64,000 bases of DNA from Anabaena sp. FACHB-1237 (GTDB lineage: Bacteria > Cyanobacteriota > Cyanobacteriia > Cyanobacteriales > Nostocaceae). The position numbers were made by a program, and so were the translations under genes. Location: NCBI RefSeq assembly GCF_014696225.1, contig NZ_JACJPV010000019.1, positions 1 to 64,000 of the forward strand, given 5' to 3'. Position 1 is the stretch's first letter. The number at the start of each line of letters is the position of its first letter. Under the pieces are notes generated by a model that worked only from the letters and a program-made list of their open reading frames with translations, was not told the DNA's origin and made no database searches. Positions 1-64,000 of this stretch are shown one piece after another.

Positions 1-203
1 CTAGAAGATACTCGGCAATAAACAACCACTTTTCGTTTTGACTCTATAGGTTTTAACCCTTGAGTAATCAATAAATCATCTTAGGTGTAAAAACGATGCC
101 CCGACAAAGTCCTCTTGGCTGGAAGTTCCCCTTCTACATCCCATCTCTGCAAGGTCTTAACTGAAACTCCAATCTTTTTAGCAAATTCATGAGGCTTAAA
201 CAT
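1..203 (-). pseudogene. IS607-family transposase (TnpA serine resolvase), broken and partial
   Basis: Reading leftward from an ATG at 203, the frame encodes a MerR-like helix-turn-helix start (MFKPHEFAKKIGVSVKTLQR, then RW and a GHRFYT motif). It hits TAA at 81-83 after 40 codons. The same frame then continues without interruption to the window edge with DDLLITQGLKPIE and VVVYCRVSS, the latter being the serine-recombinase catalytic motif. This is the arrangement of IS607 TnpA, which has an N-terminal HTH followed by a small resolvase domain. A single nonsense codon therefore separates the DNA-binding part from the catalytic part. The rest of the element, including any tnpB, lies beyond the left edge. 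Restart inside the gene is possible but would lose the HTH. Confidence 0.85.
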
Positions 204-254
204 AAAATCACCCCTAGGTTTGTCTATGAGTGTACAGGTTTGCCTATTAAATTG

Positions 255-592
255 TCAACTTAGGACAATCTCATTCGATGGATTGTCTTGATTACTTCTT
301 GTTAATAAGTACCTAGCTGCTGCTGGTGCTTGACTTTCTTTTAAAGTCGTCAGTACCATTAACCCTACCCAGACAGGTAATTGTTGAATATCTGTACTTC
401 GCAGAAATAAACTGTACCAGGACTGTGATTTTCTGGAGGTAAAAACACCCCATCAATTTCAAATTTAGGTTCTTTAACTGCTACAGAATCAAATCTATAA
501 GCATCTGCATTTTTCGGCGGTTTATCTAATAGTTGAAATAATACAAATGGATATTGTTGAAAGAGTTTATAAAAAATAGAATCTCTACGCAT
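255..592 (-). pseudogene. DUF2887 (Rpn-like nuclease/transposase family) gene with internal deletion and frameshift
   Basis: The N-terminal part (ATG at 592) reads MRRDSIFYKLFQQYPFVLF and later FEIDGVFLPPE and VYFCEVQ, the usual start of DUF2887/Rpn-family proteins (about 270-300 residues). After CEVQ the frame runs into a stop at 365-367. In another frame the sequence continues as DIQQLPVWVGLMVLTTLKES and then AAARYLLTRS, ending at TGA 255-257, which matches the family's later segment. About 100 residues of the middle (the nuclease core) are missing and the two ends are out of frame. It is a decayed copy next to the broken IS607 gene. The family assignment comes from recognition, not a search. 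Confidence 0.7.
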
Positions 593-847
593 TTAGCACC
601 CCCTATCAAGTGAAAAATAGTGAAAAATCAACAATTATAAATCAATTTTCACCAATTCATCTGCAAGCTGAATATTTTCTAAAGTCTCATGTAAAATTAC
701 TAATGCTATTATTACAATATCCCCAATCTACAATTTTTATTTTACAACAAATTGCCAGGGTAAAATAACAATTTTCCCTGTATCTTCATCATCGAAAATT
801 TGCTTATTTACTTTATACTGTGTAATATACCCTAATATATTGGATAG

Positions 848-1486
848 CTATGTTCCATGATTATCTACTACTTCTAACAAACTACGTAACATCCAATAAG
901 CAGATGTACCTCCAGGATCCTGATGCCCTATACTGCGATCGCCTAAATAACTGGCTCTCCCCTTTTTTGCTACCATTGGGATAGTATCTTTAAGTCCCTG
1001 TTCTGCTGCCGCTACAGCTAATCTCAAAGCTCCCACAGTATCTATATTATTTTCCACACCTTGCTCAAAAGCAACCATCGCAGGATACAATACATCCACC
1101 ATTGTTTTATCGCCTAAGTTGGTCTTACCACGTTCCATAACCCCTTCTAATCCTGCTTTAAATAAAGCTGATATATCTTCATTTATTAATATTTGTTTAT
1201 TTGTAGTAATAGCACTAGCTCTTAAAAACCATGTTCCATATAAAGGCCCACTTGCTCCTCCAATACTAGAAATTAACGTCATACTTACATTTTTAAAAAT
1301 ACTACTAATATCTTTATTAGTGAAACTTTGTAGCAGAGTAGTAATTTTCTTAAAACCGCGATCCATATTAATACCATGATCTGCATCGCCAATAGCTGCA
1401 TCTAATTCTGTTAATTGATCTTTATGATGTTCTATGACATGGGCAAATACTTCCAGCCATGCAATAATTTGTCCTTGAGTGATCAT
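848..1486 (-). CDS. dhaL: Dihydroxyacetone kinase subunit DhaL
   Basis: This 212-residue protein is the nucleotide-binding subunit of dihydroxyacetone kinase. It carries the Mg-ADP/ATP binding signature ELDAAIGDADHGINM (Asp29, Asp34 and Asp36, matching E. coli DhaL Asp30/35/37), then GGASGPLYG and GHQDPGGTSA near the end. The ATG at 1486 is chosen because it starts one base after the dhaK stop and removes an unlikely 22-residue extension overlapping dhaK. It is translationally coupled with dhaK. In PTS-type enzymes DhaL keeps ADP bound and is re-phosphorylated by DhaM. No dhaM or PTS gene is in this window, so the phosphoryl donor is open: DhaM elsewhere, or ATP directly. Confidence 0.92.
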   Translation of the reverse strand: MITQGQIIAWLEVFAHVIEHHKDQLTELDAAIGDADHGINMDRGFKKITTLLQSFTNKDISSIFKNVSMTLISSIGGASGPLYGTWFLRASAITTNKQILINEDISALFKAGLEGVMERGKTNLGDKTMVDVLYPAMVAFEQGVENNIDTVGALRLAVAAAEQGLKDTIPMVAKKGRASYLGDRSIGHQDPGGTSAYWMLRSLLEVVDNHGT

Positions 1487-1487
1487 G

Positions 1488-2561
1488 CTATACTCCCCAA
1501 CGTAAACTAGCAGTTTTAACGGGTTCATCCCACAGTCGCAACATTTCCTCATCTAATTTTAGTAGCGTAATAGAGCAACCTTGCATTTCTAAAGATGTCA
1601 TATATGGACCTATGAGATTTCTCACTATTTCCAGTCCCTCTCTGTGACAAATTTCTGCTAGTTTGCGGTAGATGAGATAAAGTTCCGATATTGGTGTCCC
1701 CCCCATACTATTAACATAGGCTAGTAAGCGATCGCCTTTTTGCCAGGGTTTATTTAATAGTTCTACATCTTGCCATTTTCCCTGTGCTTGATCCCATTCT
1801 CGCAACGGACGCTGATACGGTGTATCATAAATGATAGCATTGGCTAAAATTTCCGTAATTTCATCACCTGACTTGATAGTAACTCGTTCTCTACCAGGTT
1901 CACCATGTATGCCAATTCCTAATTCTACTTCATTATCTCCTAAAATAAAGGTTGGTGTTCCTTTTGCTGGTACGGTACAGGAGGTTAATGCTATTCCCAT
2001 ACTACGGCCATTTTGATTCACTTTTTTACACAATTCTTTTAATTGTTGTAAACTATAACCTTTTTCGGCGGCTGCACCACAGATTTTTTCCGCTAATACA
2101 GTTGTACCTACCCCTCTACGTCCTTGAGTATATAAACTATCTTTTACAGCTACATCATCATCTATAATAATACTTTGAATATTGATTCCTTCTAAATGGG
2201 CAAATTCCACAGCCATTTCAAAATTCATTACATCGCCACTATAGTTTTTAACGATATATAATATTCCTGCACTACTATCTATTTTTTTAGCAGCTGCTAA
2301 CATCTGATCAGGTGTAGGTGAGGTGAATACTTCTCCTGGACAAGCGGCATCTAACATACCTCTACCCACAAAACCGACGTGGAGAGGTTCATGGCCACTA
2401 CCACCACCAGAAATTATACCGACTTTTCCCTCTTGAGGTGCATCAGCACGGTAAATAAAAGTTGGTTCATAATTAATTTTAATGATATCACTATGGGCTA
2501 ATATCATTCCTTGTAAACTTTCTTTGGTAAAGTCTTCTGGTTTATTTATCAGTTTTTTCAT
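1488..2561 (-). CDS. dhaK: Dihydroxyacetone kinase subunit DhaK
   Basis: This 357-residue protein is the substrate-binding subunit of dihydroxyacetone kinase, which makes dihydroxyacetone phosphate in the cytosol. It shows the glycine-rich ISGGGSGHEPLHVGF segment (His57), Asp110 in NYSGDVMNF, and GIGIHGEPG with His219, the residue that binds dihydroxyacetone covalently as a hemiaminal in E. coli DhaK (His218). Its length fits the family. It is first in a two-gene operon with dhaL, one base apart. Linked functions could be salvage of dihydroxyacetone or glycerol-derived carbon. No regulator (DhaR/DhaS) is adjacent. Confidence 0.93.
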   Translation of the reverse strand: MKKLINKPEDFTKESLQGMILAHSDIIKINYEPTFIYRADAPQEGKVGIISGGGSGHEPLHVGFVGRGMLDAACPGEVFTSPTPDQMLAAAKKIDSSAGILYIVKNYSGDVMNFEMAVEFAHLEGINIQSIIIDDDVAVKDSLYTQGRRGVGTTVLAEKICGAAAEKGYSLQQLKELCKKVNQNGRSMGIALTSCTVPAKGTPTFILGDNEVELGIGIHGEPGRERVTIKSGDEITEILANAIIYDTPYQRPLREWDQAQGKWQDVELLNKPWQKGDRLLAYVNSMGGTPISELYLIYRKLAEICHREGLEIVRNLIGPYMTSLEMQGCSITLLKLDEEMLRLWDEPVKTASLRWGV

Positions 2562-2623
2562 AACTAATACTATGTTTGAGGTTTATTTTAACTCAATGGT
2601 AGAACTTACTCAAGTGGAATATT

Positions 2624-2682
2624 GGTAGGTTGTATCAGATATTAACAATCTGTTTCTTTTCATAGTTGATGCAGTAGGACAA
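2624..2682. repeat. Decayed copy of family D inverted repeat
   Basis: It reads GGTAGGTTGTATCAGATATT and then AACAATCTGTTT, matching the left arm and centre of the family D element at 3832-3895. The right arm is heavily mutated. It sits between dhaK and lpxD. Confidence 0.5.
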
Positions 2683-2711
2683 ATTTTAGTAGCATACCGT
2701 TTTCAATCATA

Positions 2712-3770
2712 TTAATCATCATTTATTTTTTGCCGTTGCATTTTTCTGAATTGCTGATATATTGCTGGTAAATGATTGTAAATAGCTGCAACCTTCAAAT
2801 AAACTTTATGAGCTACTGCTGGTGTACCTGAAACCACTTCTCCCGGTGCAACATCCTTATGAATGCCTGTTTGTGCAGAAGCCATCGCTCCATCTCCAAT
2901 TTCTACCTGATTAGCAATACCCACTTGTCCAGCTAATATGACCCGATTTCCGATTTTTACCCCTCCAGCTAGTCCTGCTTGACCTGCTATGGCGCAACCA
3001 GAGCCTATTTTACAGCCATGTCCTATCTGTACTAAATTATCAATTTTTGTATTTTTCCCTATTCTTGTTTCTCCCACCGCAGGACGATCCACCGCACTGT
3101 TACAACCTATTTCTACACTATCTTCTAACACTGTATAACCTGATTGGTGCATTTTCAACCATCCCGTGGGAGTGGGAACAAAACCAAAACCTTCCGCACC
3201 GATAACAGCACCACTATGAATTACACAATCTGCACCAATTTGACTACGTTCATGAATAGTACAATTAGCGTGTAAAGTGGTGCGATCGCCTATTTTCACA
3301 TCTGGATAAATCACTACATTGGGATGTATAATCACATCATTACCAATTTCCACACCTTGTTCAATGACTACATGGGCACCAATAGCAGCATTATTGCCTA
3401 TTTTTGCTGTAGTATGAATTACCGCACTAGGATGAATAGATGGTTGAGGAGAATAGGGCTGATAAAATAAACCAATAGTTTGAGCAAATACTAATCTGGG
3501 GTTAGTAGTTGCTATCCAAGCTATACCCCTATTTGTTGCCTTAGCTTGTAAATTCTCATCATTAGGTAAAATCAAAGCAGTGGCATTTGTAGAATCAATA
3601 GATGTGGTAAATTTCGGACTTTCTATATAACTAATATTACCTGCGATCGCTTCATCCACAGCCGCTACTCCATTAATTTCTGGATCTGTATCTAAGTTAC
3701 TATAAGCAGTGACCACATTACCTAATTGATGTGTAATTTCACTAAATTTGATCATTAATTTCATAGTCAT
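2712..3770 (-). CDS. lpxD: UDP-3-O-acylglucosamine N-acyltransferase LpxD
   Basis: This 352-residue left-handed beta-helix acyltransferase transfers the N-linked hydroxyacyl chain in lipid A synthesis. The N-terminal uridine-binding domain (KFSEITHQLG) is followed by a long run of hexapeptide repeats (I-G-x-x-x-x) from about residue 112 to 310. It contains the NLVQIGHGCKIG motif with the catalytic histidine (His251, E. coli His239). The ATG at 3770 has AGGG five bases upstream; an alternative ATG at 3755 would begin MIKFSEI. Many cyanobacteria keep lpxA/B/C/D homologues although their lipid A is atypical. No other lpx gene lies here, so the gene is separated from its pathway partners. Confidence 0.9.
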   Translation of the reverse strand: MTMKLMIKFSEITHQLGNVVTAYSNLDTDPEINGVAAVDEAIAGNISYIESPKFTTSIDSTNATALILPNDENLQAKATNRGIAWIATTNPRLVFAQTIGLFYQPYSPQPSIHPSAVIHTTAKIGNNAAIGAHVVIEQGVEIGNDVIIHPNVVIYPDVKIGDRTTLHANCTIHERSQIGADCVIHSGAVIGAEGFGFVPTPTGWLKMHQSGYTVLEDSVEIGCNSAVDRPAVGETRIGKNTKIDNLVQIGHGCKIGSGCAIAGQAGLAGGVKIGNRVILAGQVGIANQVEIGDGAMASAQTGIHKDVAPGEVVSGTPAVAHKVYLKVAAIYNHLPAIYQQFRKMQRQKINDD

Positions 3771-3796
3771 ATTTTCCCTGATTTTTTCCTAATTAC

Positions 3797-3917
3797 GACT
3801 TACGCAAGTGTCACACTAAAAAATCTGTTGAGTGGGTGCGTCAGATATCAACAATTTGGTTATTTGCATGATTTATACTGTCTGATGCACCCTACCAATG
3901 TACCAGTTGCGTAAGTC
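3797..3917. repeat. MITE-like inverted-repeat element, family D, full form
   Basis: The element is 121 bp. Outer inverted ends are GACTTACGCAAGTG on the left and the reverse complement of GACTTACGCAACTG on the right (one mismatch). An inner arm pair, GTGGGTGCGTCAGATA and TGTCTGATGCACCCTAC, lies at 3832-3895. It has no coding potential. Core-only copies lie at 5546-5610 and 23641-23704, with a decayed one near 2624-2682. Confidence 0.75.
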
Positions 3918-3988
3918 CTGCTAATTTGATTTTCTTGTTTTTACCACATCTGAGTCAATTTAGATCGCTATTATTCATCAAATAACAA

Positions 3989-5203
3989 TCATACTATAGA
4001 CTTTCCTGCTATATAAGCTGTAGTCCAAGCACTTTGAAAATTAAAACCACCTGTAATACCATCAATATCTAATATTTCTCCAGCAAAAAACAACCCTGGA
4101 GTAATTTTACTTTCCATTGTTTGAAAATTTACTTCTTTAAGATTAATTCCTCCACAGGTTACAAATTCATCTTTAAAAACTCCTTTACCGTTAATTACGT
4201 ATTCTCCCTGAGAAATTTCTTGTACTAGCTGATTTAATTTACTTTTAGATATTTCTGCCCATCGGTCTTGAGTATTAATATTGACACGATTAATCATATA
4301 TTGCCAAAGACGATGAGGTAAGTCTACACCACGATGGAGAGCGATCGCTTTTTTACCCCATTGTTCTTTGACAGCTAAAAGCTGTTCTTTGACTTGTTGT
4401 TGTGTTAAACTTGGCAACCAGTTAATCAACAATTTACATTGATAGTTATTTTTATGTAAAACTCTTGCACCCCAAGCAGAAAGTTTTAATACTCCAGGTC
4501 CACTTATTCCCCAATGGGTAATTAATAATGGTCCTGTTTGTTGTAATGGGGTTTCTTTAGGTAACAATAACTTCAGATTTACATTACTTACACTAATTCC
4601 CGATAAATTTCGCAAATTAGCATCTGCTATATTAAAAGTAAATAGCGATGGTACAGGTGCTTCGATAGTATGACCTAGTTTTTCAGCTATTTTATAACCA
4701 ATTCTACTACTACCTGTGGCCAAAAGTAAGCGATCGCACTCTAAACTTTCTCCTGACTTGAGAATAACTGAAAAACATTGACTTTGTTTTTCTACGCCAA
4801 CTACAGATTTACCCAAACTCAGATTAACACCTACATCCGCCGCCGTCTTAATTAAACATTCCACAATAGTTTCCGAATGATCCGTAATAGGGAACATTCT
4901 TCCATCCGCTTCCGTTTTCAACCTTACACCTTTAGATGCAAACCAAGCAACGGTATCTTGGGGCTGAAAACGACTAAAAGAACCTCGCAAGGCTTTAGCA
5001 CCTCTAGGATAATTATGTACTAATTCCGATGGTATAAAACAAGCATGAGTAACATTACAACGTCCACCGCCAGAAATTAAAACCTTTGCTAAAGGTGTAC
5101 GTCCAGCTTCAATTAGTGTAACTTGTGTCCCAGGATAATATTCAGCACAAGCTATCGCGCCAAAAAAACCTGCTGCACCACCACCAATAACTATAACTTT
5201 CAT
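3989..5203 (-). CDS. HI0933-like FAD-dependent oxidoreductase (BaiN/RdsA family)
   Basis: This 404-residue flavoprotein begins with a Rossmann FAD motif (VIVIGGGAAGFFGAIACAE). It also has the family hallmark LISGGGRCNVTH near residue 45 and ends with GGINLKEVNF and LFFAGEILDIDGITGGFNF, where the C-terminal FAD contacts lie. The length is normal for the HI0933 family. The family's physiological substrate is generally unknown; some members are annotated as aminoacetone oxidase or bile-acid reductase (BaiN), which I do not transfer. A 64-residue membrane protein starts upstream and could share its transcript. Confidence 0.85.
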   Translation of the reverse strand: MKVIVIGGGAAGFFGAIACAEYYPGTQVTLIEAGRTPLAKVLISGGGRCNVTHACFIPSELVHNYPRGAKALRGSFSRFQPQDTVAWFASKGVRLKTEADGRMFPITDHSETIVECLIKTAADVGVNLSLGKSVVGVEKQSQCFSVILKSGESLECDRLLLATGSSRIGYKIAEKLGHTIEAPVPSLFTFNIADANLRNLSGISVSNVNLKLLLPKETPLQQTGPLLITHWGISGPGVLKLSAWGARVLHKNNYQCKLLINWLPSLTQQQVKEQLLAVKEQWGKKAIALHRGVDLPHRLWQYMINRVNINTQDRWAEISKSKLNQLVQEISQGEYVINGKGVFKDEFVTCGGINLKEVNFQTMESKITPGLFFAGEILDIDGITGGFNFQSAWTTAYIAGKSIV

Positions 5204-5251
5204 AAATAAGTTGATCCGAGTCAGGAGTTATCTACAAACTTGATAAATTAT

Positions 5252-5446
5252 CTAATATCGCCACCAAGTTCTTTGTATATAATTAAATATTAAAGTACCA
5301 ATTGCCCCAAAAAATAATAACAGAATCACACCTCCAGGTAAAAATGTCACAATACCAAAACCTCTGAGTACATATAGAGAAATAGTCATACCCAGCAGTA
5401 CACCAAAAGACTGGGTTAATTTCCTGCTTAATGAAGATTGACTCAC
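5252..5446 (-). CDS. Small membrane protein of unknown function
   Basis: This 64-residue protein has a polar N-terminus (SQSSLSRKLTQSFG) and two close hydrophobic segments at about residues 14-28 and 32-54. The end, YIQRTWWRY, is basic and aromatic. The start codon is GTG (446 end) since no in-frame ATG precedes the first membrane segment. It lies 49 bases upstream of the flavoprotein start in the same direction, so co-transcription is likely. I do not recognise a named family. It looks like a small conserved cyanobacterial inner-membrane or thylakoid protein. Confidence 0.6.
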   Translation of the reverse strand: MSQSSLSRKLTQSFGVLLGMTISLYVLRGFGIVTFLPGGVILLLFFGAIGTLIFNYIQRTWWRY

Positions 5447-5545
5447 TTTTTTACCTCAAAAATAATCACTCAATGATATAATCACTGATCTTAATATATA
5501 TCTATATCCAGCAACAAGATCCTCGACTTCTTGAAGAATACATTG

Positions 5546-5610
5546 GTAGGGTGCGTCAGATATGAACAATTTGGTTATTTACACAATTTATGCTGTCTGA
5601 CGCACCCTAC
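5546..5610. repeat. Family D inverted repeat, core copy
   Basis: Perfect 15-base inverted ends (GTAGGGTGCGTCAGA and its complement) enclose an AT-rich loop. The copy lies just upstream of folB and could form a stable hairpin in its leader. Confidence 0.8.
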
Positions 5611-5647
5611 AACTAGCAACTGTCAATTATCAATTAATTATCAATTT

Positions 5648-6010
5648 ATGGACTCTATACATTTAACAGGAATTGCTTGCTATGGTTATATTGGTTTGTT
5701 ACCACAAGAAAAGGTTTTAGGCCAATGGTTTGAAGTGGATTTAAAATTGTTCCTGGATCTACACAGTGCTAGTAAAACGGATAATATTCAAGATACAGTA
5801 GATTATCGTGCTATTATTAGTTTAGTACAAGACTTAGTGAAAAACTCTCAATTTGACCTATTAGAAAGATTAGCAGGAGCGATCGCTGATACCATCCTCA
5901 AACATAGTCCCCAAATTTCTCAAATACAAGTAGTAGTTATTAAACCTAACGCTCCTATCCCTGATTTTAGCGGTAAGATTAGTATTGCCATTACTCGCAG
6001 TCGTGATTGA
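5648..6010 (+). CDS. folB: Dihydroneopterin aldolase
   Basis: This 120-residue protein matches FolB in length and sequence: MDSIHLTGIACYGYIGLLPQE at the start, WFEVDLKLFLD, VDYRAIISLVQDLV, LLERLAGAIAD and VVIKPNAPIPDFSGKISI at the end. It cleaves dihydroneopterin to 6-hydroxymethyl-dihydropterin in folate synthesis. The conserved substrate Glu region (LLERLA) and catalytic Lys (VIKPNAP) are present. The ATG at 5648 was preferred over an upstream in-frame start at 5531 because that extension would be encoded by a family D repeat and has no FolB similarity. It is monocistronic here. Confidence 0.9.
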   Translation: MDSIHLTGIACYGYIGLLPQEKVLGQWFEVDLKLFLDLHSASKTDNIQDTVDYRAIISLVQDLVKNSQFDLLERLAGAIADTILKHSPQISQIQVVVIKPNAPIPDFSGKISIAITRSRD

Positions 6011-6258
6011 ATCTCAATATGATAAACAATGCAACTCCTACTGCTATGGCATGATCAGTAAATATTGCCAGGAAAAATGGGAGTGGGGGACAGGGGACAG
6101 TTTTAGCTATCTGTCATGGGCAAATTTTCTGATTTCTTCAACCCAGAATATAGGCTTTTTGAGGTATCCCCTGAAAAACCCTGGCACTTTTTGCGTGTTG
6201 ATCAGCCTGTAACCTTTGATATATCTATGTTTTAGGTTTTACATTTATTCAGCAAGTC

Positions 6259-7566
6259 CTACTTAGGATTTATCTTCTCACGAGTATCCTTGATTTTACC
6301 ATCATCTCCCACAGTCCACACATCATAAATACCAAGTACATCACCATTAGCATCTATATCCACATCACCGCTTGCACCTTGATAATTAATCTTTTTACCC
6401 TCTCTTAACAGCTTTAGACCTTCACACACATCACTAACAGGAATACCATCACCACCAGCAACTCCCCGCAAGTTCTTAGCAATACCTACCCCTGTATTTT
6501 CCTTAGCCGCTTGAGCGGATAAAACCAACAAAGCGGTAGCATCCCAGGCTTGAGGCGCGTACTCTCCTGGTGTGCCTCCTTTTTTCTCCTTCCATAACTT
6601 ATTAAATGCTTCTAAACCTGGACCACTAGAACCAGGTACAGTACCAATAGCACCAGATAGTAAATATTTACCATCAGGACCTTTACCAACTTGGGTAGGG
6701 AAAGTATCAGATTTTACGCCATCAGTCAGCAGAATTTGTACACCCTTAGCTAAACCTTGTTGATAAGCAGCCTTGAGGAATAAACTACCTGTCTCTGCAT
6801 ACATCACAGCAACTACAGCATCAGGCTTACCAGCAAAAGTAGCATTAGCTTCTGTATCAAAAGTTTGAGCCTTAGGATCATAACGTACAGGTTTATCTTT
6901 ATTAACTACAGTTCCGCCTAATTTCTCAAAACTTTCCACAAATACTTTTTCAAAACCTACACCATAATCATTATTGATCACAACTGTAGCAACTCTTTTA
7001 AATCCTTTTGTTTTAGCCAATTGGGCTAAAGCTAAGGCTTGATATGTGTCTGGAGGTGCGGTACGCGCCCAATAACCTTGAAATTCGCCTTTTTTTGCTT
7101 TCTCAGTAAATACTGGACTTGTGCTACCAGGAGAAATTAACATCACCTTATTCGGTACAGCTACGGAAACCGCCGCAGTGGAAACACTACTGGCAAAAGA
7201 ACCTACCACACCTGCAACTTTATCTAAAGTAGCTAATTTTGTCATTCCTGCTGCACCAGCTTTAGGATCAGTTTGATCATCTACTTGTATTAATGTCACT
7301 TTTTCACCGTTGACACCGCCACAAGCGTTGACAGTATCTACTAATAAGGGTACTGAACCCACCATTTGTTGTCCAATAGAGGCTAAGTCACCAGTATTAG
7401 GTGATAAACTACCTATTTTTAAGCCTTTAGTGTTAGCAGTGGTAGAAGTAGCTGCTGGGGTAGTGGTGCTTTCTGTCGTGGACGTAGTATTTTCACAAGA
7501 TGCTAAAAACAAACTACTGGCTAAAGAAACTATGGTGAAAGTCAGGGATATACGCAGTTTAGACAT
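6259..7566 (-). CDS. ABC transporter substrate-binding lipoprotein, branched-chain/neutral amino acid type
   Basis: This protein of about 435 residues has a lipoprotein signal (TFTIVSLASSLFLASC; lipobox LASC), a Thr/Ser-rich linker, then a periplasmic-binding-protein type I (LivJ-like, Peripla_BP_6) domain: LKIGSLSPNTGDLASIGQQM, VTLIQVDDQTDPKAGAAG, VAGVVGSFASSVS and GEYAPQAWDATALLVL. It should capture amino acids (NatB-like) or a related ligand such as urea in the periplasm. The ATG at 7566 lies 11 bases after GAGGAG; a GTG at 7578 is too close to that site. The permease and ATPase genes are not adjacent, which is common for cyanobacterial Nat systems. The ligand is not predicted. Confidence 0.85.
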   Translation of the reverse strand: MSKLRISLTFTIVSLASSLFLASCENTTSTTESTTTPAATSTTANTKGLKIGSLSPNTGDLASIGQQMVGSVPLLVDTVNACGGVNGEKVTLIQVDDQTDPKAGAAGMTKLATLDKVAGVVGSFASSVSTAAVSVAVPNKVMLISPGSTSPVFTEKAKKGEFQGYWARTAPPDTYQALALAQLAKTKGFKRVATVVINNDYGVGFEKVFVESFEKLGGTVVNKDKPVRYDPKAQTFDTEANATFAGKPDAVVAVMYAETGSLFLKAAYQQGLAKGVQILLTDGVKSDTFPTQVGKGPDGKYLLSGAIGTVPGSSGPGLEAFNKLWKEKKGGTPGEYAPQAWDATALLVLSAQAAKENTGVGIAKNLRGVAGGDGIPVSDVCEGLKLLREGKKINYQGASGDVDIDANGDVLGIYDVWTVGDDGKIKDTREKINPK

Positions 7567-7660
7567 GACAATTTTCACTCCTCAAGTATAGACAAACTAA
7601 GTTTTTCAGACTTCGATGATAGCCTATGTTGTCAGTAATCTAATATATAAATTTTTATTA

Positions 7661-7765
7661 TATAGCAATCCTAATTCATCCGTGAGAGTTTAATAAGCAT
7701 CCAATGCTTATAAAACAAGGATTTTTATTTAGGTGTTTTCTCGCAATTGGCCTAGGATTGCTATA
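7661..7765. repeat. MITE-like element, family A (TATAGCAATCCTA ends)
   Basis: A 105-bp segment bounded by an exact 13-base inverted repeat, TATAGCAATCCTA. The inside is AT-rich and non-coding. It sits upstream of the ABC binding-protein gene. Confidence 0.75.
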
Positions 7766-7808
7766 GTGGTTTTACTTATGATAAGTGATCAGGTGTTATG
7801 TTGTCAAT

Positions 7809-7884
7809 TTGGATCAGGAATACAAGCAAGATGCTTGCGCTACCTTTTGGATCAGGATCACAAGCAAGATGCTTGCGCTACCTT
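7809..7884. repeat. Two tandem copies of a 38-bp palindrome-bearing unit
   Basis: The unit contains TTGGATCAGGA followed by CAAGCAAGATGCTTGCGCTA. It occurs at 7809-7846 and 7847-7884 with few differences. The core AAGCAAGATGCTT is palindromic and recurs across the window (about 43249, 43612, 50270 and 52753). The second copy runs into the stop codon of the neighbouring gene. Confidence 0.75.
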
Positions 7885-8650
7885 AATTTAAGGTAATTTT
7901 TTCACCTGGTATGGGAGTTAATACTTTGGTGTTTAAGTTATTTTGTGACAGTAATGTTTGTAATTCTGTTGCTGTTCCTTTTGCTTGCAAAAACTTGGCT
8001 ATTATTCCTGTAAAGGTAATATCTCCTCCCGCAGCAGTGGGTAATATAAATTGTGGTTTGACATTTTTGGCTAATTCTAAAGTATTATTCATCCCTTGAA
8101 TAATGTTACCTAATAATGGTAATCCTAAATCAATTGTGGGTGTAATTACCACATCTATAGATGGAATTTCTTTAATGGCAGCCGAATGATAACCATGAGG
8201 TTCATAATAAATGCTATAATTGCTGATGATATCTTTGATTAAATAGGCATTTTCCGTTAAGGTAGGACCTATGGGAGAACCAGGAAATGCGGTAATTAAT
8301 AATTGATTTTTCAATGTGAATTGTTGACCATGTTCTAAAGTAATAATTTCTCGATATCCTAATTGTTGAACTACTTTAGTTGCATTTGGTGAAGCAATAA
8401 CAGGAATATTTTTATCTAGTTGTTTTAACGTTGGTGGATGGGCGTGATCTTCTAATCCTTGAGATAGGATAATTAAGTCTATATTGTCGGGAATGACGCG
8501 ATCTTTTACGCGAGAACCTTTAAATAACCAGTCTATATTATTAAAGGTTAAGTCACCAATTAACCAAGGATCAATTAATATTTTGGTGTTGTTTGTAGTG
8601 CTAGTTTCTAGTAACCAACTGTTACTATCTAGCCAGGTAAGGTTGATCAT
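7883..8650 (-). CDS. Metallo-beta-lactamase-fold protein with atypical metal motif
   Basis: This 255-residue protein has the beta-lactamase-superfamily layout: an N-terminal strand with LIDPWLIGDL, a motif loop LSQGLEDHAHPPTL, ITAFPGSPIGP, and late PTIDLGLPLLGN and FILPTAAGGDI. The usual HxHxDH metal site is replaced by QGLEDHAH, so the first histidine is a glutamine. In related cyanobacterial and chloroplast proteins, from memory, SQG(L/D)DDHAH is conserved, so this is likely a real variant rather than decay. The substrate is unknown. Its last codons overlap a tandem 38-bp repeat. Confidence 0.75.
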   Translation of the reverse strand: MINLTWLDSNSWLLETSTTNNTKILIDPWLIGDLTFNNIDWLFKGSRVKDRVIPDNIDLIILSQGLEDHAHPPTLKQLDKNIPVIASPNATKVVQQLGYREIITLEHGQQFTLKNQLLITAFPGSPIGPTLTENAYLIKDIISNYSIYYEPHGYHSAAIKEIPSIDVVITPTIDLGLPLLGNIIQGMNNTLELAKNVKPQFILPTAAGGDITFTGIIAKFLQAKGTATELQTLLSQNNLNTKVLTPIPGEKITLN

Positions 8651-8857
8651 ATTTACAGATTTTTAGGGTAAATTAGGTATATTTTAACCTGTTTGGAAAT
8701 AAATTGCCAGAAATAAATTGCCAGTTTCATAAGGTTTTTTTGTCATTTTTACGCCTCCAATGTTTGTTTACGTTCTAAGGCTAAATCTAATTGTATTATT
8801 TAATTCCGCTTCTCCATCTTTAATTAAAACTTGCTCACAATATTCACCAACCATTTC

Positions 8858-9595
8858 CTATTGCGCCCCTAGCATTTGCAGTATTTTATCTACATTATCC
8901 AAATTTCCCACTATTCTCTTAATAGGATGTGGCCACACTTTCACTAAAGTTGGAGTTGCAGAAACTTGATTAATTTCTGCTTGTTCAGGATGGGTTAATA
9001 CATCAATTACTTTTAAAGTATAAGGATATTTTAGCGATCGCTCTAAAGATGTATGTAAATTATGTAATATTTTTTCTGTGGAGGTACTATGGCCTGCAAT
9101 AAATAATCTTAAAACATAACCCTGAGCATTATCCCTTGATAGTTGTGTTGTGATGATTTGATGCTCAACTGTTGTATCATTCACATCTATTCTCACCACT
9201 AAATCATGATCTTCCCATAATTGGGGAAATGAAGCACGATAGGTTGATAATACCAGGCGATCGCATACTCCCTCTTGCCAAGGCGCTGGTTGCCATACTA
9301 AGTTACCCATCCCAAAAATTGTATTTAGTACGGCTTGATGACGCATTACTGCTGGATAAGCCTCAGCAAATACCTGTACTTTTTGAGTACGTGGATTCAA
9401 CCAATGATCAATAGTAGCTGTATAACAAGGAACTAAAAAATGTGGTGGTTCGGATAGGTTTAAAATCTCTTGTAAAGCCACACATAAATGTAAATGCCAT
9501 CGTCCTTGTTTACTAGGATCGAGACAGTAAATTAAATCTCCTCCCGGCGTAAACAAAGCAATACCTTTGAATAATTTAGGTTTAGACAAGTTCAA
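8858..9595 (-). CDS. KaiB-like domain protein with novel N-terminal domain
   Basis: This 245-residue protein has a C-terminal thioredoxin-like KaiB/SasA-sensor domain at about 160-242 (YVLRLFIAGHSTSTEKILHN, YTLKVIDVLTHPEQAE and VSATPTLVKVWPHP). These match KaiB landmarks: LFIAG, VIDV, and ATPTLVK with the cis-Pro. Residues 1-155 (ALFTPGGDLIYCLDPSKQGR, FAEAYPAVMRHQAV and WEDHDLVVRID) form a separate domain that I do not recognise. Canonical KaiB is about 100 residues, so this is a fusion. It may interact with KaiC-family ATPases or be a clock-independent paralogue. The start is TTG; no in-frame ATG is near. The gene stands alone between convergent-free minus-strand genes. Confidence 0.75.
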   Translation of the reverse strand: MNLSKPKLFKGIALFTPGGDLIYCLDPSKQGRWHLHLCVALQEILNLSEPPHFLVPCYTATIDHWLNPRTQKVQVFAEAYPAVMRHQAVLNTIFGMGNLVWQPAPWQEGVCDRLVLSTYRASFPQLWEDHDLVVRIDVNDTTVEHQIITTQLSRDNAQGYVLRLFIAGHSTSTEKILHNLHTSLERSLKYPYTLKVIDVLTHPEQAEINQVSATPTLVKVWPHPIKRIVGNLDNVDKILQMLGAQ

Positions 9596-9684
9596 TGTAG
9601 TACGGTAATTGGTGATTAGCGATTCGGTACAATTTCGGTAAAATATATTTATCCTGCTCCCTGCTCCTTAAGATCCAATATTAA

Positions 9685-10977
9685 TTAAACACGACCTCGT
9701 AAGAATTGTGCCATTTCATTTGGAGTTGGTGACATTTCCAAAGCAATTTCTTCGGTAATTCTTCCTTCTTGATAGAGATTAAATAAAGATTGATTCATCG
9801 TAACCATGCCATCAAAACTAGTTTGTTTCATCAAATCCTCAATTTCATCATATTTACCATGTTTAATCCATTCTTTAATCGCTTCTGTATTGATCAAGAT
9901 ATCGTGGAAAGCCGCCCGTTTAGCATCAGTAGTTTTACACAAACCTTGAGCAATAATACAAACTAATGCCTCCGCCAATGCTACCCTTATGGCAGCTTGT
10001 TCTTCCCCAGAATACAAGTTTAATATCCGTTCAATGGTTTTTACCGCACTATTTGTGTGCAGTGTTCCCATGACTAAGTGACCTGTTTGCGCTGCTTTGA
10101 GAGCAGTATTTACAGTTTCCTTATCCCGAATTTCACCCACTAGAATCAAATCTGGATCTTCCCGTAAAGCTGCTTTTAAGGCATTATCAAATTTACGAGT
10201 GTGCATCCCTACTTCCCGTTGTCTAACTAAGGACTTACGGCTTTGGTGAACAAATTCTACTGGGTCTTCAATTGTAATAATATGTTTAGCCATTTCTCGA
10301 TTGATATAATCAATCATCGCAGCTATTGTAGTGGATTTACCTGAACCTGTAGGACCTGTGACTAAAATTAAACCTTTATCAACATGACACAGATCACGGA
10401 AAACTGGCGGTAATCTTAACTGATCTATAGAAAGAATATTGATAGGAATTAACCGCAATACCATAGCATATCCTTTAAAAGAGTCAAAAACGTTAATCCG
10501 CACACGGGCAAATTCATATTGAGTTGCACCGTCAAATTCTAATTCTTCTTGAAATCTTTGAATTTGTGCATTTGTAAGAATTTCCGTTAACCAACTCATA
10601 AAAGTAGCTTTATCAGTTTCAGGATAATCTGTCATTTGTATTTCGCCCCGATATCGGAAACGAGGAGATTCTCCTACTCCTAAGTGAACATCGGAATAAC
10701 TGTTATCAAAGGCTTCTTTTACGAGTTGGGCTAAAGTTATACCTGAAGTATTACTTTGTGGTGCTACTGGAGTAGCTAACATTACCGGAGGTGATGCTAC
10801 TGGAGGACGGTTTCCCGCTACTGGTATAGTCATAGTGGGAAATGTTGGTGGGTTTGTCCAAGGAGTATTTAGTTGTGTCGAATCATCCAGTGGTTTTGTT
10901 ACTTGACGTTGACTTGCCCCTGTGGTTAATGGAGGTGGAGGCATGGGAGGAGCTTGACGTGGTTGTGGTTCCGTCAT
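9685..10977 (-). CDS. pilT: Type IV pilus retraction ATPase PilT family
   Basis: This 430-residue PilT/secretion ATPase has a Pro-rich N-terminal extension of about 75 residues (MPPPPLTTGA). It is followed by the PilT N-domain, Walker A GPTGSGKST (208-216), the Asp box ITIEDPVEFVH, Walker B DLILVGEIRD, and the His box TGHLVMGTLHTNSA. It would power pilus retraction or a motility-related function at the inner membrane. The usual cyanobacterial pilB-pilT1-pilC cluster is absent here, so this could be a PilT2-type paralogue. The ATG at 10977 precedes the Pro-rich tail; I keep it because the frame is open and there is no better start. Confidence 0.88.
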   Translation of the reverse strand: MTEPQPRQAPPMPPPPLTTGASQRQVTKPLDDSTQLNTPWTNPPTFPTMTIPVAGNRPPVASPPVMLATPVAPQSNTSGITLAQLVKEAFDNSYSDVHLGVGESPRFRYRGEIQMTDYPETDKATFMSWLTEILTNAQIQRFQEELEFDGATQYEFARVRINVFDSFKGYAMVLRLIPINILSIDQLRLPPVFRDLCHVDKGLILVTGPTGSGKSTTIAAMIDYINREMAKHIITIEDPVEFVHQSRKSLVRQREVGMHTRKFDNALKAALREDPDLILVGEIRDKETVNTALKAAQTGHLVMGTLHTNSAVKTIERILNLYSGEEQAAIRVALAEALVCIIAQGLCKTTDAKRAAFHDILINTEAIKEWIKHGKYDEIEDLMKQTSFDGMVTMNQSLFNLYQEGRITEEIALEMSPTPNEMAQFLRGRV

Positions 10978-11333
10978 ATATTTTACTCTTGATTACTCTT
11001 AATCACTAACACTTAATTATTTTATGTCTAGTACAGCTTGGCGGAAATAAACCAACTATTCTAAATCGTTAAAAAGCCTATAATGTCTTAGTTTTGACTT
11101 TTCAAGGCATGACTTCCGCTTTGCGGTACTAGTTTGCCTAAGCTATATTATCAGTTCTGAGTCACCAAAACAAAAATATCAAAATATTCCAGGTAACAAT
11201 ATCTATTATGTACCTACTGACAGTATTTTGCCAGTGTTGTAAATATTTATTAAAACAGCAGTCAGGTCTAAGATCCAGAGTGCGGGAGTTGGGAGAGGGG
11301 CGAACGGAAAAATACATTTTATCCAATTACCAA
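10978..11333. other. Intergenic region, no gene seen
   Basis: About 356 bases between pilT and the MFS gene, both on the minus strand. I see no ORF of interest, tRNA or clear terminator. It presumably holds the pilT promoter. Confidence 0.5.
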
Positions 11334-12737
11334 TCACCTTTCTGGTTCTTTAACAAACATTAATGGAATTAACCCTAGAAAGCGCAGAATTGACGAAATA
11401 GCGAATAATCCTATTAAACCGCCCAAATAGGGAATTTGTGTGATAAAACCGCCTATGGTTGTACCTAAGGCTCCGCTAACTCCAGCTACAGCAGCAGCGA
11501 TCGCAAAATAAATAGATTGATTTCTCGTCGGGGCAATAGTTAAATACATATTAGTTGTACAAATGTCAATTCCTCCCCAAGTTATTCCTGCAAAAATATG
11601 CAGCAATGGTAACCATAACCAAATATCTAATTCTCTATTACTAATTCCTATCCATAATAATGGTGTAATGGCTACCAACAAACCTACAAATATTAGAATA
11701 TAACGATTACCAATCTTATCAGCTAATTTTCCCCAAAAAATCAACATTAATAAATTTGCCCCTGTTTGTAAACTACTATAAATGGTTACTAAACTTACAT
11801 CTAAATTTAAGGTATCTAATAAGTAAAGATTGAAAAATGGGGCACTCAAATGTACTGCTAACATCCAAATACTAAAGTAGAGAAGAAAGATTAAAAAGTT
11901 AGTATTTTGACAAAGACTACTAATGATGCTACTTTCTTGGGTGCTGTTATTACTATTAGCTGGGCTATGATTATTTTCAGTGGGAGAAAATTCTGTTAAT
12001 TGATGATTTTGGATTTGAGGGTTAATATCTACTTGAAAATATTGACATCCTAAAGCCATTATCCCAAAAATAATACTGATCAATACAACTAAACCATAAC
12101 CTTGAATTGATCCACTATACCAATGTGAGATCATTATTCCTGCTAAAGGCACACATAGTAAATTAGTCAGATTAGCAGCACTAGTACGTAAACCAAAATA
12201 TCTCCCTCTTAATTTACTAGGAATTATCATAGCTAACCAACTTAACCAAGACGGCGCTCCCAGTGCTGCTAATAAGTTACTGCCAAGTAAAATTATTAAT
12301 GTTAATATTATTAGTTTTTGATTATTTAACAAGTTTTGGCTATGAGCAGTAATTCCTATTAATAAACTAATCCACAATAAACGAGAAGCACCAAAGGTAA
12401 CTAGGGAATATTGAAATCTACTGTGGGTTTTTTCTGATATGTAAGCCCCTATTGGTTGAATAAAATTTACTATCATGGGGATGGATGATAACATCCCAAA
12501 TATTACTGGAGTGGCATTTAATTCTACTAAAAAGTTACTCAGTAAAACTCCTCCTGTTCCTAAGGAAAAGACGGAGGCAAAAATAGCATCTATTGTAGAA
12601 GCTCTTAAACTATTACGAATTAGTTTTTTAGCAAATCTTGTACGAATTTTTCCAGGAAATTGTTGATTGTTGCCAATGTCCAGAATTTCTGAATTTGATT
12701 CTGAATCTAAAATTATATCCATGTAAGGAGAATTCAT
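11334..12737 (-). CDS. Major facilitator superfamily transporter
   Basis: This membrane protein of about 467 residues has 12 predicted hydrophobic segments, an MFS-like loop (GAYISEKTHSRFQ) between early helices and a repeat in the second half (WGKLADKIGNRYILIFVG, the motif A analogue). A long polar loop rich in Asn/Ser (about 250-290) separates the two six-helix halves. The substrate is not predictable. The start is uncertain: ATG at 12737 or 12722, or TTG at 12797, and none has a strong ribosome site. The N-terminal 35 residues before the first helix are polar and vary with the start chosen. Confidence 0.8.
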   Translation of the reverse strand: MNSPYMDIILDSESNSEILDIGNNQQFPGKIRTRFAKKLIRNSLRASTIDAIFASVFSLGTGGVLLSNFLVELNATPVIFGMLSSIPMIVNFIQPIGAYISEKTHSRFQYSLVTFGASRLLWISLLIGITAHSQNLLNNQKLIILTLIILLGSNLLAALGAPSWLSWLAMIIPSKLRGRYFGLRTSAANLTNLLCVPLAGIMISHWYSGSIQGYGLVVLISIIFGIMALGCQYFQVDINPQIQNHQLTEFSPTENNHSPANSNNSTQESSIISSLCQNTNFLIFLLYFSIWMLAVHLSAPFFNLYLLDTLNLDVSLVTIYSSLQTGANLLMLIFWGKLADKIGNRYILIFVGLLVAITPLLWIGISNRELDIWLWLPLLHIFAGITWGGIDICTTNMYLTIAPTRNQSIYFAIAAAVAGVSGALGTTIGGFITQIPYLGGLIGLFAISSILRFLGLIPLMFVKEPER

Positions 12738-12797
12738 AGCTGATAAATATGAATCAATAATTATGTTGTCAATCTCAATATAGCCATTTCCATTCAA

Positions 12798-13184
12798 GTG
12801 AAGTACAACCAGTAATAATGGAACGCAGATGGAAGCATAGTAATGCAGATAATTTTGTACTTGATTAGACTGGGGAACGCGATAAATTTATCTCATAACC
12901 TCATCTCATAAACTAAAGAGATGTGATACTGTAGGGTTTTGTGGGTATAAGTTATAGGATGCTGTTCTGTCACTTTTTAAGTAAGTTCAGAGTTAATTGA
13001 TTAGTTGATACAATCAAAAACAGGAAGTTAAGGATGCTTATTTTCTCTATTTGTATAAGTGACAATAGCTAATTCAGCTTGTTCTAGTTTTGATCAGGAA
13101 TATTAAAATGATTAATAAGCGAGAAATAACTCTCCTATTAATTATTTTACCAAAAAGTCCAGTAATTAAATTATTTGATGATTT
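12798..13184. other. Intergenic region between divergent genes
   Basis: About 390 bases between the minus-strand MFS gene and the plus-strand recombinase-like gene. It is AT-rich with no recognisable gene. Promoters for both genes must be here. Confidence 0.45.
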
Positions 13185-14477
13185 ATGAAAATAGTGGTTT
13201 ATCTTTATACAGATCCTCTCTTAGAGACTATGAGTGATATTAATGAATGGGGTTGGGATGTGGACAAAATTTATCAAGACGTGGGAGAACGTACCCACCT
13301 AGAACAGCTTTTGAGAGACTGTGAATATGAGGGGGTAAAATATGTATTATTGCGTCGTTTGTGTGAGTTAGGAGATACTGTTGCACAGGTAAATGAACGA
13401 CGAAACCAATTAGAAATGATGGGAGTAATAATCATTGCTACAGAGCAATCTTATACATCAAATTCTCGTCAGGTTTGTGACCAATTACTAGAGTTATTAC
13501 AGGAAATACAATATGAACAACGCAGTCGTCGTATTCGTCAAGGCCATGCTATTAATCGTTTAGAAGGTTCTCCTCCTCCGGGAAAAAGTCCCTATGGTTA
13601 TCGTCGAGGACAAAATAAGTATATCATTGATCGCACTACTGCACCTGTCGTTAAGGATTTTTTTGAAAATTTTTTGTTATATGGTTCTTTACGAGGTTCT
13701 GTTAAATATATAGGGAAAAAATACAATAAAAATATTTCTGTGACTACTGCTAAAAGATGGTTGACTAATCCTGTTTATCGTGGTGATACGATGTATCACA
13801 ATGGGGAAGTTATTAGTAATACTCATACAGGAATTATTTCTAGGGAAGAAGGGGCGCAAATTGATAGATTATTAGCCAGAAATAGTCGTTTACCTGCTCG
13901 TAGTGCCAGTGTACCCCGTTCTTTAGCTGGCTTGGTATTTTGTAATCAATGTCAGTTACAAATGACTATTTCTCGTGTAACTCAACGTTACCAAAATCAG
14001 GAGTATTTGTATTTACGGAATGTTAAATGTCCTCTGAAACCAAAATGTGCTGCTCTTGCTTATGAAGAGGTTTTAGAAAAAACTATTCATCAGGTTTGTC
14101 AAGATTTACCTGTGGCTGTGGCAAGGGTCAATTTTCCGCCTGTAGATGTTATGAAAACTAGCTTAGAAAATGCGATCGCTCGTCAACAACAAATTTTAGC
14201 TCAATTACCAAGTTTAGTAGAAACTGGTATTTTAGATGGGGAAACTGCTAATTTAAGGGTCTATAAAATTCGCACAGAAATTTCTCAATTTCAATCTAAA
14301 TTAGCTGCACTTCCACCTGTTAATTTATTATCTGTGGCGCAAACTGTTTCTCTTCCTCAGTTTTGGTTAGATTTATCTGAGGTGGAAAGAAGGTTTTATT
14401 TGCGGGAATTTATTCGCAAAATTATGATTATCCGAGAAGGTAAGGAATGGTATTTACAAATAATTTTCATTTTCTGA
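13185..14477 (+). CDS. Large serine recombinase-like protein lacking the catalytic serine motif
   Basis: This 430-residue protein is built like a large serine recombinase. It has a resolvase-like N-domain (VKYVLLRRLCELGDTVAQV matches the R..L.R region), a Recombinase domain with SPPPGKSPYGYRRGQ and TAKRWLTNPVYRGDTMYHNG, a zinc ribbon (FCNQCQ ... CPLKPKC) and a C-terminal coiled coil. The first strand reads VVYLYTDPLLE where active enzymes have Y-x-R-V-S, so the catalytic serine and its arginine are missing. The rest of the frame is intact, which suggests selection for a non-catalytic role such as DNA binding. It resembles XisF-type recombinases of Nostocales in layout only. A hairpin terminator follows. 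Confidence 0.75.
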   Translation: MKIVVYLYTDPLLETMSDINEWGWDVDKIYQDVGERTHLEQLLRDCEYEGVKYVLLRRLCELGDTVAQVNERRNQLEMMGVIIIATEQSYTSNSRQVCDQLLELLQEIQYEQRSRRIRQGHAINRLEGSPPPGKSPYGYRRGQNKYIIDRTTAPVVKDFFENFLLYGSLRGSVKYIGKKYNKNISVTTAKRWLTNPVYRGDTMYHNGEVISNTHTGIISREEGAQIDRLLARNSRLPARSASVPRSLAGLVFCNQCQLQMTISRVTQRYQNQEYLYLRNVKCPLKPKCAALAYEEVLEKTIHQVCQDLPVAVARVNFPPVDVMKTSLENAIARQQQILAQLPSLVETGILDGETANLRVYKIRTEISQFQSKLAALPPVNLLSVAQTVSLPQFWLDLSEVERRFYLREFIRKIMIIREGKEWYLQIIFIF

Positions 14478-14491
14478 TTTTTCTCCCTGCA

Positions 14492-14524
14492 AGATACCCG
14501 ACTTCTTTAAGAAGTCGGGTATCT
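14492..14524. terminator. Hairpin between convergent genes
   Basis: A perfect inverted repeat with arms AGATACCCGACTTCTT and AAGAAGTCGGGTATCT followed by T-rich sequence. It can serve both convergent genes. The same hairpin type recurs at 27067, 39111, 43177 and 52081, so it is also a dispersed repeat. Confidence 0.75.
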
Positions 14525-16042
14525 TTAACTATCTTGTTTAGCAGTGGTAGATTTCTTACCAGCATTACGTACATTCATCACTTTACCCAGTAATTCAAAC
14601 CAAAAAGGTGCGCCCATGGCAATAGCTAAACCACTAACTGCCCAACCTGCAATCATGGTCAATATACTAGTAATTTTTTTGGGATGACTATCATTTTCAG
14701 ATGATAGTTGATGTTTTAAGTTATTTTCTCCCCAACCAATGGGTAAATAAACATCCTTTAATAATTGATTTTTGTCTATATTTTTGGGATCAAGATTATT
14801 AGAAGATTGTGGTGATATTTCCGCGGCTTTATAAACTATTGCTGTTCGCAATAAAGAATCTTTAGATAAGCGATTAACAATATTAAATGTATCAGTATTT
14901 GTGGATACTGCTAAAGTTATACCAATTAAAATTGCCACTCCTTTAGCATTGCGTTTATACACTCCTCCCGCTCTTTCCATAGAACTATCAAAAGTCTGTT
15001 CAATTTCTTGACGTAGGAGATACATTCCTTCTTCAACACTTTGCGCTCTCATTTGGGCGCGTTTAGCCATAGTTTCAATACTGGATACTACAGAATCAGG
15101 TAAACTTTGAATTATTTCATGAACTTGTTTATAAATTTCACTGTCTTTATCTTGAATACTGTTGATAATTTTTTGGTTGATTTCAGTTCCTTGCTTAAAA
15201 GTTTGCACAATATCGTTAATATTCGGGTTTAAACCGCCAATAATAATGGCAGTTTCTACATTAGCAAAGATATCTTGTTTCATAAACTGTAATTCACGCA
15301 AAGGTTTATCTAAAATATATTCATTTCCTGGCATCATGATTTGAAAGTTTTGAATATATTTATCTAAACTGGAAATCATGCGTTGCACAGTCATTCTGAT
15401 GTTATATTTATCTCGACAAAAATCATTAGTAATATTATTGTATTCTAGTTCTAATTGGCAAAATTCTGCGGCGATAATTTTGGTAAATTCGCTGGATATA
15501 GTTTGTTCATTGATATATATTTGTAGTTGCAAAAGTATTTGTCTAATTTGATTCAATCTTTCTTCTTTAAAATTCTCTAATCTCATTTCTGTGAGTTTTT
15601 TCACTACTATTGGTAATTTCAGGGTATCCATAAAGGTATCCGCAAAGGTTTTACTACCAATATAAGAGGGCGCACTGTGTTTTTGATCACCAAAAATAGT
15701 TTCTTTTTTAAATCGAGAATCTGATTTTCTAAAATTTTTGAAAAATGATGCTAATGCCCAGGTAATTTTCCGAGGTAAGGTAGAAATTAATCCTTTAGAT
15801 TCTTGATTGATGCTTTGAATTAAGGGATTATTATAGATCTTATTTGTTAGTTGTATTACTTGACTATTTTCTGATGCTTCCGCGTCACCTGCTAAGAGAA
15901 TTTCAATTGATTTGCGTAGATGATCTGCTCGCCATTGTAGTACAGTAGCAATCAGTTCTTGAATTTCGGACGCTAGTAAACTTAAAATTAGGTAAATAAA
16001 AATTAGCCCTAGCGCTACATCTAAAATAAGGGGTAAACCCAT
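14525..16042 (-). CDS. Conserved membrane protein of unknown function
   Basis: This 505-residue protein has one N-terminal membrane segment (ILDVALGLIFIYLILSLLAS) followed by SEIQELIATVLQWRADHLRK. A long soluble helical region follows, then a mid-C-terminal segment (GVAILIGITLAVSTNTDTF, about 365-385) and a last membrane pair near 465-490 (MIAGWAVSGLAIAMGAPFWF). The layout, with DVALGLIF...SLLASEIQE at the start and a late GAPFWF motif, is shared by a broad family of uncharacterised bacterial proteins. No enzymatic motif is seen. The start at 16042 has GGAG eight bases upstream. No informative neighbour. Confidence 0.7.
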   Translation of the reverse strand: MGLPLILDVALGLIFIYLILSLLASEIQELIATVLQWRADHLRKSIEILLAGDAEASENSQVIQLTNKIYNNPLIQSINQESKGLISTLPRKITWALASFFKNFRKSDSRFKKETIFGDQKHSAPSYIGSKTFADTFMDTLKLPIVVKKLTEMRLENFKEERLNQIRQILLQLQIYINEQTISSEFTKIIAAEFCQLELEYNNITNDFCRDKYNIRMTVQRMISSLDKYIQNFQIMMPGNEYILDKPLRELQFMKQDIFANVETAIIIGGLNPNINDIVQTFKQGTEINQKIINSIQDKDSEIYKQVHEIIQSLPDSVVSSIETMAKRAQMRAQSVEEGMYLLRQEIEQTFDSSMERAGGVYKRNAKGVAILIGITLAVSTNTDTFNIVNRLSKDSLLRTAIVYKAAEISPQSSNNLDPKNIDKNQLLKDVYLPIGWGENNLKHQLSSENDSHPKKITSILTMIAGWAVSGLAIAMGAPFWFELLGKVMNVRNAGKKSTTAKQDS

Positions 16043-16290
16043 GGACGTTCTCCTGGTAAAAAATTAACGACTAAAGAATTGTATTCTTTATATCATTGAA
16101 AAGTCAAAAATCTTGTAAACTTCTTGGAATAACTATATAAGAAATCTTGTCCAAAAAATTATCTCTGTTTTGGAGAATCTGAGTTAATTTGGAGTTTAGC
16201 CTGAGAAAACATTTTCTCGCAGGCCACATCAGAGATACGCTTTAATCTCTACAAAATCAACTTAAACAGTAGCAGTAATTAGCATAGAAT

Positions 16291-17901
16291 ATGCAAGAAG
16301 GAAGTTTTATTTGGAGTTATGTAGAACAACAGCATCGTGCAGTTGACAAACGTAATGATTCACTATGGTTAGTATTTTTACTATTAGCATCAGTAATTTT
16401 ATTTACTGTTAATCTTGGAGGTTTACCACTACAGGATGGAGATGAGGGTATTGTGGCTACAGTAGCGCGGGAAATATTACAAGCACCTAGTGATTCTCTG
16501 CGTTGGCTTTATCCCACTTTAGCAGGTGAACCCTACCATGATAAGCCTCCTTTGATACATTGGTTGGTGGCTGGGGCTTATGCTATGGGTGGTATCAATG
16601 AATGGACTACTCGCTTACCTGGGGCTTTATTAATGGCTATTTCTGTACCTTTACTGTATTGTATTGGTAGGGAAATTTTTAGACAGCGTTGGGCAGCTAT
16701 TTATAGTGCTTTAATTTATTTGACTATGTTGCCTGTGGTACGTTATGGTAGATTGGCAATTATGGAGGGGGCGATCGCTTGTTTTTTAATGACGATGATC
16801 TTATGTTTATTAAGATCACGTCGAGATTTGCGTTACTGTTTGGGTGTGGGTATTAGTTTTGGATTAATTTGTTTAACTCATGGTAAAATTGGTCTGTGTT
16901 TAGGTGTGGTAACGTTAATATTTCTATATTGGGATACACCAAGATTATTGACTTGTTATTATTTTTGGTTAGCCATTTTGATTGGTTGCATTCCTGTGGG
17001 TTGTTGGTATGGTTTACAAGTATTACAATATGGTTATTCTTTTACGGAAATGGATACGAAAATATCTTTGATAACTGTAAAAAGCATTAGTAATAGTCAT
17101 GGAAAATTACCTTGGTATTATCTCATGGAAATTGCTAAATGGACATGGCCGTGGTTAATATTTTTGCCAGCCACTTTCCGCATTACTTGGGAAAATAATA
17201 ATTTCAGTTGGGCAAAATTGTTAATTGTCTGGTTTGGTGTTTATTTATTATTAATATCTTTAATTTCTATTAAGTTACCCTGGTATATCTTACCTATTTA
17301 TCCTAGTTTGGCTTTAGCTTTTGGATATCAATTAACTCAAATAGAAAATTTACCACTGTTTTCTGGTTATCCGCGTATTTGGGTAACAAGTTTAGCAATT
17401 TTAGCTGTATTAGCATCTACCGCAAGTATTTATTTTAGTTGTAGAAGTACCAGCAAAATAGAGTTACAAATTATCTTTGCATCTGTAGCTTTAACTATGA
17501 CTTTAGCAGCGATTTTAGCAGAAAGGGGAGATAGACAATTTTTGAAAATATTAGTATGGGGAAGTTATCTTTCTCTGCTATTGTTAATGAAATCTAATTT
17601 TTGGATTTGGGAGTTAAATACTCTGTATCCTGTGAAACCAGTAGCAGCGATGATTAGTAGATTAAATCCAGAAGTTACGGAAGTTTATACTTCTTTTCCT
17701 TATCATCGGCCATCATTGGATTTTTATAGCGATCGCACAATTATTCCTATGTCAGTTAATCAGTTACAATCTTATTGGGGATATCATCAAAAACCTTATT
17801 TTCTAGTGAATAAACCAACTTTAGAGAATCTACAATTAAAATCCGTTAGGATTTTAGATCAGGCTGAAGATTGGCAATTAATTACTAAGGATAATAATTA
17901 A
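16291..17901 (+). CDS. Glycosyltransferase family 39 (ArnT-like) membrane protein
   Basis: This 536-residue polytopic protein has an N-terminal lumenal loop motif GLPLQDGDEGIVATVAREI (the DE pair of GT39/GT-C enzymes), then DKPPLIHWLVAGAY and EWTTRLPGALL, the classic ArnT/PMT signature. About 11 hydrophobic segments follow, then a soluble C-terminal tail. Such enzymes move a sugar from a polyprenyl phosphate carrier to lipid or protein on the periplasmic side. The exact acceptor is unknown. A perfect palindromic terminator lies 48 bases after the stop. Confidence 0.83.
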   Translation: MQEGSFIWSYVEQQHRAVDKRNDSLWLVFLLLASVILFTVNLGGLPLQDGDEGIVATVAREILQAPSDSLRWLYPTLAGEPYHDKPPLIHWLVAGAYAMGGINEWTTRLPGALLMAISVPLLYCIGREIFRQRWAAIYSALIYLTMLPVVRYGRLAIMEGAIACFLMTMILCLLRSRRDLRYCLGVGISFGLICLTHGKIGLCLGVVTLIFLYWDTPRLLTCYYFWLAILIGCIPVGCWYGLQVLQYGYSFTEMDTKISLITVKSISNSHGKLPWYYLMEIAKWTWPWLIFLPATFRITWENNNFSWAKLLIVWFGVYLLLISLISIKLPWYILPIYPSLALAFGYQLTQIENLPLFSGYPRIWVTSLAILAVLASTASIYFSCRSTSKIELQIIFASVALTMTLAAILAERGDRQFLKILVWGSYLSLLLLMKSNFWIWELNTLYPVKPVAAMISRLNPEVTEVYTSFPYHRPSLDFYSDRTIIPMSVNQLQSYWGYHQKPYFLVNKPTLENLQLKSVRILDQAEDWQLITKDNN

Positions 17902-17948
17902 TCAGCTAATTTACAGTTAAACTATATAACCAAAAAACCTAAAATTAC

Positions 17949-17982
17949 ATTGTAGAGACGTTCTATAGAACGTCTCTACAAT
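17949..17982. terminator. Perfect palindromic terminator between convergent genes
   Basis: A 34-base perfect palindrome with arm ATTGTAGAGACGTTCTA. It lies between convergent genes. A relative with core AGAGACGTTCTATGAAACGT occurs at 56945-56968, so this is also a dispersed repeat. Confidence 0.75.
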
Positions 17983-17998
17983 CATTTTCACTAAGACA

Positions 17999-18379
17999 CT
18001 AAGACCAAGAATCTAAATCTAAAGATTGCATTCCTTGATCCTTAACATAATCTAATAACCCCCCTAATTGCCACCAAATAAATAAACAAGTACCTAAACT
18101 TAAAGGTAGGCCAACTCCTATAGCTAAGGGAGACGGAAAACCAAATATTTGTAAACCACAGGACATAAACAAAGAAACACCAGCAGTAATACCAACAAAT
18201 GGTAATAATAATTGTTGATAAAAAGTGCGTTTTTTGCTATCTTTTGCATTTGGACTATTTGCTGGCCATTTTTTGACAATTACTTTTAAAGTTCCAGATA
18301 ATGCTATACCAGAAGTTACCGCCATCAGAAAACCTATTAGCAATAAAATGTAAGGTGGTTGCAGAGGATAATAATACAT
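17999..18379 (-). CDS. Membrane protein of unknown function
   Basis: This 126-residue protein has four hydrophobic stretches: YILLLIGFLMAVTSGIALSG, the region after FYQQLLLPFVGI, PLAIGVGLPLSLGTCLFIWW, and a short one between. A polar loop (KKWPANSPNAKDSKKRT) follows the first. It ends in an acidic tail (LDYVKDQGMQSLDLDSWS). The ATG at 18379 has AGGAG six bases upstream and is preferred to a TTG at 18397. I do not recognise the family. Confidence 0.65.
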   Translation of the reverse strand: MYYYPLQPPYILLLIGFLMAVTSGIALSGTLKVIVKKWPANSPNAKDSKKRTFYQQLLLPFVGITAGVSLFMSCGLQIFGFPSPLAIGVGLPLSLGTCLFIWWQLGGLLDYVKDQGMQSLDLDSWS

Positions 18380-18470
18380 GAAAACTCCTGATATCAATGA
18401 AATTTTATTATCTTGGTTGACAACAATGGCAGATCAATATTGCCAAAAATATCATAAACTTGCCAGCAAG

Positions 18471-18580
18471 ATACAGCACATTCCATCTACATGAGGTACA
18501 CTATGAACACAGCAAGATGCCTGTGTTACAAGGGTTTTATCATTAACATCTGTACCTCATAATAACGGAAACTGCTGTAT
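18471..18580. repeat. MITE-like element, family C, intact copy
   Basis: A 110-bp element with 14-base inverted ends, ATACAGCACATTCC and ATACAGCAGTTTCC (two mismatches). It includes ATGAGGTACACTATGAACAC and the palindromic AGCAAGATGCCTG. Copies lie at 54319-54406 (left end lost) and 60457-60556 (inverted). Confidence 0.8.
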
Positions 18581-18841
18581 TTTACATATTTTATCATTAA
18601 TTTCAGAGTTTTTACACTTTTCCATATCTCATAAGTGAAAAATTTGTTTATTATCTATTATTGAATAATTCACCTGATGTATTGTGGCACCAGGGGGTGC
18701 GGAATGTGGGTTATATTTAATTAATCTGGGTTAGGTTGACGGACGAAACCCAGGATTTGTCTACAAGGTTATAAGTATTTTAGTTTTGGCGATCGCTCTA
18801 CCTAACCCACTATGGACATTTTTATATAGGAATAATAACAT

Positions 18842-19750
18842 CTATTTCCCTTGAATTTTTTTTAACAGGGAGGCAATACTTAGAGATTTACCATTAGTTT
18901 TATTATTATCTTCAATTTGCAATATTCTGGCCTGTCTTATAGCTAATTTGTCTTGAGGATTTAATTTTAAGGCTTGCCGGATATAAACTTTGGCCATGGC
19001 TACAAACTGCTGTTCAAGATATACTACTCCTAATAAAGCATAATAATCACTATTTCCAGGTTCTAGTTTGATGGCATCTCTCAATTCTAAAGTGGCTAAA
19101 TTCCATTGTTTTTGTTTAGTATATTGTACTGCTCTCTCATAGTGTTTATGAGCATAATTGATGCTATCTGATGATGTATTTGTTTGACTAATATTGCCTG
19201 AATGCTGATTTATTATTGTTTTTTCTCTCTCGGGAGTAATTGGTTTTTGTTGATCACTATATTGATTGTCTTCTGTGTGAAATGATAAATATACCATGTT
19301 TATAGCATGCAATTGTTCTGTAACTTGATAAGATTGATACAATGAATGATATTGTGCATTAGAATAGGATTTAATAGCATCTTCATAAAATAATTGTGCT
19401 TCTGTGCCAGTCATGGTTGCCATTGATTGAATTATAGACATTTGTATCCCAACTGGTTGATTTGTATCTACGGCTATGGATTGAGCGCGTAGTTTAGCTA
19501 TAGTATTTAATCTTTTATTTGAATGCTTGATCTGTTCATGAGCAGGATTAATCAATTGTGTAAAAACTAATCTCGCTAATTCCTGATCTTCTGGATTGGT
19601 ATGGACATAATGATCAGGGTGTAACTGTTTTGCTAAAATATGATATCTTTTGTTGATCTGACGATCATGAGCATTAACTGATACTCCTAGAACAGCATAA
19701 GGATCAGCCAGTAGATTTAACCATTGTTTTGTAAGGATATTATCTGACAT
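18842..19750 (-). CDS. J-domain protein with TPR region
   Basis: This 302-residue protein starts with a DnaJ-like J-domain (LADPYAVLGVSVNAHDRQIN and AKQLHPDHYV; the HPD motif is near residue 43). A linker follows, then TPR repeats at about 205-275 (AHKHYERAVQYTKQKQWNLA and YYALLGVVYLEQQFVAMAKV). J-domain proteins stimulate Hsp70 (DnaK) ATPase; the TPRs should bind a client or partner. Zinc-finger and substrate domains of DnaJ proper are absent, so this is a class C co-chaperone. Such TPR-J proteins are common in cyanobacteria. No operon partner is evident. Confidence 0.8.
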   Translation of the reverse strand: MSDNILTKQWLNLLADPYAVLGVSVNAHDRQINKRYHILAKQLHPDHYVHTNPEDQELARLVFTQLINPAHEQIKHSNKRLNTIAKLRAQSIAVDTNQPVGIQMSIIQSMATMTGTEAQLFYEDAIKSYSNAQYHSLYQSYQVTEQLHAINMVYLSFHTEDNQYSDQQKPITPEREKTIINQHSGNISQTNTSSDSINYAHKHYERAVQYTKQKQWNLATLELRDAIKLEPGNSDYYALLGVVYLEQQFVAMAKVYIRQALKLNPQDKLAIRQARILQIEDNNKTNGKSLSIASLLKKIQGK

Positions 19751-20121
19751 TGTTGTATAAATAGCGAATAACTAGTAACTATTTTAGTCCTTTTTTACTG
19801 TTTCAGTGCAATTACCTAAAAATAATTTCAGGGTTAATTGACTGAAAATAAGAATTATGTATTTGATTATGGTTTTAATTGGTGTAAATTCGCTTATAAT
19901 ATTACTTATGGGTAATATATTTTTTGGGTTATTCCTGAAATTTGGTGTTGATTGAATTTTATCATGAGATATCTGGTGGTAATTCAATGTCTACCTGCCT
20001 GTGGGCAGACAAGTGATTTGAAACCCCTTCTATGGAAAATTCATGAATTGTCCCTACATTCATGTTCACTCTTATGTCTATTGCTTGATCTTTTAAGATA
20101 TGCTTGAGAAATTAAAAAAAT
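19751..20121. other. Intergenic region between divergent genes
   Basis: About 370 bases between the J-domain gene and the TM2 gene. A 67-codon minus-strand reading frame exists (19784-19987) but has low-complexity composition and no ribosome site, so I do not call it a gene. A short inverted repeat (CTGCCTGTGGGCAG) lies near 19995. Confidence 0.45.
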
Positions 20122-20502
20122 ATGTTAACTAAACGTAAAAGTCGAACTATAGCTATTATTCTAGCTTTTTCTGGTACAGTAACAATTTCTGGGTTACATA
20201 AATTTTATTTGGGACAACCTCTATGGGGAGTTTTGTATGTTTTGTTATCTTGGACACCTATACCAAAGGTAGCAAGTGCTATTGAGGCAGTTTGGTATTT
20301 AACTTTGGATGAAGATAGGTTTGATGCTAATTTTAATTTGGGTGATGTGGAGCAATCAATGGGTAGGTTATCCCAACCTGTGACTAATCAGGTAGAATTA
20401 CTGAGTAATGCTTTAAGGGAGTTGGATCGTCTCCGTGAAGATGGATTGATTTCTGAGTATGAGTTTGAACAAAAACGTCGTCAACTTGTGGATAAAATGT
20501 AG
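20122..20502 (+). CDS. TM2 domain membrane protein with SHOCT-like tail
   Basis: This 126-residue protein has a TM2 domain (RTIAIILAFSGTVTISGLHK then FYLGQPLWGVLYVLLSW) made of two membrane helices joined by the G-x-H-x-F-Y-L-G motif. Its C-terminal helix, LRELDRLREDGLISEYEFEQ then KRRQL, matches the SHOCT (short C-terminal) domain that often mediates oligomerisation. The function is unknown. It is followed 22 bases later by the helix-hairpin-helix gene in the same direction, probably one operon. Confidence 0.8.
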   Translation: MLTKRKSRTIAIILAFSGTVTISGLHKFYLGQPLWGVLYVLLSWTPIPKVASAIEAVWYLTLDEDRFDANFNLGDVEQSMGRLSQPVTNQVELLSNALRELDRLREDGLISEYEFEQKRRQLVDKM

Positions 20503-20524
20503 ATCAGGTGGCGAGAATATATTT

Positions 20525-21052
20525 ATGAACTGGCTACTTAGAAGTTTAAGATTACAAAAATTACGAGCAAAATTGTTAAGTGATCCTTATTATCGCTTGC
20601 AGTCTGCTGAAGATGTACAGATGGCGATAGAATTGGGAATACAGATTGATGTGAATCAAGCGACGGTGGATGATTGGCTGCGTTTGCCAGGGTTATCTAT
20701 TCATCAGGGGCGATCGCTGGTAGAACTTTCTCGTAGTGGTGTAGTGTTTTATTGTGTTGAGGATCTAGCTGCTGCTTTAGGTATGCCTTTACAAAGGTTA
20801 TTTCCTCTTAAACCTTTGCTGAATTTCAGTTATTATGATGAGCAATCTTTAGATTCAGTAAAGAGAATAAATATAAACACTGCTTCTGTAGTGAGTTTGA
20901 TGAAAGTTCCATTAATAGATTCATCTTTAGCTGAATTGGTGGTAGAAAATCGTGAGTTATTTGGTAATTATCGAAATTTATTGGACTTACAAAAACGGTT
21001 GCAACTTTCTGGAGATGAGATCGCCCAATTAATGTATTATTTACAATTTTAA
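20525..21052 (+). CDS. Helix-hairpin-helix (ComEA-like) protein
   Basis: This 175-residue protein has two HhH-type segments: QIDVNQATVDDWLRLPGLSI (residues about 38-57) and RININTASVVSLMKVPLIDS (about 117-136). The pattern N-x-A-(S/T)-x-x-x-L-x-x-(L/V)-P-x-I is that of ComEA and related DNA-binding HhH modules. No signal peptide is present, so a cytosolic DNA- or protein-binding role fits better than competence uptake. The ATG at 20525 lies shortly after the TM2 stop with GGCGAGAA upstream. It may form an operon with the TM2 gene. Confidence 0.75.
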   Translation: MNWLLRSLRLQKLRAKLLSDPYYRLQSAEDVQMAIELGIQIDVNQATVDDWLRLPGLSIHQGRSLVELSRSGVVFYCVEDLAAALGMPLQRLFPLKPLLNFSYYDEQSLDSVKRININTASVVSLMKVPLIDSSLAELVVENRELFGNYRNLLDLQKRLQLSGDEIAQLMYYLQF

Positions 21053-21140
21053 TGGTGATTGGTGATATTAATTATGTAAATTATTGAATCCTGTAAATCT
21101 TGATTTGTGACAATTATACCCAGTCCCCTAAATTAGTCCC

Positions 21141-21713
21141 CTAAATTATCCCCAAACGATCCAGTGGCCAAAAGCGAAAAGTAGCTCGGCCAATAACGTT
21201 TTTACTTGGTACAAAACCCCAATAACGCGAGTCGTTACTATCATTACGATTATCCCCCATGACAAAGAATGAATCTGGGGGAATTTTAATGGTAGGAAAT
21301 GGGCGATTTGGCGGTTCAGCAATGTATTCTTCTGTTAAAGGTTGATCGTTAATATAAACTTTTCCTTGGGATATTTTAATTGTTTCTCCTGGTTTACCAA
21401 TTATTCGTTTGATGAAAGCTTGGTTTGCTGGATAACCTCGTCTTTGTAGTTCTGGTGGTGATTTAAAAACGACTATATCACCAGTTTTGGGATGATGAAA
21501 ATTATAGGAAATTTTTTCTATGACTAAGCGATCGCCTGTGTGTAAGGTTGGATACATTGATTCTGAAGGAATTAGTCGAGGTTCGGCAATAAATGTTCTA
21601 ATTAATAATGCTAAAGATAGGGCAATGGTAATTAAAACAATATTTTCTTGCCAACCGCACCATTTTTTGGTTTCTGGAGATGTTTCTTTTTGATCACTTT
21701 TGTTAATAGTCAT
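21141..21713 (-). CDS. lepB: Signal peptidase I
   Basis: This protein of about 190 residues has one N-terminal membrane helix (IVLITIALSLALLIRTF). It also has the catalytic serine motif IPSESMYPTL (Ser52), the catalytic lysine AFIKRIIG (Lys102) and the C-terminal box VMGDNRNDSNDSRYWGFV. It removes signal peptides of exported proteins on the periplasmic or lumenal face. The length is typical for cyanobacterial LepB. The ATG at 21713 is used; a GTG at 21740 would add nine residues and neither start has a clear ribosome site. Confidence 0.9.
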   Translation of the reverse strand: MTINKSDQKETSPETKKWCGWQENIVLITIALSLALLIRTFIAEPRLIPSESMYPTLHTGDRLVIEKISYNFHHPKTGDIVVFKSPPELQRRGYPANQAFIKRIIGKPGETIKISQGKVYINDQPLTEEYIAEPPNRPFPTIKIPPDSFFVMGDNRNDSNDSRYWGFVPSKNVIGRATFRFWPLDRLGII

Positions 21714-21778
21714 AGAAGTTGTTACTGGTGATAATGACACTGAATGATTGTGAGAATTGTTAACAGTTAACTGTCAGT

Positions 21779-22048
21779 TTATATATTTTCTGTTAATGTT
21801 TGCGGGGGAGAAAATGGTGGTGATTTGGCAGTAATTACTTCCGGAGGACGGATAAATTTTTCTTGCCATTGGAATCCGCGACGAACAATTTTAGTAATTG
21901 TTTGATCTGCCAGATCCTTTGTTTCTTCCCGATCTAAAACACAACAGACATTAAAATCTGGTTCTCTACCTATTTCTAATTCTATGGTAAAAACTTCACG
22001 TTTTCCTAAAATGTTCAGAAATTTTCTATAGGGAAGATGGCTACCCTG
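21779..22048 (-). pseudogene. C-terminal remnant of an unidentified gene
   Basis: An open frame of 89 codons ends at TAA 21779-21781 and opens just after a stop at 22049-22051. It has no ATG, GTG or TTG at a plausible start. It reads HLPYRKFLNILGKREVFTIE, then FNVCCVLDREETKDLADQTI and IVRRGFQWQEKFIRPPEV, a composition typical of a genuine folded protein. I do not recognise the family. It looks like the tail of a truncated gene, left between lepB and the LysM operon. Confidence 0.5.
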
Positions 22049-22266
22049 CTATTTTATTTAATTAATTGAGATTTTGATAAAGATTTCTAGTGTTGCTGAT
22101 TATAGAGTATGATTTTGTTGCAAGCACGAGAGGCACGCAGTTGCACAGAGTAAGCATTTGATTTGAAATCATTGATTTTTTAATTTCATACTTCAGTTCC
22201 CCAAGGCCTTAATTTATTTTCCTGTTCTAATTGTTCGGCTTATTGCAATGCAGATTCATCTGTTTT

Positions 22267-22407
22267 TTATTCATAAACGTGAATTTCTGCTTTAGCGATC
22301 GCCATTTTTACAGAATGATTATATAATTTTAATGCTGCATTATAATTAGCGATCGCCTGCTTAAAAAAAACCATTTTATAACTGTACATTTCCTTAATAA
22401 TACTCAT
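22267..22407 (-). CDS. Small ORF coupled to LysM gene, possibly a decayed TPR-type gene
   Basis: The 46-codon frame starts with ATG at 22407, overlapping the LysM gene stop by four bases (ATGA), the usual sign of translational coupling. It reads MSIIKEMYSYKMVFFKQAIA and then NYNAALKLYNHSV, resembling a TPR helix pair. It stops at TAA 22267. The same frame goes on with ESALQ, another stop, then AEQLEQENKLRPWGTE, suggesting that a longer gene has decayed by two nonsense codons. Whether a 46-residue product is made is unknown. Confidence 0.35.
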   Translation of the reverse strand: MSIIKEMYSYKMVFFKQAIANYNAALKLYNHSVKMAIAKAEIHVYE

Positions 22408-22949
22408 GGTTTTTTACCTTTGCAAGTAGGAGGAATTTTTAACACCTGATCTATCTTTAATTGATTTTCGCGCTTTTGTAATTCTGGGTTCACTGCAACT
22501 ATTAAAAGCCAGTCGGTAGGTTTGCTACACAATTTTCCCGCAATACCGCTTAAAGTATCACCTGATTTCACACTATAGGTTATGGATGGTGGTGTAGTGG
22601 GAACCACAGGTTTAATCGGAACAGATAGAATAGGAGAAGTAGTAACAGTAGGATTAGTAGGATTAGTAGAATTTCTAGTTTTACTGGAATTATTAGTATG
22701 ATCAGTATTAAAACTATATAAATTTTGTAAAGCGAAAAAACTTGCTCCTACACCAATAGTAATCCCAATTATTAACATGAGAATTGCTATTCCTGTACTC
22801 CACAATTTATCTTTTATATCTGGTTCTAACCCTTGTAGGGAACGAATTAAAAATACATCTGTTTGACAATTAGGACAAATATCAGTTTCAATTCCTTGAT
22901 AACCACAAACAGGACAATTAATTTTAGTATTCATCTTGTTGGTATTCAT
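22404..22949 (-). CDS. Zinc-ribbon, single-pass membrane, LysM protein
   Basis: This 181-residue protein has an N-terminal four-cysteine zinc ribbon (CPVCGYQG ... CPNCQ), one membrane helix (about 51-75, STGIAILMLIIGITIGVGAS), a Thr/Pro/Asn-rich linker and a C-terminal LysM domain (TYSVKSGDTLSGIAGKLC ... KIPP). The topology puts the zinc ribbon in the cytosol and LysM in the periplasm on peptidoglycan. It overlaps the upstream gene's ancestral stop and the downstream small ORF by ATGA in each case. It fits a physical bridge between cell wall and cytosolic Ter components; that role is inference. Confidence 0.75.
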   Translation of the reverse strand: MNTNKMNTKINCPVCGYQGIETDICPNCQTDVFLIRSLQGLEPDIKDKLWSTGIAILMLIIGITIGVGASFFALQNLYSFNTDHTNNSSKTRNSTNPTNPTVTTSPILSVPIKPVVPTTPPSITYSVKSGDTLSGIAGKLCSKPTDWLLIVAVNPELQKRENQLKIDQVLKIPPTCKGKKP

Positions 22950-23020
22950 CTTATCAATCCTGTAATAATATTATTAGTTGGTAATTCTTGACTTAACCAA
23001 TGTTGCACATCTGGCAATAA

Positions 23021-23497
23021 TTATCGCCATAATTGCACCGCTTCATATTTATCATGAATTTTGCCAGCATTCAACATTTGTGAAAGTTTTTCTGACATAG
23101 CATTTGCCTGAGTAGGTGCAATTAGTTTAGCCTGTTTGATCGCTAAAATACAACCTTGAATTAACTGGACGACTGAATGAGGTAAGTTCCGTAATTCTCG
23201 TTTACATTCTTCTTGATGATATTCCATACTGTAAAGATTATGACTCTTGATAGCTAGTTTTAACTCTTGACTGAGATTTTGTAATCTTTCTTGTTGTAAC
23301 TCATGAATGATGAAATCACATAATTTCAGTATGCGATCGCACTCATTAATTAAAGACTCTGTTTCTAACTTGATGGGCGACATATAGACCTGGAATTTCT
23401 GCAAACTTTCCTCAGTACGTTCTAAAATATCCAGATGTTCTTCTGCAGTGACAGGATTTTTAATGAAATTAGCTGATTGTACCACTGGTACAGCCAA
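23021..23497 (-). CDS. Unknown helical protein, prematurely stopped
   Basis: The 158-residue open frame is mostly alpha-helical (ESLQKFQVYMSPIKLETESL; LQQERLQNLSQELKLAIKSH). It stops at TAA 23021-23023, but the same frame reads on as LLPDVQHWLSQELPTNNIIT then GLIR. It ends at TGA 22946-22948, overlapping the next ATG (22949) as ATGA. That perfect coupling shows the ancestral gene was 26 codons longer and that TAA is a recent nonsense mutation, plausibly from CAA. The start is TTG at 23497 with AAGGA six bases upstream. I do not recognise the family. It sits in the Ter-arm operon. Confidence 0.6.
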   Translation of the reverse strand: MAVPVVQSANFIKNPVTAEEHLDILERTEESLQKFQVYMSPIKLETESLINECDRILKLCDFIIHELQQERLQNLSQELKLAIKSHNLYSMEYHQEECKRELRNLPHSVVQLIQGCILAIKQAKLIAPTQANAMSEKLSQMLNAGKIHDKYEAVQLWR

Positions 23498-23640
23498 TTT
23501 TAAATCCTTGACATAACGTTGTTGTTTAGCTCACGCAGAGTCGCAGAGTTACAGAGAGTTTGATTTTTAGTTTGATACTTTATGTTAGGTTGGATGTTAT
23601 GTTTAAATGTAAGTAAAAATACGGTTTATTTTCGGAATTT

Positions 23641-23704
23641 GTAGGTGATTCAGATATCAAGAATCTGTTTATTTACATCATTTATGCAGTCTCAAGTACC
23701 CTAC
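23641..23704. repeat. Family D inverted repeat, diverged copy
   Basis: It reads GTAGGTGATTCAGATATCAA at the left and AGTCTCAAGTACCCTAC at the right, matching the family D core with several substitutions. It separates the metalloprotease gene from the next gene of the operon. Confidence 0.6.
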
Positions 23705-24447
23705 ATCAGTGTATTTTCTACTTCCTGTAATATATTTCCTTTCACATACTTACAAATGGCTTTATTCATTAAAATCATTTGTCCCACATGAAAGGATGGG
23801 GGTATTAAACTATGAATACGATGATCTAAACCATCGTGCATCACGTCTGTGGCTAATTCTGAATGATCTAAGCCTAATGTATGTCCTATTTCGTGGGTAA
23901 TAGTATTAGCAATTAAATTAGATAATTGACTTAAATTAAGATTGGCTATCTCTGCTGTGCGTAAAATTTGATCTATCCGCACACCAGCTATATTTGTCAC
24001 TTCTCCTGGATTGAAACTAGCAATTCCTAAGTAATCTACTGGTTGTTGATCTATAAATATATAAACGTGAGTATATCTGTTACCCCATTCTTTTGGATCT
24101 GGTTGATCTGATGTTAAAAATACTTGGATACTTCTAAAAGCACTAAATACCTTAGCCAGTGCGTCCGTGATGACTTCGATAATAGTGGTATTATTTGTAT
24201 GATTATTTAGCATTCCTGAAAGATCAATCCAAACGCAATGGCGAATTTGCTCATCTTGAATATTATGTAATAATGTTCCACAAGAAGGACATATTCGCCA
24301 ATTAGTTTGAATGAGGGAACGACAACCTCGACAGCGTGGACGAGGAGGTCGTTGCAGGTTAATGCGTTCCCAAATGGGAACTTGTGATTTTTGCTGCTGG
24401 TTTTTTTTAGGTGGCCTAGTTAAATTTAGGCGATCATAAAGTGACAT
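23701..24447 (-). CDS. Zinc-ribbon plus HExxH (matrixin-like) metalloprotease
   Basis: This protein of about 248 residues has short RLNLTRPP and RINLQRPP repeats, a four-cysteine zinc ribbon (CRGCRSLI ... CPSCGTLL), then a metalloprotease domain. The domain has THEIGHTLGLDHSE (HExxHxxGxxH, metzincin zinc site) followed by DVMHDGLDH, where the Met supplies the turn. No signal peptide is seen, so it should act in the cytosol. The ATG at 24447 lies 19 bases after the terD stop, preferred over TTG 24462. Being in an operon with TerD genes suggests a stress- or conflict-activated protease; the substrate is unknown. Confidence 0.78.
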   Translation of the reverse strand: MSLYDRLNLTRPPKKNQQQKSQVPIWERINLQRPPRPRCRGCRSLIQTNWRICPSCGTLLHNIQDEQIRHCVWIDLSGMLNNHTNNTTIIEVITDALAKVFSAFRSIQVFLTSDQPDPKEWGNRYTHVYIFIDQQPVDYLGIASFNPGEVTNIAGVRIDQILRTAEIANLNLSQLSNLIANTITHEIGHTLGLDHSELATDVMHDGLDHRIHSLIPPSFHVGQMILMNKAICKYVKGNILQEVENTLM

Positions 24448-24466
24448 TACATTGTTTAACAATCAT

Positions 24467-25072
24467 CTAACAATAGGTTTTAGCTAATTCTCCTAAACCA
24501 TTTACAGTTACACCATTGCCAATAGCAGCCATTTTCCACTCATTATTATGGCGATAAACTTCTGCTAATACCATTCCTGTCATTCCATTATACTCTGTTC
24601 CTGAAAGATTGTATCTAGCTAATTCTTGATTATTTGCCATGTTGACTAACCGCACAAAGGCATTTTCAATTTGACCAAAGTTTTGTTTACGGGCTAAACA
24701 GTCGTAAATATTAATCACAAAAACTAATTTGCTAATGTCCGCAGGAATTTTAGGTAAATCAATGATAATTACTTCATCATCTCCATCTCCTGCACCTGTT
24801 AAATTATCTCCTGTGTGGGTAATGGCTCCTGATATATGTTGGAGATTTCCAAAGTAAACTATATTCTCTTTGGCTGTTAATTTGCCATTGCTATCTAAAC
24901 AAATTACAGAAGCATCTAAATCATATTCATGACCACCTTTACCAAAGTTGCTAAACAATCCTCCTCCTGATTTTTTAGCAATGTCCCAACCTAAACCACA
25001 CATTAATTTAGTTAAACCAGGAGCTTCTTTAGCAAGTGATATTCTTTGTCCTTTTTGTAAATTAATCGCCAT
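24467..25072 (-). CDS. TerD-family protein, copy 1
   Basis: This 201-residue TerD domain protein has the calcium-binding hallmark [33 protein letters not shown] with PADISKLVFVINIYDC, and a GEL-like end. TerD proteins form a beta-sandwich and bind Ca2+; they are linked to tellurite resistance, phage inhibition and general envelope or DNA stress. It starts with ATG after AGGAG (TAGGAGCAAAAAAA ahead of 25072). It is 21 bases downstream of its paralogue and ahead of the metalloprotease gene. A Gly-rich insert (SGGGLFSNFGKGGHEYD) distinguishes it from copy 2. Confidence 0.9.
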   Translation of the reverse strand: MAINLQKGQRISLAKEAPGLTKLMCGLGWDIAKKSGGGLFSNFGKGGHEYDLDASVICLDSNGKLTAKENIVYFGNLQHISGAITHTGDNLTGAGDGDDEVIIIDLPKIPADISKLVFVINIYDCLARKQNFGQIENAFVRLVNMANNQELARYNLSGTEYNGMTGMVLAEVYRHNNEWKMAAIGNGVTVNGLGELAKTYC

Positions 25073-25093
25073 TTTTTTTGCTCCTATTTGCTC

Positions 25094-25669
25094 CTAGCTA
25101 AAACGATCTAATAATGCTTTTAATCCACCTTGATAGCCTGAACCAACGGCATTTAAACGCCATTCTCCATCTTTCCGGTATAGTTCAGCCATAATTAATG
25201 CAGTTTCAATGGAATAGTCTTCTACAAGGTCATAACGAATTACTTCTTGTTCATTTTGTAAGTTGACAACTCTCACAAAGGCATTCTGTACTTGGCCAAA
25301 GTTTTGTCTTCTTTCTGCTGCTTCATGAATAGTGACAGTAATAACTATTTTTTGGACATCCGCAGGAACTTTTTGCAGGTTAATTTTGATTACTTCATCA
25401 TCTCCATCTCCTACACCTGTCAGATTATCTCCAGTATGTTCTATTGATTTTGCTGGATCTGGACTAGTTAAATTGTTGTAGAAAATAAAGTGGTTGTCAG
25501 ATATTAATTTATCATTTTTTCCTAATAAGAAGGCTGATGCATCTAGGTCAAAGTCAAATCCAGTATCCATGACTTTAACATCCCATCCTAAACCTACAAA
25601 TATTTCTGTTAACCCAGGAGCAACTTTGTCTAGTGATACTCGTTGTCCTTTGCTTAATGAAATTGCCAT
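25094..25669 (-). CDS. TerD-family protein, copy 2
   Basis: This 191-residue TerD protein has [64 protein letters not shown] and an end with [15 protein letters not shown]. It is first in the leftward arm, with GGAG six bases before ATG. The two TerD genes share the acidic Ca2+ signature but differ at many positions, so this is an old duplication. It faces the GTPase operon across 0.64 kb. The role is most likely as a Ca2+-binding stress scaffold, as in the Ter systems described by Anantharaman, Iyer and Aravind. Confidence 0.92.
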
Positions 25670-26313
25670 GTTTTACTCCATTTTTTCAATTCTCTTTTTG
25701 GTTTTCTTCATGTTAATTCATCATTAATAAGTAGAATTAATGGGAAGAAATTTGATAATTAATAGGAAATTATTAACACACTAAAAAATATTATATAACC
25801 AGAAAGCCGAGTTTTGACATCATTGAACATCAATTAAGATCCAGCATAACATAAAAATACAATAAAACAAGTAGAGTCCCTTATTTTTAGTTTTGTTTTT
25901 TTGTGCCGGTTGTTTCTTTTACATATTAAGTAGCTTTAATAAAAATCAGTATCAGTATTTTGTCGGAATTTACTGCAAAATTGTATGAGTATATTTATAG
26001 AGAGGTTGATGTAGATTGTTGAATGTATGCCATTCTTTACACTAAGTGTTTTTAATAATGTGATGTAAGTTAATATATGTTAATTATTTTTAGCTGTATT
26101 GTAACAATTTTGATACTTATGGAAATAATTGCGTTTATGTGCGTATGATGTTAAGTTTAAATATACTTAATAATACTGTTTATTCCCGCAGATGGTGGAG
26201 TGGTAAGGTTAAAAATATTCGTTTAAAGTTAATTTTCCAAGTTTAGGGAAATTTGAGGTACTATGGGTAACTTTATTATTGTATGATTAAAGTCATAGTA
26301 CAGGGTAATAATT
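25670..26313. promoter_or_regulatory. Divergent intergenic region of the Ter/GTPase island
   Basis: About 644 bases, very AT-rich, between the leftward TerD arm and the rightward GTPase arm. It holds no recognisable gene. It must contain both promoters and any shared control site. I cannot name a regulator binding site with confidence. Confidence 0.55.
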
Positions 26314-27060
26314 GTGGGAGTAGTTTTTATAGGCGATCGCGCTACGGGAAAAACACATTTAGCAATGGAGTTAACTAACCCCAAACATGAGTATGTAAAA
26401 GTTATTAATCAAGATTATGAAATGCTTAAAGCAAACCTGAAATTTGATGAAGTTTCTGGCGTGATGCAAGCAACAGATGTAATCTTAGATAGATTATTAG
26501 ATATTGAAGTGCGATTACCCACTGGTAATAAGCAAGTATTAGTAGATTGGATAGATACACCTGGGGAGGTATGGCGCAAAAGTTGGCAACAAGACAACCA
26601 AAAGGAATGGAGCAAACTTTTACAGACCATCCGCGATAGTGAAGGAATATTTCTCGTACTTCCACCCCATCGCGGCTTAACTTTTCAAGCTGGTGTGGAT
26701 GTGGATGAATTTATGAGTACACAACAATGGTGTGCTAGATTTGAGCGGTGGGTGGACTTTTTTCGTACGGATTGTCCGAAAGCAAGACATATAGTTATAT
26801 GTTTAAATAAGGCTGATCTATTTTGTAATTTATCCCAGGAAAGTTCACAGTTAGCTTATCATCCTAATGGTGGAGCGATGAATTGGCAACAACGCCATTT
26901 ATACAGTATGCAACGTTACTTTAGACCGATTCAATCACAGTTAGCAGAAATTAACAAAAGTGTTTCTGGTTTATCAGTACGTTGTTTTATTACATCGGTT
27001 TATGATCGTTCTTTATTGGAACTTCCTTGGATATATTTGGGTAGTTTTCTAGCTAAGTAG
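26314..27060 (+). CDS. P-loop (TRAFAC-like) GTPase, paralogue 1
   Basis: This 248-residue protein starts almost at its P-loop: VVFIGDRATGKTHLAMEL (G1). The G3 motif is DWIDTPGEVWRKSW (DxPG) and the G4-like motif is CLNKADLF (NKxD), which favours GTP. The start is GTG at 26314; a stop lies six codons upstream, so the N-terminus is tight. It lacks the shared C-terminal WRP(Y/F)GL segment of paralogues 2 and 3. It is likely cytosolic and membrane-recruited. A hairpin repeat at 27067 follows, so paralogue 2 may have a separate promoter. Confidence 0.75.
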   Translation: MGVVFIGDRATGKTHLAMELTNPKHEYVKVINQDYEMLKANLKFDEVSGVMQATDVILDRLLDIEVRLPTGNKQVLVDWIDTPGEVWRKSWQQDNQKEWSKLLQTIRDSEGIFLVLPPHRGLTFQAGVDVDEFMSTQQWCARFERWVDFFRTDCPKARHIVICLNKADLFCNLSQESSQLAYHPNGGAMNWQQRHLYSMQRYFRPIQSQLAEINKSVSGLSVRCFITSVYDRSLLELPWIYLGSFLAK

Positions 27061-27066
27061 AGACTA

Positions 27067-27099
27067 AGATACCGGACTTCTTAAAGAAGTCCGGTATCT
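27067..27099. terminator. Hairpin after GTPase paralogue 1
   Basis: Inverted repeat with arms AGATACCGGACTTCTT and AAGAAGTCCGGTATCT. Same family as 14492. It lacks a long T tract, so terminator strength is unclear. Confidence 0.6.
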
Positions 27100-27116
27100 G
27101 AAACAGATACAATATC

Positions 27117-27156
27117 AATAGGATAGAAAAATGGCGATCGCGGTTCTGGAAAAACA
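27117..27156 (+). pseudogene. Fossil of a fourth P-loop gene start
   Basis: The 16 bases AATAGGATAGAAAAAT at 27117-27132 repeat exactly at 27415-27430, the leader of GTPase 2. They are followed by 24 bases at 27133-27156 (GGCGATCGCGGTTCTGGAAA then AACA) identical to the Walker A codons of GTPase 3 at 28308-28331. The match then breaks off into a dispersed repeat. This is a chimeric remnant of a GTPase paralogue. Part of the match is a HIP1 octamer, but the rest is not. Confidence 0.65.
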
Positions 27157-27210
27157 AGCCAGAATAAATTCCCTGTCTGAAAGCTAAAATCGGTTTTAAC
27201 CGATTATTTG
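27157..27210. repeat. Dispersed repeat (CCCTGTCT ... CGGTTTTAACCG), copy 1
   Basis: It has AGCCAGAATAAATTCCCTGT followed by AAAATCGGTTTTAACCGATT. A copy with a fuller palindrome lies at 46324-46376, and a degenerate one at 27279-27310 (AAAATCAGTTTTAACTGATT). It is found between GTPase genes 1 and 2. The remaining intergenic bases to 27430 show no gene. Confidence 0.65.
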
Positions 27211-27430
27211 TAGATGAGATGATTTGTATTATTTCCACCGTCTTTTACAAAGAAAATTTAAATTCTAGGTAATAAATAAGGTAAAATCAGTTTTAACTGA
27301 TTGTTTGTATTATTTTCAACCTAATTGACAAATGATAGTACGTTTTAACGTAATTTAGCTATGAGAGGGGGAATTAATTGCCCTGCGGATATGGATACTA
27401 ACCAATAAGATATGAATAGGATAGAAAAAT

Positions 27431-28252
27431 ATGGGGAATATTCGCGTTATTGGTCCACGTAGTTCTGGTAAAACCACTTATTTAGCCGCTTTAGCTTATC
27501 AACCAGCGAGAAATCATCATCAAAATCAAAACTTTCAAGTTCATACTCTTAATGATGATACAAAACAGTTAGCAGAAAAAGCGGAAAATATTATCATGGA
27601 GGGTGCATCATTAGAACCTACTAATAATTACGTTACAACCATTGATGATTTACGAGTTTATTCATTTCAAATAGAAGTTAAAAAAGGTTTTTCTCAAGAC
27701 AAAATTAACCTGGTTGTGAGAGACTATCCAGGTGAAATATTTGAGGAATTAGAACATGGTTCATCTAACCCATTACATCAAGAATTTATGGATGAATGTT
27801 TAGCCAAAGATGTGACTGGTTGTTTAATATTATTAACTGAGTGGAAACAAGGTACTGATAGGACTTATAGCCGAGTTTTAAAACGTTTTATTGACCAAAT
27901 GGATAAACATGAACGTTCTCAAGATTTACGTTTAGCTGTGGTGATGAGTAAATGTGAAAGAGGAGAATTATGGCCGGGTAGGTTAGATCCAGAAATTGAT
28001 TTGTTTGATGTCCATTTACCAGAAACAAAAAAGACTTTACAAGATGCAATTCCTAGTAAAAATCTGAACTTTTATGCTTTATCCACCTTTGGTGTTTTAG
28101 GTCGTAATAACCCTCGTCCTAACCGTGTAGAGGAAATGGGAGCAGATGGCAAAAATTCATTTTTAAGAGAAACAAACCGATGGCGACCCTACGGTTTAAT
28201 TTCCCCTCTCTATTGGTTAAGTACAGGTAAAAGGATAAAATATGAAAGTTAG
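27431..28252 (+). CDS. P-loop (TRAFAC-like) GTPase, paralogue 2
   Basis: This 273-residue protein has the P-loop VIGPRSSGKTTYLAALAY at residues 5-22, G3 VVRDYPGEIFEELEH, and a G4-position motif VVMSKCERGELW in which SKCE replaces NKxD. The C-terminal FGVLGRNNPRPNR and RWRPYGLISPLYWLSTG are shared with paralogue 3. Such G4 drift also occurs in divergent TRAFAC 'double-GTPase' conflict proteins, so nucleotide specificity is uncertain. It overlaps the next gene by 11 bases. The leader AATAGGATAGAAAAATATG gives AGGA nine bases before the ATG. Confidence 0.78.
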   Translation: MGNIRVIGPRSSGKTTYLAALAYQPARNHHQNQNFQVHTLNDDTKQLAEKAENIIMEGASLEPTNNYVTTIDDLRVYSFQIEVKKGFSQDKINLVVRDYPGEIFEELEHGSSNPLHQEFMDECLAKDVTGCLILLTEWKQGTDRTYSRVLKRFIDQMDKHERSQDLRLAVVMSKCERGELWPGRLDPEIDLFDVHLPETKKTLQDAIPSKNLNFYALSTFGVLGRNNPRPNRVEEMGADGKNSFLRETNRWRPYGLISPLYWLSTGKRIKYES

Positions 28253-29144
28253 TACCTTAGCAAATAAGAAAGAACCGTTACAAAGTAGTGCAGTGGTGCG
28301 CGTGATAGGCGATCGCGGTTCTGGAAAAACAGCCTATATGGCTTCCTTAGCACGGTGGCCTAATGCTGATCCAAACGGAGCAGTAAAAACTGTCATTCCT
28401 GTGGGAGATGCTGCAAAATATTTAGTGGAACAAGCACAAAATATATTAGAACAGGGGTTACAATTACCACAAACTGGCTTAAACGCTAATCCAGATGAGG
28501 TTAAAGATTATACATTACAAATTACCATTACTAGACAATTTTCGTGGAAAAATCTGATAAATAGCCTGACCTCACCATTATTAAACTTAAACGTTAGTTG
28601 TAAAGATTACGGCGGAGAGTTTTTTATTGATCTATTGCAACAAGCTGGTAAAAAAATCTTACAAGATTATATGGAAGATTGTTCCCAATCTACAGGTATA
28701 ATGTTGTTAATAGATGGTACTAGCAGAAGGAAGGATCAAGAATATGCAGTAGCTTTAGATCGGTTTTTTGCTGCCCTTGATCGTACAGATGTTAATGTAG
28801 GGAAAAGAAGAATTGCTTTAGTTTTAACCAAGTGTGAACAATCTGACCTGTGGGTAAATCGTCATAAACCCGATTTTATCGCTCCCGCAGCTTTTCCCCA
28901 GGTATGTAAAAAATTATCTACTTGGCAACAAATGGGAGGAGGTGACGTAAATTACTTTACTGCTTCCGCTTTTGGAATGTTAGGTACTAAATATCCTGAA
29001 CCTAATATTACCTTATTAACTCGTGGCCGTGATGGAGTAACAGCAGTGATCAAAAACCCCAAAAGCTGGCGGCCATTTGGTTTAGTTGCTCCCATATATT
29101 GGTTATGTACAGGCGATCGCCATAAACTATTAGAGAATGGTTAA
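28242..29144 (+). CDS. P-loop (TRAFAC-like) GTPase, paralogue 3
   Basis: This 300-residue protein has the P-loop VIGDRGSGKTAYMASLARWP at about 21-40, a G3-position CKDYGGEFFIDLLQ and a G4-position VLTKCEQSDLWVN. The same C-terminal pattern as paralogue 2 is present: FGMLGTKYPEPN and SWRPFGLVAPIYWLCTG. It overlaps paralogue 2 by 11 bases and is followed after 17 bases by the 707-residue gene, so all form one operon. The paired GTPases could form heterodimers or stacked switches; this is inference. The HIP1 octamer overlaps the Walker A codons. Confidence 0.78.
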   Translation: MKVSTLANKKEPLQSSAVVRVIGDRGSGKTAYMASLARWPNADPNGAVKTVIPVGDAAKYLVEQAQNILEQGLQLPQTGLNANPDEVKDYTLQITITRQFSWKNLINSLTSPLLNLNVSCKDYGGEFFIDLLQQAGKKILQDYMEDCSQSTGIMLLIDGTSRRKDQEYAVALDRFFAALDRTDVNVGKRRIALVLTKCEQSDLWVNRHKPDFIAPAAFPQVCKKLSTWQQMGGGDVNYFTASAFGMLGTKYPEPNITLLTRGRDGVTAVIKNPKSWRPFGLVAPIYWLCTGDRHKLLENG

Positions 29145-29161
29145 TTATCAGGAATAAAGCT

Positions 29162-31285
29162 ATGAATCAATTAAATCGATCTACCATAGAAATTCACGAA
29201 TTTAGTACAGGTATTAGACCACAGGCAATAGCTACGGGTGCTTGGGTATCATTAGGCTTCACTGGACAATATATGAATAATACTATTGATCCGATTCCTG
29301 AAGTTGTAGAGCGTTCTATTGCTAACCGTGAATTTGCGGTAGCTGAAGGTGCTTCTAGTGACCAACCCGCAATTATTGGCCGGGTAGTAGGAACAGGTGA
29401 TGATACTTGGTCTGTAGTAGCAATAGTTACTAAGGGAAGGGATGAAAAAGGACGTGGTGCTTCCATGTATCGTTTTTTTCTCACTCAGGGAAGGGAAAAA
29501 GACGGGTTTCAAAATTTACGGTTAATATTAACTTGGTGGGAAAATCAAGAAAGACCAATATTTCATCCTTTTGATATTCAAGAAGTAGATAAACCTCATA
29601 TATGTGATGTTGAGGAAATTTCGGCTAAATTTCATCAAGTATCACAAGAAGCTGTAGCAATTCCTGTTAATATTAATGAACCAATATTACTCACACCACA
29701 ACAGGAATACGACTTACAAACCATCAATGTTTTAGCATTGAAAAAATATAATACTAATGTGAAATATGATAATTATCAACCTTTTTCTTGGGCGTATAAT
29801 GTAGAAGCATTAGAAAAACCAGAGCGTTTTTTAGTAATTCATGCTGCTTCAGAAAAAGCCTATCAATTATTAGAAAGAGCGATTAATAAAGCACCAAGAT
29901 TATTAATATCTTCGGCTGTTACAGATGAGGAAGCTATTAAGTCAGCGATACGCGGTTTAACAACTAATTCTCAAATTAAACCAGATAATGTAAAAGTGAT
30001 AGTAGAGGCTTTACAAAATAATCAACTTACTTCAGACTATTGGCATAGTTTATTTGATGCACAGGGAGCAACAACGGCAATTAGTCAAAAAATTTATAGT
30101 CCACAAATGGTAAGATTGATTACTTTGAGGGCGATCGTAATTCCAGATACAATGTTAGAATTTTTGAGTTTTTTAAATATTAAACCTGGTCAAAAACCTG
30201 ACGAAAATCAAGCTATTTCTTTAGAATTTCAAAAGGCTATTCGGCGTGATTTACCTAAAGATAAACTGGCAAATAGTATTAAATCTTTGTTACCGGAATT
30301 GTTAAAGAAATCGTCAAAAATTACGCCAGAAGGTGTTAAATGGTTATTGGTAAGTAATGATAGTGTTTGGGCATCTGGATGTAAACAATTTATTGAAGAT
30401 ATTGTAGCTGATTTGCAGTTAATTTTCAGTCATTTAAAACATAATACTCCTCCTTCATCTGAGTTATATAAATGTCCTCCTAAAACTTGGGAAATTTTAA
30501 TCAAAAATCGCAAATATATCTACTCAAAATCATATAGTATTAAGCAAGAAGAATACAGTTCTTTTGCTAAGTTATTTGAGAGTTTGGAATACTATTCACT
30601 TGCTGCTTATTTTTATCAAGTTAGTGAAGGTATAGTACCTAAAGATGTATTTGAGGGACTTCCACATAGACGTAATTCTCCTGTGGAAATTTTAGGTTTG
30701 TGTATTGAAAGAGAAACCACTTTTTTTGAAAGTATTATTATTTTTTTATTACAGGAGTATATTGTGCCAATTCAATTTGTTATTACCTTATCAATTTTCC
30801 TCTCACTTTTGTCTTTTACAGGTGGTGTACTGGTAGGTAGATTAAATAATCCAAAGATTGCAGAAACAGTCGTATCATCATCACCAACAAATACAAATGG
30901 TGATCAAACTGAAATAACTAATGAATTAAAATCAAAAGCAAGTAACGAGTTCCAAAAAACCCAGGACGCAATTAATGAAATTATCAACAATATCAAGAAG
31001 GCAAAAAAGAATGCACAACAAAGTGAAATTATAAAACAGATTATAGAGGTTCTAAAGTTACCAGAAAATTTTGAATATGACACAACACAGTACGCAGGAC
31101 AAAAAAGAAATGAATTTATAGAAGCAATATATAAATATCAACAAAACAATGGTTTTAACAACTGCGACGGAATTATTTCACCAAAAGGAGAAACAGCTAC
31201 AAAATTAGAACAAGATGTAACTAAAAAAATACAAGATGTAACTAAAAAAACAAAAGCAAATCCTAAACGAATAAACAACCCATGA
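29162..31285 (+). CDS. GTPase-associated membrane protein with peptidoglycan-binding-like end
   Basis: This 707-residue protein begins with a soluble domain (STIEIHEFSTGIRPQAIATG, FAVAEGASSDQPAIIGRVVG and GRGASMYRFFLTQG) that resembles the N-domain of 'GTPase-associated protein 1' types found beside TRAFAC GTPases. A helical middle (200-520) and one membrane segment (about 545-570, FVITLSIFLSLLSFTGGVLV) follow. Then comes a coiled coil and a short PG_binding-like unit (FIEAIYKYQQNNGF ... GIISPKGETATKLE). It shares an ATGA overlap with the next gene. The GAP1 link is recognition from memory and needs a profile search. It likely tethers the GTPases to the membrane. Confidence 0.6.
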   Translation: MNQLNRSTIEIHEFSTGIRPQAIATGAWVSLGFTGQYMNNTIDPIPEVVERSIANREFAVAEGASSDQPAIIGRVVGTGDDTWSVVAIVTKGRDEKGRGASMYRFFLTQGREKDGFQNLRLILTWWENQERPIFHPFDIQEVDKPHICDVEEISAKFHQVSQEAVAIPVNINEPILLTPQQEYDLQTINVLALKKYNTNVKYDNYQPFSWAYNVEALEKPERFLVIHAASEKAYQLLERAINKAPRLLISSAVTDEEAIKSAIRGLTTNSQIKPDNVKVIVEALQNNQLTSDYWHSLFDAQGATTAISQKIYSPQMVRLITLRAIVIPDTMLEFLSFLNIKPGQKPDENQAISLEFQKAIRRDLPKDKLANSIKSLLPELLKKSSKITPEGVKWLLVSNDSVWASGCKQFIEDIVADLQLIFSHLKHNTPPSSELYKCPPKTWEILIKNRKYIYSKSYSIKQEEYSSFAKLFESLEYYSLAAYFYQVSEGIVPKDVFEGLPHRRNSPVEILGLCIERETTFFESIIIFLLQEYIVPIQFVITLSIFLSLLSFTGGVLVGRLNNPKIAETVVSSSPTNTNGDQTEITNELKSKASNEFQKTQDAINEIINNIKKAKKNAQQSEIIKQIIEVLKLPENFEYDTTQYAGQKRNEFIEAIYKYQQNNGFNNCDGIISPKGETATKLEQDVTKKIQDVTKKTKANPKRINNP

Positions 31286-32433
31286 GAATCTACCTTTACA
31301 TCCTAGCAGGAATCACATCAGCTTTAATAGGCTGGAACATCGGGCAATTTTTCCTCACCGATATAGGACTATTCAAAGAATATCCAGAAATCACCTTATT
31401 TCCTTGTATAGCCATTGCCCTAGCTTGTGGAATGGTCATCAACGAAATATTTATTAGCAACCCCACAAGGCCAAAACTCAGCTTGAGAATAGCCAAAACA
31501 CCCCTATTAATTGCCCTGGGTTTAGGCACATTAGCTGGGTTAATTTCAGGAGTCATATCTCAAATATTATTCCTGCCACAAATTCACTTTCCTGCCCCTA
31601 TAGTTAGAATCATTGGTTGGCTATTAATAGGCGTTTCTGTGGGGCTTGCAGAAGGCTTAACTTGGCGCTGGCATAGTATGGAAGCAGGTGATCCCAAACG
31701 CTTTTGGCACAGATTTAAAATTAGTGTATTTGGTGCTAGTACAGCTAGTTTATTTGCTGCGGCAATATTTGAAATTATCCGCACCATAGGAGAAGTAACA
31801 TCAGATTTTAAAGGAATTGAAGACCCTTTAGGATTTTCCATTTTAGGTTTATTACTAGGTTTAACATTTAGTATTACCAACTCTCCCAGTTATTTAGGTG
31901 CTTTAAGGGCTGGTACTGGCTTTGAATACACAGGAGAAAATTATGCAGATTTTGACCCTAACGCCCCAATTTCTAATCAAAAAATTCCCTGTATTGATAA
32001 ATCAATTCTCCGATTTGTTAATGATGGCAATGCTTATGAAATTGAAGAAGGTTTATCAATTCAATTACCCAGTAATGGTATAATTAGAATAGGTTCTTCT
32101 GTGCAAAAATCAAATATTTATATTCCTGATTTACCCCTTCATGTAGCTGATTTAGTCATCGAAAAACGTGATGCTATCTTAACTCCTAACCCAGTGGCTT
32201 ATAAGTTCATTGAAGTTAATGGTCAAAGATTGACTTCTCGTGATAGTATTCGCCTCAAACATAATTACGTATTAACCTTTTATCCAGATCCAACAACTCA
32301 AAATACAACTACCAATGTCACAACTACTCAACTCAAAACTCAAAATGTTAATCAAACCCAACAACCGCAACAAAGACCCCAAAAAATCTACCGCTTTGTT
32401 TACTATAATCGCTTCCTTGACCCCCAGGCTTAG
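31282..32433 (+). CDS. Polytopic membrane protein with C-terminal FHA-like domain
   Basis: This 383-residue protein has about six to seven membrane segments in residues 1-200 (YILAGITSALIGWNIGQFF; LLIALGLGTLAGLISGVISQ; IIGWLLIGVSVGLAEGLTW). The soluble tail (about 245-345) reads like an FHA fold: EEGLSIQLPSNGIIRIGSSV, NIYIPDLPLHVADLVIEKRD and IEVNGQRLTSRDSIRLKHNY. The canonical FHA S-x-x-H is not evident (LPLHVADL), so phospho-Thr binding may be changed. A Gln/Thr-rich end follows. ATGA-coupled to the preceding gene. It probably positions the FHA-like tail on the cytosolic side. Confidence 0.7.
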   Translation: MRIYLYILAGITSALIGWNIGQFFLTDIGLFKEYPEITLFPCIAIALACGMVINEIFISNPTRPKLSLRIAKTPLLIALGLGTLAGLISGVISQILFLPQIHFPAPIVRIIGWLLIGVSVGLAEGLTWRWHSMEAGDPKRFWHRFKISVFGASTASLFAAAIFEIIRTIGEVTSDFKGIEDPLGFSILGLLLGLTFSITNSPSYLGALRAGTGFEYTGENYADFDPNAPISNQKIPCIDKSILRFVNDGNAYEIEEGLSIQLPSNGIIRIGSSVQKSNIYIPDLPLHVADLVIEKRDAILTPNPVAYKFIEVNGQRLTSRDSIRLKHNYVLTFYPDPTTQNTTTNVTTTQLKTQNVNQTQQPQQRPQKIYRFVYYNRFLDPQA

Positions 32434-33682
32434 TTGGAGACTCATTTTATCATTTTTGATGATTACTGGCTTGATTTCGCCTATTTTTGCCCAAACAAAT
32501 TCAGCAACAAAATTAGCGGAAATAGTGGGAAATCCTGAAGTTAATGATGATAAAATCACTGTGAGAATGAAAATTAAAAATAAAGATGAAAGACCTATAA
32601 TGGGTTTACAAGATACAGATTTCAAATTATTTGTAAATGACAAAGAACTGTCATTTAAAAGTCAAGATTGGAAAAGTCCCGATGAAAGTGTACCACCTCC
32701 AGCGTGGATTGTCGTATTATTAGATTTTAGTGGTAGTATGAATAAACCAGACAGTCTAGGAGGTAAAAAAATTACTGGTGCAATTAACGCTATTCGCAGC
32801 TTTAGAAAAATTTCCAGTGAGAGAGGAGGAAGCACTAATATTGCGATAGTTCCCTTTGGAAAATCTGGTCCTAATTGTGAAGGTTATACAGTCAATAAAG
32901 ATACTCTTGATAAATTCTTTTTAGCAAATGACTTTAAATTACAAAATTCCCTGGACTATTTAGCAAGTATCAAACCTTGTGCTTCTACCGATTTATATCA
33001 ACCCTTAACTCAAGCAGTGAGGTTTTTAGGAAATACTAAAGATCCTCGTTTTTATCCAAAGGATAATTTTCTTAATACTCAACCCAGACTGGCAATTATT
33101 TTGCTATCAGACGGTTATCATAATGCGTCTAATGAAGCAGAAGATTTTGCCACTCTTAGTACTTTATTAAAACGCAATACTAATATTACTGTACATACTT
33201 TGGGTTATGGTTTAACACCACAAGAATTAGGAAGAAAATATAAGTTGGGTAGGCCAGCAGCTCGTCAGGATATTGGTACAGGAAATAAAAAAGTTCCTGA
33301 AGATGAATTTGTAGATCAAAAAAGGTTAGCAGAAATTGCCAAATTAACAGGAGGAATTGCCGAATTTTCAGGAAATGCGGAAGCTATTGCAGAAAATTTG
33401 AAATTATTTATGAATGCTTTATTAGGAGAGTATGAAATTAGTTATATTCAACCTAATGCGGAACGTGGTTCTCAACACAATGTCAGAGTACAAGTGAAGA
33501 CTCCCATAGGTTTATTAAAGTCAGAAAAAAAGAGTTATAGAATCAGAGGTATTGGGCGATCTTTACCCTTAGAAAATCGCTTAATTATGATTTTTTGCAT
33601 CCTCTTCTTAACAGGAATTGGTGGAGTATTACCCTTTTATTACTGGGGTAAATATTTAAAACAAGAAGCATTTAGGGATTAA
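32417..33682 (+). CDS. Exported vWA-domain protein with C-terminal membrane anchor
   Basis: This protein of about 421 residues has a signal-like N-terminus (RLSWRLILSFLMITGLISPI then FAQTNS) and a small beta domain (KITVRMKIKNKDERPIMGLQ). A von Willebrand A domain has the MIDAS motif VVLLDFSGSMNKPD and later LAIILLSDGYHN, and the C-terminal helix is LIMIFCILFLTGIGGVLPFY. It should face the periplasm. The start is uncertain: I choose TTG 32417 because it gives a clean signal peptide and only a 17-base overlap with the previous gene. ATG at 32345 or 32459 are alternatives. Metal-dependent binding to the neighbouring lipoproteins is plausible. Confidence 0.72.
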   Translation: MTPRLSWRLILSFLMITGLISPIFAQTNSATKLAEIVGNPEVNDDKITVRMKIKNKDERPIMGLQDTDFKLFVNDKELSFKSQDWKSPDESVPPPAWIVVLLDFSGSMNKPDSLGGKKITGAINAIRSFRKISSERGGSTNIAIVPFGKSGPNCEGYTVNKDTLDKFFLANDFKLQNSLDYLASIKPCASTDLYQPLTQAVRFLGNTKDPRFYPKDNFLNTQPRLAIILLSDGYHNASNEAEDFATLSTLLKRNTNITVHTLGYGLTPQELGRKYKLGRPAARQDIGTGNKKVPEDEFVDQKRLAEIAKLTGGIAEFSGNAEAIAENLKLFMNALLGEYEISYIQPNAERGSQHNVRVQVKTPIGLLKSEKKSYRIRGIGRSLPLENRLIMIFCILFLTGIGGVLPFYYWGKYLKQEAFRD

Positions 33683-33701
33683 TTATAGATAGAGGTTAAA
33701 T

Positions 33702-34733
33702 ATGATGAATAATTTGATGAAAAATCACAGTGTAAATAATATCTCACTAATACCAATTATCTCAATTATCTTATTAATGGGAGGCTGTAACTATATACCA
33801 CAGACTAATTCTTCTTGTACAAGTCAACCTACTGGTTCATTAGATAGTAAAAACGTGAAAAATATTCAACTTTCATCTCAAGTTATCACAGAAACAGGAC
33901 AAGTAAGTACAAATCAATATGTCGGATATACATTTACAGCTAAACCTGGGGATAAGTTAAATTACCAAACTCAGGATAATATTTGTATTTGGGTTTATGC
34001 ACCTAATAATCAATTAATTACCACTAAAGATTTATCACAAACAGGTAAATATATTATTCAAGTTTCTGCACTACAAGGAGTTACTACATTTTCCCTAGCA
34101 ATGAATATAGAAAATCAAATAAATGCAACAAAAATAACTCGTTCTGTATCATCAACTCCTCCTGTATTATCTTCTGTAAAATCTCAAGATAATAAAGACA
34201 TGAATATAGAAAATCAAATAAATGCAACAAAAATAACTCGTCCTGTATCATCAACTCCTCCTGTATTATCTTCTGTAAAATCTCAAGATAATAAAGACAC
34301 AGATACAGAAGAAACTAAAAATAATTCTGTAGATAAATCTGAGAAAGTTGATAATAATAACAATCAAACTGATACTAATAGTGATAGTACTAATAGTGAT
34401 AGAATTTCTCCAGTACAAGCCGTACAAAACTACTATAATAATCTTAATAAATCTGATTATGAAAATGCTTGGAATATTCTAAGTTACAGAATGCAAACAG
34501 ATACAGAAGCTCATCCTAATGGATATGATTCATATTTAGAATGGTGGAAACAAGTGGATAATATAGATACTCGATTATTAAGAACTAAAAATAATGGAGA
34601 TAATGCTACAGTTACCATTAGATGTAAATACACTTTAGCTTCTGGGAGAAAAATTAGTTCAAGAGTTAAATATTACCTCATTTGGAATAGTGACAATAAC
34701 AACTGGAAAATCAATCATGTAGAACGTATTTAA
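33702..34733 (+). CDS. Lipoprotein 1 with PPC-like and NTF2-like domains
   Basis: This 343-residue protein has a lipobox (ISIILLMGGC), then a PPC-like beta domain (GSLDSKNVKNIQLSSQ, YVGYTFTAKPGDKLNYQTQD, ICIWVYAPNNQ and GKYIIQVSALQG). A low-complexity linker and a C-terminal NTF2-like domain (AVQNYYNNLNKSDYENAWNI and WKINHVERI) follow. The linker carries a 33-residue exact tandem duplication (34101-34298). It has paralogues in the next two genes. Such N-terminal plus NTF2-like pairs also occur as the extracellular parts of some cyanobacterial kinases. It likely sits on the periplasmic membrane face. Confidence 0.72.
   Translation: MMNNLMKNHSVNNISLIPIISIILLMGGCNYIPQTNSSCTSQPTGSLDSKNVKNIQLSSQVITETGQVSTNQYVGYTFTAKPGDKLNYQTQDNICIWVYAPNNQLITTKDLSQTGKYIIQVSALQGVTTFSLAMNIENQINATKITRSVSSTPPVLSSVKSQDNKDMNIENQINATKITRPVSSTPPVLSSVKSQDNKDTDTEETKNNSVDKSEKVDNNNNQTDTNSDSTNSDRISPVQAVQNYYNNLNKSDYENAWNILSYRMQTDTEAHPNGYDSYLEWWKQVDNIDTRLLRTKNNGDNATVTIRCKYTLASGRKISSRVKYYLIWNSDNNNWKINHVERI
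34101..34298 (+). repeat. Two 99-bp in-frame tandem repeats in lipoprotein 1
   Basis: Units 34101-34199 and 34200-34298 encode MNIENQINATKITR, Ser or Pro, then VSSTPPVLSSVKSQDNKD. They differ by essentially one codon (Ser vs Pro), so the duplication is recent. Confidence 0.9.
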
Positions 34734-34737
34734 TTAA

Positions 34738-34811
34738 GTATTAAATCAAGTAATTAAATCAAGTAATTAAATCAAGTAATTAAATCAAGTAATTAAATCA
34801 AGTAATTAAAT
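34738..34811. repeat. 13-bp tandem repeat between lipoprotein genes 1 and 2
   Basis: About five copies of the unit TAATTAAATCAAG lie in the 99-base gap. There is no coding sense. The region may vary in copy number between strains. Confidence 0.85.
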
Positions 34812-34832
34812 TAAACTTCATGGTTAAATAGT

Positions 34833-35696
34833 ATGATAATAAAAATCAGAAAAATATTATGTATAGGAATACTAATCAATATGTTAATTAGCGGATGTAT
34901 TCCAAACAATTCTACTAGTAAATGTCCAGATAAACCAGTAGGTTCATTAGATAGTAAAAATGTGAAAAATATTCAACTTTCATCTCAAATTACCACAGAA
35001 ACAGGACAAGTAAGACAAGATAAATATGTAGGATATACATTTACCGCAAATGCTGGACAAAAATTAACTTATCAAACTAATGATGATATTTGTATTTGGG
35101 TTTATGCACCAAATAATGATATTATTAATAGTAAAGATTTGTCACAAACTGGTAAATATACTATTCAAATTGCTGCACCTCAAGGAGTGAGAAATTTTGA
35201 ATTTAAGTTAGGTTTAGATATTATTCAACCATTAGCTAGTAATGCAGAAATACCCAAACCAATAAGGAAAACTAAACCAGAAATAACTACAGAACCAACA
35301 CCAGAAACCACTACAGAACCAACCCCAAAAATAACTACAGAACCAACCCCAGAAATAACTACAGAAAATAGAATAGAACCTGAAAAATTTGTGAGAGATC
35401 ATTATATATCATTAAATAACCGAGAATACAATCAAACATGGCATAATCTTTCTCAAAGGTTTCAAAATGAAGTCGGTAGTTATTCTCAATATGAAGAATG
35501 GTGGAATAAAGTTAGAGAAATTAGAATTGGTAATATCACAAGTATCAAACAAAGTAAAAATACAGCTATAGTAGATGCTGATTTATGGTATTTTATGAAT
35601 GATGGTAAAGATTTTAAAGATACTAATAATCGTATTTATTTAATTTGGAGTTATGATAGTAAAACTTGGTTATTTTATCGCAAATCACCAGCTTAA
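34833..35696 (+). CDS. Lipoprotein 2 with PPC-like and NTF2-like domains
   Basis: This 287-residue paralogue of lipoprotein 1 has lipobox NMLISGCIPN, GSLDSKNVKNIQLSSQITTE, YVGYTFTANAGQKLTYQTND, ICIWVYAPNNDI and GKYTIQIAAPQG. A repetitive linker follows (TTEPTPE/K units three to four times), then an NTF2-like domain (EKFVRDHYISLNNREYNQTW ... YLIWSYDSKTWLFY). Its N-terminal codons are almost identical at DNA level to those of lipoprotein 1 while the rest has diverged, suggesting gene conversion or recent duplication. The linker probably sets distance from the membrane. Confidence 0.72.
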   Translation: MIIKIRKILCIGILINMLISGCIPNNSTSKCPDKPVGSLDSKNVKNIQLSSQITTETGQVRQDKYVGYTFTANAGQKLTYQTNDDICIWVYAPNNDIINSKDLSQTGKYTIQIAAPQGVRNFEFKLGLDIIQPLASNAEIPKPIRKTKPEITTEPTPETTTEPTPKITTEPTPEITTENRIEPEKFVRDHYISLNNREYNQTWHNLSQRFQNEVGSYSQYEEWWNKVREIRIGNITSIKQSKNTAIVDADLWYFMNDGKDFKDTNNRIYLIWSYDSKTWLFYRKSPA

Positions 35697-35750
35697 TTAT
35701 AAGATTTATTAAAAATTTAGTTTAAAGATCATCAAACAACAGAAAATAAA

Positions 35751-36581
35751 ATGAAAAAAATCTCCTCTTTCTCACTTTTATTAACTATGACTACAGCATC
35801 TACTATTCTATATGGATGTAATAGTTCTGAGACTTCATCCCAAAAATCATCATCTGCAATTAACTCTATCATTAAACCTGCAACTTGTCCAAAACAACCT
35901 AATATCGCTTTACAAGCAAAAAATGTGGAAGAAATTACCCTTAGTGATACAATATTAAATAAATCAGGTAATGTGAGTGATAATCAAGCTATTGGTTATA
36001 AATTTACTGCCCAAAAAGGAGAAAGAATAAGTTTATCTACAAGTAATAGTAATATTTGTATATGGGTTTATAGTCCTGATAATCAAATTATCTCAGGAGG
36101 GAAATTACCAACCACAGGAAAATATATTATGCAAATTTCTGCATTACAAGGACAACAAAATTTTGATATACAATTACAATTATTAGATATTGTTTTAACA
36201 CAAGATATGGCTTTAAATATCGTGCAAAAATGGTACAGTGCTAAACCTAAAATATTTGCACCTCCCTTTGATACTAGTCTTGCGGAAGGCATAACTACAG
36301 GTAATTTCTATCAAAATTTAATTAGTGATGAAGGTTCAGTCGCTTGGTTAAAAAAGTATGATAGTTATTATGAATATAAAGAATCTAAAATAGTGCAAGT
36401 GAGGAATTTTAGAAGTAATGAAGATTCGGGTTTGATTAATGTTCAAGTGGTAGAAGAACTTTATCTTCATGGACCAAAAGGAATTGATCAAAAAAATTCA
36501 GGAAGATTTATAATCAATGGTACATATTATTTTATCAGAGATAATGGAGTATGGAAAATTAGTGATGTTAAAAAAATATAA
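35751..36581 (+). CDS. Lipoprotein 3 of the same family, more diverged
   Basis: This 276-residue protein has lipobox STILYGCNSS, then CPKQPNIALQAKNVEEITLS, IGYKFTAQKGERISLSTSNS, ICIWVYSPDNQI and GKYIMQISALQGQQ. These match the N-domain of lipoproteins 1 and 2. The C-terminal half (ALNIVQKWYSAKPKIFAPPF ... FIINGTYYFIRDNGVWKISD) is a longer NTF2-like form resembling the IMS/ARC6-like tail of cyanobacterial proteins. No long linker is present. It is the oldest-looking copy of the three. Spacing and direction put it in the same operon. Confidence 0.7.
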   Translation: MKKISSFSLLLTMTTASTILYGCNSSETSSQKSSSAINSIIKPATCPKQPNIALQAKNVEEITLSDTILNKSGNVSDNQAIGYKFTAQKGERISLSTSNSNICIWVYSPDNQIISGGKLPTTGKYIMQISALQGQQNFDIQLQLLDIVLTQDMALNIVQKWYSAKPKIFAPPFDTSLAEGITTGNFYQNLISDEGSVAWLKKYDSYYEYKESKIVQVRNFRSNEDSGLINVQVVEELYLHGPKGIDQKNSGRFIINGTYYFIRDNGVWKISDVKKI

Positions 36582-36620
36582 AACTTATTAAAATTTATGG
36601 TAAAATCATGAGGTGCAATT

Positions 36621-37004
36621 ATGGTAAAATATTCATTTACTCTCACAGTCAAAGATACCAAGGAACAATACACTTATGCGTTAGACTTAAATTATCAACA
36701 AGAAAATTCTCCTGAAGATATTTTTATTCCCCAAGTTCGGGAAAACCTGAGAAGCGCGTTACAAAATCAAAGTCAATGTGCCATCAGAAATAATCATCTA
36801 AACCACATTATCCAAACTTGGATACAAGACATCAAAGAAGGTTTTAGAAATAGTGGACTTACTCTCAGTTTACCTTTATTAAGTGAAACAAATATGGAAG
36901 ATTTACATGAAACTGGTTATCAAGATTTACCCGTGATCATTCCTCCTAATTTATCAAAATTAGAACCAGAAATGGGGATGTTACCACCTTTGAATTTTTG
37001 TTAA
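36621..37004 (+). CDS. Small unknown protein of the island
   Basis: This 127-residue soluble protein starts MVKYSFTLTVKDTKEQYTYA and includes PEDIFIPQVRENLRSALQNQ then HIIQTWIQDIKEGFRNSG. It ends in a Pro/Leu-rich tail (IIPPNLSKLEPEMGMLPPLN then FC). GAGG lies eight bases before the ATG. I do not recognise the family. It sits directly ahead of the TerY-like gene and may be a partner or adaptor; this is only positional. Confidence 0.55.
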   Translation: MVKYSFTLTVKDTKEQYTYALDLNYQQENSPEDIFIPQVRENLRSALQNQSQCAIRNNHLNHIIQTWIQDIKEGFRNSGLTLSLPLLSETNMEDLHETGYQDLPVIIPPNLSKLEPEMGMLPPLNFC

Positions 37005-37059
37005 ATTTGTTAAATTTGTTAAGCCATGACAATTATTAATTAAATTAAGGATGATAAAA

Positions 37060-38361
37060 ATGAGTAATGAATTAAATGTTAGTATTGCACCACATCGGGA
37101 ATTTATGCCAGCAGATACAGATAATCAAAAACTGTTTTTGATGCTAAAATTAAAACCTACAAAAAGTATTGCCGCAACTCGTCCTCCCACAAGTTTTGTA
37201 TTTGTCATAGATACCAGTGGTTCAATGTATGAAGAAGTGGGAGGAGGAAAAATTAAAATAGATATTGTCATTGAGTCTTTATTAACATTAATTCGTTCGG
37301 GAAGATTAGGAGAAAAAGATCACATTGCTATCGTTCAATTTGATGATAAAGCATCTCAAATAATTGGGTTAACCAGTGCTACTAAAATTAGTGAATTGGA
37401 AAATGCGATCGCTAAATTGCGTAAATTTTCCGGTGGTACTTGCATGGGTTTAGGTTTAGATACTGCATTACAAAGCTTATCTAACCAAGATATGACAGTA
37501 AAGCGGATATTATTATTTACAGATGGACAAACCTTTGATGAAGATCAATGTCGAGCGATCGCTCCTAAAATGTCCACTAATAACATTCCCATTACCGCTT
37601 TAGGAGTAGGCGACTTTAACGAAGACCTACTTACTTATTTAAGCGACACAACAGGAGGAAGTTTATTATATATAGTACCTGGACAAGCCCAGGGAACACA
37701 GGTATCTATCACAGACTTACCAAAAAAGATTATAGAAGAATATAGTCAAGCACAACAGGAGGTAATCACCAACTTAGCATTAAGAGTTAAAACAGTTCAA
37801 GGCGTAGAATTAAACCGCATAGTTCGGGCATATCCCACACAATCAGAATTTCCCTTAACACAACCACCTTATCCCATTGGTAACGCAGCAGCTAATGATC
37901 AAACCATCTTGATTTTAGAACTTACTATGACTAGTCGTCCCGCGTCCCGTGTACGTTTAGCCCAAATTGGCTTAACCTACGATATTCCTGGACAAAACTT
38001 CAGAGGGGAATTTCCGCCGCAAAATTTAGTGGTACAATTTGTAACAGGAGAAGCAGGAGCAGTACAAGTGAATCAAGAAGTGATGGATTACTTGCAACAG
38101 TGTAATATTTCTAACCTTGTTGGTCAAGCCACCAAAATAGCAGATCGAGATCCCCAGAAAGCGGGAGAACTGCTAGAAACCGCTAGACGCATGACCTTGA
38201 GACTGGGTAACGACGAAATGACAGCATCATTAAATAACGCCCAAGAGGAATTACGTAAAACTCGCAAAATATCCGATACCACTCGTAAAACCGTCAAAAT
38301 AGGAGCGAAAGGTAAAACCGTGAAAATTGGTACGGATATTAACGATGAGTTCTTAGAATAA
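37060..38361 (+). CDS. TerY-like vWA protein with Thr-rich tail
   Basis: This 433-residue cytosolic vWA protein has VFVIDTSGSMYEEVGGGKIK (MIDAS D-x-S-x-S), ALQSLSNQDMTVKRILLFTD (second MIDAS strand) and a C-terminal beta-rich domain. It ends with the tandem motif TTRKTVKIGAKGKTVKIGTD, where threonines sit in KTVKIG repeats as candidate kinase/FHA phosphosites. The ATG at 37060 is used because AAGGA lies eight bases before it; the ATG at 37051 directly abuts that site. Together with the downstream FHA, PP2C and kinase genes this is the TerY-P triad known from Ter systems. Confidence 0.82.
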   Translation: MSNELNVSIAPHREFMPADTDNQKLFLMLKLKPTKSIAATRPPTSFVFVIDTSGSMYEEVGGGKIKIDIVIESLLTLIRSGRLGEKDHIAIVQFDDKASQIIGLTSATKISELENAIAKLRKFSGGTCMGLGLDTALQSLSNQDMTVKRILLFTDGQTFDEDQCRAIAPKMSTNNIPITALGVGDFNEDLLTYLSDTTGGSLLYIVPGQAQGTQVSITDLPKKIIEEYSQAQQEVITNLALRVKTVQGVELNRIVRAYPTQSEFPLTQPPYPIGNAAANDQTILILELTMTSRPASRVRLAQIGLTYDIPGQNFRGEFPPQNLVVQFVTGEAGAVQVNQEVMDYLQQCNISNLVGQATKIADRDPQKAGELLETARRMTLRLGNDEMTASLNNAQEELRKTRKISDTTRKTVKIGAKGKTVKIGTDINDEFLE

Positions 38362-38484
38362 ACCAACATCAACTAAAATATAGACATCACAACCTACCAA
38401 AAAACTCCATAAAACTCCCTTTTCTTCGCTTCCTTCGCTTATTCGTGGTATAACACATAACATAATTAAAAAGGAGATATATCA

Positions 38485-39063
38485 ATGATTACCTGTTCAG
38501 CGTGCGGTTATGAAAATCAAGACAATTCAGAATTTTGTGATGCTTGTGGTTCAGAACTACAACCAGTCATTAATAAGCTATATTCCCCTGAAGCACCTAC
38601 AGTAGTACAAGCAGAAATAATACAACCACTAATAGCAGCACCAATTCAAAAAAATCAACCTATTTATCCGCCTCAAAATATTACACAACCTACATTTCCA
38701 TCCTTTCCATCCTTTCCTAGTACCACCACTACCGCACGACTGATATCTAAACAACCTAATCCACCAGTAGCAGAATTTACTTTAGAACCTAGTAATCTTA
38801 TTGGGATATTCGATCCAGATATGGGACCTGTGGAAATTGATTTAGAAGTATTTTTAGGTAGTGATACTGTATCCCGTCGTCATGGAGAAATTTACTTAGA
38901 ATCAGGAGTTTGGAAAATTAAAGATACTGGTTCTACCAACGGTATATTTATCAAACCTGCTGGACAAGCCCGTTTTAATGCGAGAATTACCACACCTGAA
39001 ACGCTTAATCCAGGAGATGAAGTAGCGTTTGCAAAAGTGCGGTTTGTGTTTCAAAGTCCTTAA
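38485..39063 (+). CDS. Zinc-ribbon FHA protein
   Basis: This 192-residue protein has an N-terminal zinc ribbon (CSACGYENQDNSEFCDACGS), a Pro-rich linker (PSFPSFPSTTT), then an FHA domain. The domain has LIGIFDPDMG (a variant of the usual GR start), SRRHGEIYLESGVWKIKDTG then STNGIFI, and LNPGDEVAFAKVRFVF. S-x-R-H and N-G are both present, so phospho-Thr binding is expected. The perfect Shine-Dalgarno AAGGAGATATATCA precedes the ATG. It likely recruits the phosphorylated vWA or kinase. The last codons lie in a 40-bp tandem repeat. Confidence 0.85.
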   Translation: MITCSACGYENQDNSEFCDACGSELQPVINKLYSPEAPTVVQAEIIQPLIAAPIQKNQPIYPPQNITQPTFPSFPSFPSTTTTARLISKQPNPPVAEFTLEPSNLIGIFDPDMGPVEIDLEVFLGSDTVSRRHGEIYLESGVWKIKDTGSTNGIFIKPAGQARFNARITTPETLNPGDEVAFAKVRFVFQSP

Positions 39064-39124
39064 AACTCCAGATCCCCGACTTCTTGTGTTTCAAAGTCCT
39101 TAAAACTCCAGATCCCCGACTTCT
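39045..39124. repeat. 40-bp tandem duplication over the FHA gene's 3' end
   Basis: The segments 39045-39084 and 39085-39124 are near-identical. The first carries the gene's last codons and stop; the second duplicates them out of use. The duplication carries half of the GATCCCCGACTTCTT hairpin. Confidence 0.85.
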
Positions 39125-39141
39125 TGAAGAAGTCCGGGATC
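39111..39141. terminator. Hairpin between FHA and PP2C genes
   Basis: Inverted repeat with arms GATCCCCGACTTCTT and AAGAAGTCCGGGATC. Same family as 14492. It lacks a clear T tract, so read-through to the PP2C gene is likely. Confidence 0.55.
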
Positions 39142-39169
39142 TAAATCTGTACAAATCAGTATATAAATT

Positions 39170-40945
39170 ATGAACTTACTAACTGAAAACACCAACGATC
39201 ATTTAGGTATTGAACCTTTAATCATTGCCGAAAATAATATTATTAATATCGCCAATTTTCAAGTAAAAATTGGACAATATTTGGGGCAATTGACCACTGA
39301 TATTTATTATTTTCAAGTCAATATTTTAAGTGAAGATAGTAATACTAATAAACTGGGTTTATTGCGAGTAGGAACATTAACAAGTGGACTAAAAAGAGAA
39401 ATAGAAATTAGAGAAGCGATCGCAGATTATAAATTAATTAGTCCCTTATTAACCCATACACAAATTGATTGTGTTATTATTCATCTTCCCTCATCTAATA
39501 ATCAAGAATATCCAGACAATGCGCCTATTACAGAAGAAATTACTACCGAACAAACGGCAAATGAAGCAACAACCAATGAACTAGAAAATGAATCAGAATA
39601 TTTAGCAGAAGAATATTATCAACAAGAGGAAATTAACCCTAATATATCACCAGAAAAACTCATCTTACTTAGTTATCTTCCCGAATCTAACGAAACCTTA
39701 GAAACCTGGTTAACCCAAGAAACATCCTTAGAAGAATCCATATTTATAGTTACACAAATATGTCAAGTTTCCCGTTATTTACATCAACATAATTGGTGTA
39801 TAATCAACATCTTACCCCAATTTATTCAAATGACAACTCCCATCCAAATATATGATCTTACCAATGTTTATCCCGTCAATGAAACCCTAAATACAGGACT
39901 ATTAGGAAAATATTGCGCTCCCGAATTAGCATCACAAAAAAATCCCATCAACGAATTAATGAATAGTTATACAGTGACAGCATTACTATATCATAAAATT
40001 CACCAAAAACCCATAAATATAGAACAATTAATAGACATCAAAATTAACCCCATACCGCGCATTTATCAAATTCTCAAAATTAACCTATCACTCATTCCCG
40101 AAGAAAGATTTTCCTTATCTCAACTATTAGCAAACTTAGTAGAAACTCGTCAATCACTAACAGCACCTAAAATTACATGGCAAATTGCTAATAATTCTAC
40201 CTTGGGTTTATCCACCAAAAGATTACAAAATGAAGACAATTATGGAGTAAAACAACAACAATTAAGCAATACAGAAACCATGATTTTAGGAGTAGTTGCT
40301 GATGGTATGGGAGGAATGTCCCAAGGAGAATTAGCTAGTAAAATAGCAGTACAAACCGTATTATCAGAACCTATACCTAGTAACTTTAAAACCTTAGAAC
40401 AAAGACAAGCATGGTTAAAATTACTATTTGAAAAAGCCAATGAAAATGTTAATCATCATGTTAAAGATGGAGGAACTACACTAAGTGTAATTTTAGCCAT
40501 TGGTAAACAATTAATAATTGCCCATGTGGGAGATAGTAGAATATATTTAATCAGCAAAGGAGAAATTAGGCAAATTAGCGAAGATCATTCATTAGTTGCT
40601 TTATTAGTGGCCAGTGGAGAAATTACCCTAGAAGAAAGTTTAACCCATCCAGATCGCAATGTGTTAACTAAATCTATCGGTTCAAAAAATAGACTTAGTG
40701 CAGGATATATTCAAGATTTAAGCACCACAAATCAAGAATTATCCATCAACTTAGAACATCAAGATATATTATTACTTTGTTCCGATGGAATTTGGGATTT
40801 AGTACCAAATCATGAATTATTAGAACTTTTTAATCAAACCGAAAATTTACAATCTAGTATTAATCAAACCATTAATAATGTACTAGAAAGAGGAGCATCC
40901 GATAACGCCACAATTTTAGCTTTACAATGTCAAATGGAGAAATAG
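39170..40945 (+). CDS. Pseudokinase-PP2C phosphatase fusion
   Basis: This 591-residue protein ends in a PP2C domain (about 335-590) with RLQNEDNYG, VVADGMGGMSQGE, HVGDSRIYLI, CSDGIWDLV and GASDNATILA, all metal-binding positions present. The first 330 residues read as a degenerate kinase fold: N-lobe YLGQLTTDIYYFQVNIL, the HRD position replaced in LHQHNWCIINILPQFI, the DFG position read as YDLTN, then GKYCAPELASQ. The catalytic Asp and DFG are missing. The pseudokinase could act as a scaffold or sensor for the PP2C. It is the phosphatase limb of the TerY-P triad, 13 bases before the kinase gene. Confidence 0.82.
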   Translation: MNLLTENTNDHLGIEPLIIAENNIINIANFQVKIGQYLGQLTTDIYYFQVNILSEDSNTNKLGLLRVGTLTSGLKREIEIREAIADYKLISPLLTHTQIDCVIIHLPSSNNQEYPDNAPITEEITTEQTANEATTNELENESEYLAEEYYQQEEINPNISPEKLILLSYLPESNETLETWLTQETSLEESIFIVTQICQVSRYLHQHNWCIINILPQFIQMTTPIQIYDLTNVYPVNETLNTGLLGKYCAPELASQKNPINELMNSYTVTALLYHKIHQKPINIEQLIDIKINPIPRIYQILKINLSLIPEERFSLSQLLANLVETRQSLTAPKITWQIANNSTLGLSTKRLQNEDNYGVKQQQLSNTETMILGVVADGMGGMSQGELASKIAVQTVLSEPIPSNFKTLEQRQAWLKLLFEKANENVNHHVKDGGTTLSVILAIGKQLIIAHVGDSRIYLISKGEIRQISEDHSLVALLVASGEITLEESLTHPDRNVLTKSIGSKNRLSAGYIQDLSTTNQELSINLEHQDILLLCSDGIWDLVPNHELLELFNQTENLQSSINQTINNVLERGASDNATILALQCQMEK

Positions 40946-40958
40946 GAGAAATAAAACA

Positions 40959-43148
40959 ATGTCTATGTCTATTCAATGTCCCAGTTGCTTATCAACAAAT
41001 ACTGCTAATACTGTTCACTGTATTTACTGTGGTACTTTCCTAAATACCATTCAAAATACTACTCAAAATCCAATTTATAATAAAGTTCCTCATACTAGTA
41101 ATCAAAATGCCATCAATTACCTAGCATTAACATCAGGAACATTGCTAGGAAAAAGTAAATATCAAAAACCAATATATGAAATAGAAAAATATTTAGGACA
41201 AGGAGGTTTTGGTATTACTTATCAAGCTATTTATCTCCAAAATAACACATCTGTGGCCATTAAAGAATTGTGGCCAGAAGGAGGTTATAGACAAGGAACA
41301 ACCGTATGTTGGCCGCATTCCATTAAACCCCAAGATAGACACAAACAGCTGCAAAAATTTCAGGAAGAAGCTAGTAATTTACAAAAATGTATTCATCCGC
41401 ATATTGTGCAAGTTTATGATTGGTTTTTAGAAAATGATACAGCATACATGGTTATGGAATTACTTTCTGGTAAATCCTTAGATAAGATATTATTAGAAGA
41501 AGGTATTTTAAGCGAAGATAGAGTTAAACATTATTTTTTACAAATCGCAGAATCATTAAAAGTAATTCATGGCAATTCTCTATTACATCGAGATATTAAA
41601 CCAGAAAATATTATCATTGTTCCTCCCGAAAGAGCAGTATTAATTGATTTTGGTGCAGCAAGAGAATTTATTGCTGGCCAAACTGGAGATATGACAAGAA
41701 TTTTAACCCCAGGATATGCTCCCTATGAACAATATCGAGCGCGAAATCAACCTTTACCTGCTACAGATTTTTATGCTTTATCAGCATCAATGTATCAATT
41801 ATTAACGGGAGAATTACCCGCAGCTTCCGCAGAAAGAGCAGGTAATTTAGCGAGTAAAAATAATCCTTCAGATCCTTATATTTCCCCACGTAAATTAAAT
41901 AGTAAACTCAGTTATTTAATGGAACAAATTATTAATACTGGTTTACAATTTGATGCGGAGGATCGATTTCAAACTGCAGATGACTTAATTGATGCTTTAA
42001 ATGATAAATTTATTTCTCCTACTCATAAAAAAGCCCAAGAATTAGTTAAGCAGGGAAAATTAAAAGATGCGATTATCTCTTATGAAAAATTACTTAATTA
42101 TGAAATAAATAATGGTAAAGCTACGGTTGAATTAGCCTTAGTACAAAGTTATGTAGATATTAAAAAAGCAGAAATAACTGCCCAAAAAGCCATTAAATTA
42201 GAACCGCATGATGGTAGAGGATATGGAGTTTTAGGACTAGTTAATTGTCATCATCAGAACTGGAAACAAGCTGTTAAATATTTAGAACAAGCTGCTAATT
42301 TATGTCCCCAAGAAATATGGATACAAAGTAATTTGGCTTGGGCATTAGGAAAATGTGACAATTGGCAACAAGCTGAAAATGTCATCAATAAAGTATTATT
42401 ATTAGATGGTAATTGTATCTTTGCATTAAGTTTGCAAGCATGGATATATACAAAACAAAAACAATGGAAATCCGCAGTTCGTTCTGCTGCCCAAGCTGTT
42501 TTTAAGTTAAAACAAACACCATTCAGTAATAGTAAAGAAACGATATTATGGGTTTATCCCTATTTAATTATAGCTTTGGAAAAAGTAGTTATTACCCAAC
42601 AAGCGAACGATGTGGAAAGACGTATTCAAGAATTTATTGCCCAAGTACCCGAAAATTCCGTAGCATGGGGTTTACAAGGTTGGGAAAAAGCCAAAAATGG
42701 TTTATGGAATGATGCTATTTATAGTTTTGAACAAGCTAGTCAGAAGAAAGATGTGAGTAGTTGGATATTAATAAATTATGGTATTAGCTATGAACATTTA
42801 CAAAATTATGCAGCAGCTATTCAAGTTTATGAACTGCACAATCAAAAATTTCCTCCTCATGCCTTTATTTGTTTTCGTTTAGGGACTTTATATGGTAAAT
42901 TAGGACAATGGAATGAAGCTAAAAAACATTTAGAAAAAGCAATTCAATTAAATCGCAACTATGCCCAAGCCTATCATAATTTAGGTTGGGTTTTATTAAA
43001 TATTACAGATGCCTATGGCAAAATTGAAACCCCTCGTCAGGTTTTATTCAATTATCGCAAAGCAGTGGAACTTTATCAACAGCAACAAAAACCTACCTTA
43101 GCAGCAGATATTCAACAGAGTTTTCAATTAGTTGGTATTAATATCTAG
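40959..43148 (+). CDS. Zinc-ribbon Ser/Thr kinase with TPR repeats
   Basis: This 729-residue protein has an N-terminal zinc ribbon (CPSCLSTN ... CIYCGTF), then a complete protein kinase at about 73-345. It shows GQGGFGITYQA, VAIKELWPEGG (Lys102), LLHRDIKPENIII (Asp212), DFGAAREF (Asp230) and PGYAPYEQYRARNQ (APE-like). A TPR array of about six to eight repeats follows at 355-720. It is the last gene of the rightward arm and overlaps nothing. It probably phosphorylates the vWA tail and lipoprotein-linked partners; the TPRs supply docking. Several cyanobacterial kinases share this domain order. Confidence 0.9.
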   Translation: MSMSIQCPSCLSTNTANTVHCIYCGTFLNTIQNTTQNPIYNKVPHTSNQNAINYLALTSGTLLGKSKYQKPIYEIEKYLGQGGFGITYQAIYLQNNTSVAIKELWPEGGYRQGTTVCWPHSIKPQDRHKQLQKFQEEASNLQKCIHPHIVQVYDWFLENDTAYMVMELLSGKSLDKILLEEGILSEDRVKHYFLQIAESLKVIHGNSLLHRDIKPENIIIVPPERAVLIDFGAAREFIAGQTGDMTRILTPGYAPYEQYRARNQPLPATDFYALSASMYQLLTGELPAASAERAGNLASKNNPSDPYISPRKLNSKLSYLMEQIINTGLQFDAEDRFQTADDLIDALNDKFISPTHKKAQELVKQGKLKDAIISYEKLLNYEINNGKATVELALVQSYVDIKKAEITAQKAIKLEPHDGRGYGVLGLVNCHHQNWKQAVKYLEQAANLCPQEIWIQSNLAWALGKCDNWQQAENVINKVLLLDGNCIFALSLQAWIYTKQKQWKSAVRSAAQAVFKLKQTPFSNSKETILWVYPYLIIALEKVVITQQANDVERRIQEFIAQVPENSVAWGLQGWEKAKNGLWNDAIYSFEQASQKKDVSSWILINYGISYEHLQNYAAAIQVYELHNQKFPPHAFICFRLGTLYGKLGQWNEAKKHLEKAIQLNRNYAQAYHNLGWVLLNITDAYGKIETPRQVLFNYRKAVELYQQQQKPTLAADIQQSFQLVGINI

Positions 43149-43176
43149 TGGAGCAGGCATCCTGCCTGTTATTAAT

Positions 43177-43205
43177 ATCCCCGACTGCTTAAAGAAGTCG
43201 GGGAT
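43177..43205. terminator. Hairpin at the end of the island operon
   Basis: Inverted repeat with arms ATCCCCGACT and AGTCGGGGAT plus a T-containing tail, 28 bases after the kinase stop. A shorter palindrome (CAGGCATCCTGCCTG) precedes it. Confidence 0.65.
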
Positions 43206-43213
43206 CTTGTTCT

Positions 43214-43318
43214 TAAGCTGTTGTGCCTTTAACTTGAATAATTAATACAAGCAAGATGCTTGTGCTACTGTAACTTCAGGTTTTTTAATTATACAGTGAG
43301 TGCTGCACATTAGCTTAA
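43214..43318. repeat. MITE-like element, family B, copy 1
   Basis: A 105-bp element with 14-base inverted ends TTAAGCTGTTGTGC and TTAAGCTAATGTGC. It has an inner palindrome ACAAGCAAGATGCTTGT and AT-rich arms. A second copy at 50236-50340 is nearly identical, with about one difference. It is the border of the signalling island. Confidence 0.85.
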
Positions 43319-43441
43319 CCTGTTATCAATATAAATAAGTTTCCATTGTGACAATCAAATTTTTAGAAATTGATATATAAATATATAAGTATATAAATCA
43401 AGGTAACACAGCTAATAAAATAGGAGACAACTAACCCTAAG

Positions 43442-43573
43442 ATGATTTTTTCATCTCAAGAAGCAACAGTTGACAAAGTTCCAATTTCTGAGAAATTATT
43501 AAAAAATAATAATTTTCCTGAAATAATTCTGATATTTTTCAAAAATCTTGATCAAGATACTTGCATTACTTAA
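43442..43573 (+). CDS. Doubtful 43-codon ORF
   Basis: ATG at 43442 to TAA at 43573 encodes MIFSSQEATVDKVPISEKLL then KNNNFPEI and further residues. A GGAG lies about 15 bases upstream, too far for a strong ribosome site. I do not recognise it. The remainder of the 43319-43713 gap has no gene, only another copy of the AAGCAAGATGCTT palindrome near 43612. Confidence 0.2.
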   Translation: MIFSSQEATVDKVPISEKLLKNNNFPEIILIFFKNLDQDTCIT

Positions 43574-43713
43574 ATAATACAAGTAATATCCTTGCATTAT
43601 TTTAATTAAGGATGCAAGCAAGATGCTTGCACTACTTTTTCTACTCCGTAAATTTTCATGGGTGCAATCTTGAAGGTGAATAAAAATTGTACTAGAAAAG
43701 TGAGAATTAGACT

Positions 43714-44040
43714 ATGAAATACTTTTTTCTAGCCGAAGGATGGAAAATTGGTAGAGTATGGGCTTCTGATGGTTTATGGCAAATGACAGCTTGGCGTAGA
43801 CAACCAGAAATAAAGCAGTTAAATGTTTGTTTAATGGAAAATGAAGATTTATTATGGCTATATTCTGTAGAAGCAGATATTGTTACCATAGAAGTTAAAC
43901 CAGTAACACCAGAATTGGTACCAGATGCAATTGGTAAAGTAGTTCTTAAAAGATTAATGAGCGCTGAACAAGTAATCGAAAAATTAGCCACTGCCCAGGC
44001 CAAGTGTCATCTACATGATATACAATTGGTAATTAGGTAG
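43714..44040 (+). CDS. Small cyanobacterial protein of unknown function
   Basis: This 108-residue soluble protein starts MKYFFLAEGWKIGRVWASDG LW and has VSVEADI-like strands (YSVEADIVTIEVKPVTPELV), then RLMSAEQVIEKLATAQ and CHLHDIQLVI. It lies 405 bases upstream of psbB in the same direction. I do not recognise a domain. It looks like a conserved small cyanobacterial protein and is not expected to be a photosystem subunit. Confidence 0.55.
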   Translation: MKYFFLAEGWKIGRVWASDGLWQMTAWRRQPEIKQLNVCLMENEDLLWLYSVEADIVTIEVKPVTPELVPDAIGKVVLKRLMSAEQVIEKLATAQAKCHLHDIQLVIR

Positions 44041-44045
44041 TAGTA

Positions 44046-44114
44046 AGGTAGGTTGGGTTGAACGAAGTGAAACCTAACCTACCTCCGAAAATGTTGGGTT
44101 TTTCAACCCAACCT
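44046..44114. repeat. Dispersed repeat GGTTGGGTTGAAC / CAACCCAACCTAC
   Basis: Two inverted units of TAGGTTGGGTT-type sequence flank AAACCTAACCTACC. The composition is typical of cyanobacterial intergenic repeats. A related segment (GGGTTAGGTTGACGGACG) occurs near 18725. Confidence 0.65.
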
Positions 44115-44319
44115 ACATAATTTAAGGGTGTTGTATAGCAATTACCCAGCACCAAACCTCTATTATCCAAGAATTAGGAAAATACCTACTTGCAAAGCGT
44201 CCCGTCAATAGTTACACTTTTTTAAACATACTCTTTTTTACTGGGCGATCGCTATTTGCTAACTAGAGGTAATTTTCGCCCCTGTGAAAAAACCCTAGAA
44301 AGTTAATCAATATCGTCAA

Positions 44320-44339
44320 AACACAGAGGAATCTGTGTT
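44320..44339 (+). promoter_or_regulatory. Leader hairpin upstream of psbB
   Basis: Arms AACACAGA and TCTGTGTT form an 8-bp stem about 107 bases before the psbB start. It could fold in the psbB leader. The 44115-44445 gap has no gene. Confidence 0.4.
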
Positions 44340-44445
44340 AAAACTCAAAACTAGCAATAAAAAAACACAGAGAATTTTCTGATTTTCAGAACCTCAGTTA
44401 CAAATTGCTTTGTAAACATAACTAAATTGCGGAGGCTCCTAGTCA

Positions 44446-45972
44446 ATGGGACTACCTTGGTATCGAGTACATACAGTAGTTCTGAATGATCCAGGACGGC
44501 TGATTTCTGTACACTTAATGCACACAGCCTTAGTTGCTGGCTGGGCTGGTTCAATGGCTCTCTATGAACTAGCTGTTTATAACCCCAGTGATCCAGTTCT
44601 TAACCCTATGTGGCGACAAGGGATGTTTGTACTTCCCTTTATGGCACGCTTGGGCGTAACCGAATCTTGGGGTGGCTGGAGCGTTACAGGTGGCACAGCA
44701 GTTAATCCTGGCTTCTGGTCATTTGAAGGTGTAGCTGCGGCTCACATCGTGCTTTCTGGCTTATTATTCCTAGCAGCCGTATGGCACTGGGTTTTCTGGG
44801 ACTTGGAACTGTTTAGAGATCCTCGCACTGGTGAACCTGCTTTAGATTTACCAAAAATGTTTGGTATTCACCTGTTCTTATCTGGTCTACTTTGCTTCGG
44901 TTTCGGTGCTTTCCACTTAACAGGCTTATTTGGACCTGGAATGTGGGTTTCCGATGCCTTTGGTGTCAATGGTAGTGTTCAACCCGTTGCTCCAGAATGG
45001 GGTCCTGCTGGTTTTAACCCCTTTAACCCCGGTGGTATTGTGGCTCACCACATTGCCGCAGGTATCGTGGGTATTATCGCTGGTTTATTCCACCTGGCTG
45101 TTAGACCACCCGAAAGGCTGTATAAAGCCCTTCGTATGGGTAATATCGAAACCGTACTTTCTAGCAGTATCGCGGCTGTATTCTTTGCAGCTTTCGTAGT
45201 GGCTGGTACTATGTGGTACGGTAACGCGGCTACTCCCATCGAGTTATTTGGACCTACCCGTTATCAATGGGATCAAGGTTACTTCCGTCAAGAAATTCAG
45301 CGTCGTGTGCAAACTAGCGTGGCTCAAGGCGCTTCTTTGTCCGAGGCTTGGTCACAAATTCCTGAAAAACTCGCTTTCTATGATTATGTCGGTAATAGCC
45401 CCGCTAAAGGTGGTTTATTCCGTACTGGTGCAATGGATAAGGGTGATGGAATTGCCCAATCTTGGCAAGGTCACGCAGTATTTACTGATTCTGAAGGTCG
45501 GGAGTTAACTGTACGTCGCTTACCTAACTTCTTTGAAACTTTCCCTGTAATCTTAACCGATAAAGATGGTGTTGTCCGCGCTGACATCCCCTTCCGTCGG
45601 GCAGAATCTAAATACAGTTTTGAACAAACTGGTGTTACCGTTAGCTTCTACGGTGGGAATCTCAACGGTAAAACCTTTACTAACCCTGCTGATGTGAAGC
45701 AATTTGCTCGCAGAGCGCAAGGTGGAGAAATATTTGAATTTGACCGCGAAACTTTAAACTCTGATGGTGTATTCCGTACATCTCCTAGAGGTTGGTTTAC
45801 CTTCGGTCATGCTGTATTTGCTCTGTTATTCTTCTTTGGACACCTGTGGCACGGTTCACGTACTATCTACCGTGATGTATTCGCTGGTGTGGAAATTGAA
45901 GAAGAACAAGTGGAGTGGGGTCTGTTCCAAAAAGTTGGAGACAAAACCACTCGCGTTAAAAAGGAAGCCTAA
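44446..45972 (+). CDS. psbB: Photosystem II chlorophyll protein CP47
   Basis: This 508-residue protein is the PSII core antenna CP47. It has [20 protein letters not shown] at the start, [55 protein letters not shown] (histidines for chlorophyll), the large lumenal loop between helices V and VI, and [20 protein letters not shown]. The length is typical of CP47 (about 508). GGAGG nine bases before the ATG supports the start. psbT follows after 195 bases in the same direction, with a strong hairpin between them. Confidence 0.98.
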
Positions 45973-45982
45973 ATTTTGGCTA

Positions 45983-46022
45983 AAGTATGAAGTACATAGT
46001 TAATCTTGTACTTCATACTTTT
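45983..46022 (+). terminator. Terminator between psbB and psbT
   Basis: A perfect 14-base stem (AAGTATGAAGTACA and its complement) with a 10-base loop is followed by TTTCTT. It lies 10 bases after the psbB stop and would limit read-through to psbT or protect the psbB mRNA end. Confidence 0.8.
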
Positions 46023-46166
46023 CTTATCACAGTATATCCCAGTATTCAGTGGTCAGTAATTAGTTATCAGCTTGCTAATACTGATTAACTCAAGATTACT
46101 AAAGCTGAATACTTGTCACAATAATCTCCCAATAAAAGTAATTACTGCTTAGGCAGAACTAATAAT

Positions 46167-46277
46167 ATGGAAAGTGTAGCTTACATCTTGATTTTAACTT
46201 TAGCGATCGGCGTGCTATTTTTTGCGATCGCCTTCCGCGAACCTCCCCGCTTCGACAGAAAACCTAAGAAAGACTAA
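46167..46277 (+). CDS. psbT: Photosystem II protein T
   Basis: This 36-residue single-helix PSII subunit reads [20 protein letters not shown] and then [16 protein letters not shown]. PsbT is expected beside psbB in cyanobacteria and stabilises the PSII dimer interface. The IAFREPPR end is diagnostic. Too short for routine ORF calling. The HIP1 octamer lies inside the helix codons. Confidence 0.95.
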
Positions 46278-46323
46278 GTTCTGAAGCTATCAGCTAAAAA
46301 TTAAAAAGCTGACTGGATGACAT

Positions 46324-46376
46324 TAGCCAGGGAATTAATTCCCTGTCTAAAATCTAAAGTCGGTTTTAACCGGCTA
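46324..46376. repeat. Dispersed repeat (CAGGGAATTAATTCCCTG ... CGGTTTTAACCGG), copy 2
   Basis: Two small palindromes in tandem: CAGGGAATTAATTCCCTG and CCGGTTAAAACCG-type. It is a fuller form of the repeat at 27157-27210. It may be a hairpin acting behind psbT. Confidence 0.7.
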
Positions 46377-46377
46377 A

Positions 46378-46774
46378 GTTAAATAATTTTACTAAACTCA
46401 ATACTAACCCCTCGATCTCCTAAATATTTCTCTCTAATCATTAAATTTTAGGATATAATAGTCTATCTGGAAGTTAATATGTTTTAAAACTAGCTTTATA
46501 GGCTAGGATAAACAAATCAATAACTCTGCCCACTGTAAACCCTAACTTTCTTATTTCCTAAGAAACTACTGACAGTCGGTAATTAATGTATCACTTTTAC
46601 TAGACCGCGATCGCTCACTCCCAGGATCACTGTTTCTCAAATCCCACAACAGTTAGCAATCAAGTCTAAGCAAATCTAGGTTTTATAAAATCGGTGTAAG
46701 TATCTCATATTTACATATAAGCAAAACCTATGAAAAAAAACCTCTACGGAGACTAAAACCAGGAACACATTAGC
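46378..46774 (+). promoter_or_regulatory. Upstream region of rps1
   Basis: About 400 bases with no gene. It contains a likely leader for rps1, with AGGAACACATTAGC just before the ATG. I see no riboswitch or ncRNA that I can name. Confidence 0.4.
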
Positions 46775-47794
46775 ATGGTCAATCAGAATTTAACCGCCAC
46801 TACAGAGATAGGATTTACTCACGAAGATTTCGCTGCTCTACTTGATAAGTATGATTATCATTTTAGCCCTGGAGATGTCGTACCAGGGACAGTTTTTAGC
46901 ATAGAGCCGCGCGGCGCTCTGATTGACATAGGTGCGAAAACCGCAGCATATATACCCATACAGGAAATGTCTATTAACCGGGTGGATAGCCCGGAAGAAG
47001 TCTTACAATCAAACGAAACACGGGAATTTTTCATTCTTACAGATGAAAATGAAGATGGTCAGCTTACCCTTTCAATTCGTCGGATTGAATATATGCGGGC
47101 TTGGGAGCGGGTTCGGCAGTTGCAAGCAGAAGATGCGACTGTTCGTTCTGGCGTTTTCGCAACCAATCGAGGCGGAGCATTAGTGCGAATTGAAGGACTA
47201 CGCGGCTTTATCCCCGGTTCTCATATTAGCACTCGCAAACCCAAGGAAGATTTAGTAGGTGAAGAACTTCCTTTGAAATTTTTGGAAGTAGATGAAGAGC
47301 GTAACCGTTTAGTTCTATCTCATCGTCGCGCTTTAGTAGAACGCAAGATGAACCGTTTGGAAGTAGGCGAAGTAGTGATTGGTACTGTACGCGGTATCAA
47401 ACCTTATGGTGCGTTTATTGATATCGGTGGTGTAAGCGGATTATTACACATATCAGAAATTTCCCATGAACATATAGATACACCTCATAGCGTATTTAAT
47501 GTCAATGATGAAGTTAAAGTAATGATCATTGATTTGGATGCAGAAAGAGGAAGAATCTCACTGTCTACTAAACAGTTAGAACCCGAACCAGGGGATATGA
47601 TCAAAAACCGTGATGTGGTGTATGATAAAGCTGAAGAAATGGCAGCTAAATATCGGGAACAATTGCTGGCTAAACAACAAGGTGTAACTGCACCAGCAGA
47701 AGTGGTAGCTGAACAAGCATCCACAGTAGTTGAGGAAGAAATTCCTCAAGCATCAGATATTGAGGAAGATATTCCCCCAGCTATTGAAGAATAA
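46775..47794 (+). CDS. rps1: 30S ribosomal protein S1
   Basis: This 339-residue S1 has three S1/OB repeats: PGDVVPGTVFSIEPRGALID, AEDATVRSGVFATNRGGALV and VGEVVIGTVRGIKPYGAFID. It ends in an acidic tail (EEEIPQASDIEEDIPPAIEE). The length matches the cyanobacterial/chloroplast form rather than the six-repeat E. coli S1. It binds mRNA on the 30S subunit; many cyanobacterial genes, like several here, lack Shine-Dalgarno sites, for which S1 is expected to matter. A terminator follows at 47895. Confidence 0.95.
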   Translation: MVNQNLTATTEIGFTHEDFAALLDKYDYHFSPGDVVPGTVFSIEPRGALIDIGAKTAAYIPIQEMSINRVDSPEEVLQSNETREFFILTDENEDGQLTLSIRRIEYMRAWERVRQLQAEDATVRSGVFATNRGGALVRIEGLRGFIPGSHISTRKPKEDLVGEELPLKFLEVDEERNRLVLSHRRALVERKMNRLEVGEVVIGTVRGIKPYGAFIDIGGVSGLLHISEISHEHIDTPHSVFNVNDEVKVMIIDLDAERGRISLSTKQLEPEPGDMIKNRDVVYDKAEEMAAKYREQLLAKQQGVTAPAEVVAEQASTVVEEEIPQASDIEEDIPPAIEE

Positions 47795-47894
47795 TTGTAG
47801 TGCATTCATTTGGACTGCGATCGCTCTCTTAAAATATTACCGGGAAGATCCTAGTCTTATGTTAAACTAACATTAGCTGATTAAATAAGCATAT

Positions 47895-47918
47895 AAGAGG
47901 GTAAAATCCCTCTTTTTT
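47895..47918 (+). terminator. Rho-independent terminator of rps1
   Basis: Stem AAGAGGG/CCCTCTT with a six-base loop, followed by a run of Ts. About 100 bases after the rps1 stop. Confidence 0.85.
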
Positions 47919-47939
47919 GATATTTAGGAGTAACACATT

Positions 47940-48668
47940 TTGATTACTATTCAATGCAAAGATACTGTTTTTACCAATATTCAAGGGATTTTATTTGATA
48001 AAAATGGCACATTAGAAGATTCTCAAACATTTTTGCGGAATTTAGGACAAAAAACTGCCAGAATCATAGATGCACAAATTCCTGGAATTGGTGAACCATT
48101 ATTAATGGCTTTTGGTATAAATGGCGATCGCTTAGATCCGGCTGGTTTAATATCTGTAGCGACTCGTAGAGAAACAGAAGTAGCTGCTGCTGCTTACATT
48201 GCAGAAACTGGTAGAGGTTGGTTTGCTAGTTTAAAAATCGCTTGTACAGCTTTGTCTCAAGCTCAAGAATATGCAAGTAAACAACCTGCTCCCTTATTTC
48301 CAGGTACAGTAGAACTTTTAAAATCCCTTGCTAGTACAGAATTAAAATTAGGTATTCTTTCTGCTGCTTCTACCGACAGCGTGAAAAATTTTATAGAAAT
48401 ACATCAGTTAAATGATTATTTTCACTTAGGGATGGGAGTAGACTTTGGACTAGGTAAACCAGATCCAGCATTTTTTATTCAAGCCTGTACTGCTTTGGGA
48501 GTAAATCCACAATATACATTAATGGTTGGTGATTCTGTTGGAGATATGCAGATGGCACGTAACGCCAAAGCAGCAGGATGTATAGGAATTAGTTGGATTA
48601 ATCACGCTGATCACGTAAAAGGTGCAGATGTGATGATTAATAGTCTTGATGAGATTCGGGTAATGTAG
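47940..48668 (+). CDS. HAD-superfamily hydrolase with Asn in motif I
   Basis: This 242-residue HAD-IA protein has ILFDKNGTLEDSQ (motif I), LGILSAASTDSVKN (motif II), LGKPDPAFFIQACTALG (motif III lysine) and VGDSVGDMQMARNAKAAG (motif IV). Motif I has Asp20-Lys-Asn22 where phosphatases have Asp-x-Asp; the second Asp acts as general acid/base. So it may not be a phosphatase of the usual kind, or activity may be reduced. The start is TTG at 47940 with AGGAG about ten bases before. Family phosphoglycolate phosphatase-like. Confidence 0.82.
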   Translation: MITIQCKDTVFTNIQGILFDKNGTLEDSQTFLRNLGQKTARIIDAQIPGIGEPLLMAFGINGDRLDPAGLISVATRRETEVAAAAYIAETGRGWFASLKIACTALSQAQEYASKQPAPLFPGTVELLKSLASTELKLGILSAASTDSVKNFIEIHQLNDYFHLGMGVDFGLGKPDPAFFIQACTALGVNPQYTLMVGDSVGDMQMARNAKAAGCIGISWINHADHVKGADVMINSLDEIRVM

Positions 48669-48675
48669 CTTCTGA

Positions 48676-48837
48676 TCCTGTATACCTGAGCAATTAGATA
48701 GTAATTGTAATATTGAACAAGTCAGGGCTATTATTGAACCATTATTTGATTCTGTCTCAGAAAACATTGCAGAACTTCGTTATAATGTAGATTCAAAAAA
48801 TCCTTTTGAGGAATTAACAATTTGTGTGAGTAGATAA
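48676..48837 (+). pseudogene. Fragment of an unknown gene
   Basis: An open frame of 53 codons with no start codon begins just after a TGA. It reads CIPEQLDSNCNIEQVRAIIE, FDSVSENIAELRYN and NPFEELTICVSR, a composition like real protein. I do not recognise it. It is probably the tail of a deleted gene. From 48838 to about 49230 I see no gene. Confidence 0.4.
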
Positions 48838-49234
48838 TGTGTTAAAAAATGCTTTTTTCCCTGTTAAAATTATCATTGCGAACAGATGATATTTAATGAT
48901 AAGCTAATTGCAATCACAATTTACAAGATTCAATGGTGTAAACAATGATCATCTTATCTAGTGATTATTGTACTGTTTTTAAATTTACTGTGTAATCAAA
49001 ACAATTTTGTTGTGATCATTCTCGTAGTTATTATTACCTACAAATTAGTCAATATTCTCAATTTTGATACAAAAATTTAGAAATTTAGAATTATTAAATA
49101 TCAGGGAAATTTTCGGAAAATCAACTATTTAGATACCCTCTGCAAGCATAATCTAAATATTGTTGACCTTGACTTTATCGGAAGTAGGTGGAATAGTATT
49201 ATCTAGTGGGTAGCCTAATTTTAATTCATGAAAG

Positions 49235-49352
49235 CTGAATTGAAAGCGGAGGAACCAATGTTTGGGGCGAATCTTAATTGAGAGACACCTTCCAGTCTTA
49301 GCCCGTCAGCTAACTCCGTCGGCAATGGAAAGAACCTCCAAATCTTAGCTGT
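49235..49352 (+). promoter_or_regulatory. c-di-AMP (ydaO-type) riboswitch
   Basis: The leader contains GCGGAGGAACCAATGTTTGG then GGCGAATC, and later AGCCCGTCAGCTAACTCCGT then CGGC. These are the conserved blocks of the ydaO/yuaA (c-di-AMP) motif: GGAGGAACCAA, GGGG-GAATC and CCCGTCAGCTAAC. It lies about 155 bases ahead of a universal stress protein gene, in sense orientation. A U-rich stretch with a possible terminator hairpin follows. A c-di-AMP-controlled expression switch is expected: these riboswitches are usually off-switches. Exact ends are approximate. Confidence 0.8.
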
Positions 49353-49506
49353 TCTATCAGTTCTTATTGGGGTTTTCTTAATCAATTACAGATTGTAAAT
49401 TGATGATTTTAGACTGCAAATAAATCTAAAATATCATATCTACCATCTCAAATTGATATCCCTGCTTCTCATTAATTGCTCATTTCAAGGGAGAGAAGTT
49501 AAAGCT

Positions 49507-50142
49507 GTGAAAGTTAAGCCATTGTTAGCAAGATTACAAAATACCATTGGTCGTTATGATCTCGTTGATCAAATGGTATTATTGCCTGAATCTATAAACT
49601 CTGTTGATCAACAAGATTCATCTAAAAAGTCCATCAATTTAATTGTGGGCTATAATGCTTCTCCTAATAGTCACACGGCGTTAGATATAGCTTTTTGTAT
49701 TGCCCATCAAACCCATTTAGCTACTAATATTCAAGTGAATGTTCAGGCTGTTTATGTATCAGAAGAAAATCTAGTTTCTCATGATTATCATAACTTGAAT
49801 TATCTTAAAAATCAGCTTGTTAGTGAAAATCCAGTTTGTGATTTATCTATTTCAAAATTAAGGGTATTAACTCCGTTAAAACCTGAGTTAGTAAACACAT
49901 CTATTTCTGCTAAGGCCGATAGAATTATTTGGCAAGCTAAAACTTTGGCTCAAGAATGGCAAAGTTATTTTAAGTCTCATTTGCGATTTGGTAATCTATC
50001 TAGTGAGTTGAGAAAAGTAGCAGAATTAGAAGCTGCTGATGCCTTGTTTTTAGGTTGTCAATCTGCGGATCATCCTTTGATTGATAGTTTAGGCGGTAAT
50101 TTTCCTTGCACTGTTTTAGGTATTCCTAATTGTCTTGATTAA
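49507..50142 (+). CDS. Universal stress protein family
   Basis: This 211-residue protein has the UspA-like core: INLIVGYNASPNSHTALDIA near the start, VNVQAVYVSEENLVSHDYHN, LRFGNLSSELRKVAELEAAD and ALFLGCQSADHPLIDSLGGN then FPCTVLGIPN. The UspA nucleotide loop G-x-x-G-H is not clear, so ATP binding is uncertain. The start is GTG at 49507 with GGGAGAG upstream; a TTG at 49453 is less likely. It is the downstream gene of the c-di-AMP riboswitch, fitting osmotic or K+ stress. A terminator follows at 50191. Confidence 0.75.
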   Translation: MKVKPLLARLQNTIGRYDLVDQMVLLPESINSVDQQDSSKKSINLIVGYNASPNSHTALDIAFCIAHQTHLATNIQVNVQAVYVSEENLVSHDYHNLNYLKNQLVSENPVCDLSISKLRVLTPLKPELVNTSISAKADRIIWQAKTLAQEWQSYFKSHLRFGNLSSELRKVAELEAADALFLGCQSADHPLIDSLGGNFPCTVLGIPNCLD

Positions 50143-50190
50143 TTCTCAAAAATTTGATACACTTAAAAATCATACATAGTAGATGTTTTA

Positions 50191-50217
50191 AGTCACCTAA
50201 ACAATTAGGTGGCTTTT
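50191..50217 (+). terminator. Terminator of the universal stress gene
   Basis: Stem AGTCACCTAA / TTAGGTGGCT (one G-T pair) with a four-base loop, then TTTT. Confidence 0.8.
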
Positions 50218-50235
50218 CCATTGGTAGTAGGTAGC

Positions 50236-50340
50236 TAAGCTGTTGTGCCTTTAACTTGAATAATTAATACAAGCAAGATGCTTGTGCTACTCTAACTTCA
50301 GGTTTTTTAATTATACAGTGAGTGCTGCACATTAGCTTAA
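50236..50340. repeat. MITE-like element, family B, copy 2
   Basis: A 105-bp near-identical partner of 43214-43318, in the same orientation. It separates the universal stress gene from tmk. Near-identity implies recent movement or conversion. Confidence 0.85.
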
Positions 50341-50422
50341 ATTGGGAAAATTTGGCATAATATGGTAGTTTTTTTAAAATGACTTTACAAGTCACTTTAC
50401 AAAAGTAATTATTTTTAACTAT

Positions 50423-51052
50423 ATGAGCGGTAAATTGATTGTTTTTGAAGGGGTAGAAGGTTGTGGTAAATCTACACAAATACAGTGTTGTTATCAATGG
50501 CTAACTGATTTGGGTAGATCAGCAATAATCACTCGTGAACCAGGAGGTACAGAATTAGGCCAGCATTTACGCCATTTGTTATTGCAAAAATCAGAAAATT
50601 ACGTAATTTCTGAGTTGACAGAATTACTATTATATGCTGCGGATAGGGCACAACATATAGCACAGATGTTAAAACCGGAATTATTAGCAGGAAAGTATAT
50701 TTTATGCGATCGCTATATTCATTCTACCATTGCCTATCAAGGTTATGGTAGAGGTTTGAATATGGCGATTATCAATGGCCTAAATGACATGGCTATTCAA
50801 GGTTTAAAAAGTGATTTAACTATTTGGTTGGATGTGGATGTTACTATTGGTTTAGCCAGGAAAAAAGGGGGAGAAATGGTATTAGATAGAATTGAACAGG
50901 AAACTATCGCTTTTCACCGTCGAGTACAACAAGGATATACAGAATTAGCTACATTATTTCCTGATGAAATTGTGAGAATAGATGGTAATTTAGATAAACA
51001 TATCATAGAAAGTATGATCAAAAAAATTGTCAGCGATCGCTTTTTTTCATAG
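50423..51052 (+). CDS. tmk: Thymidylate kinase
   Basis: This 209-residue dTMP kinase has P-loop FEGVEGCGKSTQ (7-18), the DR(Y/H) motif CDRYIHSTIAYQGYGRGL, and LTIWLDVDVTIGLARK with the lid region. It phosphorylates dTMP to dTDP. The length is standard. It is followed 73 bases later by holB, an arrangement common in bacteria. A short hairpin repeat (CCCCAACTTCTTTAAGAAGTT) lies in the gap. Confidence 0.95.
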   Translation: MSGKLIVFEGVEGCGKSTQIQCCYQWLTDLGRSAIITREPGGTELGQHLRHLLLQKSENYVISELTELLLYAADRAQHIAQMLKPELLAGKYILCDRYIHSTIAYQGYGRGLNMAIINGLNDMAIQGLKSDLTIWLDVDVTIGLARKKGGEMVLDRIEQETIAFHRRVQQGYTELATLFPDEIVRIDGNLDKHIIESMIKKIVSDRFFS

Positions 51053-51125
51053 CCTAAAATATCCCCAACTTCTTTAAGAAGTTGGCAGGCTGAAACCTCT
51101 GACTCCTTGATCTCCTTAAAATATC

Positions 51126-52073
51126 ATGTTTTCACCATTAGTAGGACAAACACAAGCAGTAGAATTATTAACCCAAGCCGTTAAATGTCATCGCATTGCA
51201 CCAGCTTATTTATTTGTTGGGGCTGATGGTATTGGTAAAAGTTTAGCAGCAAAATGTTTTATTGAATTAATCTTTTCTAGTAATATAGAAACCAGTCAAC
51301 TTCCCACTTTACAAAAACGCATTCAACAAAGAAACCATCCAGCCTTATTATGGGTAGAACCAACTTATCAATATCAAGGACAAAGATTAACCGCAGTAGA
51401 AGCAGCAGAAAAAGGTGTAAAACGCAAAACTCCCCCAGTAATTCGTTTAGAACAAATTAGAGGAATTACTGAATTTCTCTCTCGTCCCCCCTTAGAAGCA
51501 CCACGAAATATAGTAGTATTAGAACAAGCAGAAACCATGGCCGAATCTGCGGCTAATGCGTTATTGAAAACATTAGAAGAACCGGGAAAAGCCACATTAA
51601 TATTATTAGCACCTTCCCCCGAATCTATCTTAACAACATTAGTATCTCGTTGTCAAAAAATCCCATTTTATCGCCTAGATAGTCAAGGAATGCAACAGAT
51701 ATTAACCAACACCAATCATCGAGAAATTTTAGCACATCCAGAAATATTGCAAATAGCCGCAGGAAGTCCAGGAAATGCGATCGCTGCTTTTAAACAACTA
51801 CAAAATATTTCCAGCGAACTACTAACCCAACTCAAAAAATTACCCACAAATTATCGTCAAGCACTAGAACTAGGAAAAAAAATTGATAAAGAACTAGACA
51901 GCGAATCTCAACTATGGTTAATTGACTATTTACAACAATGTTACTGGCAAGAATATCATCAAACCACAATCATTGAACAACTAGAAAAAACCAGAAAACA
52001 ACTACTTTGTTATGCACAACCTCGACTAGTTTGGGAATGCACATTTTTAGAATTAAGTAAACTACAAAAGTAA
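51126..52073 (+). CDS. holB: DNA polymerase III delta-prime subunit
   Basis: This 315-residue clamp-loader subunit has LVGQTQAVELLTQAVK, YLFVGADGIGKSLAAKCF (P-loop like), APRNIVVLEQAETMAESAAN then ALLKTLEEPGKATLIL, and SPESILTTLVSRCQKIPF (sensor 1/SRC motif). The zinc-binding Cys set of delta-prime is not evident, which is common in cyanobacteria. It is in operon-like order with tmk. A hairpin terminator follows at 52081. Confidence 0.9.
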   Translation: MFSPLVGQTQAVELLTQAVKCHRIAPAYLFVGADGIGKSLAAKCFIELIFSSNIETSQLPTLQKRIQQRNHPALLWVEPTYQYQGQRLTAVEAAEKGVKRKTPPVIRLEQIRGITEFLSRPPLEAPRNIVVLEQAETMAESAANALLKTLEEPGKATLILLAPSPESILTTLVSRCQKIPFYRLDSQGMQQILTNTNHREILAHPEILQIAAGSPGNAIAAFKQLQNISSELLTQLKKLPTNYRQALELGKKIDKELDSESQLWLIDYLQQCYWQEYHQTTIIEQLEKTRKQLLCYAQPRLVWECTFLELSKLQK

Positions 52074-52080
52074 GTTACCA

Positions 52081-52111
52081 GATCCCCGACTTCTTCAACA
52101 AGCCGGGGATC
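52081..52111 (+). terminator. Hairpin terminator of holB
   Basis: Arms GATCCCCGACTTCTT and AAGCCGGGGATC with loop, then TTTTA. Same dispersed hairpin type as 14492. Confidence 0.75.
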
Positions 52112-52196
52112 TTTTAGTTAAGGGATCTAAAATGTCACTTATGTGAGAAAATGATAAAGTTAATCTTCAACAACCTTAATCCAGGAATTTTCAAAA

Positions 52197-52742
52197 ATGT
52201 GGCGAAAAATTACCCTAATTTTATTATTAGTATTTAGTTTCAGTTTTACTAACCCTGATATCGCTATGGCTGCGGGATTAAAAAGTTTTGTAGATACTGC
52301 CGATGGTTATCAATTTTCCTATCCTAATGGCTGGGTACAAGTTAAACTTGCTAATGGTCCAGATGTGGTATTTCATGATTTAATTGAAGTATCAGAAAAT
52401 GTTTCTGTTGTGATTAGTCCTGTACCTGAAAATAAAACCTTAACAGAATTAGGAACTCCCAGCGAAGTAGGCTATAAATTAGGAAAAGCTGCACTCGCCC
52501 CCGTAGACTCAGGAAGAACAGCAGAATTAATTAATGCTGGCAAAAAAGAAGTTGATGGTAAAATCTATTATTTATTAGAGTATGAAGTACAACTTCCTAA
52601 TCAGCAACAACGCCATAATGTTGCTAGTGTAGCAGTAAGTCGTGGCAAACTTTTTACCTTTAATGCTTCTGTTCCTGAAAAAAGATGGAAAAAATTACAA
52701 CGCAGTATTGATGAAATAGTTAATTCCTTTACTGTCTATTAA
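52197..52742 (+). CDS. PsbP-family (CyanoP-like) protein
   Basis: This 181-residue protein has a signal peptide (ITLILLLVFSFSFTNPDIAM then AAG, a likely AxA cleavage). The PsbP fold has LKSFVDTADGYQFSYPNGWV, VFHDLIEVSENVSVVISPVP, LLEYEVQLPNQQQRHNVASV and FNASVPEKRWKKL. PsbP proteins associate with the lumenal side of photosystem II. Well-known CyanoP is a lipoprotein; here no lipobox cysteine precedes AAG, so it should be soluble in the lumen, or it is one of the other PsbP-like paralogues. AGGAA lies 10 bases before the ATG. Confidence 0.85.
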   Translation: MWRKITLILLLVFSFSFTNPDIAMAAGLKSFVDTADGYQFSYPNGWVQVKLANGPDVVFHDLIEVSENVSVVISPVPENKTLTELGTPSEVGYKLGKAALAPVDSGRTAELINAGKKEVDGKIYYLLEYEVQLPNQQQRHNVASVAVSRGKLFTFNASVPEKRWKKLQRSIDEIVNSFTVY

Positions 52743-52767
52743 CAAAAGTAGTGCAAGCATCTTGCTT

Positions 52768-52858
52768 GCATTCCTATAATAAACATCTTCTTTGCATTCC
52801 TATAATAAACATCTTCTTTGCATTCCTATAATAACCATCTTCTTTGCATTCTTATAAT
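52768..52858. repeat. 26-bp tandem repeat
   Basis: Three full copies and a half of GCATTCCTATAATAAACATC then TTCTTT. The last part overlaps the stop region of the next gene. It follows a palindrome GCAAGCATCTTGCTTGC at 52753. Confidence 0.85.
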
Positions 52859-54261
52859 CTAATTCCTACCTCCCATTTTTGCCCATTTTGTTGAACTTGT
52901 AAAGAACCACAAGACTGTAAAAACTTGACAAAACTACCATTAATTTGTAACTCTTTAAGCTGTTGAGTAATAGCTTTACCATATTCTTGACAAAATTTAC
53001 TACTTAAAATTCCAATATCAATATAAATATTAGCTTGATTATTAGTTAAATTAGCCATAATTTTCTGCAAAGATTTTTCTAAATCACTTGATGAATTAAT
53101 CATAGTATCTGGTAAATTATTCATCATCTTCTGGTGGTTTTGATGATCTAAATTAGCAATATTAGCAATATTAGAAATACTAGAAATATGAGAAATATTT
53201 TTATCAAAAATAGTTATATATAATTCTGACTTCTCATCAATTTGATGAACTACAAAATCTGCGGGATATTGCATAAATACATCACTAGATTTTTTATCAG
53301 GAAAATAGTAAGCTACCACTTGGGTAATAGTGATATGATATTTAGACTTAAATAATTTAGAAACAACAGATAATTTAATCCAATAATGACCAGTTTGTTT
53401 CTGTTGATTTCTAATAATATCTTTTAATTGGACAATAAACTTATCTAAAGATGGTAAATCAGGAATATTTTTAATAGTATGAATTTTACTTTCTCCTGTA
53501 TAACTGTTCAATAAAACGATTTTATCACCATGTTGACTTACTTGATATACTAAAATGCCATTTTGTTGCAAGATATTACACAAATTTGTCATCACTTTAT
53601 CTGAAGAACAAACAAATACTTCTCTCACATTGTGATAACGTTCATGAATTGATGAACCTACCGCAATCATTTTCCCATCTGCATTATCTCTCCCTACAGG
53701 AACATGAATTAAATCATATCCGCGTTCATGTAATTCTACATCTAATTTACCTCTATTTGACCAATTAGCAAAGGCAATTTTAATCTGTAATGGACAATGA
53801 CAAATAGTAGTTAAAAACTTTTCTGTATTCGCATTCAGTTGTAAATTTTCTGCATCTAATAATAAAGCAGCAATACCATTAATAATTCTTGGAGGTAAAT
53901 TTCTATAGTTGAAAATCCATTTTTCCTCATTTACCTCCTCATTTATTTCTCCACTTGTTTGTTTATTTAATAATTCCACAGCACTGAAAAAATCCAATAA
54001 AATTGGTAATTTAAAAGCTGGAGGTTTCACAAGTGCTTTTAAAGAAAATTCTAGCTTATGTAATAATTCATCCCAATTTTCCGCTTGACTCAGTATAGTG
54101 ATAATTTTTTTACTTAAAGCCGATTGGTTTACTGATGTTTGCCAGTTAATTTTTTTGTATTTGTCAGCTAATAATTCTGGTTGTTGTTGTTGAATAGAAA
54201 TAATGGTTTGACAAACAAGGGTAGAAATTTGATTTAACACTGGAGAATCATGATAAGACAT
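52852..54261 (-). CDS. NYN-domain nuclease with two LOTUS-like domains
   Basis: This protein of about 469 residues has a mid NYN (PIN-like) domain (about 127-255): ALLLDAENLQL (catalytic Asp region), GRDNADGKMIAVGSSIHE and VFVCSSDKVMTNL. Two C-terminal segments follow that read as OST-HTH/LOTUS: YWIKLSVVSKLFKSKYHITI and IYIDIGILSSKFCQEYGKAI. The NYN-LOTUS pairing is known for RNA-processing proteins in bacteria and eukaryotic germ-line factors. The N-terminal helical domain (1-115) is unrecognised. The ATG at 54261 replaces a TTG at 54306. Likely an RNA-targeted endonuclease. Confidence 0.75.
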   Translation of the reverse strand: MSYHDSPVLNQISTLVCQTIISIQQQQPELLADKYKKINWQTSVNQSALSKKIITILSQAENWDELLHKLEFSLKALVKPPAFKLPILLDFFSAVELLNKQTSGEINEEVNEEKWIFNYRNLPPRIINGIAALLLDAENLQLNANTEKFLTTICHCPLQIKIAFANWSNRGKLDVELHERGYDLIHVPVGRDNADGKMIAVGSSIHERYHNVREVFVCSSDKVMTNLCNILQQNGILVYQVSQHGDKIVLLNSYTGESKIHTIKNIPDLPSLDKFIVQLKDIIRNQQKQTGHYWIKLSVVSKLFKSKYHITITQVVAYYFPDKKSSDVFMQYPADFVVHQIDEKSELYITIFDKNISHISSISNIANIANLDHQNHQKMMNNLPDTMINSSSDLEKSLQKIMANLTNNQANIYIDIGILSSKFCQEYGKAITQQLKELQINGSFVKFLQSCGSLQVQQNGQKWEVGIRL

Positions 54262-54318
54262 AACTGATGAGAAGTCAGAAGTGTGAGGAGTGAGAAAAGA
54301 AAACAATTTTGATATTTA

Positions 54319-54406
54319 CAGGTACACTATGAACACAGCAAGATGAGTGTGTTACAAGAGTTTTATCATTAACATCTGTACCTCATAATAACGGAAACTG
54401 CTGTAT
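54319..54406. repeat. MITE-like element, family C, left-truncated copy
   Basis: It matches 18493-18580 from CAGGTACACTATGAACACAG to the right inverted end, with the left 20 bases lost. It lies in the gap before the NYN gene. The rest of 54407-54669 has no gene. Confidence 0.8.
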
Positions 54407-54669
54407 AATATATTTGAGGACGACTACAGCATATTAATATCATAAAATCAAGATCATATTTTTTAACTTGTTCTTCACTGGTTTTTATTATTTAGCCATC
54501 AGTAGTCAATTTCTATGATATGGATAATAATTTCATTGGATATTTCAGCAAATAAGCAAATAATTTATCAATTCCATATCAAATAAATATCAAATTAAAT
54601 GTAGATTACATCATCTAAATTGACAATTATGAGGTTGAATATTTTAATCATTTATCCTACTGATTATTC

Positions 54670-55827
54670 TCACGTTTGTATCACTTCTATTAATTTCTGA
54701 ATATGTAATATTTCATGAGTGGCCATTAAAGATATTCTAATCCTACTGGTGGGAACTGTGGGAGGGCGAATTGCAGGGGCAAATATCCCTGCTTTTTTTA
54801 GCCGTCGACTCATTTCTAATGCTGTATTGGGGTTAGGTAGTGTAAAACAGATTATCGCTGATTCACTCGGTAATATTTCTAACTTTAATACATCATCTCT
54901 AATTAATTCTCGCAAGTAGGTAACATTTCGCCAAAGTTTTTGACGACGTTCTGGTTCACTTTGCACTATATTAATAGCTGCTAAGGCTGCTGCTGTATCT
55001 GCCGGTGATAATGCAGTTGTATAAATCCAGGTTGAGGCACGATTACGCAAAAAATCAATGAGTTGGGTACTACCAGCTACATATCCCCCTAAACTACCTA
55101 ATGCTTTACTCAATGTACCAATTTGAATGATTTCTTTACCTGTACAGTTAAAGTGTTCTACAGTACCAGCACCGCTTTTTCCGAAAATGCCAGTAGCATG
55201 AGCTTCATCTACTAGTAACATACAGTTAAACTGCTCTGCTAGGTCTATAATGTCAAGCAAGGGGCATAAATCGCCGTCCATGCTAAAAACGCTATCTGTG
55301 ATGATTAAACACCTTCTATGGTCATTACGGTGGTGCTGGAGGATGGTTTTGAGAATATCTGTATTGTTGTGGGGGTACTCTCTAACAGTTCCCCCACTTA
55401 AAATAGCTCCTTTTTTCAAGCTGGAATGGTTATATTCATCAGAAAGGATTAAGTCTCGTTTACCCACTATGGCACTAATTGTACCAAGATTGGCTAGATA
55501 ACCAGAACTAAATACTATAGCGTCTTGAGTTTGTTTTAATGAGGCGATCGCCTGTTCTAGTTCTCTATGTAGTTGACGATGACCACTTAGTAAACGAGAT
55601 CCGGTACTTCCTGTCCCAAACTCTTGAATAGCGTTAATTGCTGCTATTTTTAATCTCTCGTCTTCTGCTAATCCTAAGTAGTCATTACTAGCGAAATTAA
55701 TCACTTCTTGTCCTGCTATGGTAACTATTGCACCAGGAAGACTACTAATTGTTTGTGGCGAACGATACCAATTAGCCCGATGTATAGTCTCTAAAGATTT
55801 ATCTATCCAATCATAAGGATTATTCAT
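54670..55827 (-). CDS. bioF: 8-amino-7-oxononanoate synthase
   Basis: This 385-residue PLP enzyme condenses pimeloyl-thioester and alanine in biotin synthesis. It has [46 protein letters not shown] and [17 protein letters not shown] with PLP Lys241. The length is normal. It starts four bases after the ruvA stop, so the two genes form an operon. No other bio genes lie in the window. A related name, CoA-dependent KBL ligase, is less likely given the sequence. Confidence 0.88.
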
Positions 55828-55831
55828 AGTA

Positions 55832-56479
55832 TTAGTGTTTATAAGACTCTAGTTCACTTTTACTTAGATAAGCAATTGCCTGTTTAATCCAATCCTCTAC
55901 ATAAGCATTTTTTGGCAAACCAATATCTTCAGAGATAGTGTGTAAAGCATGACTAACTTCTTGCGCTGTATATCCCAAAGCAAACAGAGTCATTTGTACT
56001 TCTTCTAAAATACCCGGTGCTGGACCCCCTGTAGCTACAAAGAAACCTGCTGATTTCCGCCATTCTATCAGTTTGCTTTTCAATTCTAAACAAATGCGTT
56101 CGGCGGTTTTTTTACCAATTCCCGGTGCTTGAATGAGAATATTTATATTACTAGCAATAATAGCCTGTACTAATTCAGCTAATTCTACAGTATCTATGAG
56201 AGCGATCGCTAAAGAAGCACCAATACCACTAACAGACAACAAATGACGAAATAAATCCCGTTCCGCAGGGGAAGAAAATCCGTATAATAGAGGTATTTCG
56301 TCCCGTAGTTGGTAAAAAGTAAACACTTGCACAATTTCCCCAGCATCACTTAACTGGTTTGCTAACCTTTGGGGAATTTGTAAATCATAACCTATACCAT
56401 TCACTTCTAAGGTAAGAATGAGGCGGTTAGGTGTAACTTTTTGGATAGCAGCAACAATACCTTTAAGATAACTAATCAT
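55832..56479 (-). CDS. ruvA: Holliday junction helicase subunit RuvA
   Basis: This 215-residue protein has the RuvA OB fold ([20 protein letters not shown]) and two HhH motifs ([20 protein letters not shown] and [20 protein letters not shown]). The C-terminal domain III ([20 protein letters not shown]) contacts RuvB. It binds four-way junctions in recombination repair. It leads a ruvA-bioF operon with a four-base gap. Confidence 0.95.
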
Positions 56480-57014
56480 ATTAGGGAACCAATGTATTTT
56501 AACTTTTATATAATCGCATCTGCAAGTTTATCCTAAAAAATTTCTACTTTTCCATAAAAACTGCATTGCTTGACTTTATTACTTTTTAACGGTAAAATGT
56601 CAAGGTGGATAATCACTACCATGCAAAACTTTACATTTATTTACATTAAACTTAAATTTTCCTTAAAATTTCTCAAATTCTTACCATAATCATGGTATAC
56701 GAAACTTGAATAACCATAAAAAGTCAAATAATTATTTAATGAGAATAATGAGCGATCGCATTATTTATTAGACTGCATAGATATACAATGCAATGATCAC
56801 TAATTATATCCCTGAATCATAACATAAAGCTCCCCGAATTAGGTACGAATTGAATATCTGGATAGAAAACAGTTGATAATTGGACATTGCTAATTCTTGA
56901 GATGAAAACAACTGGGCAATTTTGCATATATTCAAAACCCAACTAGAGACGTTCTATGAAACGTCTCTATGCTCAAAAAACATCCCGCACTTATGCAACG
57001 CCGATAATTGAAAA
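56480..57014. other. Intergenic region with one hairpin
   Basis: About 535 bases without a gene that I can see. A hairpin of the AGAGACGTTCTA family is at 56945-56968, next to the pentapeptide gene's end, and acts as a terminator candidate. A HIP1 site lies at 56752. Confidence 0.5.
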
Positions 57015-57383
57015 TTACAACTTGTGCATATTATGAACAATGGGATCAAAACCTTTGGGAAACTTGGTACTATCATCATAATACGCACCATGAAAATTAG
57101 CCCCATAAATTTTAGTATGCTGTAATTTAGTACCACGTAAATTAGCTTCAGTAAAGTTCACACCACATAAATTAGCTTTAGTTAAATTTGCATTAGCTAG
57201 ATTAGAACTACCGAAATTTGCACCCCAAAGTCTTGCTTTATCCAAATTAGCCTCGCTTAAATCCGCTCCCCAAAGATTAATTCCTGGTAAATAAGCATTC
57301 ATTAATTTAGCTTTAGATAGTTTTGCTGCGGGAAAATGTCTTTCCCCAGCAGAATAACGCTGTGTAAGTTCCTCAATATCCAT
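57015..57383 (-). CDS. Pentapeptide-repeat protein
   Basis: This 122-residue protein has a short N-cap (MDIEELTQRYSAGERHFPAA) then A(N/D)LxX-type pentapeptides: LSKAKLMNAYLPGINLWGAD, LSEANLDKARLWGANFGSSN and LANANLTKANLCGVNFTEAN. The repeat folds into a right-handed quadrilateral helix. The function is unknown; cyanobacteria carry many of these. The ATG at 57383 fits the family pattern M-D-x-x-E-L better than the TTG at 57401. Confidence 0.85.
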   Translation of the reverse strand: MDIEELTQRYSAGERHFPAAKLSKAKLMNAYLPGINLWGADLSEANLDKARLWGANFGSSNLANANLTKANLCGVNFTEANLRGTKLQHTKIYGANFHGAYYDDSTKFPKGFDPIVHNMHKL

Positions 57384-57568
57384 ATTCTTGCAGTTATTCA
57401 AGTGATAAAATGTCTATTTCCAGAATAGTTCTTTGTTTATGAGGAAATTTATAATTCTCAAAAATCTTAATTATTATCTTTCATAGATATTTATTATCTA
57501 TTCTGGCAATTTCATAAGCAATAGTAATAAGTATCAGATAGTGTTATATAGTAAACAACTACTTAAAT

Positions 57569-57687
57569 GTGCGTTGCTGAACTCAGGTATGAAATTGAGA
57601 AATTCAAAATTTGAAACTTTGCGTCTAACGCAAGTGCTTCCCTTAGCTGATGCGCTAAATAAATATCATACCCCAATTCAGCAACAC
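57569..57687. repeat. MITE-like element, family E (GTGTTGCTGAA ends)
   Basis: A 119-bp segment. The left end is GTGCGTTGCTGAACTCAGGT then ATGA, and the right is the complement of GTGTTGCTGAATTGGGGTAT then GA. Inner arms are less matched. It has no coding sense. Confidence 0.65.
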
Positions 57688-57728
57688 CAAAATAATAAAA
57701 TTGTATAGCATAAAATATTGTAAAAATC

Positions 57729-57761
57729 AGATACCCAAGTTTTTTTAAAAGTTGGATATCT
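57729..57761. terminator. Degenerate hairpin after the lysozyme gene
   Basis: Arms AGATACCCAAGTTTTT and AAAAGTTGGATATCT form an imperfect hairpin, 14 bases after the gene's stop on the minus strand. Related to the 14492 hairpin. Confidence 0.5.
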
Positions 57762-57774
57762 AGGATATATTTGA

Positions 57775-58566
57775 CTAAACAGGAGTTAAAAATAACTTAG
57801 CTTCTGCTAGTCTTCTTCTTCTTAAACCAGCCTCCACACGACTACCAGGGTTGACATATTTTAAAAATGCTGCTTCTATTTCATCCCATTTTTTATCTCT
57901 TAAAACTCTAGTGATAGTTTGGAAATTAGCAGCACCATAGAAATTAGCACCTAAATTATAAGCAAAACTTAATAAAGCACCTCTTTGGTTAATATTTAAT
58001 TCTGGCCAAACAGGAATTTTTTCCAAAGGTGGTAAATAGTTATTTTCTAATTGCGTAATTAGAAGTTCTTGCGCTTCATCTCTAGTAATTTTATCACCTA
58101 ATTTCCACTCACTACCATCTTTTTTGCGAGTAGAACCCCAACCAATAGTAATAGGTTTATTACCAGTCAAAGGATCAGTATAAGCATTTTCAAAAAAACC
58201 TTCAAACTCCTTAATTAAATTTACGCCACAAAGGGGTACTTTACCAACTGTTGCATTAGTATTTGTGGGGTTGACTGTTGTGGTTCCTATTTCTGGTTTT
58301 ACTGTAACTGGTTGAGGTTTTTTAACAGCTTGTAAAGCTAGGTTTAAAGCTGTTTGAGTATTTTCACCTACTATACCATCTGCTGATAATTTTTGTTGTT
58401 TTTGAAAGTCCTTAACTGCGGCTAAAGTGTTATTACCAAAATCACCATCTATTGTACCAGGATTAAATTTAAGAAATGTTAATATTTCTTGCAATTGTTT
58501 AACTTTTGCACCGCGAGAGCCTTTTTTTAACAATTCATTTTTATTGAGGGTTAATGGTTGATTCAT
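57775..58566 (-). CDS. GH24 lysozyme with peptidoglycan-binding domain
   Basis: This 263-residue protein has an N-terminal PG_binding_1 domain (GSRGAKVKQLQEILTFLKFN and GDFGNNTLAAVKDFQKQQ, 15-75), a Pro/Thr linker, then a T4-lysozyme-like GH24 domain. The T4 triad is readable: Glu122 in IKEFEGF, Asp131 in AYTDPLTG and Thr140 in ITIGWGS. It cleaves peptidoglycan. No signal peptide is evident, so export may depend on a holin-like or lysis route. It resembles phage endolysins; the nearby region has no other phage gene. Confidence 0.85.
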   Translation of the reverse strand: MNQPLTLNKNELLKKGSRGAKVKQLQEILTFLKFNPGTIDGDFGNNTLAAVKDFQKQQKLSADGIVGENTQTALNLALQAVKKPQPVTVKPEIGTTTVNPTNTNATVGKVPLCGVNLIKEFEGFFENAYTDPLTGNKPITIGWGSTRKKDGSEWKLGDKITRDEAQELLITQLENNYLPPLEKIPVWPELNINQRGALLSFAYNLGANFYGAANFQTITRVLRDKKWDEIEAAFLKYVNPGSRVEAGLRRRRLAEAKLFLTPV

Positions 58567-58689
58567 AATGTTGTTAGCTAGGAAAGCTGGTTTTTATAAT
58601 TTTGCTATGTCAATTATACCATTGTGATTATTAACTATCAGGAAATTCACAAAAATTAGAACTTTTTTACAAAAATTAGAGGAATATCT

Positions 58690-58968
58690 ATGAAAGAGGT
58701 TAATAAACAATCAAAAATATGGAAATTGCAAGATAGATTTTTACAATTACGAATAAAATGGTTAACAGTAATTGGTGAAAAATTGCAAGATAATTATGGT
58801 AATATATTAGAATATTGGCAAGTAGAAAAAGCGGATTCTGTGATTATTTTACCTATACAGAATCATCATTTAATTTTACCTCCTTGTAGTTATCATCCAG
58901 GAGTATGAAAATTAACTTTAGACATAGGAAGACTTCACAAACAGAGGGATATTGAAACTACTAGATAA
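58690..58968 (+). pseudogene. Broken NUDIX hydrolase gene
   Basis: The first 72 codons resemble the N-terminus of NUDIX proteins (DRFLQLRIKWLTVIGEKLQD, NILEYWQVEKADSVIILPIQ and YHPGV). In intact relatives this continues P-G-V-G-K-x-T-L-D. Here a TGA follows PGV and the same frame continues KLTLDIGRLHKQRDIETTR before TAA at 58966. The NUDIX box itself is deleted. So one nonsense codon plus a 3' truncation inactivate it. Confidence 0.7.
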
Positions 58969-59046
58969 AATACTGGATATAACTGTAAAAAACAACCTAT
59001 CCAATATCCTTATCTTTGTTAAATTTGCCATGCTTAACGAGTATTA

Positions 59047-59445
59047 TTACAGAATATTACAACTACCATCAACACAATAAATAGATTGATAAGTGTCACA
59101 TTTACCAAATAAAGTATAACGGTTATCGCGGATTTGTTCATAGAATTTATCCCCTAACCATTTCATACCAGGTAACGCACGATAAACATCTACAAAAGTA
59201 TTGGTAGGTAATAGTTTTCCAATTTCTTCAATAGCATTACTACCTTGCCAAATTTGGGAAAAATCATGGTTAATTAAAATCATTCCTTGCTGACATTGTT
59301 GGGGAGTAATTCCCCATTGTGTTAATGTTTTTTCATCTTGCATGGGAACATAATTAAACAATTTTCCCTGATCTATATTTTCTAAAAATCTTACAGCATT
59401 AACACAAAGATTGCACTGTCCATCATAAATTATGTAGTGTTTCAT
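59047..59445 (-). CDS. DCC-family (DUF393) thiol-disulfide-type protein
   Basis: This 132-residue protein has IIYDGQCNLCVNAVRFLENI with the D-x-x-C-x-x-C motif of DUF393, then FNYVPMQDEKTL, MILINHDFSQIWQGSNAIEE and YRALPGMKWLGDKFYEQIRD then NRYTLFGKC. The family is named for the DCC motif and thought to be thiol-disulfide oxidoreductases; the partner is unknown. It is 40 bases downstream of no operon gene and stands alone. Confidence 0.85.
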   Translation of the reverse strand: MKHYIIYDGQCNLCVNAVRFLENIDQGKLFNYVPMQDEKTLTQWGITPQQCQQGMILINHDFSQIWQGSNAIEEIGKLLPTNTFVDVYRALPGMKWLGDKFYEQIRDNRYTLFGKCDTYQSIYCVDGSCNIL

Positions 59446-59484
59446 GGTTTTGTGATCATCATAATTTTGGGAAAATATGGGTTT

Positions 59485-60357
59485 TTAAACTTCATTAATA
59501 GCTGTTAAATTTCTACCATATATAATAGCAATAAACCCAGTTATATTCATAAATAAACTGTAAAGTGCTGCGGGAATTGCCATATTTTGGTTATTAAGTA
59601 AACCAGCAGTAATAGCTATAGCTAATGTACCATTTTGAATGCCTACTTCAATAGCAATACAAATTTTTTGATGCAAATTGAGGTTAAACAATTTACTAAT
59701 ATTAAATGCAGCAAGCATAGAAATCGTATTTAACATTATCACACCTAATCCAGCTTGAAAAATAAATTCAGGAAGACGATTCCACTCACGAATAACTAAG
59801 AGAATAATAATGATAGCTAGGAATAATGCAGCGAAAATGTTAGTGGTTTTTTCTAAAGAATTGGCCACTTGAGGAAACATTTGTTTTATGGACATTCCTA
59901 CACTAATTGGTAATAGTGTCATTAAGAAAATTTGTAGTATAGTTTTGCCAATTGGTAGAGCGATTTGTGCTGTTTCTCCGATAAAATGTTCATAGGCTAA
60001 GTTTCCTAATAAGGGAATTGTAACGACTGTAATTATACTGCTGAAAGCTGTTAAAGTAACTGAAAGTGCCACATCACCTTTTGCAAGGAATGTAATTAGA
60101 TTTGAAGAAGGTCCACCAGGACAAATTGCAACTATGACTAATCCTAAAGCTATCTCAGGCTGCATGGGTATAGTCTTAGCAATTAGAAAACCAATAATTG
60201 GTAGAATAAATAGTTGACTAAATAAACCAACTGCTATAGACTTAGGAAATTCAGTTACACGCTTAAAATCTTTTAATTCTAAAGATAGTCCCATTCCTAA
60301 CATAATAATACCTAAAGCCGTAGGTAACACAAAAGTTGTTAAAAAGTTTGCTTGCAT
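59485..60357 (-). CDS. Bile-acid:sodium symporter (BASS) family transporter
   Basis: This 290-residue membrane protein has about nine to ten hydrophobic segments: VLPTALGIIMLGMGLSLELK, ALGLVIVAICPGGPSSNLIT (the family's G-G-x-x-S-N motif), and CIAIEVGIQNGTLAIAITAG. It is like bacterial ASBT/BASS homologues, which use Na+ to import organic anions such as pyruvate or bile-acid-like molecules. The exact substrate is unknown. The ATG at 60357 removes a 22-residue non-family extension. Confidence 0.85.
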   Translation of the reverse strand: MQANFLTTFVLPTALGIIMLGMGLSLELKDFKRVTEFPKSIAVGLFSQLFILPIIGFLIAKTIPMQPEIALGLVIVAICPGGPSSNLITFLAKGDVALSVTLTAFSSIITVVTIPLLGNLAYEHFIGETAQIALPIGKTILQIFLMTLLPISVGMSIKQMFPQVANSLEKTTNIFAALFLAIIIILLVIREWNRLPEFIFQAGLGVIMLNTISMLAAFNISKLFNLNLHQKICIAIEVGIQNGTLAIAITAGLLNNQNMAIPAALYSLFMNITGFIAIIYGRNLTAINEV

Positions 60358-60456
60358 ATTGTGATTAATGTAAAGTAATGTGAAAATGCAATCAGTATTG
60401 TACAACTTAATGGAAACTATCACAAATTAATAAAAATGCAGACAAGATGCCTGTAA

Positions 60457-60556
60457 ATACAGCATTTTTTGACATTATCAGGTAATGATAAAATCCTTGT
60501 AACACAGGCATCTTGCCTGTTCATAGTGTACCTCGTGTAGATGGAATGTGGTGTAT
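60457..60556. repeat. MITE-like element, family C, inverted copy
   Basis: A 100-bp element with ends ATACAGCA and GGAATGTGGTGTAT (complement of ATACACCACATTCC). It is the reverse orientation of 18471-18580 and holds the palindrome GGCATCTTGCCTG. It lies between the BASS gene and the Rieske gene. Confidence 0.75.
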
Positions 60557-60562
60557 GTTTGA

Positions 60563-61942
60563 TTAATCTAAATTACGAGGTGGTATAATTTCTCCTTGAT
60601 AAAATTTCTTTTCTAGATTATTTAATTTCCACCATGCAGCACTAAATAACAAAGGAATTACTGTTTCTAGGGTAGCTAATACCATGGAATTTTGTTTGAT
60701 AAAAATCGCAATTAAAGGACTAGTTGCTAGGGTCAAAATGGCGATAATTGCACAAGCGAATTTAATTTTTTTAATGGTAGATAATGCTTGTTTACAACTG
60801 GCACATTTTTCTGTATGGGAATGATATCTTTCCAGGAGAATGTCTTTATTAGTAATTAATGGAGGTAAAGGTTCTCCAGGAAATGTTTCAGCATTATATT
60901 TGTTTACCCATTCCCGTAATGCAGAGACAAAAGTATCAGCTTTAGTAGCTAAATAAAAGGCTTTATTAAAGTTAGCACTACCTCCTTGTGTAGCTAAATG
61001 ACGTTCTTGATAATGCAGGAAGATTTGATCATCTTCTAATACTATATTTTGTCCTAGATGATAGTACCAACGTGGTCTAATTTTTAGGAAAAATTGAGGA
61101 ATTTTGGAGTTGAATTTAAAGGGAAATCTGGCAATAATTCGACATTCTCCTTTTCTGATGGGTATGGCATAAATAGATGTAATAATTCTGGCTTTTGGTG
61201 AATTAATATCATGCCACATACAACTAGGAGCGATAAAGGTTGTGGAAATTTTACCTGTTTGTTTGGCGTTTAAACCTTGTTTCCAAATGCCATAAAAACC
61301 GTCTTGATTTAATTCTTTTAATTCTAATTCTAATGGTCCAGCATTTGCTCTATTTCCCATGCTGCGATGATGGGTAAATGCTACATGACTGGGATCTAAA
61401 AGATTTTCTAATAGGGTTAAAGCGTCATAGGGAATATCTCTAAATGTGTTAAGAATTACCCAATCTTGTGGTGATTCTTCGATGGGTTCAATAATAGGAA
61501 CTGGTGTTTTTTCAGCATTTTCGGGATTACCTGGATATACAAATAATAATCCTTGTTTTTCTATAGTTGGTAATGTTTTAGCACAAGCTCTGGTAGATAT
61601 TTCTGGTTGACTGTCTGGCGTTTTTTGTGGTATTCTTTGACAAGTACCATCTCCCGCAAAAGACCAACCATGATAAGGACATTCTAAATGGCCATTTTCG
61701 TTAATTCTACCTTCAGACAGTGGTACTAAACGATGGGGACATTGATCTATAAATACTTGCCAATTTTGCTTATTTCTATCCCACCAAATGACTATATTTT
61801 GCCCTAATAATGTAAATGGCGTGGGTTTGGTTTTATCTAAATCTTGGATGTAGTGAACAGGATACCATTTTTCTTGATAGGGATAGGGATAGGGATCGTA
61901 TTCAGTATCATTTTGGTTGGATATAGTTGGTGTTTCCAGCAT
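60563..61942 (-). CDS. Rieske-type oxygenase of the pheophorbide a oxygenase (PaO) group
   Basis: This 459-residue protein has a Rieske 2Fe-2S domain (QCPHRLVPLSEGRI ... ECPYHGWSFAGDG; Cys68, His70, Cys88, His91), a mononuclear iron site (LLENLLDPSHVAFTHH), and a PaO-like C-terminal domain with CASCKQAL. Two membrane segments close the chain (IKFACAIIAILTLATSPLIA; the next after NSMVLATLE). PaO/ACD1-type relatives act on tetrapyrroles; CxxC motifs mark some as thioredoxin-responsive. The substrate is unknown, but chlorophyll-derived molecules fit the host. Confidence 0.88.
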   Translation of the reverse strand: MLETPTISNQNDTEYDPYPYPYQEKWYPVHYIQDLDKTKPTPFTLLGQNIVIWWDRNKQNWQVFIDQCPHRLVPLSEGRINENGHLECPYHGWSFAGDGTCQRIPQKTPDSQPEISTRACAKTLPTIEKQGLLFVYPGNPENAEKTPVPIIEPIEESPQDWVILNTFRDIPYDALTLLENLLDPSHVAFTHHRSMGNRANAGPLELELKELNQDGFYGIWKQGLNAKQTGKISTTFIAPSCMWHDINSPKARIITSIYAIPIRKGECRIIARFPFKFNSKIPQFFLKIRPRWYYHLGQNIVLEDDQIFLHYQERHLATQGGSANFNKAFYLATKADTFVSALREWVNKYNAETFPGEPLPPLITNKDILLERYHSHTEKCASCKQALSTIKKIKFACAIIAILTLATSPLIAIFIKQNSMVLATLETVIPLLFSAAWWKLNNLEKKFYQGEIIPPRNLD

Positions 61943-62210
61943 TTTATTGATTAATTTGCTAAATGTAAAGTTTCCATTTAAGATTATAGCATTAATTATT
62001 ACTGAAATTACTTAAATCTCTATTTGTTGATCAAAATCAGACGAGGAAGATGTTGAAAAAAGGAATTTGATATTATAGCATTTACCAAGCTAGTGAGGTT
62101 GATACTACTCAGGTACAGAGTTTTTTTAGTCTTAGGGAACAGGTAACAACAGTAAATAGAGTGTACCTGATTAGACTGAGAAAAGCTATTTATTTAGTAC
62201 AAAGAATTGA

Positions 62211-62888
62211 TTAGGGAATTACAATTACGGGAGTTCCTATTTTCACAATTTCATACAATTTTCGTACGTCTTCATTATACATTCTAATACAACCGTGGGA
62301 AATGGCTTTGCCGACAGAATCTCTTTTGTAAGTACCGTGAAATCCAATTTCATCTTTACCATCAGTCCAAAATCCAATCCAACGTTCTCCTAAAGGATTT
62401 TGTAATCCAGGAGGAATAATCTCTTTGCTAGAATTAAAGGGATTTTCCCAATCTGGATTTTCTACCATATTAATTACTGTAAATTTACCTGTTGGTGTTT
62501 CCCATCCTTGCTTACCTATTGCTACTGGATAAGTAGCTTGTAATATATTATCTTTATAAACATAAACTTTGCGGTTTTTAAGAATAATAAGTAAATAAAT
62601 GTTTTGCTCAGATTTTTGTTTATAATTATTAAGAATAGGTTGCGGATACTCAATCTGATTCCTCATTATTAACATCTTTATTCGTTCAAGATAGTTCTGG
62701 GAAATTGGTTTCTTTACAGAATCATCTATCTGAAGTAGATTAGAGTTTGGTTGATTAATCATATAATTATTAATCTCTGCTTCCTTCAATTTAGTCTGAG
62801 CATTGGCACTTAATGGTAATAATAAAAATATCACACTTGTGGTTAAGCAAAATTTACAAGCATTTTGGTAATACATTTGATTCATCAT
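62211..62888 (-). CDS. L,D-transpeptidase (YkuD family)
   Basis: This 225-residue exported protein has a signal peptide (FCLTTSVIFLLLPLSANAQT). Its YkuD domain has YLLIILKNRKVYVYKDNILQ, YPVAIGKQGWETPTGKFTVI and IGFHGTYKRDSVGKAISHGC then IRMYNEDV. The H-x-x-14-17-S-H-G-C-x-R motif with the catalytic Cys is complete. It makes 3-3 cross-links or attaches proteins in peptidoglycan. The ATG at 62888 is followed by a typical signal. Confidence 0.9.
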   Translation of the reverse strand: MMNQMYYQNACKFCLTTSVIFLLLPLSANAQTKLKEAEINNYMINQPNSNLLQIDDSVKKPISQNYLERIKMLIMRNQIEYPQPILNNYKQKSEQNIYLLIILKNRKVYVYKDNILQATYPVAIGKQGWETPTGKFTVINMVENPDWENPFNSSKEIIPPGLQNPLGERWIGFWTDGKDEIGFHGTYKRDSVGKAISHGCIRMYNEDVRKLYEIVKIGTPVIVIP

Positions 62889-62993
62889 TGAAAGTGATGG
62901 TTTTAATAATATTTAATAATATCGGTTAAATTATAGTTTCCCCCCTAGATTTATTAGGAGGGGATAGACGAAGTATTAAAAATTTAACAAATA

Positions 62994-63539
62994 TTATCCT
63001 CTTCCTCTAACTGGTTTTCTAGGTTTGTGTTTAGTATTAGGTGATTTTGGAGGTTTGGCTTCTGAATTTTGTTTTAACCTGGGTTTAACAACAGGTAATT
63101 TTGGAGAATTTGTTGGTGATTTTGGTTTTACTTGAGGTGATATTTCCGAATTTTCTCGTTGTTGAGTATCAGGTAATTTTTGGGTATTTGTTGGTGTTTC
63201 TGTAGGTGTTTCTGGAACTAAATTTGGTGTTACTTGAGGTAATTTTTGGGTATTTGTTGGTGTTTCTGTAGGTGTTTCTGGAACTAAATTTGGTGTTACT
63301 TGAGGTAGTTTTTGGGTATTTGTTGGTGTTTCTGTAGGTGTTTCTGGAACTAAATTTGGTGTTACTTGAGGTAGTTTTTGGGAGTCTGTTGGTCTTTCTG
63401 GGATTAAAGTTGGTGTTGCCCCAGACTGTGCTAGAGATATTTGTAAAGAAGTTTCTAGAGCGATAAATAAACTACCAAAAACAACTAAACAAGCTCTGGA
63501 AATTACAACTACAATTTTTCCTGATGATTTTTGTTTCAT
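62994..63539 (-). CDS. Pro/Thr-rich repeat protein, exported
   Basis: This 181-residue protein has an N-terminal hydrophobic stretch (VVVISRACLVVFGSLFIALE) then a low-complexity chain. Three tandem 22-residue repeats (VTPNLVPETPTETPTNTQKL then PQ) form residues 59-124, and a basic Lys/Pro-rich tail (KHKPRKPVRGRG) ends it. It is likely wall-associated or an envelope spacer; basic ends can bind polyanions. It lies about 100 bases upstream of the L,D-transpeptidase in the same direction, so a joint wall role is plausible. Confidence 0.65.
   Translation of the reverse strand: MKQKSSGKIVVVISRACLVVFGSLFIALETSLQISLAQSGATPTLIPERPTDSQKLPQVTPNLVPETPTETPTNTQKLPQVTPNLVPETPTETPTNTQKLPQVTPNLVPETPTETPTNTQKLPDTQQRENSEISPQVKPKSPTNSPKLPVVKPRLKQNSEAKPPKSPNTKHKPRKPVRGRG
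63168..63365 (-). repeat. Three 66-bp in-frame tandem repeats
   Basis: Nearly identical 66-bp units encode the 22-residue Pro/Thr repeat of the exported protein. Slippage or unequal crossing-over is likely. Confidence 0.85.
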
Positions 63540-63829
63540 TTTAGATTTGATGTCATTTATATGATTATTATAAATTTTACCATTATCAATAATTCCATAA
63601 TGTTTAAATTAATAAATTTTATTTTTTTTAAATGTCTTAAACTTAGATAAAAGTAGCTGAGGATACCTGAATTTTAATTGAATTTTAATATTTATATATA
63701 CAATATATAAAATATTTTATCTTTATTTTTATGTTTATATTTCTGATAAAATTAGGTTTTTTAATTCTACTCAAAGCATAATGAAATTACTCTAAAATTA
63801 TTATAAATAAATACTAATAATTTTGATCT

Positions 63830-64000
63830 TTAATCACTAGAATTACACTTGAATAACTTACCACTTTCTTTTGATTTCCCATTTTCCCAGATTTCTATTT
63901 TCTTAACTGATCTAGTTTTAGATATAAAAACTACTTGACCATGTAGTGTATTATTTTTAAATTCCCCTACATATTCATTGCCATTACTACAAATAAATCT
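63830..64000 (-). CDS. MORN-repeat protein, C-terminal part
   Basis: A minus-strand frame runs in from the right edge and ends at TAA 63830-63832 (56 codons in view). It reads RFICSNGNEYVGEFKNNTLH, then GQVVFISKT and KIEIWENGKS. The unit Y-x-G-x-F-x-x-x-x-x-H-G-x-G is the MORN signature, with the final G replaced by V. The start is outside the window. The 290 bases between it and the next gene have no gene. Confidence 0.7.
   Translation of the reverse strand, partial: RFICSNGNEYVGEFKNNTLHGQVVFISKTRSVKKIEIWENGKSKESGKLFKCNSSD

Follow-up and report, generated by a model that had tools for sequence, protein, structure and literature searches.

The window analyzed here is a 64,000-nt stretch of DNA from Anabaena sp. 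FACHB-1237, in which the segment at issue spans positions 22,267 to 43,148. The segment has two divergent arms, a left arm on the minus strand (22,404–25,669) and a right arm on the plus strand (26,314–43,148), the latter comprising fourteen genes in a single operon. The analysis bore out both arms, their coordinates and strands, and most of the gene assignments of an initial annotation that had read the whole as one 21-kb Ter/GTPase/kinase island. The left arm encodes, as proposed, two TerD proteins, a zinc-ribbon metalloprotease, a 158-aa unknown (U158), and a LysM protein. Likewise borne out in the right arm were three P-loop NTPases, a 707-aa protein, an exported vWA protein, three lipoproteins, and a 127-aa unknown (U127), followed by output genes for a cytoplasmic vWA, a zinc-ribbon FHA, a PP2C, and a kinase-TPR protein. 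The island itself did not survive: two distinct things lie side by side, and the 21-kb unit is a chance neighborhood. Searches of PHROGs gave no useful match for the eight proteins examined.

The right arm opens with the GTPases G1 (26,314–27,060), a distant paralog, G2 (27,431–28,252), a DO-GTPase, and G3 (28,242–29,144), the close paralog of G2. Membership in the DO-GTPases was defined as a score above the gathering cut-off of 27 bits for PF19975 or PF19993; G2 passed with both (36.1 and 34.2 bits, respectively), while G3 (25.2 bits, DO-GTPase2) and G1 (15.5 bits) did not. DO-GTPase1 matched 22 of 28 G1 relatives at E ≤ 0.1 (best, 1.9e-6), with the window G1 below cut-off. The Glu following the Walker B Asp (DxxGE), a published DO-GTPase trait, was present in 37/41 G1, 40/42 G2, and 37/39 G3 sequences. 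P-loop motifs are intact in the trio and NKxD occurs in G1 alone; because G2 and G3 lack it, their GTP specificity is only putative.

The 707-aa protein, here GAP (29,162–31,285), has an alpha/beta N-domain, a helical middle, one transmembrane (TM) segment at about residues 537–558, and a helical C-domain; the structure model likewise has a single TM segment. Some relatives carry a recognizable PG_binding_1 in this C-domain (5 of 27 at E ≤ 0.001; 1.1e-10 in L103), and a profile search of the window GAP itself gave no match to it. Where GAP copies lie in tandem their C-ends differ; one, for example, carries PP2C and another TPR. Assignment of GAP to GAP1-N2 (PF20013) was rejected by profile. 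The host genome had no match at E ≤ 10, 0 of 244 cyanobacterial genomes scored above cut-off (with one weak match), and the family was not among the matches listed for GAP members (25 of 60 families) or for the GAP consensus; a search for GAP1-N2 sequences within the phylum to which the L222 genome belongs gave 0 of 116. The best structural match of the N-domain was TagF, the type VI secretion system (T6SS) repressor (9t0n; Z 7.7, rmsd 4.2, 202 residues aligned); a second TagF structure, 6iz8_A, reached only Z 3.8, and the best Foldseek E value was 0.03. TagF was negative by sequence, with no match to PF09867 and an hhalign probability of 0.4%, on par with controls, though the alignment pairs D-x-x-G-R motifs. 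The putative TagF-likeness of the modeled N-domain is one of structure alone. A GAP profile found no meaningful match among PDB sequences.

Downstream lie the envelope parts. The multi-TM protein mFHA (31,282–32,433), which had been labeled FHA-like, has a beta-rich C-terminal domain; the label was not upheld, as PF00498 was unmatched and an hhalign comparison with the FHA family of the operon itself reached a probability of only 0.1. The exported vWA protein vWAx (32,315–33,682) carries a signal and a C-terminal TM segment, both identified by eye; its start codon is uncertain, and the gene overlaps mFHA. Lipoproteins A (33,702–34,733; lipobox by eye), B (34,833–35,696), and C (35,751–36,581), the last with an ARC6-like_IMS domain (7e-21), are paralogous by hhalign, the third over 126 residues only. 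A plasmid copy of the operon additionally encodes a Beta-lactamase2 member (1.4e-13).

U127 (36,621–37,004), a conserved protein, lies between this core and the output module. It may adopt a beta-grasp-like fold of the ubiquitin-like/PB1/RBD kind, a weak prediction (best structural match 6tgs, Z 5.9, rmsd 2.9, 76 aligned; best Foldseek E value 0.1; neither match significant). The output module consists of a TerY-like cytoplasmic vWA protein (37,051–38,361) with an intact MIDAS, a zinc-ribbon FHA protein (38,485–39,063), a probable pseudokinase fused to an active-looking PP2C (39,170–40,945), and a Ser/Thr kinase-TPR protein (40,959–43,148) whose zinc ribbon was identified by eye from CxxC pairs. 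Catalytic motifs of the kinase, PP2C, and vWA are intact by sequence. The PP2C assignment stands; the proposed pseudokinase half is plausible only, on a collinear hhalign match to the operon kinase (E 0.0011, probability 21%). The TerY C-terminal metal-binding domain was not among the families matched at E ≤ 0.1 by the vWA protein, and the PADLOC TerY model matched only 33 of its residues (2e-4). A sister form of the operon has an AAA+ ATPase in place of the kinase module.

Across 291 genomes of the host's order, GAP was found in 61 and U127 in 55, with both in 54 (Fisher 9e-50); the co-occurrence holds even where the two are unlinked, 168 kb to 1.3 Mb apart, and seven GAP genomes lack U127. 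The 46 GAP regions that we fetched comprise the second locus of the host genome and regions from 45 of the other 60 genomes with GAP. All ten scored genes lay on one strand in 20 of these, 19 of them in window order. Among named loci, which include Dolichospermum, Trichodesmium, Okeania, Microcystis, and Arthrospira, G1-G2-G3 stood immediately upstream of GAP in 43 of the 51 with room, and mFHA-vWAx immediately downstream in 37 of 47. The degree to which the right arm is conserved far exceeds what chance would give.

The left arm (LysM, U158, metalloprotease, TerD2, and TerD1) is a separate unit outside the right-arm system. Its TerD proteins matched PF02342 (3e-75 and 6e-82), and the metalloprotease matched Peptidase_M10 (2.9e-5), with HExxHxxGxxH visible by eye. 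TerD1 was present at 20/20 fetched metalloprotease loci and TerD2 at 19; TerD-TerD-metalloprotease is a cyanobacterial unit independent of the right arm. The metalloprotease occurred in 28 of the 291 genomes, 7 of them shared with GAP (5.9 expected, p 0.63), and in the other six shared genomes the two never shared a contig at a distance of 700 kb or less. Left-arm genes were found in 0/46 GAP regions and 0/71 named loci, their adjacency being confined to the window. The initial annotation had stated that genes which are not co-inherited would speak against its island. Neighborhood comparison showed right-arm order to be conserved and co-inherited and the left arm not to be co-inherited with it, which therefore refutes the claim for the left arm only: GTPases, envelope parts, and the kinase/PP2C/FHA/vWA genes remain one unit, from which TerD, metalloprotease, and LysM drop out.

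As a system, the right arm is both mobile and modular. The operon was found in eight cyanobacterial plasmid records, accounts for roughly half of Trichormus variabilis plasmid B (35.8 kb), and in one copy sits on a conjugative plasmid; a Fremyella plasmid copy is adjoined by caspase, GUN4, and CoxE-type vWA genes. Chromosomal copies also occur, including the window copy next to psbB and copies on complete-genome contigs of several Mb. The relative G286 (L135) has an empty site, where lepB-LysM-metalloprotease-TerD1 is followed by psbB and the right arm is missing.

From what was observed (the parts and their catalytic motifs, their co-inheritance, the swapped module, the carriage on plasmids, and the empty site) we infer a topology, signal, order of events, and final target. 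The right arm would be a mobile, modular, envelope-spanning switch, gated by GTPases and working through phospho-threonine, that senses the state of the peptidoglycan or envelope; this is the likeliest reading, and we give it an even chance. GAP would span the inner membrane, with its C-terminal domain in contact with peptidoglycan and the three GTPases acted on by its cytoplasmic N-domain, and the periplasmic sensor would be completed by the exported vWA and lipoproteins, and elsewhere also by the beta-lactamase-fold protein. A change in wall or envelope could then pass through the N-domain to alter the GTPases, whose state U127 may relay to the output module. In the window, the kinase would write and the PP2C erase phospho-threonine marks, the FHA protein would read them, and the vWA protein would serve as scaffold; in the sister form the output would be the AAA+ ATPase. 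We counted for the switch the GAP-U127 co-inheritance, conserved order, intact motifs, PG_binding_1 in relatives, Beta-lactamase2, one TM segment, and the output swap, and against it the window GAP without PG_binding_1, the purely structural TagF match, G2 and G3 without NKxD, and the seven GAP genomes without U127.

A possible but less probable alternative is an antiviral or conflict system, in which GAP would sense an invader and the GTPases would provide a threshold; the outputs, together with the variable C-termini of GAP, would be the effectors that contain the infection. The patchy, plasmid-borne spread, the tandem GAP copies, the neighbors of the Fremyella copy, and a published DO-GTPase/GAP1 prediction with the same GTPase family and kinase/PP2C/vWA theme agree with it. 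However, the phage defense suggested initially found no direct backing: no diagnostic anti-phage PADLOC model fitted any of the 10 of 19 proteins scanned, strong matches being only to generic kinase models and PP2C (4e-11), and none of the gene products was recognizable as a nuclease, a pore, or another toxic effector. A search of IMG/VR for G2 gave 48 pattern matches, 0 of which were confirmed as viral carriage. A defense island was also rejected, as sampled flanks showed no clear excess of defense models in an informal comparison (82 PADLOC families at E ≤ 1e-20 with the system versus 62 in the control, counting families, not proteins, with many models overlapping); among the 25 matches listed for each sample, no family exceeded 2/99 proteins.

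A role of the operon in plasmid biology, for example in maintenance or surface exclusion, with chromosomes receiving it as a passenger, would suit its plasmid records and its share of plasmid B, but the chromosomal copies make this unlikely. We hold it still less probable that the right arm controls an injection machine of the contractile type, whether type VI or a cyanobacterial CIS, in the manner of TagF/PpkA/PppA/Fha. The kinase, the PP2C, and the FHA protein recur here, as does a putative TagF-like fold, and at annotated tagF loci tssM lay upstream in 11/11 and PP2C or kinase downstream in 7/11; against this already weakened reading, TagF_N was not found in the host genome, and sheath genes (PF04984; 122 of 291 genomes) showed no co-occurrence with GAP (27 genomes, 25.6 expected, p 0.77), so that an injection machine was rejected as output. 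A single island including TerD, metalloprotease, and LysM, which adjacency in the window and genus-level overlap of metalloprotease and GAP (11 of 21 genera, 6.8 expected, p 0.04) would favor, is highly improbable and was rejected on genome overlap at expectation, unlinked loci, and the empty site.

More speculatively, and with a rather low probability, the GAP N-domain could be a bacterial GTPase regulator of the longin/TagF type, with U127 as a beta-grasp adaptor resembling a Ras-binding domain; a single GTPase core anchored to peptidoglycan could thereby be connected to either output, kinase/PP2C/FHA or AAA+ ATPase. On this view, the cyanobacterial systems and the T6SS control that contains TagF would descend from one older envelope switch gated by GTPases, and the expected target of TagF would be the P-loop domain of TssM. 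If the switch reading is true, a mobile switch that senses the envelope and has the size of a secretion-control system is widespread among filamentous and bloom-forming cyanobacteria. The natural swap of kinase module and AAA+ ATPase behind a constant core would mark the point of signal transfer, and the copies on Trichormus variabilis plasmid B and a Fremyella plasmid, which place the operon in laboratory strains, make the DO-GTPase/GAP idea, so far a genome prediction, testable.

Among known systems, the TerY-P triad of Ter systems reportedly consists of vWA, PP2C, and kinase (said to be the work of Anantharaman et al. 2012), and the right arm likewise encodes these together; the "expanded TerY-P" proposed for the segment stands as to this trio and fails as to the TerY C-terminal domain, and TerD is unlinked outside the window. 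As far as described in PMC5995506, the T6SS threonine phosphorylation pathway with TagF shares kinase, PP2C, FHA, an envelope link, and, putatively, a TagF-like fold encoded beside a P-loop protein, whereas the right arm has no contractile-sheath link and resembles TagF in structure only. The third theme of DO-GTPase/GAP1-N2 systems is, in its description by Kaur et al. 2020 (PMC7159879), a genome prediction from actinobacteria only, and among the papers listed by searches of the open-licence PMC literature none described a cyanobacterial DO-GTPase/GAP operon. The right arm differs from that description in being cyanobacterial, in having three GTPases, in lacking PF20013 and FNIII (no match to FNIII repeats in a profile search of 19 proteins), and in its additional FHA, lipoproteins, multi-TM protein, and U127. 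Both, as described there, combine DO-GTPases with a GAP-type partner (often with C-terminal TM segments in the published ones), a kinase with a zinc ribbon encoded near a PP2C and a standalone vWA, and membrane and cell-wall parts, with a constant core and variable modules. On that description, no published kind comes closer than these predicted DO-GTPase/GAP1 systems, with their kinase, PP2C, and vWA.

The right arm of the window (26,314-43,148, + strand) is a conserved, mobile cyanobacterial envelope signaling operon. It encodes three P-loop GTPases (G1-G2-G3), the 707-aa single-TM protein GAP, a multi-TM protein (mFHA), an exported vWA (vWAx), lipoproteins, the 127-aa U127, and an output module (TerY-like vWA, FHA, PP2C, and kinase-TPR). 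GAP was present in 61 of 291 genomes of the order (handles Gnnn; single loci, Lnnn). Of the 60 GAP genomes besides Anabaena, 45 each supplied a region (40 kb at most) for comparison; with a second locus of the Anabaena genome itself, this gave 46 regions. All ten scored genes (G1, G2, GAP, mFHA, vWAx, U127, TerY-like vWA, FHA, PP2C, and kinase) lay on one strand in 20 regions, 19 of them in the window's order. The remaining 26 lacked some genes because of contig ends, split or rearranged modules (e.g., G083 and G133), or reduced sets; only G1-G2-G3-GAP, or a lone GAP, occurred in G142, G184, G282, G016, and G041, for example.

Scanning one genome per GTDB species returned 71 named GAP loci, 70 titled cyanobacteria, which does not prove restriction to this phylum because the scan's two short peptide patterns favor close relatives. 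G1-G2-G3 stood immediately upstream of GAP in 43 of 51 loci with upstream room, and mFHA-vWAx immediately downstream in 37 of 47 with downstream room. The sole non-cyanobacterial title, a short Chloroflexaceae contig that looks mixed (L222:3013-4257), carries no GTPases; there a GAP N-domain follows a zinc ribbon and a coiled coil. At L185 (Dulcicalothrix), G1-G2 and G3-GAP stand ~5 kb apart with an opposite-strand ORF of 958 aa between them, which suggests a later insertion.

Co-inheritance, as proposed in the initial annotation, held within this arm. U127, searched independently of GAP, was found in 55/291 genomes, 54 of which also had GAP, unlinked cases included (11.5 expected, Fisher 9e-50); at genus level, 37 were shared of 39 and 38 for GAP and U127 (1.6e-27), both p-values being descriptive only because related genomes are not independent. 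Only one genome, G027, has U127 but was not counted for GAP, and its U127 cluster does include a GAP of divergent sequence. GAP occurred without U127 in G142, G010, G016, G041, G066, G202, and G245; two of these genomes are incomplete (G010, 86%; G066, 71%). Where both were present but unlinked, they lay ~435 kb (G282), ~1.27 Mb (G184), and ~168 kb (G250) apart; G282 and G184 have the whole module adjoining U127, and G250 has part of it.

The proposal of one island spanning both arms failed: left-arm genes were absent from all 46 GAP regions and all 71 named loci. The left-arm metalloprotease was found in 28/291 genomes, seven of them with GAP (5.9 expected, p 0.63); genus-level overlap (11/21 genera, 6.8 expected, p 0.04) was read as weak shared ancestry rather than linkage. 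TerD1 adjoined the metalloprotease in 20/20 fetched loci and TerD2 in 19/20, while LysM, with a fragment of the 158-aa U158, was seen at 1/20. TerD-TerD-metalloprotease (22404-25669, - strand, and L135-L154) is itself a conserved cyanobacterial unit, and its two TerD are the only ones in the Anabaena genome. In G286 (L135), lepB-LysM-metalloprotease-TerD1 is followed by psbB and rpsA (psbB, rpsA, and lepB identified by eye), and the right arm is absent here. These flanks recur in the window, where TerD2 and the operon lie between them, and the pre-psbB sequence remains alignable between the two; therefore, the operon either entered this site or was deleted in G286. No 12-base repeat common to both intergenic flanks was found. 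A 108-aa ORF (43714-44040) lies between the kinase gene and psbB. The Ter half is an accidental neighbor of the operon; the two arms are separate units.

ORF calls and family assignments agreed with the initial annotation for nearly all proteins. Of its three GTPase paralogues, G2 and G3 are close, but G1 is distant from both; the "FHA-like" membrane protein (mFHA) gave no FHA signal in profile searches. G2 passes Pfam's own cut-offs as a DO-GTPase family member. Between G1 and G2 (27118-27160), the G2 leader aataggatagaaaaat occurs again, followed by a short in-frame P-loop-like GDRGSGKTS (by eye), perhaps left over from duplication of a GTPase start; immediately ahead of this lies a palindrome (by eye). 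Catalytic motifs were retained: kinase Lys, HRD, and DFG and the PP2C Asp residues in 25/25 members each, MIDAS motifs in both vWA families, and the P-loop Lys in G1 (41/41), G2 (42/42), and G3 (39/39). NKxD was seen in G1 only.

The GAP model was good (mean pLDDT 87.2, pTM 0.67), comprising an N-domain, helical middle, one TM, and helical C-domain. The N-domain best matched TagF, a T6SS repressor (9t0n, Z 7.7, rmsd 4.2, 202 residues), although Z under 8 can reflect a common arrangement and a second TagF structure, 6iz8, reached only 3.8. TagF or PA0076, which we take to be TagF, filled seven of the best eight Foldseek rows (best E 0.03). The same region matched longin/DENN parts of the GTPase regulators GATOR1, DENND1A/B, FLCN, Lst4, and a Roadblock-longin, and also SecB (Z 3.8-4.4). 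These predicted-structure matches would fit GAP as a GTPase partner. Sequence tests for TagF in GAP were negative. C-ends of some GAP relatives carried PG_binding_1 (6/32 at E<=1; 5/27 at E<=0.001; 1.1e-10 in the L103 GAP), which was not recognized in the window GAP; single members carried PP2C or TPR. Tandem arrays at L170, L171 (Anabaenopsis), L168, and L199 hold up to ~five GAP paralogues with differing C-ends.

The core is constant while the module behind U127 is exchanged. A second, divergent core copy in the Anabaena genome (G000:C1:36983-48943; L053, L240) reads G1-G2-G3-GAP-GAP-mFHA-vWAx-U127, then an ATPase, putatively AAA+ from motifs read by eye, instead of vWA-FHA-PP2C-kinase. The same form occurs in G286 (away from the psbB site), G032, and G027, and the four ATPases share 65-89% identity. 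Eight cyanobacterial plasmid records matched G2 and eight matched GAP. The operon takes up roughly half of plasmid B (35.8 kb) in Trichormus variabilis ATCC 29413, with an extra Beta-lactamase2 protein, and lies on a plasmid typed as conjugative in Nostoc linckia NIES-25. The Fremyella diplosiphon NIES-3275 plasmid copy adjoins caspase, GUN4, CoxE-type vWA, and WD40 kinase genes (L227:1407-12464), a neighborhood reminiscent of the VMAP ternary systems that Kaur et al. described.

The suggested phage-defense role had no direct support but may still apply, since both the related predicted systems and the variability of GAP C-ends hint at it. The operon and T6SS control offer a striking parallel, both having a P-loop protein, TagF-like protein, PP2C, kinase, and FHA. 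In annotated plasmid T6SS loci, tssM then tagF occurred in 11/11, with PP2C or kinase after tagF in 7/11 (one on the other strand; one without a visible next gene). PMC5995506 describes TagF binding Fha and, in Agrobacterium, TagF fused to the phosphatase. GAP did not co-occur with sheath genes beyond expectation (27 genomes shared, 25.6 expected, p 0.77). Our search of open-license PMC literature found no earlier description of the cyanobacterial operon. Kaur et al. 2020 (PMC7159879) predicted DO-GTPase/GAP1 conflict systems, with a kinase/PP2C/vWA theme confined to actinobacteria. The cyanobacterial operon belongs to this kind of system but departs from it in two respects: its GAP was not recognized as GAP1-N2, and an FNIII protein was not seen.
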